Of a stretch of 64,000 bases of DNA, positions 1 through 64,000 are shown piece after piece. Positions within the stretch are counted from its first letter, which is position 1; each line of letters opens with the position of its first letter. A program made the position numbers and the translations under genes. The stretch spans positions 40,238,019 to 40,302,018 of the forward strand of contig CM049306.1 in the NCBI GenBank assembly GCA_026874595.1, written 5' to 3'. Origin of the DNA: Sipunculus nudus (lineage: Eukaryota > Annelida > Sipuncula > Golfingiida > Sipunculidae). The notes under the pieces were generated by a model. The model searched no databases. It had not been told where the DNA came from and saw nothing but the letters and a program-made list of their open reading frames with translations.

Positions 1-340
1 CGCCTTTAATATATTCGATAGATAATGTATCGGTTATTATGTAAGTGTATAGGTGGATCTATATAGGCCTACAGGTCGATGAAGATAAAGACTGATACAT
101 GTTTAGGTCGACATAAATGTGATAATGTACATGCAGATTAATATGTAAGTGTAGGCCGATTTATGTACAAGCAGGCTGATACATGTATATAGGCCGTATA
201 TGTATAGGTCGATATATGTACAGGTCGATAAAGGCATAGGCTGATACATACATATATATATATAGATCGGTGTATATACATAGGTCGTTATATGTATAGG
301 TTGATAAAGGTATAGACTGATACTGACTGTTTGAAGATGT
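1..340. repeat. Degenerate ~20-bp minisatellite
   Basis: Variants of tatgtacaggtcgata and aggtataggctgatacat recur throughout, with further copies at about 596-650. It runs off the left edge of the window. Confidence 0.7.
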
Positions 341-720
341 GTTAAGCCCTCCGAGCGCTCCAGTTGGAAGGGTACGTCTGAGACCCGTTCCCTGGGCGCT
401 ACCTAGGCGTTAACTTTATAGGCGAAGACGAAGATGCCACTAAGCCAAAGAGAGAGTCGTTTCGGCAAGCCGCGTGCGGGGGGGGGGGGGGGGGGGGGGG
501 TAGAGGCTTAGACGAGATATCCGAGAAGTCAAGATAGCAAAATCATCTACAAGTACATCACAGAACCCGTACATCCTTTAACAGGCCCGATAACTCATAC
601 ATATATAGGTAATTGTATGTACAGGTCGATATATGTACAGGCCGATGAAGGTATACAATACTGTTTTACAAACGAAAACAAAATCTAATAAAAAACGATA
701 CAGTACACGTAATTCATCAT
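341..720. other. Unassigned segment with poly-G run
   Basis: Moderately GC-rich text (about 345-480) followed by a 20-base G run at 480-500 and more minisatellite variants. No gene or family recognised. Confidence 0.5.
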
Positions 721-728
721 GGAACAAG

Positions 729-1557
729 TGTTACAGGTGCTCTTTTTATTGTGTGACACGGGCGTAACCCGTGTGGTGGCGCCCTCGCCGGGGCGCTTGT
801 TACATTCTTAATTTAATCCTTACTGGTTGAACTCTCGTTGTCATGCTAGCTAGGGGCTTTCTCGTCTGACCAAACCGGTTCGTGAGTCACGTGTGGACCC
901 TGGTATGTAGAGACACAGCGATGTTCTTCTTGATGATTCCTGTAACGCGTGTTTACTGTGTATTATGTTAGATCCTTTAGACTGTTCGAAAAGTGGAAAA
1001 TTCTCGACTTGGGGTGAGAAGTTATAAATAGGGGGCTGTGTATTAAACCGAGAGAGAGGAGAGAAGATTTCAGCGGGCACAGACGTGTGTATGTCAGTTT
1101 GTGGGACCTGTCCAAATATCCAGTAATTTCAGGGATTCTACTCTTACTAACTCTATACAATTAAATGCTGCCTGCCTCAAGTTTACTTGCTGGATTGTTA
1201 CAAGAGCTTTACATTGGACTGTTATTCTCCGAGAGTATACATTTAAATAACTTGGCAGTGATGGTATCCAGATACCCAGGTACTGTGCACTTTGTTTATT
1301 AGGCTGTGTGATTATATTGATTTGATGTTATACTGTTATTGTACTGTGTAATTTATTGATATAGTGTACTGTAATGTTAGGGTTATTTTAAGAATAAACT
1401 ATAGTTATTTGTTAACAAAAAAACATTGACTTCTTTATTCATTCCCCTAGACATTTCACGCTGCCTAGTGTTACAAAATTTGATTTTTTTAAAAATCTCC
1501 TTACAAAATTTGTGTCCATCACGCATACGCGATTTATTTATATTAGGTTCCGTAACA
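729..1557 (+). mobile_element. Solo LTR (copy A), 829 bp
   Basis: It starts TGTTACAG and ends CCGTAACA, the TG...CA form of an LTR, and is flanked by CAAG direct repeats (725-728 and 1558-1561). No internal retroelement sequence adjoins, so it is a solo LTR. It contains a TATA box (1023-1030) and an AATAAA (1393-1398). The same LTR recurs inverted at 9585-10508 and forward, interrupted, at 54782-59317. The superfamily cannot be assigned from the LTR alone. Confidence 0.85.
1023..1030 (+). promoter_or_regulatory. TATA box of LTR copy A
   Basis: TATAAATA lies about 295 bases into the LTR and is followed by a purine-rich stretch. The equivalent position in copy C (about 55067) is TATATAAA, so the element is conserved between copies. 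Confidence 0.55.
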
Positions 1558-1561
1558 CAAG

Positions 1562-4500
1562 AAAAAGGCATTCTCACGAATGTAGGAGTCCGCCATGCAG
1601 GCGGTCCCTAATTTCGATCACCTCGCAACCCGTGTTGTCATTCCCTTACCCTTTGTTTAAGTCGTTGTTGTAACCTATAATGTATTGAAACCTTTATTAA
1701 GAGGGTGTTATTTACTGGCTTTTCTTCACAACATGGGACAACTTTTTATAAGCAGTCAGCTCACATGCAGATATTGTTAAAAGTCTAATGTACAAAAGCA
1801 CTAGAGCATGTTACACATTCGCTGCACCCATAATGAGTTATGACCATGACATGTGACAGCGCTCACTGTAAACGCCGTTGTATTCACGCACAAGATGACT
1901 TAACGGTACATTAACGCATGCGCAGTTCCTAAATCCCCAAGGGTGTCTAGACAAAGCGTCGGTTTAGAATAAAGAATACAGGGCGTTGATCCTATCATTA
2001 GAGCCACGGTGTCACTACAGACAGGTAGGTTAACCATGTTACACGAGGCCAGACAGGTTTGTGAGGTAGTAAATATATGATGCCATGTTTATCTCCTAAG
2101 AGATTGATGTACGTGATGATTTAGAAGTACAACAGTAACTCATACTTAGTTTTACAAGATAGATGCCATACACATCATGATAACATTATATAATACATGG
2201 TGTTATATTATTTTCAATTCTCATTGGTACAAATGTACATTAAATTAAAGAGTAATAGAAATGAATAAATACAAAATACAAGCATTCCTTATATTTTTCA
2301 CCATTCCTGCATGCATACTCGCCTGTTCTCTGGTAATGTTTTGTATACTATCTATCTTTCTAGGACCGTGAACGACAGATATATCAAGTATATATCAATA
2401 CTTTATTAAAATTTGAATTAAACTGTATTAGTATACTTAAATGTAAGATTTATTAATAGTTATTTTGTCCCGTGTGTCTGTTATATGTAATACCGCTTGT
2501 GGTTTAGGAGTAGGCAAATGTTGTTTGCTGCTTTGAAACAGGTTTTTTTTATTTATTAATTTACCCGATTCATTTATACCACGAACAACAAGCTCTTCGA
2601 CCACATGATTTTTTTACGAATTTCTACAGGTCAGTGTACGTTCGTTTTGAACATGGCAATGTGTCATTGGATGCTATTGAATTGCTGTTAGGAAAAAAAT
2701 AGTTTGAACAGTATTAATTAGGGCCCCGCTTGACAAGCGCTTGGTTGCTTCAGTCTTCGCTTGCAGGTACTCTGTAACCATGAAAAATATCTAGACAGAA
2801 TGTATTGCAACCTTCTGATTAGGTTGTTTGAAAAGCGTTTGGTACCAGAATATTTATTACTCGTTTAGAGTCAGTCACAAAGAGACAAACAATCTGTGTT
2901 GGTTAGTTACCACAATTAATTGGCATAATTAACAAATTAATTACCAAATAACTTCAAATGTAAAAGAAGTAATACACATTTAACACTGGACTTATTAACA
3001 TTCTCGTTATAATCTTGATCTGGATGCTATATTTGAAAAAAAATAGCTATGTTTTCTAATTGGGATATTAATGGAGATATTTAATTAAGATATAAGAAAG
3101 CGGATTTTATTGATTGAGTGCAAATAAATTTCATATTACAAATATTGTCGTGAGGACAAGAAACCCTCAAAAGAATTGGTGTATCCCCATTACAAATAAA
3201 TTACAAATCTTGTATCATAAGCGCTCATACATTTTGGACCTGATCTCCTTATTTATAAAAGAAATATTAAAAAGGTTTACTTGGCACCGCCTGGTGAAAA
3301 ATGCACGTTATAGGGGCAAAAAGGGCAAGTTATGTTGGGAAATACAAGGTCGCAACACTAAGAAGTGACAGACTCGTGAACAGAATAAATATATTGCAAA
3401 CAAAATTTTGTTTCGCTTTTAACATTTTGTCAAAAGAAGCGCCCGGTCTAAAGAGTGCAGCTTTACTGGATGCAGATATCAAACAGTCAAACCGTGGATC
3501 CAAGTGTTATGCTGCTCGGTATTTTTTTCTATATCCAGTTATCCACGCAGATTCTACTCTCTGTTCCCCCTTAATCGTCCATTCTATTATTTAACTTGCT
3601 ATTATTTAAATGAATGAAAGCCATCGCCATTCACTTATTCGGCCCATAATAACAGGCTCATTAGTGACCTTAGGTTTTCCTTGATGACATTCATGGATCC
3701 GGATCATGTGCCAAATCAACATCAAAATCCAATCGATTATTCATTTCCCCATTGGCCTCATTTTAAGCTGAAGGGGGATATAGCAAAAGCACACCATGTA
3801 GGAAGTAGTAAAATAAACTGAAAGGGAAAACAGGTGTGGAATTCCGAGCTTTTGATCATTACAGTGAAGGACCGAAACATGCTGCATACGCGAAAGTAAC
3901 TATCGGAAATTTTATATATAACAGGGGTTACGGGATTTCAGTCATTAAATGAAAACTTCATCTCTTGGTTTCACAAATCATGAGATTAACTCTGCTTCTA
4001 ACTCAACCAGCCTAACTCTAGTCCCTGTAAACATATGAAATAATTATGAAATGGTCCTCTAAAAACTTAACTTACACTTGCCAACTATAATACCTCCATT
4101 GATTTATAAATGTTACATTTAAAGTCTAAGACAATGTGTTCTCCGAGTATCTTTACATCTCTTAGATTAACTTCCATTAACATAAAAAGTATTGTTACGT
4201 GCAAATAACGGTCTCACTCACTCTCCCGTTCTGCATATGAATAAAAATAACTAGTAAATGATTACTGAAACCAATGATCACAAAAAGTATTCATTTAGAC
4301 AGGTGTGCTGAATAAAAATTTGACATGAAAGGTCTTTATGTATTCACCGAATCTTTGATGAACTCAGATGTCAAGATGATATATGACTTAGTATTGGACA
4401 TGCAAAGCGGTCAACTATAGCACATTAACCCATAAGTCACTGTTCATGAGACATACACCTATATTGTACGTGTCCCTGTCCAACTGACATAAAGGCTACA

Positions 4501-4850
4501 TCCATAATAAACTTAAGGACACATTGTAATATTCTGATATAGCTAGCCGAACAGAGGTGTTTTAAATAGGGACAAAGTATGACTCTGATGACCCCATCTT
4601 TGCTTGGACCAATTTTACAGGTTCTCGTGAAACTATGATACTATAGTCGTGATACTATACGCGCCGCCTCCGCCGACGCCGAGATATCTTTTGGACGCGA
4701 TAACTAAAAAAATTATCGACAGATCTTTACCAAAGGCTGTTTAAAATGGGGTCATGACCTTTTCTAGGAGAGTGGCTTTGACCCTGAATGCTGCCATATA
4801 TTGTGAAAATCACTAAAAATCATTGAATTGGTAAAAAAATCTTAATTGGT
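1562..4850. other. Spacer with no recognised gene
   Basis: AT-rich single-copy-looking sequence. The longest frames (near 3114-3594) have no recognisable domain and no splice context that would make them exons. Confidence 0.6.
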
Positions 4851-4859
4851 CGAAGATCT

Positions 4860-5330
4860 TGGATAGTTTAGTCTTCTGCGGAAGATAGGTGGCGCCACTT
4901 TTTGTCCTTTTCTTGTTTTTGCGCCTTTTAATACCTAATCATTGCCGATTGACAGTACTGTGAGCATTATAAGTAAAATTTTAAAGGACAAATGGTGCTG
5001 AAATTGTCCATTTCGTAAAGCAAACAGGCGGCGCCACCAGACTTACCGTTTTCATTGTATAAATGAATGCCCTTTTCTCAGGAATAATTTTCAGTATTGG
5101 CTTGAAATTGTACATGTCCATGGATCTTTGATATCTCCATCTCATGTTCAAGACTTGCGGCGCCATCTACAATCGTTTTTGTGTGGCCCCCTTCCGTTCA
5201 TTGCTTTAGGTGAAAATTGCTCATATCTGAGGAGTGGTTAAATGTAATGGTCTGCGATTTGGCATGTTCATCCATCTTGTAGAGTTTTCTCTTCAACAAG
5301 ACAAGTGGCGCTACCTACCTTACCATTTTT
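4860..5330. repeat. Fragments of the palindrome-core repeat upstream of SLC22
   Basis: Diverged cores ggtggcgccac, ggcggcgccacc, ggcgccat and gtggcgctac occur near 4889, 5030, 5158 and 5304, about 130-145 bases apart, so this is a short array of the same style as 25100-26150. Confidence 0.6.
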
Positions 5331-5398
5331 ATAGTATAAATTAATCCGCTTTCTCAAGAGTAATTCACCGTATTGGGCCCCATATTAGATGAAAAATA

Positions 5399-5402
<4 letters not shown>

Positions 5403-5462
<60 letters not shown>
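5403..5462. repeat. (AG)n microsatellite
   Basis: About 29 perfect AG repeats, roughly 415 bases upstream of the SLC22 start codon. Confidence 0.95.
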
Positions 5463-5463
<1 letters not shown>

Positions 5464-5876
5464 GGACGGAAGCCAGACAGACCAATGTACAGTCAGATAC
5501 AGACAGTTAAGCAGACGGTAAAGCAGACAGACATAGAGAAAGAAATATGGAAACAATAGAAAAAAACAATAAGACAACGCGCGAATGGCAGAACTGCAGT
5601 ATGATTTTTTTATTAATACATGGATTGGCATAATAATTAAATAGGCCAAAAGTAGCACTGATAGCAGCTACAAACACATACTCATCATTTTATTGAACTC
5701 TGTGTCCATGTCCATGTGATGTGTGATTCACCTGTTTATTCATTAAAGGCTCTCACATTTTTTCATGACAGGACTACTTTGAGGAGGCAAAGATAAGACG
5801 GGGCACTAGACTGTGACCAGGTACAGTCGGGTTTACAGTAAATCGAAGCAGGGACATACGTTTCATTTGTACAGCC

Positions 5877-6296
5877 ATGGAGCTGAAACAGATTATGAAC
5901 GATTATGTCGGTGACTTAGGGCGATACCAAATTAGAATTCTGTGTATTTTGTTTCTGACTCGCATGCCCTCTGTGTTTTATAACATGGATTACGTGTTTT
6001 TGGCTGCCACACCTGGGCATTGGTGCGCCTACCCAAAGCATTCAGATCATATTAACCTCACAGACGAAGAGTGGAAACGTTTTACAGTACCTGCCGAGAA
6101 GAAAAATGGACAAATCACCCATAGTAAGTGCTTAATCTATGAATGGGCCAACAATCCCCTCATCAACTCCAGTGACGTCATACGAATACTCACCGAGATA
6201 AACAACGGAACAAAATACAGCGACGACGTCAAGAAATCGTGTCATGTTTGGGAATACGACAGAGTGACGAATGTGAGAAGCTCTTTTGTTACGGAG
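5877..6296 (+). CDS. SLC22-like exon 1 (start codon, TM1, large extracellular loop)
   Basis: It encodes residues 1-140. ATG at 5877 opens the frame and the short N-terminus runs into TM1 (about 20-40), then the ATPGHWC motif and the long cysteine-containing first extracellular loop typical of SLC22. The exon ends at GAG|gtaagt in phase 0, and the next codon after splicing is TGG of the EWDMVC motif. The loop holds NNGT and NSSD sequons that could be N-glycosylated. Confidence 0.92.
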
Positions 6297-9200
6297 GTAA
6301 GTACCGGTCAAAATTGATCATTTTGATACATTTTTCATGTTAAAACCGAAAGAATTACAGAGGACAAGCGTAAATTCAAAGACAAAGTAGTGGAATGAGG
6401 TCTTATAGGACCATCCCTATTGTCTTGTAAGCGGAGTCGTACTGTATTTAATTATAACTGATTTATGCCACACAGTGGGATATGGTGTGCGATCGAAAGT
6501 GGATGAAAACCATGATTCCTTTTGTATTCGTGCTAGCCTGGATGATCAGCGGATACACCATTGGATATTTTTCAGACAGGTAAAACAGTTAAGGTCCGTA
6601 CCGGTATCAATGTCCGTGTCCGCATATTTTTTTTTCTGTTTTACAATAAAGTATAAATATTAGGCCAAAATAAAAAAGGTATGGTTCTCAGGCACTTTTT
6701 TTCAGAAATCAATGCGGGCGGGATCATTTTTTATTTTAATTTTTTTTTGCCTGTTTCGATAAAAATGTCAAATGATAAGGGAAAAGCATGAAAATAATAG
6801 TTTTATTTTGCTAAATAAGTAAAAGCACTACAAAACAAAGGAAATTGTATGGTTTTATCTTCTTGAAAGAAATGTCGAAGCGGCAGCAGCTCAAAATTGT
6901 AAAGTTCTAATTGAAAATCAAAATCAAAATTTTTGATGCGGGGGTTTAAAATTGATGCGGGCGGTGCCTGAGAACCATACCTTTTATTTATTTTTTTGGA
7001 CTTACTGGTCCACAGGTTACAGGAGGGAATCCTCCGACTGGCTGTGTGAGCAATAATGTTTTACTTTGTACTGAAATATCAACATGAACATCCAATATCA
7101 ACGTGACGATTAAGTATACACCTTTGAGACTGTTCGCCAATTCGGTGTTCATTATACATCCACGTGGTAAATTAAATTATCGAAAAATATTAATATATCA
7201 TTCTATATTGCTGTACGCGTGGAAATAAAATAACAGCTTACTCAAAAATTAAAACCCGAAAACAGTTCTGAATCTTCCTTATTTTTAATATAGATGGGGC
7301 CGCCGTTTAATGCTTAGGATACTGGTTGTGGCGACGGCAGTGTTTGGCATGAGCGGACCTTTCGCCAGTCATTACGTAGCTTTCCTGGTGCTACGGTTCC
7401 TCTTGTCGGCTTGTATGAACCCGGCCTCCGGTATTTGCTTCGCTTTCTGTAAGTACATTTTTTAAGATATTTAGTCTTCTGCTTTCCTCGAGTATCTGAA
7501 CAAGACAAAAGAAAACTGATATGGTCGTATAAATGATCATTCGGATAACGAAGCATCACATGCATTAAAGAAAACAAAATATCATATATATTTTTATCTT
7601 GATTAATGAACATATAGACACTAATCCGAACATAAGGGCTCAAGTGTATATTGATTGGTGTGTAAATGCCCTTACTCGTCGGAATTCAAGGTAATATATG
7701 AGGACCATTTATATTCGACTATTAGAAGGTGTGCACAGTGTGACAGCTTAAAGTAGGCTCCCTGACAAAAATCCCTTCATTTAAAATAAATCCAAATAAT
7801 TTACAATTTCGTCATGGTTCGTTTTTTATATAACTTCTTTCCTGTACACATTAACTATTGTTTCAAATTTTTTTTTATATTCAGTTTTAAACACGGAAGT
7901 AATTTAATTGAAATCTAAAGTTATGATTATTGCTTCTCAACCAGAATTTCATCCATGTTGAAGTATCCGTTCATTATATTGAAAGGTAATTTTTTATATC
8001 GTCTGTACAAATTGAATTATTTTCGTAATATTTGACATACGATAAACAGATTATGATGAGAATGTATGTATCATTACTTGGTTCAATATGGAAAAAATGA
8101 CCATATGAACACACCACTACTCTGCGTCGGGTTTGTTGACTGAAATCATTTTATTATTGCTGGTGGGATATGAAGGCCTTAAGGTGGTTGGAGATAAGTG
8201 GCGCCCCCTGGTGACCAATCTGTACATGATCGGCTGGGCCATCGGGTACGCCTCCGTTGCTGGCATTGCCTACTTCCTGCGGGACAGATTTAACTTCATG
8301 ATAACTATATCAACGCTCATGTCCATTATGGTAATACCCGTCTGGTGAGTACCCTGACAGGGTTACAAGTAATACAGTTATGATTATCATTACACTCGGC
8401 GGATCCAAGATTTAGGAAAGGGGCAACCCAGGAGGATTAATGACAAGGCCTACATAAAAGTCTCCAGGTCCGGAAGGGGGGGGGGGGGGGGCACGGGCCG
8501 CAAAAAGTAGTCTGAAAACCTAAAATAAAATTGCGGGGGGCTGGAAAAGCCCCCCCCCCCCAACCCGCTTCTGTAGTTACAACTGACAATATAGTTACGA
8601 GTCCCATAACATGGTTACAAGTATCATTAAATAGTTACAAGTAGAATGACATAGTTATAAGCAACGTAACATAGTTACGAGTTTTAACATGACATAGTTA
8701 ACATAACATACCTTTAGGTAACATGACCTATTTACGAGTACCATAACATAGTTATAAGTAACATAACAAGGTTACAAGTACCATACAGTAGCATGTGTTT
8801 GAAAGAAAACAAGTTCTTTTACTCTTCTTCCTGAGGCCAAAAAAAATCTGTGGTTCTGATAACATGGCCAAAAAAAAAATTTAAGTTTTTTTTTATTGAC
8901 ACATTTTTGTAGTGTTTCAGGTTTTATCATGGGAATAGTGAACATATTAAATCTAGATTAGGATGCAATACATTTTTTCTACATGTTTATTTATAATAAT
9001 AATAATAATATAATAATGATAATAATGGCATGATACCGTATAAGGCATTTGGCGGGGAACCTTTCAGTTTTAAATTGTCTCTTTCCAAGACGCTTTATTC
9101 CGATTGGCTCTGTTGCTCTATATCAACGAGATTGGTCCTTATGAAAATGCCGTGTAAGGTTCTAAATACGAGACCCCTTTGGAATCGTATATGTAACCCT

Positions 9201-12200
9201 TTAAGCGATGTCAACATGTCAGCCTTTCCGTTTTTCTTTGGATGTTTCATGAAACTTCTGTTGTGGAACCAATGCAATGCTCAAACGCCCTACATATTTT
9301 CCCAAGAGCCTTAATATTTTCATGGAGAAGAAGTCGCATGTTCATATGAAACGTCCAACAGTCCTTTGCAACGGGATCTAGAAAGTAGAAAAAAGTGGGC
9401 CTTAATCGGAGTCCTTGCACGGTACCCGTCGATCAACGTCCGCCCACAACAAATTAATAAAGTTTGTAGTGTTTAAAGCACTGGGGGCTTACAAGGATTT
9501 TTTAAGGGGATAATTTTTCTTTAAAATATTGAGATAAGAAGGTGGTAATGTTGCCAGAAAGACCCAATTACTAACGAAGCCATGTGTTACGGAAGCTAAT
9601 ATAAACAGATCACGTATGCGTGATGAACTTAAATTTTGTAACGGAGATAAAAACAAATAAGATTCTGTAACACTAGGCAGCGTGAAACGCCTAGGATATG
9701 AATAAAGAAGTCAGTGGTTTTTTGTCAACAAATAACTATAATTTTTTCTTAAAACAACCGTAACAATAAAATACACTAAATCAATACAATTATACAGTAA
9801 TACAGCGGTATAGCAACAAGTCAATACAATCAAATAGAAAATAATGTGCACAGTACCAATACCATCACAACGATAAATCCTTTAAATGTAAACTCTCGGA
9901 GAATGACAGTCCGGTGGAAAGTTCTTGCAACAACCCAGAAAGTAAACTGAAGTCCAAATGCATAAAATCCAGGAGAAAGTCTTTGAAAATCTATAGTTGC
10001 CGCATTCGTCGGATAATGTCCTGACACACGCTTCTGCGTCCGCTGGAATCTTCTCTGCTCTCTCTGCCCCCGGCTCAAACACAGCCCCTTATATACTCTT
10101 CACCCCAAGCCGAGTATTTTCCACTTCTCGAACAGTCTATAAGATCTTGCACAACACAGTAAAACACGCGTTTCAGGAATTCTCTAGAAAGACATCGCCG
10201 TGACTCTACACACCATGGTGTACACGTGATCTCGCCCCAAGCCAGCACGATAACAAGAGTTCAACCAGTACGGACTAAACAGTCTATAAGATCTTGCACA
10301 ACACAGTAAAACACGCGTTTCAGGAATTCTCTAGAAAGACATCGCCGTGCCTCCACACACCATGGTCTACACGTGATCTCGCCCCAAGCCAGCACGACAG
10401 CAAGAGTTCAACCAGTACGGACTAAACATAGAATGTAACACGCGGCCAGACACGAGTGCCACAACAGGAACCACGCCCGTGTCACACAATAAAAGAGCAC
10501 CTGTAACATACGAAAGGACGTATTTTGATGTGTATATTTAGCACTTTTAGAGTTGTTTTGATATCTTTTACTATTTCACCATTACACGGCCTAATTGTAC
10601 AGGTGATTCCTACTACTATGATGGTATCACAGTTGGGGATTCCGCAACAAATTTTTATATGCCCATGTGTTATCGTTTCCTAACTCCCCGGTAGAAGGCG
10701 ACAAAACGGAACTAAAACTGGAACCTAAGCGGAACTTCAAACATAAATAAACTACTAATACTACTACTACTACGACTACTACTAATGCTTATAATGTTAA
10801 TAACAATAACGAAACTACTACTTGTATACTACTTCTAAAAATGGTAATAATATGTATAAGATTAATTTCATATAACAAAAATAATAGGGCTGGGTATCGG
10901 TCTGCCTAATCAGGTACAATACGTATTGCGATGCACTCAATTCGATACCCGATACGTATTGACGATACGCTCCAAATTTCTTTGTATATCATTTTCTGAA
11001 TAAAAGCTGAGGATAAAATTTTTCATCATTTTTTAATATACAGCATAACTATTATATTCTGCATTAATTCTGTACATTAAATACAGTAAAAGAAAAACTG
11101 AGTAAATTGTATATATCACTTCATTTCAAGCAGGCTAAAGCATATTAATAATAAAACTAAACCTAAAACCTCGGTGATCATTTCAAAGGATTAACCCAAT
11201 CTGGTAAATTTGATTCACTGCAGCTTGGAAAAAATACTCTTGTACTTTGTAATCAGCCGTCCTGTCTCTGAAAATTCCAGGTTTTTGCCGGAGTCTCTAA
11301 CATGGTTGATCGCAAAAGGTCGTCAGGAGGAGGCGAACAAAATCATTCGTCGAATGGCTCGAACAAATAAGAAGTCCATCCCTAATGGTCTGTCAGTAAC
11401 CGTAGAACAGGTAAAGTCTGTTGTAAAATTTAAAAAAAAATAATATTATTTTTCGTTCATTACCTCCGCTAAGGAGGCTATGTTCTCCCCCTTGTCTGTG
11501 TCTGCGTGTTTGTTTGTCTGGTAGGAGGGTCATTACAAAAACTGCTGCACCGTTTTCTAAGAAATTTTGTCGATGGGTAGGACATGGTCAAGGGAAGTGG
11601 CAATTAAAATTTAGTGTGGGCAATGTATTATTATTATTTTTTGGGGTTTTTTTGCCTTGATGGTGTTACATGCACTGTGTTAAGTGGCATTCTAGTTTTA
11701 TAAGCTCAGTTGACTGAGGCATAGGAATGGCGCTTCTTTAGTCGACCGTCCGTTAGTAAGGCACAGATCTTAACCGTTGCCCCTAGGAATTTCTAAGTGA
11801 GGACCAAGGGAGGTCAATTTAAATCTCTATGGAAAATGATATGTCATTACGACCTATGTCCTCCGAGCTATGAGGCTGGTAAATACCCCCAGAATAATAA
11901 AAAATGATCCAAAACTGGTGTTGCAAACTGATTTTTTCTATTTTCATGCATTTTTCCTTTAATTAGGGACCGCGAAATCATATTGACACTATCATATTCT
12001 CAACTGTGATTTCAACCGATGCCCATATACATTGTGTGTGTATAATATCCACCCAAACCCCCTCATCCAAGGTTAGACATTGTGTAAACTACATCCATAT
12101 GCCCAGATATTTCAATTTAGGCTTTATCAATTGTTCTTGAAATTAGGTTTCCAGAAAAACTGTAATAACTTTTTCTTGTACGGAAGACTAGTGACGCCAC

Positions 12201-13096
12201 CTATGATCTTTTTAGGTGTTTTGCCGTTTAATACATTTATCTCTTCTGCTTAAGAGTAGCGTGAGATGATAACTAAAAAAAATTATCTGCAGATTCCTTT
12301 TATATTGTGTACATTATATAAATAAATGAAGCCTTTTCAAAATAGGGTCCATTGACCTTCAATTATTTGAGAGATAAAATCCATATTTGGTGTAAAAAAA
12401 AAGGATGAAACATTAAATTTCCAAAGAATGGATGGTTGAATTGTAACGTAAATAAGAATGGTGTATATTCAAAGATAGTAAGTTCTCTGATGTTAAGGCT
12501 GCAAGGTGAAGACTCAAGGTGACCGGACCAACATTTTGAAAAAGCATAAAGATATCCTTTTTCAAAATGTAAAGATATCCTTATAGACAAAGTCACCTGA
12601 GCGTCGAAACCCTGGGTCCCTAGTATGTGTTCTCGAGTGCAGCAGGAAGGCCAGGATGGAGATCAGTGTCGTTTTGATCAATATTAAACTAGAGTAATTC
12701 TATTATATTTAAAAAGCGTTGGTGGAATATATAAAGCATAAAAAAAGAATGAAGCTGACAAATTCCAAATAAATCTGGCAATGAAGCACTCGGCTTGTGG
12801 ATAAAGTGAGAGGAAAATAGCCAGGGTGAAAACAATAAAGACTGACTTTTAGTATTATTTTTGAGACGCTGTGTATATATAAAGCAGATGTCATTATTTT
12901 GATAATAACACGTTATTTCAAAATTGGCATATCATCATAAATACTGTAGTATAAAACTTTTTAATTTAAATATCAGACTGGCACGGGCTATCTTTGTCTT
13001 AATGATTACACATGATGAAATAACGAAATGTTAGACAAATAATAAGGGTTAACCTATGTGGCCGCAGAATATCCATTTCCCTCTGATTAATAATAT

Positions 13097-13135
<39 letters not shown>

Positions 13136-16100
13136 CAAACAGACAGAGAGACGTAATCTACAGATGTAATAATTCAACATAAAAAACAGGATCACACTAC
13201 AGTTCGGACTCATGTCCCCTTGACCTGTGGTGGCTTGGTTTATTTCTGAACCAGACACAGCATTGGTTACCCAACAGCATTGCATATTTTCTCATTTCTT
13301 GGATATAATTACGTTTGGAAAAAAAAATCAGTTTGAAACTGAAATTCTAACGGCGTCGCAAGGGTTCACGGGGGGGGGGGGGGGGGGGGGAGAAACGGGG
13401 CTCCATCGGGGCTTTAGGGTACAGCATATCCGCTGGCCAGGGAGTGCATATATATATATATATATTTATATATATTTAAATATGGGAAGATGGCCCCCGG
13501 CAGCACCTCCTAAATACCTCCCTAAACTCAAATACTGACTCTTATGTGTTTTCTATGTCACTTGATTACTTCTGTTCAAGGTTGAGAAGAAAACGAAAAC
13601 AAAGTGGTTAGATTTAGTGAGGACTCCAGGAATGAGGAAAATGAGTCTGCTGTTGTGGCTGAACTGGTGAGAAAGCAAAAACCTTGAATATGTTTTAAAA
13701 TATATGCATCATCAATTCGTGTGCAGAAACTTGATGTCAATATTAATCTGAACCTGAGTTACGCCATACGTGATTAATTATACTTATATGCAGTAATACT
13801 GATCTAGTAGTTATCAATAATTCCATAAGTGATTATTTCTTCAAGCAATGCTTTATGCTAAAACCAGTGCATGTGTCCTAGAAAGACAACAGACAGCTTT
13901 TTGTTTACAATGAATAATCCCAGTGACTTCAGGTTTAGCTTGATATGGAAAACCAGCCAATAACAGAATTCGTGTGCGACTTCATAGTAAACAAGGAGAT
14001 TCAATTAGATGGAGTAAGCAATGGGATCACGAATCGCGTCCGATATTGCTTGCGATCTTGATAAGAAACCTAGCATCGATATGTGTGAAATCTATTTGAT
14101 CTGACTACTGGCAGATGCCTATTTTGCGCTATGGTTATCACTGATACATCGAAGATGGTATCGCAGAATCGCTTAGCAAGGAATCTGTCATATCAGTCCC
14201 GATACGTGAAAGGTTAGATGTTAAGCGTTACATATACGCTCGACTTCCTGGCGGGCATGGAATTCGGGGACTTTCCGGCGATCCACAAATTCGGCCGGAG
14301 TCCGTTGGATATGTGACACAGGTTTAAGGATTCGGTCGCCGGTTACTGCGAATATATGTCTTTTTATTAGATAATGCAAATTTATTGAATCTCCTTGATG
14401 TAATATACGAAATGAGCACCAGATCCTCTATAATGTTGGCATGTGGTAGATTAAGGCATCAGTTCCACCTTAAACATTTTCTGTGATATCTTGAAATGGG
14501 AAACCGGGATTAGATATTCAGGCCCTCCCATCAAGTTATTCCTTTTGTTTATACGTTACCCTGGCCTATGAAAGCCTATTACTTTTCTCGTTACAAATGA
14601 AATAAAATATTTGTTTGGCAAGATACCGAAACTTTGAAATTAAGTAGCCCGGAGTTGCATGACGCGCGCCTCATATCCTGTAATTATGATGTAACTACAC
14701 GTACATTAACTCTAGTCTGGTGACTGAGGTGAAAAATGTGTCTCCCATTCAGAAGAACGAAAGTGAAGGATTCAAATGTCACTGCCACTGTCAGTGCCAA
14801 ATGGTTTCTTTGTTAGCCGTGAGCAGTAGAGTAAATTCGCCACTCAGTCTATATATGAAAAAGTCTCATTTAATCATATCAGCGCCCATGGAGAAATTTG
14901 ATACATGCTGTTTTTTTATGTCAAAGACTGCATAAATATGATAAAAGCTTCGGTGTCGAAAGATGTATTTGTATATTTTATTGAAATTCAGGATTGCAAA
15001 TGGACTGTTATACTACGTTATCTCGTGGAACGCCTCTAATTTCCATGGTGACCTGTACCTGAACGTGTTTTTGTCGGGACTGGTGGAGATCCCAGCATAC
15101 CTATTGAATATTCCCCTTGTGTCAAAAGTTGGCAGGCGCTGGGGCATGGCTGGCTGTACATACGTGGCTGGCATCACGCTACTCCTTTCCTTAGCCGTCC
15201 CTGACTGCAAGTATCCATATAATTTTAGGCTTTGAGCGTGGTCCATAAAATGTGTTATTCCGCTTGAAAGTTTGCCGCAAACATGTGCCCTTACCACTGA
15301 TTTACGAAACTCGCTGTAAAATGATTCTCGCCTGCACACTGTCCTATTTTATGTCGCACCCCTGCTCCTTTTTTTAATCCAGATAGGTTTGGTTGTCCAG
15401 TCTCTCGAAACCGCGAATGAGGCTGCTGTTTTACATACACTTTATCCCGGATGCCACAGGTCGCATGTCGAAATTATTGGTAGACCACTAGTACCATGTA
15501 ATCTCCTTGCTAGTACATGTACTAATAAAGATGATACTCTGTGGGGCTGGGAGAGGAACAATGGTTGCAGAGTTATATCTGTCCATTACTGCACAAGGCT
15601 GTTTCTTTAAAGGACCCCTTTAAATATCATTAACAAGATCATATGTACAAGACCTTTAAACAAGCGAGAGGTAACAGTCTCCGGGGATGGGGGGGGGGGG
15701 GGGGGGGGGACACTCTGCATTCAATTCCAAGGTGATGCAGGGAAGAAAGACCTTGCCAGAGTAAGTACTTATGCCATAGGGGTCCATGGTTGGGTTCCCG
15801 CTTCATACAACCTAATGATAAAAATAATGAAAGCTCACCAGAACCTCACAGATTCACCCTATTACCGTGACCCGAAGCTGATCCACAGGGGGAGCGGTCC
15901 AGGACGTCCGGACACCCCTTTGCAGCAGCCACAACCTTTTTTGAAAGGTTTCAGATCATATTTTGCGACCTGGACCCCCCTTTTCCGGACCCGGGGACCT
16001 TTTTCAGGATAAGTTATTAGTCCTCCTGGGTTGGACTCCTCCTTTTCTAAATTGTGGATCCGCCTCTGTTGTCTGCAGTCAACGCTTCTACTTATTTTTT

Positions 16101-18637
16101 ATTGCCAGCCTTTTGTATGTAAACGTTTGAAAGGCAGATGGCGAGATAATGTGGCTTTTATCGTATAGTAAACTTAATGCACCTGCTATGATGAATTGGC
16201 GAGTATTGTAATAGCTTGTTTTTCCATTTAGTTCCTTTCAGTCCATACAAAACCGTATGCTTAATAAATAGATTACACAAATAAAGTAAATAAGCGAAAA
16301 TACGTGAAAATAATCGGACACAGATATTTGATATGTGTGAAAATACACATTGCTGCTAAAACTGTTGTACGTAAAATTCATTGAAGGTATTTATGCAAGA
16401 TCTTTGGTAACCTACAGCTGTACCTGCCGGTAAGGTAACACTGGTGATGATCGCTAAGTTCGGGATCACCATGTCATTCACGATCGCCTATCAGTATTCG
16501 GCGGAGCTTTACCCGACCGTCACCAGGACACACGGTCTGCTGGCGAGTATCACTGCCGCACGATTTGGAAACATCGTCTCACCTTTCTTACCTCTCTTGG
16601 TAGGTATGATAACGATAATAATAATTTAAATAAAAATAATTATAATAATAATGTTAAAAATAATGAAAAAATAAGGATCAGAATAAGGAGAATAATAAAA
16701 ATAATAATAGTAATAATAAAATTGATATATAAATAATAATATAATACTATAATAATAATAATAATTACTGTTGCCAGTAATATCTTCACGGAATATACGA
16801 ATAACCAAATGCCAAAATAAATATGTGGCACGAATCACATGAGTAAATTTAACATAAGCAATACTCTTAAGCTTTTTTTTAAAAAACACACACAGATACA
16901 GTTAGCCGTACAACATTTGAGTAACAAATCTGGATTAAAACACGGCATGACATCAGATGATCTGGATATTTCTCAGCTACGTCCCCTTTTCGTATGCAGA
17001 AACACGAGCAACATGTTACAAATGTTACCATTAACGGGCTGCACTAGGCAGACATTCAGCTGGCTAGCCTACATTACACTCTTAGCCCGACACTTCAAAT
17101 ATCCCCTTAACTAACTAGTTTTTAATTAGTTTTGATTTAAAGAATTAAATGTCCCCATATTCGTAGGTGATTTCTCATGAGTTACTAAATTAATCAGAAC
17201 AGAGCGTTTGTTGTAAAAAAAAACGAAAAAAAAACATGCATTGCGTGCCTTTCAATCAATACAAAACCAAACCCAAAAGCACATATCTAATATATATAAA
17301 TTTGAATTTTCTTAAAATGGTGATCCATGATATGAAGACTATAACTTATTATTTTATGCATAAATTCATTCTTAATAATTACAGACATTTTACGAATTCC
17401 AGGCAGTGAAATCCGAATTAGATTATATTCATTTTTCCCAAATTAATTGACAGCTTTTCTTTCGTCTGATACGTTTGGTTTATCCTCGAGGTTGTACTAT
17501 AAATCTCTGTATTTGGAAGGGCGGTGTGTGGCAGGAAGTAATTTGCGGGACGTTTGCCCTGGCGACAGGCTCTCTGCTTCTTCTGTTACCGGAGACAATA
17601 CACGCCACGCTGCCTGCGACCGTGGAGGAAACAGAAAGACGTATACGAAACTATAAACTAAGGTACGGCGCCACACTCCTCACGCAGCGGTTATACACAG
17701 CAGTCAACCTGGTCTCCTTCGTTTTAACCGATGCCTTACTTTGCAAGTGTTGCGGGTTTTCTACACCAGGGATGGCACAAGGTCAATAATTGTTATCAGA
17801 CCGATGAGCGCGTATTATCGCATTGTGCACTTACCAATGAGAGGAACTTGGAACTTGGAGCTGGATGCACCATGCGATGCCACACTCTCATTGTTCTGAT
17901 TGACAGGTTTTTGCCCTGTGCCAGCCCTGGCGGTGAAACCCAGAGAACCTTGTCAAATGCGAAGGAGATATAAAACGACTGCAGTGTATAACCGATGAGT
18001 GATGAAACACCGCAAGCTTAAGTCTTGTTACTTAAATGTGCGGTTTAATCACTTGCTCACACAGACACACACACACACACACACATATCGTGCATTTTAA
18101 TGGTAACACACAAAGTTTTTTTAAAATAAATCAAATGGGATTAAATATTATCAAATGCAAATGTAAACGCAATCAAAATGATATTGATGAAATATACATT
18201 TTTTACAAATAAATTTGCACTCCGAAGAACTCCAATGTATCACATTATTTCATAATATATGTGTTTATTGTAAGAATTATAAAAGATATCCCTGAATGCA
18301 TAAATATAATTAATATGGTCCTGCTTCGATATGTTCTCAATATAAGTTTACTGTGTTTAAATAAGAAATGCCTATGGTTCTCCAGGTAAATGTGTACATG
18401 CCCATTGAAAAGAAAGGTTTAATATTTTGTTTCATTTTAGTAATAAGAGACGACGTTTCATTTCCAGTAATAAAAGACGTCTCTTTCAGGCATCTTTGCA
18501 AATGTTCATTATCAACCAAAGAACTCCCTGAGTCTGCAGAATATCGCGAGAAGGAAGTGTTTATTAACCCTACAAAAACACAAGCTGGAAATTCAAAAGG
18601 TGACGCAAGTCCTGAAAAAGAAATAAGTAGATTTTAA
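5877..18637 (+). CDS. SLC22-family organic ion transporter, complete ten-exon gene
   Basis: This is a predicted plasma-membrane transporter of the SLC22 branch of the major facilitator superfamily, which moves organic cations, anions or zwitterions; the substrate cannot be told from sequence. The exons are 5877-6296, 6476-6579, 7294-7448, 8176-8344, 11281-11410, 13581-13666, 14992-15206, 16418-16599, 17520-17662 and 18490-18637. The joined length is 1752 nt, or 583 aa plus stop, close to the usual 540-600 aa. Diagnostic family motifs appear in order: ATPGHWC before the large first extracellular loop, VTEWDMVCDRKW (about 138-149), DRWGRR (174-179), PESLTW (286-291), VGRRWG in exon 7, AELYPT (455-460) and LPET (510-513), followed by a hydrophilic tail. 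All phases agree if intron 7 uses a GC donor. The acceptor of exon 4 is the weakest call. A 5'-truncated tandem copy lies at 21504-30976. Family assignment is firm; the member is not resolved. Confidence 0.93.
6476..6579 (+). CDS. SLC22-like exon 2 (EWDMVC motif, TM2)
   Basis: The acceptor is cacag|TGG and the donor AG|gtaaaa, phase 2. It encodes WDMVCDRKW followed by hydrophobic TM2 and ends in YFSD, the start of the cytoplasmic MFS loop. Arg175 is split across the junction with exon 3. Confidence 0.92.
6662..7000. mobile_element. MITE, family with GGTATGGTTCTCAGGCAC inverted ends (copy 1)
   Basis: The left end ggtatggttctcaggcac (from 6678) is matched exactly in reverse by gtgcctgagaaccatacc (ending 6982); outside this the A-rich flank and aggccaaaa are also roughly inverted. 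It lies in intron 2 of SLC22 and shares interior sequence with the copy at 53352-53663. Non-coding. Confidence 0.82.
7294..7448 (+). CDS. SLC22-like exon 3 (DRWGRR loop, TM3-TM4)
   Basis: The acceptor is aatatag|ATGG and the donor TTCT|gtaagt. Joining to exon 2 restores D-R-W-G-R-R, the conserved MFS loop 2-3 signature, followed by two membrane segments ending in PASGICFAF. The left breakpoint of the tandem duplication falls inside this exon near base 7350: only sequence downstream of that point recurs at 21504. Confidence 0.92.
8176..8344 (+). CDS. SLC22-like exon 4 (VGDKWR motif, TM5-TM6)
   Basis: It encodes LKVVGDKWRPLV followed by two hydrophobic segments (IGWAIGYASVAGIAYF and FMITISTLMSIMVIPVW). 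The donor is TG|gtgagt, phase 2. The only AG in roughly 60 bases upstream is the one ending at 8175, which joins in frame to exon 3 but leaves the loop about three residues shorter than usual for the family. The true 5' boundary is therefore less certain than the others. Confidence 0.8.
8398..8560. mobile_element. Fragment of the same hAT-like family
   Basis: Ggcggatccaagatttaggaaag matches the reverse complement of the family right end. A tccgga segment and poly-G follow. Truncated; in intron 4 of SLC22. Confidence 0.55.
8573..8790. repeat. ~20-bp minisatellite (catagttacaagtaacata), unit-1 copy
   Basis: About ten degenerate units lie in intron 4 of SLC22. The paralogous site at 21738-22505 carries the same motif in a much longer array. 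Confidence 0.82.
9585..10508 (-). mobile_element. Solo LTR (copy B), inverted, with internal duplication
   Basis: This is the reverse complement of the copy A family: TGTTACGG at 9585 is the LTR 3' end and CTGTAACA at 10501-10508 its 5' end. It lies inside intron 4 of the SLC22-like gene. It is longer than copy A mainly because a 148-bp segment is duplicated in tandem (10133 and 10281). No matching target duplication is visible (catg against tacg). Confidence 0.82.
10133..10428. repeat. 148-bp tandem duplication inside LTR copy B
   Basis: The segment beginning cagtctataagatc recurs exactly 148 bases later, and the two units are nearly identical, differing at only a few bases, so the duplication is young relative to the LTR. 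Confidence 0.85.
11281..11410 (+). CDS. SLC22-like exon 5 (PESLTWL, cytoplasmic loop)
   Basis: The acceptor is ttccag|G and the donor CAG|gtaaag. TG from exon 4 plus G gives Trp283, then FLPESLTWLIAKGRQEEA, matching the family PESPRWL...GR..EA segment that opens the large intracellular loop. A long polar helix follows. Confidence 0.92.
11411..13580. other. SLC22 intron 5, mostly unassigned
   Basis: It contains a diverged palindrome-core fragment near 12190, an (AG)n run at 13099, a poly-G run near 13371 and (TA)n near 13447. No coding sequence recognised. Confidence 0.6.
13099..13134. repeat. (AG)n microsatellite
   Basis: A pure AG run in intron 5 of SLC22. Confidence 0.95.
13581..13666 (+). 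CDS. SLC22-like exon 6 (DLVRTPGMRK)
   Basis: The acceptor is ttcaag|GTT (phase 0) and the donor TG|gtgaga (phase 2). It encodes VEKKTKTKWLDLVRTPGMRK and the start of TM7 (MSLLLWLN), matching the family DLFRTPxLR motif that precedes TM7. Confidence 0.9.
14992..15206 (+). CDS. SLC22-like exon 7 (TM7-TM9, VGRRWG), GC splice donor
   Basis: The acceptor is attcag|G. It encodes WIANGLLYYVISW, a membrane pair, the second MFS signature SKVGRRWGM and another membrane segment ending in LAVPD. The donor must be GC: CCTGACT|gcaagt gives phase 1 and joins to exon 8 as AVPDS-VPAGKV. Using the nearby GT (CAA|gtatcc) would give phase 2 and an immediate in-frame stop in exon 8. Confidence 0.9.
15886..16068. 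mobile_element. hAT-like MITE relative (same family as 39486-39722)
   Basis: It starts CAGGGGGAGCGG, ends GTGGATCCGCCTCTG, and shares the interior segments gaaaggtttcagat and cctccttttctaaat with the 39.5-kb copy. It lies in intron 7 of SLC22. No clear target duplication. Confidence 0.62.
16418..16599 (+). CDS. SLC22-like exon 8 (TM10-TM11, AELYPT)
   Basis: The acceptor is cctacag|CT, preceded in frame by a TAA, so the start is well bounded. It encodes VPAGKVTLVMIAKFG, then AYQYSAELYPTVTRTHG and a final membrane segment, the most conserved part of SLC22 proteins. The donor is TTG|gtaggt, phase 0. No copy of this exon is visible in the duplicated pseudogene. Confidence 0.92.
16612..16770. repeat. 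AAT-rich simple repeat
   Basis: Degenerate (AAT)n immediately after exon 8 of SLC22; long apparent reading frames here are only a product of low complexity. Confidence 0.85.
17520..17662 (+). CDS. SLC22-like exon 9 (TM12, LPET motif)
   Basis: It encodes GGVWQEVICGTFALATG, a hydrophobic TM12 and LPET, then ATVEETERRI, matching the LPETxxxxLPxTIEEAE end of SLC22 proteins. The acceptor is ggaag|GGC; a second in-frame AG at 17533-17534 (ggcag|GAA) is an alternative. The donor is AG|gtacgg, phase 2. Confidence 0.85.
18490..18637 (+). CDS. SLC22-like exon 10 (cytoplasmic tail and stop)
   Basis: The acceptor is ctctttcag|G, a strong pyrimidine tract. It encodes a 48-residue hydrophilic tail containing KELPESAEYREKEVF and ends at TAA 18635-18637. 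The same exon recurs as a decayed copy at 30843-30976, which supports that this tail is a genuine exon of the ancestral gene. Confidence 0.85.
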
Positions 18638-19830
18638 TGTAGATATCTTTAATATCTGGTAGCGACGAAGGATTAAGGAATGTTTATTTTGATTTAAGAT
18701 CTAAATTCGCTGATCAGTTATCGGTATTATATCAATATTTAATTTTTTTAACTGGCGTACGTAACCTAGCCGGGGTTACTGTTGTTTTTTTCTTACATGA
18801 GCATGAATATGTAGGTAGGACAAAATACTGTAAATGGAAAGAGTAGACATTGCACTACTAATAGCGTACACTACATGCATGCCATTCTTCATGAAAAAGA
18901 AGACTGCACAGTCCATGACCAGTTTTCATTTGTGGATAGTCAATGCGCATATATGCAAGGGATATAATCTTTCATTAACCAAAGTTTTATTAATTAAGCA
19001 ATAATTAAGGAATAACGGACTATTACGATATTGGAGTATTATTCCTTGAATAGAATATTTTCAAATAACAAACTATATTTAATCACTTCTGCTTATTTCT
19101 GTCATTTACTTTTAGCTGACATATATCATATGTCTCTAAATAATGAATAAAAAACCCGCTCATCGCTTCTGCATTGTTGTCTGTTTTATAAGTACACTCG
19201 CAGTGAGTAAATATTTTCAGGTACTCATCTAGTATATCGGGTATAAGTTTTGTTGACCCTGACCGGATATAGGTGTAGAAGTTTGACGCGATATGTAAAT
19301 TTTCAATACAGTCCTATACATGCAAAAAATTGAGCAACACTTGTGCATTTCATTGTGATTAAAAAATAGTATTAATAAGTGAAATACGTGCAGAAAACCA
19401 TTAAAAAAGTATACCCTTAACTGTTTAAAACTGCCCATGAAAAAAACTATTCAAACATGCTTATTGGCTCATTTATAGAGTTTAGCTAGCATTCCATAAA
19501 TGCTTATGCGTTATGTATATACGTATGTCGTACGTATGCAGCAAATATTAGGCCTAAAGTATTGAGCTGAATCAGTAGAGAAGTAATCTGCTACGGGAAT
19601 ATCCTATCACTGACTTCAAAGTGTGGAATTTTTTTCGTTCGTTACCATGCGAATGCGTTTTCAATCGCTACTGTCACCGTTAGTGACCGAAATGTGCTGC
19701 ATCTGCATACGTATATACGTATATATACTTACTTCATGCGCATAATAAAATGAAATTACTCTAAGAGAATATAAGGTGTGCAATTCCCAACTGAATACGC
19801 ATGTACATTACGCTTTTACCCATATATAGA
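18638..19830. other. Spacer downstream of SLC22 exon 10
   Basis: This holds the probable 3' UTR and AT-rich spacer. From about 19840 onward sequence aligns with the flank of the intact GPCR (34090 onward). Confidence 0.6.
19146..19151 (+). promoter_or_regulatory. Candidate poly(A) signal of the SLC22-like gene
   Basis: AATAAA lies about 510 bases after the stop codon. It is the first canonical hexamer I noticed downstream; no transcript evidence is available. Confidence 0.35.
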
Positions 19831-19839
19831 ATGCTACCT

Positions 19840-20569
19840 TCCATGCCAAGCAATTCCTTGAGCACCGCGACTTGGCACTCAATCAAATCAGTATGAATCA
19901 GTAAAAAACTGTCCTTTATATCTTCACAGTGTTGCTATGACTACGATTACTCGATTCAGAGTCTGGTACTGCGTGTCGAGTACTCGAGTCCTAAATTTGA
20001 TATCGGCTTGACTTTCATCCTTATATACTATATCGCATGCAAAATCCATCTTAGTTCTCACTGTGGGACCCGCTCAAAAGACGCGGGGCCGTATGTATAT
20101 GGTGTGGTATCCTAAAAAGATGTTTACAAAAAAGGTGAATAGAATATTAATATAACCTGACAACATTACCATTGATATATTAGCCATCAGATTGGATTGC
20201 ATAAAACAAGGTTCTTTTTTTCTGTCCGTTAATGGATGATCAATACATCAACTCCAAAGCAAGTATAAATCAAAATATAAACTAAAATTAATATACATAT
20301 TTAACACTATAGATTTGTTAAAATCTGACCTTTCATATGACACAGCACTCGTGCGTAGTACACAGGTTATATTAACTTCACTCAATGTGACGTAACAAAA
20401 TATTGCCGTGACCAAAACTATCTTCAATGAAACATCATTTGGAATTACTATTAATAAATCGTTTGGTGCTTTATTTTAACTTCAGATCTGCTTGTAAACT
20501 GACATATCTTGAGTTTCCCCAAGGGAAACAAATAATTTACCCTTTCTTTACTGAATTAGGTATGGAGCC
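19840..20569. other. Duplicated flank 3' of the GPCR copy
   Basis: The segments tatgaatcagta, gagtctgg..ctgcgtatcgag-type text, acaacattaccatt and atcaacacatcaactcc-type text line up, diverged, with 34090-34290 and 36840-37100. The alignment is interrupted in unit 2 by the foldback-like element. Confidence 0.75.
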
Positions 20570-21234
20570 ACAGAGACCTGTTTAAGTATACAGAACACCA
20601 CCTTTTGAACAGATCGAATGCCATGATTTGAAAGATCTTACTAGTTCCCATGTATATGATAGGTTTCCAAAAGCTGTTACTTAATCATGCTGGATCAATA
20701 TTTCAAGCCTTTCAGGAAGATTTTTAAGTGACCCGAGGGCAGCTTTTAAGATATGTTCAACGATAAAAGGTATACATGCTATGTAGAAAGCCAGAAGGAT
20801 TATCAGCAACGTCTAACCGCTTTCCGGTTTAACCGATCATTGGTGTTGGCGCCGATGGTGTCAGACAGGGGCGTCAATATAGGGGGGATGGGGGGTATAA
20901 ATACCCCCCACTTTTTGGCAAGGGGGGGATGATCAATGTTTTCATCCCCCCCCCCACTTTTCAGAGAATAATATTATAATATTGCAAATGAAATTAATAA
21001 ATAAATAGAATTAAAGACCTTTGATTTATTTACTAAAAAATGTTATATCTAAACCTTGCTTAGAATTCACGAATACACTTATTTTCTAAAATATTATTAT
21101 TATCTGAAATATGATTGAGTATATATATATATATAACAATTATATATATATATATGTATACATATATATATATATATATAGTTGAATATGACACTCAGAG
21201 ACGCTGAAAAAAGGTATATATATATGTGACAGTG

Positions 21235-21282
<48 letters not shown>

Positions 21283-21503
21283 TACAAACTCATCCCCCCC
21301 CCCCCCCAACCTTGGAGAAAAATTGACGCCACTGATGTCAGATATTTGCTGGGAATGCCGATGGCTAATGAGACAGATTTTAAAATACACCACAGTTATT
21401 TTGGACGAAGAAGGGACGGATATCACTGCATTATATATGTATATTATCCACTGAACAGGGTACTATGATTTAGATACATCGAAGTAACAAGCTACATCGT
21501 TTT
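20570..21503 (-). pseudogene. Truncated GPCR pseudogene (unit-1 copy)
   Basis: This is a decayed copy of the C-terminal half of the GPCR at 37287-38264. Matching stretches include the ISHRHSQQIS loop and the reverse-strand sequence around the KVFRHS end. Homology begins near residue 164 (extracellular loop 2) and runs to the C-terminus; nothing corresponding to TM1-TM4 is present because the copy ends at the duplication junction. It has frameshifts and is split by a 469-bp hAT-like insertion at 20866-21334. It cannot encode a receptor. Confidence 0.88.
20866..21334. mobile_element. hAT-like non-autonomous element inserted in the GPCR pseudogene
   Basis: The ends are CAGGGGCGTCAAT and ATTGACGCCACTG, inverted repeats matching at 12 of 13 positions. 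The flanks are gtgtcaga (20858-20865) and atgtcaga (21335-21342), an 8-bp target duplication with one mismatch, as expected of hAT. The intact paralogous GPCR near 37618-37635 has this target once without the insertion, giving a true empty site. The interior is poly-C/G runs and (TA)n with no coding capacity. Confidence 0.85.
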
Positions 21504-21597
21504 GGCCCGTTGGCGAGTCATTACGTGGCGTTCCCAGTGGTACGCTTTACAATGTCTGCTTGTGTGAGCCCGGCCTCGGGTATTTGCTTCGCTTTCT
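21504..21597 (+). pseudogene. Copy of SLC22 exon 3 (3' part)
   Basis: It matches 7355-7448 at roughly 83% by eye, ends with the same GICFAF codons and keeps a GT donor (gtatgt). Its 5' edge directly abuts GPCR-derived sequence, marking the duplication junction. Confidence 0.88.
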
Positions 21598-21737
21598 GTA
21601 TGTACAAACTCAAAAATATAATCTTTCACTGTCCTCTTTTATCTTCACAGGTCAAAAGAAAACTTGTATGGTGGTATAAAGAATCATTCGGATAATTAAG
21701 CATTAAATAACAAATGTGGAAATAGTATGTCCTATAT

Positions 21738-22505
21738 ATAACATAGTTAGAAGTACCATACCATAGTAACAAGTAACATAACAGTTACACATGACATAAC
21801 ATGGTTACAAGTAACATAACATAGCCACATGCAAGTTCCATAACATAGTTACAAGTAACATAACATCGTTATGTCTTATGACTACCATAACACATTTACT
21901 TGTAACGTTTTTATTTACATAATTACGAGTATCATAAAACGTTACAAGTAAAATAACATAGTTACGAGTATCATAACATAGTTACAAGTAAAAACAACAC
22001 AGATTACTATAAAATAGTTACAAGTAGCATAACATAGTTACAAGTACAATAACATAGTCACAAGTAACATGATATGGTTACAAGTAAAATAACAGCTACT
22101 CATAACATTACATGATTATAAGTAACATAACATAGTTACGATAAACATAACATAGCCACATGCAATAACCTAAATAAGTAACATAACACATTTATGACTA
22201 CCATAACACAGCTACAAGTAACATTACATACGAGTACCAAAAAAAGTAACGAGAAACATAACATAGTTACGAGTACCGTAACAAAGTTACAAGAAAAAGA
22301 AAAAAAAAGAGTACTATAAATATTTACAAGTAACACAACATAGTTTCGACTACCATTACATTGTTACAAGTAATATATCATAGTTACAAGCAACATAACA
22401 AAGTTACAAGTAACATAACATAGCAGCAGGTAGCTTAATTTAGTTATGAATACCATAACATGGTTACAAATAACAAAATATAGTTAGGAGTACCATAACG
22501 TTCCG
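21738..22505. repeat. ~20-bp minisatellite (catagttacaagtaacata), unit-2 copy
   Basis: About 770 bp of the same motif as 8573-8790, in the matching place of the pseudogene; about 3.5 times longer. Both arrays are followed by a gtagcatgt/gaaagaaa segment, which confirms that they are paralogous. Confidence 0.85.
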
Positions 22506-24291
22506 TAGCATGTTTTGAAAGAAAGCAAGATCTTTTTCTTTCTCTCATCAGTGCTTTCCTCCACTATGCAACTACTGCAACAACTTTTATCATAACAACT
22601 CTTTTTACTGCTACGTACATCAGCTTCTACTGTTACTTCTATTACTACCTATGGTGCTCCTTGCTAATGCCACTACTTCTACAGTCTATATAAATGTACT
22701 AAGAATACACCAACTACTACAACTACTGTAACTACAGCTACTACTTCTACACCTTCTGCCACTATTACTACTTCTATTACTTAACTTATCCCATGGTTAA
22801 GAGAAATTACAGAACATTTATTTGATAAGGAGATGAACAATCTTGCATATTGATGCTTCCAAAGTATAAATCCAGTGTTAATAAATTATGCTATAAGTGA
22901 TAAATTCTATCAAGCAAAATTTTGAACAAGATATAACCGTGACAGTCACCAGCCTTGTCTAGGAGACTGCTATTAACGATACAGTAGCATTCTCGTTTCT
23001 GGTCCAACGAGCAAGATTTAACAAGACTAGATTAAATAGATCTTATAAAATGCCATAACATGCAGAAACTAAACCTCTCTAGCATGACACGTTACAGAGT
23101 TATGAGCATGTTGGAGACATCTCCCTTCTTCCTGTTCGACTGCTAGCTTCACTAGCGACTGCTAGCTTCACTAGCGAGACAGTTCGGTCCGCTTTTTTGT
23201 CAGCCCATAACAATGGTTACTGCATAGAGAGGCCGTGTGTCGTCAAAAAAGATGCCTATGGGTCCTTGTTACAGCTGCAGCCTTCAAAATCATATTTCTA
23301 CAGTAACTGAGATATATCGCTCAAAAATGGCATTTCATACTTTTCAAGCTGCAGCGCCCCCGGTGGCCATGGCCACATGGAAAATATAGGGGTTTTTTCC
23401 CCCAAGGCCATGCATGATATTTTGGCCAAGTTTGAAGACTTTGTCTGAGAAAATCTATGGACAAACGAGCAGATGGAAACCAGACAGCCACGACGATATC
23501 ACTATACAATAATCAAATCAGTGTAGGTGTCCTTTAGTTTGTCAGAAGAAAGCTTTATGTTTACCAAAAACGATTCTAGTGGCCTGATGTTTAGCTTCTG
23601 ATGGAAAACCAGCCAATCGCAGAATTCGTGGGAGACTTCATGGTAAACACTTGGAAATTGCCGCTACTTACCTTAGAGGATCAATATGTAATTTACTAAA
23701 TGAGTAGGAAATCCTTTGTATGTTGTCACGTGGTCCTCCTGCATGTTGTCCATAAGCACTAACGAAGCTTTAGGGACTTGTTATTTTAGCTACGCTGTCG
23801 ACGGAGATGACGGGATCAATTCTGTCTTATACGGGAGCCCTTTGGGCCAAAGTTAAAAAGCATCTGACAAAGAGAACCTGGCCTAGATAGTGAAGCCCTC
23901 CAATCAACATATTCCATTTTCTGCTATGTTCATTTCTTATGAACGTCTCGACTCACGTTGTTACAAATGAAAAAAAATAATGGTATTTCTTAATTTGTTT
24001 TGGCTAGACACCAAACATATGACATTATGGAGCCCTTGGTAGAATCACGCTCAGCTTTTATGTAAAAATGAATGTCACTACATTAAATCTAGTCTGGAGA
24101 CTGAGGTGAAAAGTGTCTCACAGACGAACGAACGTGAATGATTAAATTGTCACTGCTACTACCATGAGCAATATATAATTAATTCCTTTTTCAATCTATA
24201 CATGCAAAAGACACATTTGAGTATATCAAGGTCCATGGAGAAATTTAATAAACGCTTATAGGCCGAAGGCTGCATATATTTTGAATTTCAG

Positions 24292-24430
24292 GATTGCAAA
24301 TGGACTGTTATACTACGTTATCTCGTTGAAAGCCTCCGATTTCCATGGTGACCTGTACCTGAACGTGTTTTTGTCGGGACTGGTGGAGATGCTGGCATCA
24401 TGCTCCTCCTGTCCCTAGCCGTCCCTGACT
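24292..24430 (+). pseudogene. Copy of SLC22 exon 7 with 76-base deletion
   Basis: The acceptor attTCAG and the first 99 bases match exon 7 with about four differences (about 96%), then 76 bases including the VGRRWG codons are missing after 24390, shifting the frame. The 3' end keeps the GC donor position (gact|gcaagc). Confidence 0.9.
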
Positions 24431-25099
24431 GCAAGCATCCAACTATAATTTGAGGTTTTGGGCGTGGTTCTAAAAAAAGCGTTATTCCTCTCGGAACCTG
24501 GCCGACATGCGTCCCCTTGCTAATTATGCGCTAAACTTTTTCCGTAGGTAGTGTCTGGAAGCTGTCCTCCTAATATTTGTGTATTGCTTCCCAGCACCCT
24601 TTTCGAAACTCATTTGTCTCAGTCTCAAGAAAGTGCCCAAAGGGTCGGGTAGGGATGGGGATGGGGGGGTGACGTTTTGCGTACACACTAAAACACGGAT
24701 ACCACAGGGCGCATTTCGTCATTTTTGGTATACTCATGTTCTACTCGCCGGGGCATGGTGTAATATAATGGTAATAGAGCTATCTGTCCATTACTACGCA
24801 ATGTTGGTTCTTTTTTCGGACCCCTTTAAATATCATTTTATTTTTCTGTCTCTAGCATCAGACTATAGGTCACTATATATAGGTAGTATATTGAGACTAC
24901 ATTGTGCAGACTGATACGTCAACCCCCCCCCCCCAACACACACACATACACACACATACACACACTCTGGGTCTATTATCAAGCAAAAAATACAAGGCTT
25001 TAGTAGCGGAATGGGCGGGGAGACACACAGGTTATTAAGGTAATAATAAAAGTTAAAAACAATAAGAATAAAAATAATGATAACTAGAATATTTGCAGT

Positions 25100-26150
25100 C
25101 GACAAGCGACTACAAGTATCCACTCAATCACATGGATATGTCGATGGATATATGGTGGCATGGATAAAGTGAGACATAAAATCCTTCCCGATGTGACAAC
25201 CCTCCATATTCGTTTTATCAGAGATGCCCAAGTATCTCAAGATGCACGAATCAATGAAACTAACAATCATAATGTAGGTGGCACCACCATTGATGTGATG
25301 GAGATAATGATAATGCCATCCTAGATCTATGGACATGAAAAACATAAGGCTGATACGTGTGCACTCCTCAGATAAATGCATAAATGTGTTTAACGAATAC
25401 CGTCTTCAGTATGAGGCAGCTATCCACTAAACTTTCAGGCCGCTTCACTGAACATCTCCTGAGAATTGTGCGATTTTCATCAAAACAGACATACAGATGG
25501 ACACCAGATAAAACTTATTAGAGATGGCGCCACCATTCTTGTATACAAGAAAAAAAATCGTAGGTCAATGGACATGCAAAGTTTTAGGCTGAAACATTAA
25601 AACACTCCTCAGATAAATGCTTGAATGTATCCTACAAATACGTTATTGTAGGTAGAACCACCAGTCTTGTGTACGAGAAATCTAATCAAGAAGGATCTAC
25701 ATGCACAGTTTAAGTCCGATACGCCAAACCACTGCTGAGACGTGTGATATTCACCAAAAATAGATTTACAGATGAACATCACGCAAAAACGATTGTAGGT
25801 TGCACCAGCAGTCTTGTGTACAAGATGAAGTTATTCAAGATGCATGCACAATTTTCAGGCTGATACAATAACCCACACCTGATATATGAGAGATATTCAC
25901 CCAAAGATTGACACACACCACGCGAAAACGATTGCAGGTGGCGCCACCAGTCTTGAGTACGAGAGAGAGGTACCCAAAATATATGGACATGAACAATTTC
26001 AGCTCAATACATTGAAGCGCTCCTTCGACAAGGACTATTATCACTAAAAAATCGCACAGATGGACACTTTGCAAAAAGAATTGCAGATGGCCACACCAAT
26101 CTTTGTTAGGCACCAGTTCACTTGTAAAAAAGTCCTCATAATTCGTGGTC
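25100..26150. repeat. Degenerate ~140-bp tandem array with the same palindromic core
   Basis: Core-like motifs occur near 25265, 25525, 25650, 25797, 25936 and 26086, spaced about 127-150 bases apart after the first gap, each followed by text like cagtcttgtgtacaag. It lies in the SLC22 pseudogene where the copy of exon 8 would be expected. Confidence 0.7.
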
Positions 26151-28278
26151 ATTCGTGATGTGAAACTGTGTCACGAATGATCGTGAATGACCACGACCTT
26201 GACACGACTGCAACACGACTACAATACGACTACAACAAGAACCACTCAAGAAAGAGCCGCGACCATAAAACGTTAGACAAAGCTAAAGAACATGGACATC
26301 AACATTTTGGTCCGAGTTGGCGTCAAATCTCAGAGCTTCGAACCTATGTCCGAGCTCTAAACCGACCTTCGTAAGGCCAGAGGCATTCGGTAACAGAGTC
26401 CGATTCAAACATATAACATGTAAGTTATCCTATTTGAAACAGTTTCAAAAGTAAACCTTGAATAACCAGTCGTGTTTTTTTTTCATGTCGTGTTCACGTC
26501 TATTCATTTCCTTTCAAATATATCTCCAAATCGCTGCCTATTTCTTAAACAGCCTCCATGTGTTAAATACTACCATTGAAGTAAACAAATTGACATTATC
26601 TCTCTGGGTGTATAATCTTTTTTTTTAAACTGTGACTTCTTTTCAAACAAATGAGGAAGAAGTTATTACAAATAGCGAATTATGTAGACTTGTTTTAAAG
26701 GACGATGTGTTTTGTGAATAATGGTTCCAACTAAATTTGGACCAAATAATTTGAAGGAGCTGGATTAATTATCTAGTTTCTTCATACTTAAACACACTAA
26801 TAATGATACAGTGCAAGTTTCCTATTTTATTTAAAGTGTTTTAAAACATTTAAGTTTCGGATGTGTTCTTAAGCTGGTATTACTGTGGTTCAAATTCGAG
26901 ATACAAAAAAAATAAAAGAATTACCAGGTTTTAAATCGAGGGCACAATCAACCAGATATTATAACTAATATTTTCAGAATACAGATATTTGACATCTGAT
27001 TTAGGCACGTTGTTTGTCTGGGTTTAAGGAGTGGAAGCCATATTTGCCACAATAAATAGAATTTTCAATTGTCTTATGGTTTCCTTTCCCTAATATATGA
27101 TCTTTGTTTTGATATTATTATAGCTATATATCAGTTAAACATCTATCTTACAATCCAGGAATGAAAATCTGTCAGTCAAGGACACATTTCTAACTTTTTG
27201 TTATATTCTAATAACTTGTCGTACATATCAGTCGTCATTTTCATTTTCTTTTTTCAATGGACTTGAGATATTTTCGGCATGACGCCTAGCCAAGTCCAAT
27301 ATCCAGTCATTGACTTACGGGTCCAATTCTGGTGATCAATAGTCCAAGTTTGGACTCAAGCCCACCGTAACTTCTGGATATATTACGCAGGATTTCTCAC
27401 TGTCGCTCTTCAATATCAGGACACGTAGCCAAGCCAGCATAAGAGTTTCTTCCTCCTTCAGGGCAGATCAAACAAAAAAAAAACAAAAAAAAAAACAAAA
27501 AAAAAAAAAACAGGGGATTAATACGGCCATGCTGTAGCATGATTGAATGTTCGTAGAGCCTTCAGGACTGTGAGGAACTGTCAGTGCTCGACGTCCGGCC
27601 GTCATTGATCGCCCGTCGTCTGTCTATTAAAAGTTTTCTTAGCAGTTGGATCCTGTTTATAATCCTAGCGCCTGAGTATAACTCGATACGACAGTGCTCA
27701 CGACCTGTCATAAAAACACGACAATCACTGGGTTCACTGTACCCATGACCGAGTACGCTATGCCCTGGACGGAATATACACTCTGAGATCAGTTTAACAG
27801 AAAGGCACACGCACATCCGTCTAACCAATCTAATACATTCGTCTGCTTGAGTTCCATCACTCAAATTCGTGATTTAATGTCATTTATTTGTCACTGAATA
27901 TATGCAGAATATTGGGGTTTTTTTCAGATAATGTTTTTGTTAGTAATCTCTCCACTGAATATACGAAAATCAGATAAGATCTTACATAGGCATCACTCTC
28001 AGCTTACTCACGCAAAGATACAGTTGGTCGTACAACATCTGAGTAACAAATCTAAATTAAAAACAAGCCATAACATCAGATGATCTGGATATTTCTGTCC
28101 GTATGCAGAAACAGGACCAACATATTAAAAATGATACCATAAACTGGCTGCTCAGGACTTACTTAATTCTATCCAGACATCCATATATTCATTTTTCCAG
28201 GTTAATTGATAAGTCCTCTTACTTCTGATTAATTCGGTTTATATTCGAGGTTGTACTATATATCTCTATACCCGGTAG

Positions 28279-28423
28279 GGCGATATGTGGCAGTAAGTGA
28301 TATTCGGGACGTTTGCCCATGGGGCAGGCTCTCTCCTTCTCCTGTTACCTAGGAGAACATAAACGCCACGATACCTGCGAACATAGATGAAACAGAAAGA
28401 CGAATACGACACTATAAACTCAT
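28279..28423 (+). pseudogene. Copy of SLC22 exon 9, stop after five codons
   Basis: It is about 82% identical by eye to 17520-17662. The acceptor side is ggtag|GGC and the frame reads GDMWQ then TAA. The LPET region and ETERR region are still visible at the DNA level. Confidence 0.88.
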
Positions 28424-28489
28424 GTACGCCGCCAGCACCCTGATTATCACCCACTCACTTTACTTCGCGAACCGACCAGGATGTTAAAG

Positions 28490-29530
28490 AACGGATATGG
28501 ATGTCAGCAGAAACCCTGAGAAATTTACTTCAGATGTCATGGCATGAATGCTAATCGATCGAATAAAAATTTACGACACCAAAACTGAATTTCTGTTAGT
28601 TGGAACAAACCAACAAATACCAACAGTAAACGTCAGTGAAATAAAAGCAGGTGGTTAGGCTAGTTCATAAAATAAGGAATCTGTGCGTTATCTTTGATTC
28701 AAAAATGTTAATATTGGATCATGTTAACCATGTGAGCAAGATAGGTTACTATCAGATGACTAAAATTAGACAGGAAAAGAAGTATCTGCATGGACAAATC
28801 AGCAGTTGAAGCACTTATTCACTCTCTTGTAAGCTCAATTATTGACTATTGTAATTCTTCACTGTATGGCTGCCCAAAGTATGTGATTAGTAAAATGCAA
28901 AAGTTACAGGACTGTGCAGTCAGATCGGTATGTGGAGCCCAGTGATTTGATCATGTAACTCCTTTGATGAAGAGCTTCACTGGCTTCCGGTTTCCTCTTG
29001 TTTAATATATAAAATAGCTATTTTGGTATTTAAGTGCCTGCATGGCCAGGCACCTGAGTATTTTTCGTGTTTAATTGAGAAGAATAATCTAAGCCGTGCT
29101 CAACGTTATCTGCCTGTGGATCCCAAGACAAGGACAAACATATTGGGGTCAAGGGCCTTCACCAGTGCTGCACCAGCCGTTTTGAATAAACCGCCGGAAC
29201 ACATCAAATGCCAAGACAGTATTAATGCATTCAAAGTCTTATAAAAACATATTTTTTTTTCAGAACTGCTTATCATCTGTTATATATTCACCGATCACAC
29301 AAAAGGTTATTGCTGTCATTTTATTTGCAATTTAGTTTTAGTCTCTTTAGTCATTCTTTTATTCTGGTCATGATCTTATTATATTCTGTTTAAATTTAAT
29401 AACATTTGTTTTAGGATCTTGTAAATTGGTCTCATAGTGAATGTATTATTTGAATTTTAGTCGTTACAGCACAACTGAGTATTACACATGTTGTTCATGT
29501 TTTTGTGGCGCTTTATAAATTTAATAAACT
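28490..29530 (+). mobile_element. 5'-truncated LINE retrotransposon, 3' end of the reverse-transcriptase ORF
   Basis: Broken frames read KTEFLLVGTNQQ, DHVNHVSK, IIDYCNSSLYG and, at 29023-29244, FKCLHGQAPEYFSCLIEKNN followed by AFTSAAPAVLNKPPEHIK and INAFKVLKKHIF. This is the characteristic C-terminal region after the reverse-transcriptase domain of CR1/L2-type LINEs. Stops and frameshifts interrupt it, and no fingers/palm core (YADD) is present, so it is a dead 3' fragment. It ends with a short A/T-rich tail near 29530 (ttataaatttaataaac). It inserted within the intron between the exon 9 and exon 10 copies of the SLC22 pseudogene. Confidence 0.85.
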
Positions 29531-30842
29531 ATAAACTATACCAAACTGAGTCCTATGGGCCTCTGAATTACTTGTTCACACACACAGACACAAATGCGGA
29601 TGAACGTACTCGTCAAGACATAGTTTTCAAACCACACTTCTGGGGAAACGGTGAGGAGGTTGAGCCACTGGTTGAAAAACAGATAATGACGCATGTATCA
29701 TCCCACACCTTTAGCTATATTAAATGGCCGGTAAGGTAAGAGAACAATGCATTGACATAGCGCAAAACTTGCACTCTCCTGTCATATACCTTCATGTAAA
29801 AGCGAGGAAAATCATTAAAAAAAAAACAATTAAAAAATTGTAAGACATGTTCCTTTTTCTGTATTGTTATCCCAGGAATTGCCATCACACAAGGAATAAA
29901 TTAAGCCAATAAGGAATTTTCTTTCCATTAATAAGTTAAATGCAAGTGGATATTATACTGAGAATGTATATTTTTCTTCTGTATGTTCCTTTGAAGTATA
30001 ACACATGCATGCAATATTTACCTACGTCTCAGCATAAATCAATTACTTTAGATGTTTACAATTATAACATATAAGAACTAAATGCCGCCCTTTTTAATAT
30101 AAAATTGCTTCCATGCACACTTTCTAACGATTTTGCGCAGCCCTTAGTAGAGAACGCTGGCACACACAAATACCAGAATCAATTGCAAGCCATATGATTG
30201 TTATGATTGGTTTTCTCAGGTTTTATATGCTTTAACAGATTTACGAGGACCAGTCCTCTTAGGTAAAAAAGGTCAACGAGCGTTTGGTGTGCAGTCAATA
30301 CCATGTTCTTGCATATACGATTATACACACAGTCACACACACACACACCATTTCCTACACACACACCATGCATTTTAATGGAACTACATTCAAATGTTTC
30401 AAATAAATCAAGTAGCATTAAAAATGATCATATGCAAATGTGAATTTAGTATAAATGCTATTTATAAAGAAAACTTTTCTTACGAATGGATTTGCACATC
30501 CAAGAACTCCGTTTTGTTCCCTTATATCAAGAAACATGTGTTTATTGTAATGATCAGCACAGTCTTATTTCAACTGAGCTGCCAAGGCCAGTCATTTGTA
30601 GAATAAATAATTGAAAAATCAGCGATTTGCAGAAATCACTGAATGCACGAATAGTACCGATATTTATATGGTTTTACTTAAATAAGTAATTAGGATAGTA
30701 AATGTTTACTGCATGTGTATAGTTGTATGTAGAATGCCTAATATTGCCTGTGTCAGTCTATATATGCCAGCAGAATAGACAGACGTATAATTATATATTA
30801 TATATTATGTTTCATTTCCGGTAATAAGATATGTCTTTTCAG

Positions 30843-30976
30843 GGATCTTTGCAAATGTTCCTCTTCAACCATAGCATTCAGAATATAAAGAAACGGAAGT
30901 GTTCATTAACCCTTCAAAAACACTAGCTGGGGATTCAAACGCCGATACAAATCCTGAAAATGATATTGGATTTTAA
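30843..30976 (+). pseudogene. Copy of SLC22 exon 10
   Basis: It is preceded by a strong tcttttcag acceptor. It starts with codons for DLCKC as in the intact exon, then an internal deletion puts TAA in frame. The original terminal TTTTAA is kept at 30972-30976. Confidence 0.85.
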
Positions 30977-31269
30977 AGAGACATATGAAATCTTTGATAG
31001 CAACGAAAGATGAAAGGGGCCTATTCCGATATCTGACGTGTATCAAATAATATCTCAAACCTTTTAATAAATTAAATAAAAATTGCGCCGATCCCACGAT
31101 GCACAGGTCCTCCGTTTTGTTAATATTGTTTTTATATCAACGTGTTTTTAACATATGGGGGAGGATAAATAAACACGTTATCCAAACAGGCAAAGCAAGG
31201 ACTTCTAGCGGCAAATCTGACAAACTATACAGTCTGTTCCAGCACCCTTGTCAATCTGTTTTTCGCGAT

Positions 31270-31384
31270 TGTTTTTTTATTTACTAAAAATGTTACATCT
31301 AAACCTTGCTTTGAATTACAAAATAACTTTTTTTTCTATTAAAATTAAATATTTGAAATATGATTAAGTATATATTTATATATA

Positions 31385-31451
<67 letters not shown>

Positions 31452-31560
31452 GAATATGTCGCTCAGAGACGCTGAAAAAGGTATATGTGTGTGTATAAAT
31501 ATTCAAAGTCATCCCACCCCCCCCCCCCCCCCCACCCTGGAAGAAAAATTGACGCCACTG
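31270..31560. mobile_element. Fragment of the GACGCC hAT-like family (second copy)
   Basis: It shares tgttacatctaaaccttgct, the cgctcagagacgctgaaaaa segment, a long (TA)n and the terminal ATTGACGCCACTG with 20866-21334. The left inverted end is not visible. Confidence 0.7.
31375..31448. repeat. (TA)n microsatellite
   Basis: A nearly pure TA run inside the second GACGCC-family fragment. Confidence 0.95.
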
Positions 31561-32524
31561 AGTATGTATCCACATACCACACATGTTACATATAAATGAA
31601 GTATAGTTTTTGTCTCCATAAAATGACACATGCCAGTATAACTTTCCAAAACCGCTCGCATACCTACGGACATAGCTGGAAAAACTTGTATCCGGGCGTG
31701 ATCAAACCTAAATTTAGCACACACCACCTGGTTACTTAACCGCGCACATCAAGATTTTAAAAGCTTTAAACTGATGTTTCCTCTCTCTCTGTTTCCCCTT
31801 TCGTGATTCTTCTCCTAGTTTGGAATTTATCACTCATTTTTAAGATCGGAACTCTGGTCATGCTATCTTGTAATGATAAACAAACACACGTCGACGGGAA
31901 TTACTCACACACAGAACCATAACAACGTAGCAATCGGGTCACTTGAAAAAGATAGTTCATGAAATCGGATGGCTTTCTTTGGGAAAGTGTTGTATTCAAC
32001 CAAAATGAACCAATAGTGGGAAATAATACACATATTATTGCAAATGTTTATGTACCTTCAAATTAATTAAAGAAAACTGAAATATTAAATAAATGTTAAA
32101 ATAATGATTCAATTGCGTAGTAATTATTTCTATTTGTAATACAGCCAGTTTATACAATAAATGTCTTATATTTAACAGTACTATTACTTAAATGCAAGTC
32201 CAATCTCAAATTTAAAAAAAATAACAACTCGTCATTTAAAAGTTGCCTCTTTATATGTACAAATTCATTGATGGTTCGAGAAAGGTGTTTTTACGCTCAA
32301 GTTGATGTACAGAGCACAGCAGTCTAAGTCTGTTCAATCGATTTTGGCATGCATTCCTTATTTTAAAAAAATATTTTTGTTTAATGAGCCTTCTACATTT
32401 CATATATGAAAATTAGATGCGCAGAGCATATTCTAAATTTGTGGTGGAAAATGTAATCAGAAAATGATATTTATATATTGCAAATGAAATATATATATAA
32501 TAAACAGATCTACAGAAACTGTTT

Positions 32525-32827
32525 CCATTTATGAGTTTACTATGAAAGATTATATCTAAATCTATTTTAGAATTAACTTGTACATAACTTGTGCATGTCT
32601 TATTTTCTTAAACCCTTATACGTAATTGTTTTATATTTGAAATGTGATTAAGTATATTTGTATGAAATGTGTAATATAAACAGACACTGGAATGTTTATA
32701 TATGTATATATAATATATTTTGAAAGATATATATATATATATATATATTTATATAAATATATATATGTGTGTGTGCGCGCGAGTCATCCCCCCCCCCCCC
32801 CAATGGAAGAAAAAATTGACGCCACTG
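32525..32827. mobile_element. Fragment of the GACGCC hAT-like family (third copy)
   Basis: It ends ATTGACGCCACTG at 32827 after poly-C and (TA)n, with a diverged tatatctaaatct interior. The left end is missing or too diverged to see. Confidence 0.62.
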
Positions 32828-34334
32828 ACGGCAAACATTTACAATCTTCCAAAACTTCCCTCTGGATCCAATGGTGTTAGCGTCATATCGACCCTCTGGC
32901 ATTACGACCAGATTACTGGCGCCGGCTTGTCTTTACATCTTAGTCTGAGGAACGCATTATGAGACCTTAAGAAGATACAAATATATTCGTCATTTCCGAC
33001 AAAGCTTCATGGCCTACAGGTACACTGTCAATCAACATAAACCAGACCAATCGTTAGCATTTTTGTATACTTTCTAATAATACCAAACATGAGCGAGAAA
33101 AGTTCCGTTTTTTAATCCAGCACATTGGTAAACCCCCTCGGCATGTTTGTTGAATTTATGACCGAATGAACACAAGCTTGACTCGCACGAGTTACAGGAC
33201 ACAGGCAGCTTGCAGGCGATCCGTGTGACCCGTGTCCATGGGGACGGTTTTTCAGTTTTGGTTGTGAGCTCACATATATACTATTGTGTTAATTAATCAG
33301 TCTTAGCATAATATTGAGATTATGGGCCGTTTACCACAATATGAATGTAACCTGAAGCAAGACCACTGCGATACATTCCTCAACATTACTTGTATCACGA
33401 CTCGAGTAGGCTTAACAGCCCAATTATCCGATTGCCTACTGAGTCGGGTTGTCACGGCTACAATGATGTGTGCTTATATATCATACCTGCACCTTAGCTA
33501 AAATACCTAAAAGGAACATGTTCCTGTTTGTAACAACATGATTATGATTTTGATTTTGAGCATGATCTTTATTATGATACAATTAATCATTTTAGTAAAC
33601 AGGCCGAAAAACTAAGTTTGCCTATCAATTCATACGAACTTTTACACGTGTGGGACCTGGGAATTTAATGACTCTATTGCAGCAAACGCATGCACTAATT
33701 ATAATGTAATTTTTCAATTTTATGTAACTTGTAATCAAGTGTTCGCTTTCCGGCATTTGTAAACATTTATACGAAAAATACAAGGTTAGGGCCTAAGGAT
33801 TAATGACGTATAGTATATGGTGCATAGTATATAATGCTGGTATATCGGTAGCTTGGCGAAGAGGTTATGTCTAGTTCTTCATGCTGCCTTACAAAAGCAA
33901 TTCTTTCATATTTTAACCGAGTCTGGGTAATTCTAGCGAGTGTAGAGTCCATATCATTATTCTAGTAGAAAGATACATTATTGATTACTATACGGCTTTA
34001 AGCCAGTGCTAGTCATATAATAAATGGTCTGTTATAAAGATAACACTTCCTTTATTCAGCTATACATAGTATAAAATTTCAAATAAATACCTCCTTTCAT
34101 GCCGAGCAGATCATTCATCACAGCTAGCACTCCATCAAGTAACATTTACACATATGAATCAGTAGACAAATGCCAATCTCTTCAGTGCTACCATGGAATG
34201 ATTACTTGAGTCTGGGTTGGGTAATGCGTATCGAGCACTTAATTTGAAACTTTGGTATCCGTTTTATCCCTATAAGTCGGGTCGTTGAAGACAAGTTTTT
34301 AGGTGTACATGGAAAAACATGGTAGAAAACAGCT

Positions 34335-36827
34335 CTTGGTGTCATTCGATGCTCCCAAGTTTGTAAAATGGCATATCCAATATCCGCTAAAATCCGCTTT
34401 TGGGAGACTTTGTTAGAACGATTTTAAATTTATATATTTTAAATAAACAATTACATAAATGGTACCTTATAACGTGATATTAGAAGCCAAGTTTTCATAT
34501 TAATGCACATAAAGCAAGTCATAGTCACGAAGAGATGAGTACTTGAATGATCAACTTAAAAAACTGGTTATCAGGATTTCTTTTTTTCATTTCAGTTTCA
34601 ATTAAAAAATATGAAAATACATTCATATTCGAAATTGATTGGGTAGTTTCGTATTAAAGCCAGTGAAACATTCACTGTACATAATATTGTCCCGTTAGAA
34701 GCATATTCCTATTCTACTTCTGTGTTTTAATATTTTAAAGTATATTTAATTGAATTTAAATTTTAATTTTTTTAAATATAGGTATATTATTTATTAAAAG
34801 TATCATAGCAATTCCCTTATTTCGTGAAATAAGTGGCCCAATTTTTTACATTAAGGCACATAAAGGATGTCAGAAGCAGTTTTATAATCGTCTTTATTGA
34901 AAGGCACTATTTACATAGTCTTATAAACTTATTTTTAAATTTTAATTTTATATGAAAATATATTCATATTAAAGAATATTAGGGCGTTTCAAAGCCAGCA
35001 GAACAACCACTTTTCATTATTTTTGTCTGCTGGAAGCATTTACAATTTTCAATTTCTATGCTTGAATCTATAAATTTAAAATCTAATTTTATTAAAATTT
35101 TAAAATATGTTCAGAGTTGGAAAAATATAATCAAGGGGGATATTTCCACATGATTGCAAAGAAAATATAATAGAAATTGAAATTTTTATTCTCATCATTT
35201 TTAAACTTTTATTTTCTATTGAATTACCTTTCATGGTTAATTAGGTAGTTGAATTGGACAAATATTACGTGAAGGGGATAACCAATTGATAGTTGGCAAT
35301 ATGTTACCTATCAGGTATATTCTTATAGATGAGAAATATTCTATCAGATGGTGGATCCCCCGGTGTTGATTTTCTTAGATAAAATTGTAGATTTATTGGA
35401 AAATTTAAGATTATTTTTCGAGAAAAAAAAAATCTGTATAACAAACTACGATTACAGCTTGAATCAGAAATATAGACATTGTGGACAAATTCAGTAAATT
35501 AGACAGTTTTCAACGTTTGCCACATATTAATGGTTATATGACACTTTGAAATATCTGCGGAGTTTTTAAAATTAGAAAATATTTTAAATATCTAACTGCA
35601 TTACTCTATGATAAATTGATAATAGCATCAATAAATCAAATTTTCACAGAACCAGGGTTAATAATTCATAATTACCTAAAATACCATGGAATCAGAAAAT
35701 ATGAAAATACAAATTATAGTAATACGAATAGGCAGAAAAATTCAAATTTTTTTAGGGCAATGTTTTGTCAGTTATTGAAAATAAAAACCTCAATATATAA
35801 GCGGATTCAGAGGCAAGACCCCCTCTTTTTCGACATGAGGAAACATGTAAATGTAATAATATACTTAGTACCGAAAAGCAGCTGTTACACCAGATCATTC
35901 GTATGTTGCCGTTTTCTTCCATATGCGTCTGTATTAGAGAGATATGTATTCAGAAGACTTTAATACCAATACTCCATGAACTTGTTGACCTATACTAGGG
36001 TGTTAAGGCTCACCCTTTTCAACTGCTTTAAACAAATTCTCCAAACAATTATACATATATAACCAACACCGCCATGATGACCACGACTACCCGTCCCACC
36101 ACACGAATTCACTCACAGTTATATATTAAATATATCAGAAGGTGAAACCTCAAGATTAATACAAAGGAATTGGAATAATTTTGATAGAATAAAAGAAAAA
36201 AAGAAACTACAAACTGGTACACAACTTATGTTTGCTATTCTCTGATCAAAATGTCTGCAATAATGAGCAAGGTATTTTTTTGTAAAACCTAAAATGTATT
36301 GGTTTAATCAGAAAAACTTTGGTCGTCAGTCAATGTAATTTGATTTGAAAATGCCTGCAGGGTCTCACTAAAAAAACGAATATTTTAAATATATCGATAT
36401 TTGAAAATTATATTTAGATTAGATTTACCTTAAAAGTTTAAAACCAGAAGCCCATTGCTTCTAATGGGACCACATTATGAACAGTAGCTGTTTTACTGGC
36501 TTAACACCAAACGCCTAGTCATCATTGAATATGAATGTATTTTCATATTTTTTTAATATTTAAATTAAATATCAATCGAAAAATAAAGTCCTGAAGACCA
36601 ATCAAGTGGAGTCGGTAAGCCAAGTTCATTTCTCTCAGTGACCATGACTTGCTTTATGAGCATTAATGTGAAAACTGGGCTTCTAATATTACGTAATTAG
36701 ATACAGTTTATGTTATTTTTTTTAAATATTAAAATTAAAAACCGTTTTAAAAATTTCCCCACAGCGGATTAAGGCGGACTTTCGGAAATTTTATTCTACA
36801 AAGGCGGGAGCATCGAATGATACCAAG
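34335..36827. mobile_element. Foldback-like element with ~390-bp inverted arms
   Basis: The left arm (34335 to about 34730) and right arm (about 36440 to 36827) are inverted copies. Examples are the CTTGGTGTCATTCGATGCTC end against its reverse complement near 36802-36827, and the GTCATAGTCAC segment near 34530 against GTGACCATGAC near 36640. A further direct copy of arm sequence lies around 34850-35070, so the arm itself is internally repeated. Sequence on both sides aligns to unit 1 around 20040-20080 without it, so it inserted in unit 2 only. A 115-codon ORF in the centre is not recognisable. Confidence 0.72.
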
Positions 36828-37286
36828 ACACTCGTAAATCACGCGGGAACCGCATGAACGGAGTGGCGTCTTAAAAAAAGGTTACAAAAAAATGTTGACA
36901 GACCAATAAAATAACTTGATAACATTATCATTAAAATAGCCATCCGACTAGATACAATGTGTAGTAAGGTCCTTATTTTCTGTCTGTTTGACGATCAACA
37001 CATCAACTCCAAAAAAATGGTATAGAATGAAATATCATAAACTATAGATAATACACATATTTAACATTATATTTATAGTGTTATAAAAAATCTGACCTTT
37101 TATATGGTCCACCATCTGTGTACAGATCATTCTTCACTATGTGTGGACAATTCACTGAGTGAACAAATCTATCTTGAAACAATATTTGAAATAGCTATTG
37201 ATATATTTGGTTGGGTGCTTTGTGATAACTCCAGATCGTTTTGTTCTGGCATATCGTTAGTTTCCTCAAGGAATCAAACTATTTGT

Positions 37287-38264
37287 CTAATTTGTCTGAT
37301 TCATCTGTGGAGTAACAGAGACCTTTTCAAATATACAAGGACAGCAACTTCTAAACAGATCGAATGCCGAGTGCCGAAAGACCTTATTAGTTCCCATGTA
37401 TATAATAGGATTCCAGAAGCTATTACTTAATGCCATCACGTGGATCAATATTTCCAGCCATATAGGAAGGTGTTTAAGTGATCCGAGGGTAGCTTTGAAG
37501 ATATGTTCCACGATAAAAGGTAACCATGCTATGTAGAAAGCCAGAACGATTATCAGCAATGTCATGACGGCTTTCCGGTTCCGCTTAAACCCCTCATTGG
37601 CTAGGTTGTTCGCGCCGACGGTGTCAGATATTTGCTGGGAATGCCGATGGCTTATCCGCCAGATTTTAAAATAAATCACAGTTATAAACGATGAAGAGGG
37701 GACGAATATCACTGCATTATATATTATCCACTGAGTAGGGTATTTAGCTACATCGAAGTAACACGCTACTTCGTTTATGCTGAATTGATACCCTCCATAT
37801 CCAAATAATGGGATCACCCAAAGCACAGTACTCAAACCCCACACGGAGCAAACCATAATAGCGCAGCGTTTGTTAGTGAATATGTCATTGCACTGTAATG
37901 GGTACGCGATAGATATATAACGGTCGAGACTTAAAGCAACCAATGTTAACACTGAAACTACCCAAGTGACGGAGTTCATAAATCCGACTGAATCGCACAC
38001 ACGCGGGTCAAGCTGGTCTGAAAATGTGTAATGTATTAAGGGTATCGCTGTTGTCAAGCCGACTCCTATGTCTGCAACCGCCAAAGATACCATCAAGTAC
38101 CCAGTGACATTCTGTAGTCTTTGTGTGCGAACGATAATCCCAATTGTGATACAGTTCCCGCTGATTATGAATACAGTTATGATACTGAGAATGCAGAACA
38201 CTGCGGCATTGTATTCCATCTGCAGGTTCCCACCCATGGTTAGGCGAATGTAACAATTCAACAA
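37287..38264 (-). CDS. Class A (rhodopsin-like) G-protein-coupled receptor, single exon
   Basis: This is a predicted plasma-membrane 7TM receptor of 325 aa signalling through G proteins; the ligand is unknown. Visible landmarks: GN in TM1 (36-37), LAVAD in TM2 (61-65), Cys90 at the top of TM3 paired with Cys168 in extracellular loop 2, DRY (114-116), a short basic third intracellular loop (about 205-232), WLPF in TM6 (247-250), NPIIY in TM7 (285-289) and CCPC (307-310), a likely palmitoylation site. The overall pattern, with HRHSQQIS after TM5 and ALSNSFWNPIIY, recalls GPR21/GPR52-type or amine-like orphan receptors, but this is memory-based. The start could be Met1 (38264) or Met10 (38237), the latter giving a more typical short N-terminus. 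It reads open throughout with no intron. A truncated copy lies at 20570-21503. Confidence 0.92.
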   Translation of the reverse strand: MLNCYIRLTMGGNLQMEYNAAVFCILSIITVFIISGNCITIGIIVRTQRLQNVTGYLMVSLAVADIGVGLTTAIPLIHYTFSDQLDPRVCDSVGFMNSVTWVVSVLTLVALSLDRYISIAYPLQCNDIFTNKRCAIMVCSVWGLSTVLWVIPLFGYGGYQFSINEVACYFDVAKYPTQWIIYNAVIFVPSSSFITVIYFKIWRISHRHSQQISDTVGANNLANEGFKRNRKAVMTLLIIVLAFYIAWLPFIVEHIFKATLGSLKHLPIWLEILIHVMALSNSFWNPIIYMGTNKVFRHSAFDLFRSCCPCIFEKVSVTPQMNQTN

Positions 38265-38299
38265 CGGTCTTAGGATATATCGTCAGTACTTGAAAGCAC

Positions 38300-41200
38300 G
38301 TGTTCTCTATTCCATTCCATAAATGACACCTTACCACAATCTGTTGACGTTGACTTTTAACGAGATCAGATAAACCGGGCAGTGATTACAACAGACCATA
38401 GCCCAAGAGGAATCGTAAAAGGCCATGCATGGAAGCATTCACCTTCATCAGTACGCGAAACCTGTTGAAGGTACATTTAGCTGATACATAAATGCCGAGT
38501 GAAACTGCTAATGCTATAATGGCTTTTTTCTTACCTTGCGGTTAGGAACCCATTTCTCTCAGGAAACACGTGGTTGGGTTACAAAATCGAAGTGAACTGG
38601 AGCGGAAGAACATCCATTTATTTTATGCTTGTGGGTCTTTGAAATCCGGAACAACAATTTCAAATTACTACCGGTGATGGTTGGTCAAAGCGAGGCTTCT
38701 TATTGTCGGTAAACCCCCAGGCTTCTGCTTACTCCAGCATAAAGTACACAAGATTCTTATATTAGAAAAATGTAATATGAGCCCTTCTTCTATATTTACT
38801 GTGACACCGTTACGTCGTTAGCCTTTGGTACGGCGTTGCAAATATATTACGATAAAAACCAGAAACAAGATACATGTATAATATGAGGAGCTCATTAGGG
38901 CTCCGAAACCTTTGAAACATGATACGGTTTCTGTCGTTTATTGTTCAATCATCTATATAAATAGGTTCCATGCGATTAAACCAGGTAATGATAAAGGTAA
39001 CATGAGTATAAGTCGAAGAATAATCAATCATGTGAATTATGAGAAAGACAAATATGTTGCCACGAGTTTCGATTGAAGTGTCACTTGAGACTTCTACATG
39101 CAGGAATAATTCATTAATCATTTAATCCCCTTTATTTTCCTTGAAGCTGACTTATTGAGCACATAAATTCAACCTGGGATACCATACACATTTCTTTTAG
39201 GTTTAGAACAAAGAGGATATACACCAGATAAAGCATTTATATTTTTTGTATTTGTTGTGATTGATTCCATCCTTTTGCACATTTGCTTTGAAGGGATAAT
39301 TTATTTTTCCTCGTTTCAAGTACTTAATATATGAAGTAATTTGATTATATGAAATTAAATTAATTTGCGCTTTTGGGGACTAAGCAAAAAGGCTGCCGGC
39401 TCGAATTCCCGAAAAGAATTTCCTGCCTTGGACGTATTCAACTTCCCACGGTCGGCTGTGTCAGTCTCAATATGGAGGTCCAAATGCGGATCCAAAGGGG
39501 GGGGGGGGGGGGGCGGGAGGGTTTAAGGGGTCCGGAACCCCCCCCCCCCTCTTTTTTTTTTTCATTGGAAGCAACCTTTTTTTAAAGGGTTTCAGTTCAG
39601 ACCAAATTTTGCGGCCTGGACCCTCCTTTTCCGGAACTGGGTACCATATTTTAGGTTATTCATTAGTTCTCCTTGGTTGGACCCCCCCCCCCCTTTTTTT
39701 TCTAAATCCTGGATCCGCCCCTGAGGTCTGATTATATATATATATATATACATGTATATACAGTCTAACCGCTTATTGTCATGTCGGTGGTGTATGCTTA
39801 AATTATGATAAGAACCGGGATGAGACATTATGCGGGCTTCAACATCGATGTCCTTTTCTAGTCATAGAAGAAGTGTTATGTCTCAAATAATATTAAATAA
39901 ACCGTCAATAACAAGGAAACAAAACGATAATGAATAATTTTATGTCAGGACGGCATATCAAGTTACGTTTATGCGCACTTGACAATTTATTTCCTGTAAG
40001 TTTTGTGTCGCAAAAACTGACGAAATCCCGACTTGCCAACAAAATGAGACGTAGCGTCTGGGCCATGAGGTCAACTGTCTAGAAATATGCGGCATGGTTA
40101 TAATGTTATGCGTTGGCAAACTATTCTACTAGAGACTAATTTTCCGATTATTGCGCCTTATTTCCCGGATGTCTTATTAATGACTCAAACTTCAATGATC
40201 GTCTTCATGATAGGACTGTACCTGGGAGAGGGCATCTTCATGCCATCGTCAAAATTCCGCGGCGATTGAGGTTTTGGGACCGGGTATCTCCTCCAGTGTT
40301 CACAACACCTTCACCTTTTTTGTGGACCCTTAACGGGGATTTCCAGTGATAAGCAACGTTAACAGCTAGGCGAAACGTCACCGAGGTGTAAACCACAGCC
40401 TTGAAAGGCCAGGAGTTCATCATGTATGACATGTGATCGCAAACATCGCCCTTGTTAACGAATAAAGAAACGCAATGATCTGGATTACCTTGGTATCATA
40501 AGACGTTAATTAGCTATGTGACGGACAGTGATCCGCATCCATCACTATACTTACCTGCCGCACACATGTGGGAGATGCGATCGTTGTTTCGCCTGACCGA
40601 TTATGGGCTCTTGGCCTCGCTGATCGCCCTGTCGGCGTTTGACGTGATATTAACTGCGAAGTGATATCACTGCCAATGGTTCCGAGCAGGACAATAAACG
40701 GGATTTTGACAATATTCCATGATATAAAACGGTCAGATTTACCAAAGTTTATATAAGAAATGGTTTTGGATTTCAGATTTATATGACAATAAACGAGCTT
40801 TTCTATTAACCGATATAACAACATGTGGGCTTGACTGTATATATATATATATATAAAATCCCCCAACCCAGCGTAACATTTCATGAATTATTAGTAAAAC
40901 AACGAACCAATCAGGGAGGTCGCGTGCGGCACGTCTATGCGGCGGGGAAAACTAATTTAGATCACCCATCTGGATGGCGATGGAAGACGTTACGGAGAAT
41001 CTGTTCAACATGGTAACTTTCCGGTGCATGTGTTTTTGTTGCGCGCCTGTTTAAAATTGATGCTATAGCGGGCCATGCAGGAGGCCAGAAGCTTGAAACC
41101 CGGCTCTGAGGAAGATAGGATTGAGAAGATAGTGCTGATAATCTTTATATTTTGAAATTATACTTGATTTCAAAAAGACTGCTTCAAATTGTTTTCCACA

Positions 41201-42800
41201 CGTTTTTTCTGGGGTTAATAATTTTTTATATGCGTTTGCCCAAAGCATCAATTACAAAATAGTAATGGATGTAAACGATGTAAACGCGCATTTCACCAGG
41301 ACTTGCCAAGTGCATCAGATATGTTCTGTCGTTATTTCTCATAGTGGATTGATGAACGGTTTGCTTTGATCTCACTAACGATCCACAAAAGAACTGAAAA
41401 TGTGAAATACCGAGTATTCAGTTGACATAACCTGCCACATAACTGCAAAGATAAAACCGGAAGCCAGTTAAGATGCATCATATATAAAGTATATGTCTGC
41501 TAGATTTGCACAATTTGCCACATTTTTAAAATAAATTTTCCAGGAAAATTTATACAATTTTCATGTAAGATTTTATACTTTTATTAAAGCCAGAGTAGAA
41601 GCACTGGATAGATCTATTGACATTACAGCGGAAAATGCCCTGGCCTCGACTTTGAACCAGGGTTTTCTATAACGCAATTGACGCATCGCGTTTAAACATC
41701 GGAACAATGTTTCCGTCTGAATAGGCCTCTCTGGCATGATCAAGGATAAGAAGGAAATAAAGAGACCGGGAACTACCAGGTGAACTGGCAGTCAAAAAGC
41801 TACATCCGAGTATAAAAGCAAGTTAGCATGGTAACCAAAGTCATTCGGTCTTATTAAAATATCTTAGAAATCACCTGAAAGCACGAAGTTTGGGTCTCTT
41901 TTTGGTATTTTACAACTATATTCTGTTTGGATCATGGTTGGTAATTTCCCCTCTTTTAGTTCACAACTTTAAAAAAAAGATGAAAATTAATTTATAACTG
42001 GTCTTTAAATTGCTGCAGGCAATATTTCACCTTCACTAGCTGTCTATTTTGTCTTACCATTAACCAAAAGTTTACTCTCCCTAGCTTTTGTAAATTCGTG
42101 TCCATCACAAATGTTACTCGTGAAGACTTCCGGCCCACGCAACAAACCATAGCAAAACACGAGTCTTCCTCAAACCAAAGCATGTTTCTTATTTGATCAT
42201 GAATTGATTTAAAAGTGTTGAACACCCTGTCAATTGAAGCACAAGACACTGGCGAATGCTGCTGCCAGCAAACCCTACACTATAATCCGTTTCACCACCA
42301 GCTGTCACCCTGTTTTTTTTGTAGGTAATTTTCTTAAAAGTTTATATTTGTCAATAATTCCTAGAAAACTACATTGGAAAGTGACAACCAAATATAGCAA
42401 TTCAGAATTTTACAATAAATTCCCATTTTATGTTTCACAAATTTATAGTCTCTTCCAATGATCTGGCAGATATGATGTGTCCCTGCATGAGTAGCCATCT
42501 TTGTTTTAGCTAGATATAATTTTTAGAGTGTTTGCATGACATCATCCAATCAGCAGCTGTCAACAGAGGCTGTTTCTGCATGTGACCAATGAACTTGACC
42601 GCCACAAACTTTAATTAAGGTATTTATTTATCTTGTTGAAAATTAGGTCTACCCTACACTATAATTGTTTCCCTTGAAATGATACTAATAAAAATCTTCA
42701 TAGCAAAAAAAAAAAAAAAAAAAAAAAAACCAAGGCCTACAGGCCTAATGCGAACCTGTGCAATCCTTTTCAAGAACATGTGTAACATGTATATGAACAA
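38300..42800. other. Spacer upstream of the GPCR, mostly unassigned
   Basis: It contains a hAT-like MITE (39486-39722), a GC-richer island at about 40550-40670 with a minus-strand GCAG|gtaagt donor-like site (junction near 40557), another donor-like AAG|gtaaga near 38537, and a 28-base poly-A at about 42705. The donor-like sites could belong to untranslated GPCR exons but nothing proves it. Confidence 0.5.
39486..39722. mobile_element. hAT-like MITE with GCGGATCC ends
   Basis: Left GCGGATCCAAAGG and right CTGGATCCGCCCCT are inverted, and flanks gaggtcca and gaggtctg agree at 6 of 8 positions. The interior holds G and C homopolymers and a tttaaagggtttca stretch shared with 15886-16068. Confidence 0.68.
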
Positions 42801-42839
42801 TGCAAGTACTAAACACTTAGAACAAGAAACAATTTAACA

Positions 42840-45800
42840 AACATCACTGCTGCAATTCTGGCATGGGTGCACACAACACAAAAACTAGAATATGGGTAGT
42901 CAACAAGTGACTATGTATATCCTCCAAAATCAGAGTGGGAAAGGTGAAGTGAGGCATGGATTGAGTGGCAAGGGGAAATAGAGTGAGGCATGTTGCATAA
43001 CAGCCTGGATGTCTGCAGCCGAAATGTGTATGTAGGTTGCGCCACCTACCACAAAATCCAGAAAGCTGTCCAAGATGTATAAACATGCAAAATTTTAGGC
43101 AGATATGTCAAACCACTACTGAGATATGAGTGATTTTAGCCCACGGCAGACAAACAGATGGTCACTGTGCAAAAATTGGTGGCAGGTGGCGCCACCAATA
43201 TTGTGTATGATTGAGAGATATGTGAGATCTATCCACATGCAAAATTTCAGTGGGATATGTCAAACCAGTCCTGATATATAAGCCTGAATGTGTGCAGCGC
43301 ATACATGAATATAGGTGGCGCCACCTGCCAAAAAAAAAATCCAGAAAATGTATGATTGTTAAGGTATCTAGAACTATTCCCATAGCTTACTTGATACCTG
43401 TCAGTCTCAAAAGGAACACCACAAAGGGCAAATATAAGATCAAAACACATAGCAAAAAATCAAGGAAATCCATGCAAGAATTATTGAGAAACAGGTGCTT
43501 CTGTATGAATTTTTATTCAATACAAGCCAACTGTACTGCACTTTCATATATGATGATAATATTTATTAAGAAATATTTGAGCTAATCCTTTGCAAGATTA
43601 CATTAATATACATCCGACTGCCTTCACTTTAACAGTTCTTGAGATAATATGATCAAAAGGAATTTAAAGATGATTGCCTGGTGGCCATTTTGGACTTCTG
43701 ACAGGTCTGAAATCAGACAAAAACCATTCTCTAAATCGGACCAAAAATTGAAGGAAAATTACTGAAACTGCACTGAAAAAAAGATTTCTAAGGTGGCTAA
43801 CTGGCAGACATAATGGATTTCTGACAAATCTGACATTTGATATCACACATCCTCCAATAAGAGACCAAACTTGGGGCAAATTCTCCAAATGATGTTACAG
43901 TAATGAATGTCCAAAACAATTCAAAAGGCATGTTCAGGCGCTCATATCAGATTTATAGATATGCAAATGTAAAAGTGTAGGTCCAATATTTTTTATTATC
44001 ACTCTGCTTTTCAATGGGGTCAGCAGGGTTGGTAAACTGCAAAACCTGAAAGAAAAGAAATGCAGAAAGCAGTCTAAGAGTCTCATAATAAAATAAAGCC
44101 ATCCTAAATCAAGTACACATCCACATATTATGAGAACAAACACTTGCTTTTATATGTGGTGATTTATATAAAAATATTCAGATATCTAGGAAACTACGTT
44201 TATTGCTATGATTCCATAAAATAAACTGCAAAATGTTCCCATCATCCTATAAATCAGTAGCTAAACCTTAATACTATACTCTCATAGTGTTAATTCCTGG
44301 CTGAAGTATTCCAAAAACAGTGTTTTGTTATGCAGTAACGAGGTACTTAGTAGGTGAGCTATATGTGAAAGATCAAAGAATTGGGATAAAAGGTTTGGCT
44401 TAAAATGCATCCACAGGCTTTTCAAAGAAGTTGGTTCTGTGACCTTGACCTTTGACCTTGTGACCTCAAAATAATTATGGTTCGTCCCCTGTTGGTAGGT
44501 GAGCTGTAGGTGAAAGATGGAAGTTTTGGGATGAAAATTTTGGCTAAAAGAATTATTGCTGGGGGTGCAAACACACCCCATAACTTCGAGAATATAGGTC
44601 GCAGTGACCTAATTTCAGGTTTGCAAGGAGATCTTTTTAGAACCTCTAAGACTGCATTGGGGTCATGGCCCTAGCCCCTACGGTTACGATTTGTGCCCTG
44701 CTAACGGAAGGACGACGGACAAAGACCCATCGCTATAGCCTAGCATGACTGAAAGTCATCTGAGCTAAAAATCTAGAAAGCTGTCCTGGATGTAAACACA
44801 TGCAAAATTTCAGATGGATAAGTCCAACCAATGCAGAGATATGAGCGTTTTTATCCCAAGGCAGATGAACAGATGAACGCTGTGCAAAAATGGTTGCAGG
44901 TGGCGCCACCATTTTTAGTGTATGTTATAAAGCTTTCCAAGGGCTACTTTTGTGCAAAATCTTTAGCCTTATTGGTTAAACGGTTCCCGAGATATGTGGG
45001 TTTATGTGTGGAAACAGACGCACAAATGGACGCTGGGCAGAGAGGAAAGGTCAGAGGTCAATGAAAAATGAGGGCGCACCAGTTCACATGTGACTGATCA
45101 TAATTCCGAATTTTAAAAAATTCTGCCCAGTGGTTATAAAGAAGTTCTCAGGAAACCTATGCAGCGATGGCGGCAGCGTCGGCGTCTGACTGAAATCAAA
45201 GTATCCGCAAAACTCTGTTTTGGCGGATACAATGATTGTAGCTGGCACCACCAGTCTTATATACAACGAAGAGATATATAAATATGCCCAATGTCAGACT
45301 GATATGTCAAACCCCTCCTGTGAAATAAGCAGGGACATACACTGTGCAAAAATTATTGTATGTGGCGCCACCAGCCTTGTACACTATAAAGCTACCCGAT
45401 ATGTATAAACATGCCAAATTTTAGGCTGATGTATCAAATTCCTCTGTAGAAATAAGCAGGCGCATACACTGCAAAAGTCAATGTAGGTGGCACCACCTGT
45501 CTTATAAGAATACCAACATGTCTTATGAGAAAACCATCAAAGACACATAGACAGGTCAAAATATCAGTCCAATACATCAAACTTCCCAAGAGTTTGATGC
45601 ACTGGGCTGACAAGGCTTAGGTGAGTAAGGCAGTTGCCCCCGAGTGACCTGTAACAAATTGCTGCCTCAAGCTACTGCACTGAGTAAACTCTTGACCTGC
45701 ACCTGGCTAGACTGAGTGAACTTTTGACCTGTACCTGGCTGCACTGAGTGAACTCTTGACCTGTTGCATAATCGGACAAAGTTGGCAGTCTGCCAAAGCT

Positions 45801-48800
45801 ATAAATAGATTCAGGCTGAACTTTGGTATCAAATATGATGCAGTGAGCCAAAGCTATAAATAGAATGCAGCTACTGCACTGAGTGAACTCTTGACCTATA
45901 CCTGGCTGCAGTTCTTCCAATCCTGGCACTGTGCCAAAATTATTTATAGAGCTGACATCATCTTGGCTAATGGCCAACATCAAGGCACTGGCAATCTGCC
46001 AATGGTAAACCAAGTGCCACCATCTGTACACAAAAGTGGTCCCTACTTGAAATAACTTTGAAATTTATTTTCCTTTACAAAATGCTTTTCAGCTGACTTT
46101 TTATAAAAAAGAAATCAGGAATATATGTAAAATTATTACGGATGCATATATCTCACTGATGGCAAATTCTTGAATTAAGTTGAGTAGGGATACCAATAAT
46201 TTATAATCCACGTTCAGTTGTCTTTATATAGCCACAGAGAGCTGAATATCCTTGATTGTAACATTGCCTGATATGATGAATAACTTAAATCATAAATTTA
46301 AAATTTTTAAAAGCTTTTAAAAAAACTTTCTTGTCAATATTAACTAAAGATAACCTGAAATCTAAATGTCTAGTGGCATAATGTAATAGATGCTGATAAA
46401 CTGGTGCCAGGCTAGATGTAACAGCATAACACAGCTAACATATGGTAAAATGACTCAATTCAATCTCCATAATTCAGCCAAAATCATTCATGTGGAACCA
46501 TTAATGACAATTATTATAAGAATTATGGTAGGGATAATTCTTGTGAAATATTTAACAAACTGGCTTCAGTGGCATCAGTCGAAAAACGTTTCGCAGGTTT
46601 ATAACTCATATAGGAAGATACAGCAAACTGGCTAAGTTCAGCTTCCCGTAACTCAGTCAAAAAGCACTGAACAAAAACCATTTGAACAAACTTGAATTAT
46701 CAATATCTGAGGACAATTAATGTGCAAGATTTAAGAATTTGGCCCAGTGGTTTTTGAGACGAAGATCTTTGTAGCCACTGAGCTAAAATGGGCATATGAT
46801 TAAATTCAGCTTCCCATAACTTAGCCAAAAGTCACTGAAAAGAGACCATTTTAACAAATTTCAGAAAGCACAACCCTAGGATCATTTCTGTGCGATATTA
46901 AACATTTTGGCCATACGGTTTCAGAGAAGAAGTTTTTTGTAGCCCTCAGTGTGATACAGGCACTGTCGACCCCGTACAAAAAAGGCCGATGCAGGTGGCG
47001 CCACTAATACCTCAATTTAAAATATGACGTATGTGACCAACATTGGCATAATATTTGGTGATGATAGCTCCAGCCGTTTCTGAGATTTAAATTTTAATAT
47101 GCTTTTTTGCACAGTTAACAAAGTTCAACCTCCTGTAACGCAACCAAAATCTCCAAACCGGAACCATTCGAACAAACTTGAGAAAGATTGTTCCAGGAAT
47201 CATTTCTGTAAAATATTGGACAATTTTGCTGGACAGTTTCGGAAAAGAAGATTTTTAAAGCTTTTTTTTAGCTTTTTCCCTATAAAATCTAAGAAAATGC
47301 AGTTAGAAAAAATAAACAAAATCCGGTATAGTTTTTTGGATGACTGATTATTTGCAAAAAATTTGGTGATGCTAGCTCCTGCCGTTTTTGAGATAGCAAT
47401 GGTTAACGTACAGACGACGCACCACGCACGATGTACGACGCATGACGCACCACACACGACGCACGACGACGCACCATTCGCATAAGCTCACAGGTTCGCT
47501 AAAAAACCAAGTGGACATGAAGGAAGAAACAGACTATAATGCCATACACAAAAACATCTTTCCAACAATGAAACTAGATATTTCTTGGCACCGCAGGTGC
47601 CATAGTATCCCAAGACAATTAATCCCCCCCCCTTTAAGAATAGCCCCCCCCCCCCCCCCATCTTCAGCAACAATTAATATCAGACCACTCTCATAGAAAA
47701 GGTCATGACTCTCTCATTGAAAAGGTCATGACCCCAATATCAATATACATCATCCCCTAACCCATGTCTGTATATATGCATAATATGAAAGAAATCTGTG
47801 CATTAGTTTTTGACTTATAATGCTCACCGTACTGTAAAGTGGCAATGATGAGGTATTAAACGGCACAAAAACAAATTAAAGAATAACAGGTGGCGCTACC
47901 AGTTTCCGGTACATGACAACACTATCCAAGATCTTCGGACAAGTTGATTTTTGGACCAATCCATGCATCCTTATATAGATATTAATGATTTTGTGTGATT
48001 TTCACCATATATGGCAATATTCAAGGTCAAGGCCACTCTCACAGGAAAGGTCATGACTCTAATTTATACATACATCATCCCATAACCCATGTCTATGAAT
48101 ATGCACAATATGAAATAAATTTGTCCATTAGTTTTTGACTTATAATGCTCACAGTACTGTTAAGTGGCAATGATGGGGTATTAAACGGCACAAAAACAAA
48201 TTAAAGAATAACAGGTGGCGCTACCAGTTTCCGGTACATGACAACACTATCCAAGATCTTCGGTCAAGTTGATTTTTGGACCAATCCATGCATCCCTTAT
48301 CGAGATATTAATGATTTCGTATGATTTTCACCATATATGGCAATATTCAAGGTCAAGGCCACTCTCACAGGAAAGGTCATGACCCCAATTTATATATACA
48401 TCATCCCATAACCAATGTCTATGTATATGCACAATATGAGGGAAATTTGTCCATTAGTTTTTGACTTATAATGCTCACAGTACTGTTAAGGTGCAATGAG
48501 GGGGGTATTAAACAGCACGAAAACAAGTAAAAAGAATAACAGGTGGTGCCACCAGTTTCCGGTACATGACAACACTATCCAAAATCTTCGGTCAAGTGGA
48601 TTTTTGGACCAATCCATGCATCCTTTATCGAGATGTTATAGATTTCGTGTGATTTTCACCATATATGGCAATATTCAAGGTCAAGGCCACTCTCATAGGA
48701 ACGGTCATGACCCCAAATTTAATAAACATCATCCCATAACCCATATCTATGTATATGCATAATATGAAAGAAATCTGTCCATTATTTTTTGACTTATAAC

Positions 48801-50170
48801 GCTCACAGTACTGTTAAGTGGCAATTTTAGGGGTATTTTAAGGCACAAAAACAAGTAAGGACCTACAATGTAGTAGGTCCGTGACCTTGACCTCATAAAA
48901 ACGGTTCCTATATTATTGGCAGGTCATATATAAGTCAAATTTGAAACATAATATATTAACCTGTACTGGAGTTATTATCTGTAAACAAGTTTGCAGACAG
49001 ATGGCTCCTGTGACCTTAACCTTTGACCATGTAACCCCAAAATCAACCAGGTTCTTCCCCTTTTAGCAGGTCAGCTATAAGTGCACCTGCTAAAAGGGGA
49101 ACGTTTTGGATGAATAGTTTGGCTTAAAATGCAACCACATTCTTTTCTAAATATGTGGGTCCTGTGACCTTGAGCTTTGACCTCGTGACCCCAAAATCAA
49201 TTTTCAAAGAGTTCTTACATTAGAAGTGGACCATATATGTCAAGTTTTAGATCCATATGTCAATCAAAACTGAAGTTATCATCAGGAAACACATTTGACA
49301 GACACTGAAAGATGAACAGACACACAGATGGACAGGGTGATTAATATAGGGCATTCACTTATTCAAGCAACGCTCTTATAAACACACAAGGTTTCAGGAC
49401 ACAGGTGAAACCACAGTTGTGAATCTGATAGAATCAATATAATTTGACAGTCTCAAAATAAAGGGGGGAAAATGCATCAAAAATACAGGTGGCGCCACCA
49501 GTCTTCAAGAACTGAAGAAACCAATCATAATCAATAAACACACCGGGTTCAGGACACTGGATGAAACCATAGCTGAGAAACCGACACAATTGCTGTCATC
49601 TGACAGTCTCAAAAACAGAAAAATAAATTGTAAAAACTAGAAAAAATACATGTGGTGCAACCGGTTTTAGGTAACTGATAAAAATAGCCATGGTCTGTAT
49701 TCAAGGCAGGTCAATATTCAAGGCGAGATTCATAGCAATCCATGCATTAAATCAAGATACTGGTGGTTTGTATCAAATTTTTAATTATTCTGGCCGGTAA
49801 TTACAAGCCCCATAGCAGGGAGGTTATAGGTCACAGTGTCCTAATTTCAAGTTTCCAAGGAGATTTTTTATTAGCCTACCTATATAATTAGTAACGATTT
49901 GTGCCCTGCCTATGGACGGCCAGACGCTCGAAAGAGATTTTTTATTGACCTTCCTGGATGTTCCCTTAGAAGTTTCTAGGTACAGCGGTACAATTTGTGC
50001 CCTGCTAATGGAAAGCCGACCAGACGACGGACAAAGCCCCATGCCTATACCTCAGCTGACCTTCAGTTCGCCGAGCCAAAATTTGTAAAATATAGAAAAG
50101 AAATACTAAGTGCCATTCTTAAACCTCAGTTGACTTTCAGTCTACTGAGCTGATAATACGTATACACCTG
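42840..50170. repeat. Mosaic of palindrome-core repeats
   Basis: This is a 7-kb intergenic stretch downstream of LHPP. It is built from degenerate repeat units with the core GGTGGCGCCACC or near matches (near 43186, 43315, 44898, 45363, 46996, 47888, 49488). Element-end-like sequences (gactgaaagtcatctgagctaaaaa type) are near 44770 and 50080, and nuclear-receptor-like TGACCT repeats near 44445, 48885, 49015 and 49165. No gene is recognisable in it. Confidence 0.7.
47690..48860. repeat. Tandem array, ~325-bp units (3.5 copies)
   Basis: The unit start caggtggcgctaccagtttc recurs at 47887, 48212 and 48540, with highly similar sequence between, including a GTCAAGTTGATTTTTGGACC segment. The units differ from the 337-bp array except around the palindromic core. 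Confidence 0.88.
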
Positions 50171-50623
50171 AAAGGTTTCCTGCAAAGGGACCTAGAGGCT
50201 CTGTATGCAATGTTCTAGTCATTCATGCAATTTCACATGAACTTGTATCAGGAAAACATGGGATATGAATATAACATCATTCCAAGTAGCATGCCATCAA
50301 TTACACATTAGGAAACCATATACCTGGGTCAAGAAAACCAGGGCATTTGCTTCACATACATGTCTCCTGCTCTGAAAACCTAAAGGTTTATTATACAAGG
50401 ACTACAGACATATTAGTAGTTTTATAAATTCGTTGGTCATAAATTAAGGCAAAACAGAGTTTGTTAGGCACTTTACTTATTATGGTATGCTGGTATCTTA
50501 AGGCGACTATGGTAAAAACCTTCATGCCTAAAATTGACCATGCTTGACCGGTGTTGATACATTAAAATTCCCTTCCTTTACAACAAGGTAAAACTGTAAT
50601 AGAATTTTTGAATTGTCTTGATA

Positions 50624-51070
50624 TACTGTGGTTGCCTTTTTGTTCGCGAGGGTTTTAATTTCGCGATATTCGCGAATGGGAAATAATCGCGAAAATGAAA
50701 CCCTCGGGAATAATCGGCCAATTGAGAATGTTCTTCTTATTTAGTGTAATCAATACTTGTATGGTAATAGGTTAGAACAGAGAGAATTTTTAATATTACA
50801 TCCTTGCAGGTATAGGGAAATTTAAACCTTAAATTTGAACTAAACGACCTATATATATGCTGTGTGAAAATGAATATATATGCTGTAAGAAAATGTCACA
50901 AACTCATGACCTATTCTCATTTTATAAAACACAAAGGTATATGGTTTTGCCAAAGATTTGATATACTAGTATAGGTTCTTGTGAGATCGCGAAAATGAAA
51001 CCCTCGCAAAACATTAAAAATGGAAAAATCGCGAAATTTCAGCCTCGCGAATATGAAGCCAACCACAGTA
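50624..51070. mobile_element. Tc1/mariner-like MITE, 447 bp
   Basis: The ends are TACTGTGGTTG and CAACCACAGTA, flanked by TA on both sides (50622-50623 and 51071-51072). The interior near each end is rich in TTCGCGA/TCGCGAA motifs in inverted arrangement. TA target duplication and the terminal sequence fit Tc1/mariner-derived MITEs. No transposase. Confidence 0.85.
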
Positions 51071-51393
51071 TATGAGATTTCAGCATTAACAATTCAGCTG
51101 CACACATTTTGGTGAGAGACCTTGATTGACTTCAACATACTTGACTGCAATATTTCCCATGTGACCAGATGAAAAATAAGTGAACAAATTTATTTTACAA
51201 ATTGATTACAACATTTTTTATGCTGATTTTTAACACAGCCACCGTTGCATTTATTTCTTAGCCGAGTGAACGATGAAGAAACAAATATATCGATATATAA
51301 TGACAACTCAATGAGTATCAATTTGTGATGACATGATGATATGCCAATATTAAATGTACACAACTTTACAACCAGACAATCAATGCTAAAATT

Positions 51394-51399
51394 TTTATT
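51394..51399 (-). promoter_or_regulatory. LHPP: Candidate poly(A) signal of LHPP
   Basis: AATAAA on the minus strand (tttatt on plus) lies about 47 bases after the stop codon. Confidence 0.45.
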
Positions 51400-51445
51400 C
51401 TTATAAATGATTAAATATGAAAGACATTTAACATATAGCGATTCA

Positions 51446-51539
51446 TCAAGACCTGTGTTGTAGATACAGATCTACAGCCTGCCCTAGGTTGTCAACATAT
51501 CCATCTGGTGTCACGGATGGGTGCTCCTCATCCTGTGGT
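51446..51539 (-). CDS. LHPP: LHPP last exon and stop
   Basis: The acceptor is gttacag|A. It encodes [20 protein letters not shown] and a short C-terminal helix ending LQHRS, then TGA at 51448-51446. This matches the family C-terminus in length and sequence. Confidence 0.93.
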
Positions 51540-52196
51540 CTGTAACATAAAATTTTCATAAAGAATATTTTTCTAGAAAGAAAAATTAATTAATTGAATT
51601 AAAGCATACAATGAAGGAAATTGGGTATGAAATTTATCAATGGATATATTTATATATGATAGAGATACATTCAAAATGCAGTGATGCACTGGAGTCTGAG
51701 TGCAAGTCCAAGTCTAGGCCACTTGAATCTGAGTCAGAGTCCTTGAGTTTAAAATCTGAGTCCACCTTCCTTAAGAGTCAGAGTCGTTATGATCTGGAGT
51801 CCAAGTCCACACCCTATATAAATTTGAGATTTTCATGTATATTTTTTTTGTTAGTTGACACAAGCTTTTTATTTGAACCTTTAAAATCATTTTTAATAAT
51901 AATTTTTACAAAACGAATTTAGCTAAAATTGATTGAAAAATATTTTCATGGAAAACTATATGATAATTAAGCTTAAGAGGTCAACATTAATATAATGTAA
52001 TTTTCAGAATTGTCATGAAAAGGCCTTTTTTGCAAAAATCATAGAAAAAAACATTGTTTATTTACAGATTGCCAAGAGTAGGACAGCTGGTAAAAATGGG
52101 GGTTAAACACTGTTTCTCTGACAGGTCATAAACAAGAGACCCATGGGTCACGTCACTCAGCCAACTTTTGAAAATTTTGGCAAATGCAAAATATAC

Positions 52197-52262
<66 letters not shown>

Positions 52263-55200
52263 TCAAACTATTACTGTTCACTTTTATGGATTATATCAAA
52301 GATGCAGGAGTCTCTCATGATCAATGTATGATCAGCTGAATTTTGGAAAATATTAGCGAATGCAAAATATACTTATTTCTTTGATCAAGTTTAAAAATTT
52401 TATACATTTGCAATATAATATATATAACTGACTATATAAGCTGATCCACAATTCCCAACTACATCAACATTTATTAATAATTTGTTCAGGTAACATTACA
52501 TTATGCACACAGATGTATTTATTTTTTTAAGACAAAAATTTTATACATTTGCAAAACAATAAATATCTGAAGAACATTTGATTTAGAATACACAATTAAA
52601 TATTGCATCACTATTTATCGATAATTTGGCTCATTTATTATCCAATTATGCATACTGATGGGTTTAATTATATTTAGGTTTCCTAAAATCATTTAAAAGA
52701 AAATTAAATCCTGGATTATTCTGAAAGTTTTGTATAATGGAGAGGAAACAGCAGTACAATTAAAGAAATACAGTTCAAACAATAACATTTAGTGCTAAAC
52801 ACTTGGTGGGTGGGTGGGTATGAGAATAACTGTACACCTGCCACAGCAAGTGGATCTCCCCCAGTGTCCAACGACAAATCAGGTACCCTGGCACAGCTGA
52901 TCTCCAGTAACCAGAAGTGGGCTGGCTGGAGTTTCACAATGACAATGAATACAATAAAAGCCTAAAAAAAATTCAATAACTAGCCTTATTTCGAGCTTTA
53001 ATTTTCAAATTTGAGATTTTATAGAGTAAATCGTTATGTGTATATGAGTAAATATCTTTCCTGTACATTATGTTTGGGTCAATAACTTTTGTAAATTATG
53101 TAAAACTGACCTAATTTTGGCATGTACATAGGAACTATATGGGGGGGGGGATATTTGTATTAAATATGAAGAAAACAGATGCTTGTATGCACTGCTGACA
53201 CCTTGTGGTCACTTTACATACAAATTTAGCACAAGTAGTCAGTATTTTAGTTATGCTGACAATCTCAGTTCACACATTTTTGCAAGATGATTTGTACCAG
53301 ATTCCATCAAACATACTATTTAAGATCACTTGAAGGTCGAAGTAAGTGATAAGGCCAAAAATATAAAAAGATTTGGTTCTCAGGCACTTTTTTTTCCGAA
53401 ATCAGTGTGGGCAGGCGATATTTTATTTCTATTTTTTTTTTGTATGTTTTGATAAAAATGTCATATGATCAGGGTAAGCATGAAAATAACATATTTTTCT
53501 GTTAAACAAGTAAAAGCACTACATATCAATGGAAATCTTATCAAAATTGTATCATTTTATCTTCTTGAAAGATGAAAATCAAAATCAAAATTTTTGTACA
53601 GGGGGTTAAAATCGACGCGGGCGGTGCCTGAGAAACCATACCTTTTATTTTTTTTGCCTAATCTTGATGCTTTTTGGTCCTTCTTGGTTATGAGTCTGAC
53701 CTGATTCAAAGTCCAGACTTTAGTTCTCTATCACTGAATGCCACCACTATCAATTCACATAATTTAATACATATTTAACATTATTGATTTATAGATGCTA
53801 CAATTATGCAGTTATATTTTGACGATAAACATTATGTATTAAATACAGAGTTTATGGATTGCTTAATTGGTTCCAAAATCTTATGAAATTACCTTACTAT
53901 TTGCATATTTTTTCAGTGGGAACCATTTGTATACTGGAAAAAATATGAAGCATAACAAACTATGATTTACCTGTATTTTCCTGTGCGCACCTGGACACCA
54001 AGAAGTCCACACTTTTGTGCCCCGCCCACATCACTAACGATGTCATCTCCAATCATCACTGTCTGAAATATATAAATTCAAACTTTTCAACCAAAACATT
54101 TTCCATAACAGAAAACATTTACAGGTGTGGCCATCAATTTATTGGCATAGTGCACTAAATGCAATGTAAACCTTTTCAGGTTAATCAATGTACTTGTATC
54201 AAATTGAATGCCACTACAGTAGTACCTGCTGTGAGGAGATCCTGGCATGAGCGGACACCTGCTAGTAGGACACAAGTCTATTGTCCTGACCCATTTCCCT
54301 TTGAAACTGACCTGTCTTGGGCGGACAAGCAGACAGGGACAGTTATGTTTGTCCCAATCCTGTCATAAGGGGACACCTAAGCCCAACGTATCAGAGGCAT
54401 CAGTTGGGCCAAGAACATGTATCAGCTGAGCAGCTCTGCGGGACATTTCCTGCATCCCATAATAGGAGAGACACATATTTAGAGCCATTCATTAACCTTA
54501 TGTAAATAGCAGGAATTCCGTATCACATGACTGATTCCACAAATGAGCATTAAGATTGGTTGTGCCAAATCTTTTCTATGGTAGAAACAAGGCGGTTGAG
54601 ATATTTGTGCTGGCATATGGGGGGGGGGGGCATATAGCATTTGGTCTGTCTTCACTAATTGCTGTCACCGATTATATGATTTCTTGTAATGCGATAACTT
54701 TTAAATCACTCAGTATTTGTTCATAAAATTTTATACATGTGTTGTTGTTATATAAATCACTTGCACACCTGTGTCACTAGGTGTTACAGGTGCTCTTTTT
54801 ATTGTGTAACACGGGCGTAACTCGTGTTGTGGCACCCTTAGCCGGGCAGTTTGTTACATTCTATGTTTAATCCGTACTGGTTGAACTCTCGTTGTCATGT
54901 TAGCCTTGGGCTTTCACGCCTGGTCGTGGGTCTGTGATGACCCTGGTGTGTGGGGATACAAACAGCTATGTTCTTCTGGATAATTCCTGTGATGTGTGCT
55001 TACAATGTATGGTGTGTTATTCTTCAATGTTCTAGAGGTGGAAAATTCTAAGCTTGGGGTGAAGAGTATATAAAGGGACTGTGTTTTAGAATTGAGGGCA
55101 GAGAGCAGAGAAGATTCCAGCAGACGCAGAAGCGTGGGTGTCGGTTTGTGGGACCTTATCTGACGTGTGCAGCAATTATATTGTTTTCTGCAGACTCTTT

Positions 55201-58200
55201 TGGACTTCAGTTTACTTTCTGGATTGTTACAAGAGCTTTACACTGGACTGTCATTCTCCGAGAATATACATTTAAAGAACTTATCGTTGTGACGGTGTTG
55301 GTATCCAGGTGCTGTGCACATTATTTTTCTGTGTGATTGTATTGATTTGTTGTTATACCACTGTTTTACTGTATAATTGTATTGATTTAGTGTATTGTAA
55401 TGTTAGGGTTGTTTTAAGAATAAATTATAGTTATTTGTTAACAACAAGAGGCCCATGGGCCATGACGCTCAGCTGAACTTGAATTACAAGCATGTTTTGC
55501 ATGCAAAATCTAATGAATATGTAGTCATCAGACATTAGTTTTAACTGGTATTGCAAGAATTAAATTTTGCTGGTAACAGCATGTTGCGAATACAGACTAG
55601 AAATAAAGTGGAACTCCAAGGTTTTTTTTGTTCTGGAATGCACAGACAATGAATAAATGATAAATCAACATACCAAACTTGAGCACATAACCTGGTGTTG
55701 AGAAAATGGAACAACTATATTTTTTCTAGTGTAAAACAACAAAGCCTCATGGAAACATGTGTAATGGAATAAACAGCAGGTTTAGTGCTTGGGTGATATG
55801 TGTGTAGAGGAGTTATGTCACACTGGAGGACAGATTGGCATGAAATCAGTTTTATGGGGTTTCAGGATTTCTGCTGATGAAGCGACATTTTACATATAAA
55901 TTTGTATTGACTGGTTTAAAATAAAACACTTTTTGTATGAAATTTTTGACAATTCTGGGGGGTAATTTGGGGCCCCATAGCTTGAAGGATATGGGTAGCA
56001 GAGACCTAATTTCAGGTTTCCATTGAGACTTTTCATGGGTCTCTAAGTGTGTCGAGAATGAAGATTCTAGGTCCAGTCGTTACGATTTGTGCCACGTTAA
56101 CAGATGACAGCATCCTTAAAGGTCTCAAAAATAGAGGAAAAAATCGTAAAAAAATCTAACAATACAGGTGGCGCCACCAGTCTGCAGGAACTGATGGAAC
56201 ATCTGATCATCAATACGTATGCCAAAAATCATGACCATCAGTGATGTAGTTAATGAGATATTGAAGTTTTTGTATGACATTTTTGACAATTCTGGGGGGT
56301 AATTTGGGGCCCCATAGCTCAAAGGATATGGGTAACAGAGACCTAATTTCAGGTTTCCATGGAGACTTTTCATAGGTCTCTAAGTGTTTCGAGAATGAAG
56401 ATTCTAGGTCCAGTCGTTACGATTTGTGCCACATTAACAGATGACGGCATCCTTAAAGGTCTCAAAAATAGAGGAAAAAATCATAAAAAATCTAACAATA
56501 CAGGTGGTGCCACCAGTCTGCAGGAACATCTCATGATCAATACGTATGCCAAAAATCATTACCATCAGTGATGTAGTTATTGAGATATTGAAGTTTTTGT
56601 AAGAAATTTTCGACTAATCAAGGGGGTACTTTTAGGCCCCATAGCTTAAAGGATATGGGTAACAGAGACCTAATTTCTCGTTTCCAAGGAGATTTTTTCA
56701 TTGACCTCTCAATGTCTCAAGAATGAAGATTCTAGGTCTAGTCTTTACGATTTGTGCCTTGTTAACAGATGTTCACATTTTTAAAGGTCTCAAAAATAGA
56801 GAAAAAAATTTGTAAAAAATAAAAAAATACAGGTGGCGCCACCAGTCTGCAGGAACTGATGGAACATCTCATGATCAATATGTATGCAAAAAATCATGAC
56901 CATCAGTGATGTAGTTAATGAGATATTGAAGTTTTTGTATGAAATTTTTGACTTTTCTTGGGGGTACTTTGGGGCCCCATAGCTCGAAGGATATGGGTAA
57001 CAGAGACCTAATTTCTGGTTTCCAAGGAGATTTTTCATGGACCTCTCAGAATTCCAAGTTACAAGGTTCTAGGTCCAGTGGTTACGATTTGTGCCTGGTT
57101 AACGGACGGACAGACGGACGACAGACAAAGAGTGATCGCTATAGCTCAGATGACTTTCATTCAGCTGAGCTAAAAATTGAAAAAAATACAGATGGCGTCA
57201 CTAGACTGCAGAAACTGATGAAACACCCCATGATCAATATCAATGCTAAGAATCATGGTGATCAATGCATTAGTTGTTCAGATACTTGAGCTTTTGTATC
57301 AAATTTTCCATTATTCTGGGGGGTACTTCTGAGCCCAATAGCTTGAAGAATATGGGTAACAGAGACCTAATTTGAGGTTTCCAAGGAAACTTTTTATGGG
57401 CTTCTCTGCATATCAAGACAGAAGATTCTAGGTCTAGGCATTACGATTTGTGCCCTGTAAAATTGGTAAAAATCGAAAAAATACCAGTGGCGCCATCAGA
57501 CTGCAGAAACTGATGAAACATTCCAAGATCAATATCTGTGCAAAGAATTAAGGTGATCATTGCAATAGTTTTTCAGATACTTGAGCTTTTGTATCAAATT
57601 TTCCATCATTCTGGGGGGTACTTGGGAGCCCCATAGCTCGAAGAAAATGGGTAACAGAGACCTTTTTCTAAGTTTCTAAGGAGACTTTTAATGGGCCTTC
57701 CTGCATGTCAAAAGAGAAGATTCTAGGTCCAGGCGTTAAGATTTGTGCCCTGTTAAAAGATGACCCCATCTTAAGTTCTCATAAATAGAGAAAATAATTC
57801 GTAAGAATAAAAAAAAATACAGGTGGCGCCACCAGACTGCAGAAACTGATGAAACATCCCATGATCAATATTCATACAAAGAATCATGGTGATCAATGCA
57901 ATAGTTGTTCAGATATTTGAGCTTTTGTATCAAATTTTCCATTATTCTGGGGGGTTCTTCTGAGCCCCATAGCTCAGAGGTTATGGGTAACAGAGACCTA
58001 GTTTCAGGTTTCCAAGGAGACTTTTCATGGGCCTCCCTGAATGTCAAGAGAGACGATTCTAGGTCCAGTCATTAGGATTTGTGCCCTGTTAACTGATGAC
58101 CGCATCTTTTAATGTCTCAAAAATAGAGAAAAAAACAGGTAAAAATCGAAAAAATACAGGTGGCACCACCAGTCTGCAGAAACTGATGAAACACCCCATG

Positions 58201-61200
58201 ATCAAAATCAATGCAAAGAATCATGGTGATCAATGCAATAGTTGATCAGTTACTTGAACTTTAGTATCAAATTTTCCATTATTCTAGGGGGTACTTCGGA
58301 GCCCCATAGCTCAGAGGTTATGGGTAACAGAGACCTAATTTCAGGTTTCCAAGGAGACTTTTTATGGGCCTCTCTGCATGTCAAGAGAGAAGATTCTAGG
58401 TCCAGTCGTTAAGATTTGTGCCCTGTTAACAGATGACTGCATCTTCAGAGGTCTCAAAAATAGAGAAAAAAATTCGTAAAAATTGAAAAAATACAGGTGG
58501 CGCCACCAGTCTGCAGAACTGATGAAACACTCCATGATCAATATCCATGCAAAAAATCATGACCATCAGTAATGTAGTTAATGAGATATTGAAGTTTTTG
58601 TATGAAATTTTTGACTATTCTGGGGGGTACTTCGGGGCCCCATAGCTCAAAGGATATGGGTAACAGAGACCTAATTTCTCGTTTCCAAGGACATTTTTTC
58701 ATTGACCTCTCAATGTCTCAAGAATGAAGATTCTAGGTCCAGTCTTTACAATTTGTGCCTTGTTAACAGATGTTCACATTTTTAAAGGTCTCAAAAATAG
58801 AGAAAAAAAATCGTAAAAAATCGAAAAATACAGGTGGCGCCACCAGTCTGCAGGAACTGATGGAACATCTCATGATCAATATGTACGCAAAAAATCATGA
58901 CCATCAGTGATGTAGTTAATGAGATATTGATGTTTTTGTATGAAATTTTTGACTTTTCTGGGGGGTACTTTGGGGCCCCATAGCTCGAAGGATATGGGTA
59001 ACAGAGACCTAATTTCTGGTTTCCAAGGAGATTTTTCATGGACCTCTCAGAATGCCAAGTTACAAGGTTCTAGTGGTTACGATTTGTGCCTGGTTAACGG
59101 ACGGACAGACGGACAGACGGACGACGGACAAAGAGTGATCGCTATAGCTCAGATGACTTTCAGTCAGCTGAGCTAAAAAACCACTGACCTCTTTATTCAT
59201 TCCCCTAGACATTTCACGCTGCCTATTGTTACAGAATCTGATTTTTTTATTTATCTCCATTACAAAATTTAGTGTTCATCACGCACATGTGATCTGTATA
59301 TGTTAGGTTCCGTAACATAGGTGACCACCAGTGTTAATTTTCTTTAAGATTGCAGATACCTAACACTCTGATTGTAAGCCTTTCCTGCAAATGACCATGC
59401 TGATTGGCCAGGAAGCTGATCATTTGACCACAGGGGCTTGTCTTTTTCATTCACACTTACCTTTGTGGGGCCAGTTCCAAGATCTTTTGCCACAGTCAGG
59501 AAAAATGCTGATGATGGTTTGCCAACTATCTCTGCTTCAACCCCACAAGCATACTAAAAGTATAATAAACTGGATGTGTAACAGCATCAGCCTGCACTGC
59601 TACTAAATGCACAGAGTTATTAAACAGATATATTATGTAATGAAAGGTTTGACAGCATGGTAACATTATTTAACTTGATTTAAGTGCTGATAAACAGAGC
59701 ATTTATCTTATTAGCTGCATACACCTAAAAATAATACACTCATGTAATAAAAGCCACTTTATTTATAAAATGAAGAGCAGATAAAACATCAAGATGAAAA
59801 GGACAAACAGAACAATGATGAAAACATTTAAATGACAGGATAGGGGACATAGGACATTATGAGCTATTATCTGACCATGTCTACATTGAGTATAGTATAC
59901 ACTGTGCCACAGTGTATATTACAGGAAGACAAAATGTCCATACCAGTGTATACTACAAGAAGACAAAATTTCCACACGGAGTAAAAGAAACAAAATATTT
60001 ATTAAGAAATGAAGACAAAATGTACACATACATATACATGTAAATGTATACATGGGAGACATGAGGTCATAACCTATAACCTAACATAATAACATAATGA
60101 TATCTGATTACAACAAATTTTTAAGCTTTGTCATTTTTTTTCATTAAAATTTCCCATGCTCTTCATAGTGGCTATTCTTTGAGCAACAGTCTTACTGCAG
60201 TCACAGTTGGCTTATCGACAAACTGATAATCAATCAGTGAATTACGTCAGTTAAACTTTTCTACCCAAAAGTGACTTAAAATTTTCAGTTATAAAAACAA
60301 ACATGACTCAGATGTGCAATGTGAAAAAATATGAGTGCTGCCATACTGACCCTTACTATGAAATAAATGAATCTTCAATTTTTTACTATTAACATATGCT
60401 GTATTATATTTAGTCTTTTCTTGTCTTACACTAACCTCTAAAGCCTTCATGTATGGCCCCACATCCAGGACTAGATCTTCTCCAGATCTGTAGTAGCGCC
60501 TAGAAAATATCAACAAATTACATTAACTTTCACAGGAAGAAACACACATCTAGTTATATATGTATATCTATACATTGAATATGTTTGTTCTCTTAGCTGG
60601 TTGATGCCAGGTACTATGGCTAGAGGAAAAACAAAACTCTTTTGGTTTTTTTTTATACAGATGGTCTTCATTTTCTTTTATATTCTCTTAATACATTAAA
60701 TCTGGTCAGGGAAACTGAACCACTGAAAAAATTTATCTAACTGGATATAAGTTATAGAGCACAGAAAGTATCCCAGACCTATACATACACAAATATTTCA
60801 ACAGACAAACATAGATGTATATATACAGGATAGTTAATACATTTGTAAATATATATATCTACAGTATTCATTATTAGCTGGGTTTTTGTGTTTGGTGTGA
60901 TATATATTATTTTACAGTACATGAATCAAGCAGGCAGTACCTTAAGTACTGTGTAAATTACCTTTAGAATTAAAATATTTTATTTTTACTATTTAAAAAT
61001 CTGATATCCATTTATGTTTAAAAAAATAACCCACCCTGCTCCGAGGGAGAACAACTTAGGTTTCTCCATTTCCAGCAACCTGTTAAATGCTGTATTCATA
61101 TTAGCATAAGTGAACTCTGACCCTGCATCTCCAAGGACAACACAATTTGGATTAGACTGGTCCACTTCCTCAAAATCAGGAAGCAACTCTGCAAGATAAG

Positions 61201-63594
61201 AAACAGATAAAAGTTTAAAGTACTAAATAGTATCTGCATGTTATTTGCCCCTCCCCCCCCCCCCCCAATAATGAATATAATGGAAATAGATATTTTTAAG
61301 TTATGAAAAAGCTTAATTCCTCACACAATCATACTATAGCCAATCAGGGTTTTAAGTGATATTACATGATAATTATACTGGTGAATGGAAACATAAATAC
61401 ACATATATACACATGTATGTATGTGTGCAAATATATATATATATATATATATACATAAATATATATTAGCATTGGTCGAATCTTAGAATGTACACATTCC
61501 ATTTCCAAACCAAGGAATGTGCACTTTCTATAGGCTTTGGTAACAGAATGTGTACATTCCACGGGTTAGGCCATAAATATGAACATTCAATGACACAGGT
61601 CATAGAATACAGAAAGGACACTCCTAAATTTCTGTGTCTATATCAGCCAGACACACTGTATAATATGGAGATTGGCTATAGTGATGCTCATCAAGATTTA
61701 TAAGGAATCATTAAGAACTTTCAAGTCGTTAAGATCTTTCAAGGCTGAATACTGTTTGACACCATTCACAATTAAACACAACCAGATGTGGTCAGACAAT
61801 GGTCCTCAGAGGGCCCCGCGTTTCTGCTAGTTCTGGACTAGTTTACATATGGGTGAAAAATTAAGTTAAATTTGAAAAATATGACAAACAGAAACAGGTT
61901 TTTATCCATATGCATGAGGGAAAAAATCCTACTGGATCAAATGATATAAAAGAAGATATGTCTGAAATAATGTTTGCAATAGAAAATCACCAAATGTAGT
62001 CTGTTAGCCCTATTTGATTTTGAGCAAGTCTGTAATTCAATTGATCTGGAGCTGTCATAGGTATCAATCATCCCTGTAAATTTTGGAAAGCTGCAGTAGG
62101 TTGTTGTTGAGTTATTGCATGCAAAAGAAAATCAATTATCAGGCTGTGGTGGCCATATTGGAATTCCGACAAGTCTGTAATTCAATAGGTCTGGAGCCCT
62201 AATAGGTACCAACCATCCCTGTGAATTTGGGAAAGCTGCAGGTTGTTGAGTATTCATGCGAGAAAGAAAATCAGTGATTTGGCTGTGGCAGTCATATAGG
62301 AATTATGACAAGTCTGTAATTCAATAGGTTGGAGCCATCATAGGTACCAATCATCCCTGTGAATTTAGGAAAGCTGCAGTATGTTGTTGTTGAGTTATTA
62401 CGTGTGAAAGAAAATCAGTGATTGGGCTGTGGCAGACATATTGGAATTCCGACAAGTCTGTTATTCAAAAGGTCTGGAGCCCTCATAGGTACAAATTATC
62501 CTTTTGAATTTGGGAAAGCTGCAGTATGTTGTTGTTGATTTATTGCTTGGAAAGAAAGTGTCACTGACGGAAGGATGGATGTACAGAAGGACAGATTGAC
62601 GGAAGGATGGATGGACGGAAAAAGACGGACTGACATGATGATCACTATAGGGCACCGCTTGTCAAGAGGGGCTTTAATTATGCAAATCATTGAAACAGGA
62701 GTCCTAGACAAGGTAGCCATATTATATATTTCTTTTATTGTTGATGATATCACAGTTTCCAGTTTCAATTCATCATTATATAAACAACACTAAATGTTTC
62801 ATGTAAATACTGCTGAATATATTTTGTTTTTCAAGTCAATCCCAATGTTTTTCTCAAAAAGATAACTGAAATCAATATGAATTTCCTCTCTCTATCATCA
62901 AAATGTAAATAAAATAATTTCATAAATACATGTATATATTGCATTATTCAAGTCTACTGCAGTATTTTTTTTCAACAAATGTATTGATACAAGGGTATAT
63001 TTCTATAGTGAATTATGGAAATGAATTTAATTGTAAATGTGTTACACAAAGTAAAATTTTGGTTAAACAATAATCTATAGAATGTATACATTCCATGGTT
63101 TGGTCATTTCCCCCTGAAATAAGGATTCGAGCGACTGTGAAGCAATACAGAAAATGACTCGTTACCATAGAGAAAGATTTTCAGTTTGGGTTGTGAGTTC
63201 ACATGTATTTTTTGTATTAATGCATTATTTGTAGCCTAATGTTAAGATAAGTGGCTTTTAACCAAAGCAAACCTAGCAAAGCAACAGAATGGAATACCAT
63301 TTCAGTACATTCCTCTGGAAGGCTTGTAAGTAAGGCTTACCAGGCCAATACAAAATGCTCACTGAGTCTTGTATTCGCTGCTAGACCTAAGTTGAATAAA
63401 ACTTGCCTGGATCCACTAAAAGATGAGGTCTCAGCTGCTGTTCCTGGAGAATTTTAATCAGAGTAGGTGCTGGTGGAAATACTTCATGGAAGGCCACATC
63501 AAACCCCAGCCCGACCAGTCTGTCTACAATCTGTCGCTTTGTACATGTTGTCTCATTGGTGCAGAACCTCACTGGAATGTTGGCTTCCTTAAGT
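51446..63594 (-). CDS. LHPP: LHPP-type HAD phosphatase (phospholysine/phosphohistidine inorganic pyrophosphate phosphatase), 5' end beyond window
   Basis: This is a cytosolic HAD-superfamily hydrolase; vertebrate LHPP dephosphorylates phosphohistidine, phospholysine and pyrophosphate. The exons in transcript order are 63594-63407, 61188-61035, 60499-60436, 59553-59461, 54062-53971 and 51539-51446, totalling 685 nt and encoding 227 aa plus stop in one consistent frame. Features in order: VRFCTNE (HAD motif II Thr), [31 protein letters not shown] (motif III Lys), [15 protein letters not shown] (motif IV acidic pair), QVRTGKYR and DGYVDNL near the C-terminus. Vertebrate LHPP is about 270 aa, so roughly 40-45 N-terminal residues, including the motif I nucleophile Asp, are missing because they lie past base 64000. 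The first intron seen needs a GC donor. The introns are heavily loaded with repeats. Confidence 0.94.
52133..52180. repeat. End of another element related to the nested 55.4-kb insertion
   Basis: Acaagagacccatgggtcac resembles the start of the nested element. The palindrome is GACCCATGGGTC here and GGCCCATGGGCC there: both halves changed together. A (TA)n block follows at 52199-52258. Confidence 0.6.
52199..52259. repeat. (TA)n microsatellite
   Basis: A pure TA run of about 60 bases in the last LHPP intron. Confidence 0.95.
53352..53663. mobile_element. MITE, same family (copy 2)
   Basis: The ends are ttggttctcaggcac and gtgcctgagaaaccatacc. The interior matches copy 1, including a gataaaaatgtca segment and an aagtaaaagcactaca segment. 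It lies in the last intron of LHPP. Confidence 0.82.
53971..54062 (-). CDS. LHPP: LHPP exon (HAD motif [14 protein letters not shown])
   Basis: The acceptor is atttcag|AC and the donor TACAG|gtaaat, phase 2. It encodes [16 protein letters not shown], the metal-binding acidic motif IV, then [13 protein letters not shown]. Confidence 0.94.
54782..59317 (+). mobile_element. Solo LTR (copy C) interrupted by a 3.7-kb insertion
   Basis: The left part (54782-55444) and right part (about 59175-59317) align to contiguous LTR copy A, and both halves together are flanked by TAGG (54778-54781 and 59318-59321). That shared target duplication shows they are one LTR split by a later insertion. It lies in an LHPP intron. 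Confidence 0.88.
55445..59175. mobile_element. Nested non-autonomous element carrying a ~337-bp tandem array
   Basis: It begins CAAGAGGCCCATGGGCC and ends near GTCAGCTGAGCTAA, inserted into a poly-A run of the LTR. The interior is about nine tandem units, with palindrome-bearing starts near 56165, 56501, 56830, 57189, 57485, 57820, 58157, 58494 and 58831 (period mostly 329-337). Read on the minus strand, a short hairpin (GGCCCATGGGCC) lies within a few bases of the 3' end, and insertion falls between T residues. That arrangement resembles Helentron-type non-autonomous elements, but this classification is an inference. No coding capacity. Confidence 0.75.
59461..59553 (-). CDS. LHPP: LHPP exon (HAD motif III Lys, IVGKPS)
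   Basis: The acceptor is cttttag|TAT and the donor AAG|gtaagt, both phase 0. It encodes [14 protein letters not shown] and [10 protein letters not shown]. The lysine in GKP is the conserved HAD motif III residue. Confidence 0.93.
60436..60499 (-). CDS. LHPP: LHPP exon ([11 protein letters not shown])
   Basis: The acceptor is ttttctag|G and the donor GAG|gttagt, phase 0. It encodes [22 protein letters not shown], a 64-base micro-scale exon with strong family identity. Confidence 0.93.
61035..61188 (-). CDS. LHPP: LHPP exon (cap domain, [12 protein letters not shown])
   Basis: The acceptor is tcttgcag|AG and the donor GCAGG|gtgggt, phase 2. It encodes [31 protein letters not shown] and [10 protein letters not shown], matching the vertebrate protein closely. 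Confidence 0.93.
62005..62570. repeat. ~140-bp tandem repeat, about four units
   Basis: Units share gacaagtctgtaattcaata, a tctggagcc segment and gggaaagctgcag. The ggctgtgg marker occurs near 62143, 62281 and 62426. In an LHPP intron; followed by a gacggaaggatgga-rich stretch. Confidence 0.82.
63407..63594 (-). CDS. LHPP: LHPP exon with HAD motif II; GC splice donor
   Basis: The acceptor is ccacag|A. It encodes [14 protein letters not shown] through [11 protein letters not shown] and corresponds to the capped N-terminal half of the core. The donor is GATCCAG|gcaagt (plus strand 63401-63406); this GC donor in phase 1 is the only choice that joins in frame to the next exon as [13 protein letters not shown]. 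Confidence 0.93.
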
Positions 63595-63908
63595 CTGTGG
63601 ACCATTGCAAATATTTACAGAACAACATTCAGCTGTGTGACCCATACCTCCACCAAGGTGAAACAGTCCTACTGGACTTGCCATATGTTTCCAGACAGAC
63701 GAGGAAATTTTATTGGATCTTCCCTGACCTATGTCACACCATCCCACAAACATTCTCATTTAAATATTTTAACATATCCAGTGTTATTAAACAAACAAAC
63801 AAATTGACACAACATTAAACAAACACAAATTACACGAGTGAAAACATAACCTCCTTGAGGCTGAATGTATTATTGCCAGTTTCTTGTACATAGGCGGTGA
63901 AACTAGGA

Positions 63909-63966
63909 AGGGGGGGGGGGGGCCCCCCTAATGAAATTGTTAGGGGGGCTGACCCCCCCCCCCCAA
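63909..63966. repeat. G-run/C-run inverted repeat
   Basis: A G run leading into gcccccctaa is mirrored by ttaggggggc leading into a C run, around a short aatgaaattg centre. It can fold on itself and may be a MITE-end fragment. In the LHPP intron at the window edge. Confidence 0.6.
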
Positions 63967-64000
63967 CAAATTCATGGGTATAAAAACATCCACTTATTTT

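Follow-up and report, generated by a model that had tools for sequence, protein, structure and literature searches.

An old tandem duplication with breaks inside an SLC22-type transporter gene and a convergent GPCR gene in Sipunculus nudus

Partial gene duplicates and the two genes of the locus

Unprocessed pseudogenes retain intron sequence and decay through frameshift, deletion and transposon insertion. The dead gene copies described here resemble them in both respects, with the difference that one event appears to have given dead copies of two unrelated genes, both truncated at the 5' side by the event itself. Partial tandem duplications are a second close parallel. In a Drosophila yakuba survey, genes or parts of genes were caught up in 1004 of 1116 tandem duplications; whole-gene duplications numbered 66 and chimeric genes 76 (PMC5460883). 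A review of yeast and C. elegans states that partial duplicates have a greater chance of being non-functional from birth, and also treats gene conversion between copies that differ in structure (PMC3449122). As in the events treated there (PMC5460883; PMC3449122), breaks inside genes gave truncated copies at the present locus. Unlike them, it has convergent genes, an arrangement in which no chimera can form and no sequence downstream of a duplicated 5' fragment can be recruited. The event is also old (coding divergence 16.6%) rather than a young polymorphism of the kind covered in the survey (PMC5460883). Fragment duplication is a common mutation class, and the locus is a clean case of it that needs no new system or mechanism.

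The window analysed is a stretch of 64,000 nucleotides (assembly GCA_026874595.1, contig CM049306.1, positions 40,238,019 to 40,302,018 of the forward strand). On its plus strand lies an intact SLC22-type transporter gene (5877-18636; 10 exons, 583 aa, open frame over all exons). Its exons were placed by frame and splice sites at 5877-6296, 6476-6579, 7294-7448, 8176-8344 and 11281-11410 (exons 1-5) and at 13581-13666, 14992-15206, 16418-16599, 17520-17662 and 18490-18636 (exons 6-10), with AG acceptors and GT donors save one GC donor in intron 7. The best PDB matches, obtained with exons 2, 3 and 5-9 only as the query, were SLC22 structures (OCTN2, SLC22A3, OCT2 and OCT1; E 1.2e-43). The full protein matched Pfam Sugar_tr (1.5e-24) and MFS_1 (1.2e-22); when four single-exon frames were searched against Pfam, the one match was weak, to Sugar_tr, and under its curated cut-off. 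Judged by these similarities, the protein is predicted to belong to SLC22, being a major facilitator protein with SLC22 members as its nearest relatives of solved structure.

The second intact gene, on the minus strand, is a single-exon GPCR open frame (37287-38282; 331 codons from stop to stop, with the first Met near 38237), so that the two genes are convergent. Pfam 7tm_1 matched it at full length (E 3.1e-44, profile positions 1-260 of 260), and the nearest solved structures are GPR21, GPR52, the beta-1 adrenergic receptor and adenosine A2A. We assigned it to class A as a predicted receptor, by the 7tm_1 domain across its full length.

Two collinear units and a single new joint

Comparison of the whole window with itself, together with a low-stringency comparison, paired 7355-21502 (unit 1, the left copy) with 21504-37776 (unit 2, the right copy) through 13 collinear blocks. 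In the low-stringency comparison (7000-21503 against 21504-38400, permissive settings) 13 of the 34 same-strand matches formed one ordered chain with a score of 2068. The cut at 21503/21504 was imposed in that comparison; the whole-window comparison, run with no imposed cut, gave identical ends for the broken diagonal, at 7355/21504 and 21502/37776. Of the chained blocks, one lies within a minisatellite (8591-8828) and another, at 13802-13848, is weak (E 0.002). The 21 same-strand matches off the chain comprised 18 in the minisatellite, 2 transposon-like matches and 1 TA-repeat match; the four minus-strand matches were 36-59 bp long, two of them in TA repeats. Unit 2 reversed but not complemented, used as a control, gave a single match with a score of 88, and the collinear chain is strong against this null. 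The units are thus adjacent, in direct orientation and in shared collinear order, as in a tandem duplication.

The initial annotation had predicted a single long broken diagonal at an offset of about 14-16 kb. The diagonal is present; block offsets between the units span 9.1 to 16.8 kb. The left edge, given there as 7350, moves to 7355 by alignment, or possibly to 7342-7345 should the GTTT shared at the join (see below) be genuine. The GPCR break, which had been put at residue ~164, falls near residue 150, counting from the LQMEYN query stretch. The annotation gave no strand for the GPCR; its minus-strand position makes the two genes convergent, and the truncated GPCR copy is for this reason the C-terminal half, with the extra copies of both genes cut at the 5' side. 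The diagonal ends lie in exon 3 of the intact SLC22-type gene and in the intact GPCR frame; the outer parts of both genes are single, with one whole copy per gene. The 13-block chain and the intact live frames confirm the central claim of the annotation, a tandem duplication with its breakpoints in two genes and one intact copy of each. Copies of SLC22 exons 1-2 or of GPCR TM1-4 elsewhere would have spoken against this claim; at E 0.01, exons 1-2 and the GPCR 5' half each matched only themselves within the window.

Several other repeats were noted. The minisatellite, with 20-bp units, occurs in both units, at 8591-8785 (9.9 copies) and at 21738-22499 (38.2 copies); it is about four times longer in unit 2, and its length therefore changed after the duplication. 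Two tandem arrays lie at 47699-48858 (328-bp units, 3.5 copies, 90%) and at 55930-59101 (units of ~337 bp, ~9.4 copies). A dispersed repeat pair at 728-1421 and 54781-55447 is 76% alike over a separation of 54 kb.

The dead SLC22 copy (21504-30975, plus strand) consists of matches to live exons 3 (part), 7, 9 and 10. Its piece of exon 3 (21504-21597) begins at live residue 196. Alignment to the live exons revealed a 76-bp deletion in exon 7 (24292-24430), a 2-bp insertion and one in-frame stop in exon 9 (28279-28423), and 11- and 3-bp deletions in exon 10 (30845-30975); exons 4, 5, 6 and 8 gave no match within unit 2 at E 0.01. A frame at 28951-29241, which we had taken to resemble the end of a LINE reverse transcriptase, gave no match in a Pfam search and was dropped as a candidate.

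The dead GPCR copy (20551-21502, minus strand) holds the C-terminal half only and matches 37296-37776 in two pieces split by an insert; one of them carries six small deletions, and the other has two 6-bp insertions. The insert (20866-21334, 469 bp), delimited by direct reading and a terminal pattern search, is presumably a hAT-type MITE. Its ends, CAGGGGCGTCAAT and ATTGACGCCACTG, form 13-bp inverted repeats with one mismatch, and its 8-bp flanks, GTGTCAGA and ATGTCAGA, are alike at 7 of 8 positions; terminal inverted repeats and an 8-bp target duplication are the hallmarks of such elements. Related short hAT-like elements lie at 31276-31560 and 32457-32840; both ends were found in the 20866-21334 element, and only one CAGTGGCGTCAAT end in each of the others.

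The single new joint leads from the end of one unit to the start of the next: the GPCR match extends as far as 21502 and the SLC22 match takes over at 21504, in agreement with the annotated passage of GPCR sequence into SLC22 exon 3 at 21503. When the junction (21495-21504) and its two parental arms were set side by side and read by eye, GTTT was present in all three. The join may have formed on this 4-bp overlap and then undergone a small deletion; insertion of a few filler bases is an equally likely alternative. We found no homology between the breakpoints that would serve non-allelic homologous recombination (NAHR): within 1.5 kb around each, the best of 11 matches spanned 61 bp at 67% (E 0.018), was in inverted orientation and did not lie at the breakpoints. 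An NAHR-mediated duplication was ruled out on this ground, and the lack of long homology makes a non-homologous join likely. A fusion gene at 21503/21504 was also ruled out, since the GPCR fragment is read from the minus strand and the SLC22 fragment from the plus.

The events may be pictured as follows. A single tandem duplication of ~14 kb would have run from a break in SLC22 exon 3 to a break in the middle of the neighbouring convergent GPCR gene, with the ends united either by end joining or by replication template switching, and perhaps sharing 3-4 bp. In the sequence, the new joint abuts the truncated ends of the two extra copies. As the genes are convergent, both extra copies lack their 5' halves, including the start codons and presumably the promoters, and no fusion frame arises since the truncated 5' ends face each other. 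Neutral decay by substitutions, deletions and a transposon insertion would then follow, as the substitution patterns suggest. We infer a single-copy ancestral order. One tandem duplication with one breakpoint per gene is supported as an account of the order, the orientation and the single junction in one event.

Divergence of the units and the time of death of the extra copies

Outside exon 7, 138 of 832 sites in the coding pieces differ (16.6%; JC distance 0.187). The aligned noncoding blocks differ at 556 of 2412 sites (JC distance 0.275), a lower bound that covers alignable blocks only with gaps excluded. Lower coding than noncoding divergence would follow from free drift in just one of the coding copies. 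Such divergence between units is far above allelic difference in most animals, and haplotype duplication was ruled out as excessively divergent. We regard the idea that the units are unmerged haplotypes or another assembly artefact as scarcely credible, given that each unit also carries distinct indels and each outer half is present once in the window.

Anatomy alone does not separate truncation at birth from a complete larger duplication followed by one deletion at the junction; the two look identical. In the latter case both whole genes would have been duplicated, and one later deletion would have taken the GPCR 5' half together with SLC22 exons 1-2, both of which adjoin the junction. This route requires two events. 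With one constrained and one free copy, a live-versus-dead dN/dS of about one half is expected. We compared live and dead coding pieces over 267 codons (non-overlapping pieces, exon 7 left out of the pool). The pooled dS was 0.319 and dN 0.151, and thus dN/dS was 0.47 (bootstrap 0.32-0.70). By piece, dN/dS was 0.16 for exon 3, 0.71 for exon 9 and 0.61 for exon 10 (0.45 for these three together) and 0.50 for the GPCR.

Simulations were run 400 times each, with the dN/dS of the live copy assumed to be 0.05, 0.1 or 0.2. The median dN/dS was 0.45-0.52 when the extra copy was neutral throughout and 0.04-0.17 when it was constrained throughout. When the copy had been free for one quarter of the time, the observed dN/dS was reached in 0, 0 and 1 of 400 runs (live copy at 0.05, 0.1 and 0.2, respectively); so short a freedom, or a shorter one, is rejected. 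Freedom for half of the time, which reached it in 1, 3 and 25 runs, is disfavoured. Freedom for three quarters, at 35, 58 and 117 runs, lies well within range and would suit a deletion that followed the duplication. Exon 3 taken alone (11 synonymous and 8 replacement changes, dN/dS 0.16, p 0.038 against the rest) is synonymous-rich, which runs opposite to the prediction of lasting neutrality and would suit some early constraint; the exon 3 test, like that of exon 7 below, was picked after the alignments had been seen. Some early constrained or functional period of the extra copies is possible.

Taken with the frameshifts, deletions, stop and MITE in the dead copies, the substitution pattern favours extra copies that were probably dead at or near birth. 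The initial annotation had inferred truncation and death at birth from the anatomy; the claim now gains support from a dN/dS close to that of the neutral simulations, with room for an early period of constraint. We consider it highly probable that one tandem duplication, from exon 3 of SLC22 to the middle of the GPCR gene, left 5'-truncated extra copies that have decayed neutrally since, and rather unlikely that two whole genes were duplicated and later cut back at the junction.

Exon 7 and the meaning of the duplication

One part of the dead SLC22 copy stands out. The live exon 7 (14992-15206, plus strand), a candidate gene-conversion tract, is unusually like its dead counterpart at 24292-24430: 8 of 139 sites differ here and 138 of 832 in the rest of the coding sequence compared (Fisher p 0.0005), which makes the exon 7 copies 94% alike and the other pieces 83%. 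A run of 52 identical sites within it was matched in 110 of 5000 shuffles, and its own dN/dS is 0.33 (4 synonymous and 4 replacement changes). This similarity is too high for independent decay at a common rate. The GC donor of intron 7 lies next to this exon. At position 15207 the live intron opens with GCAAGT, and the dead copy has GCAAGC at the equivalent site. GC donors are uncommon; as GC occurs in both copies, it is either older than the duplication or common to them through conversion.

Perhaps the simplest account of the likeness is a short gene conversion. Tentatively, and with somewhat less than even confidence, we suggest that the live SLC22 gene and the dead fragment exchanged sequence long after the duplication, by a short ectopic conversion of ~100-215 bp over exon 7. 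Two points call for caution: the candidate tract stops almost at the exon edges, and the test was post hoc. In the literature we located no report uniting gene conversion with a truncated tandem-duplicate solute carrier pseudogene, a result that carries little weight. The likeness of exon 7 would also suit retention of one or both truncated copies as functional pieces, for instance as a regulatory RNA or as a new gene with recruited 5' exons. The frameshifts, the stop and the lost exons speak against such a role, and dN/dS fits neutral decay in both fragments; we hold it to be very improbable.

With neutral decay of copies truncated at birth as the preferred reading, the locus would be a clear old example of a single tandem duplication that keeps two genes whole and adds two broken copies, the broken state of the extra copies being set mainly by the position of the breakpoints. 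Two unrelated genes with one birth date would provide two independent clocks, and the shared date allows a direct check of death at birth, by a dN/dS near one half. If the conversion over exon 7 is real, a gene truncated at birth kept recombining with its source.
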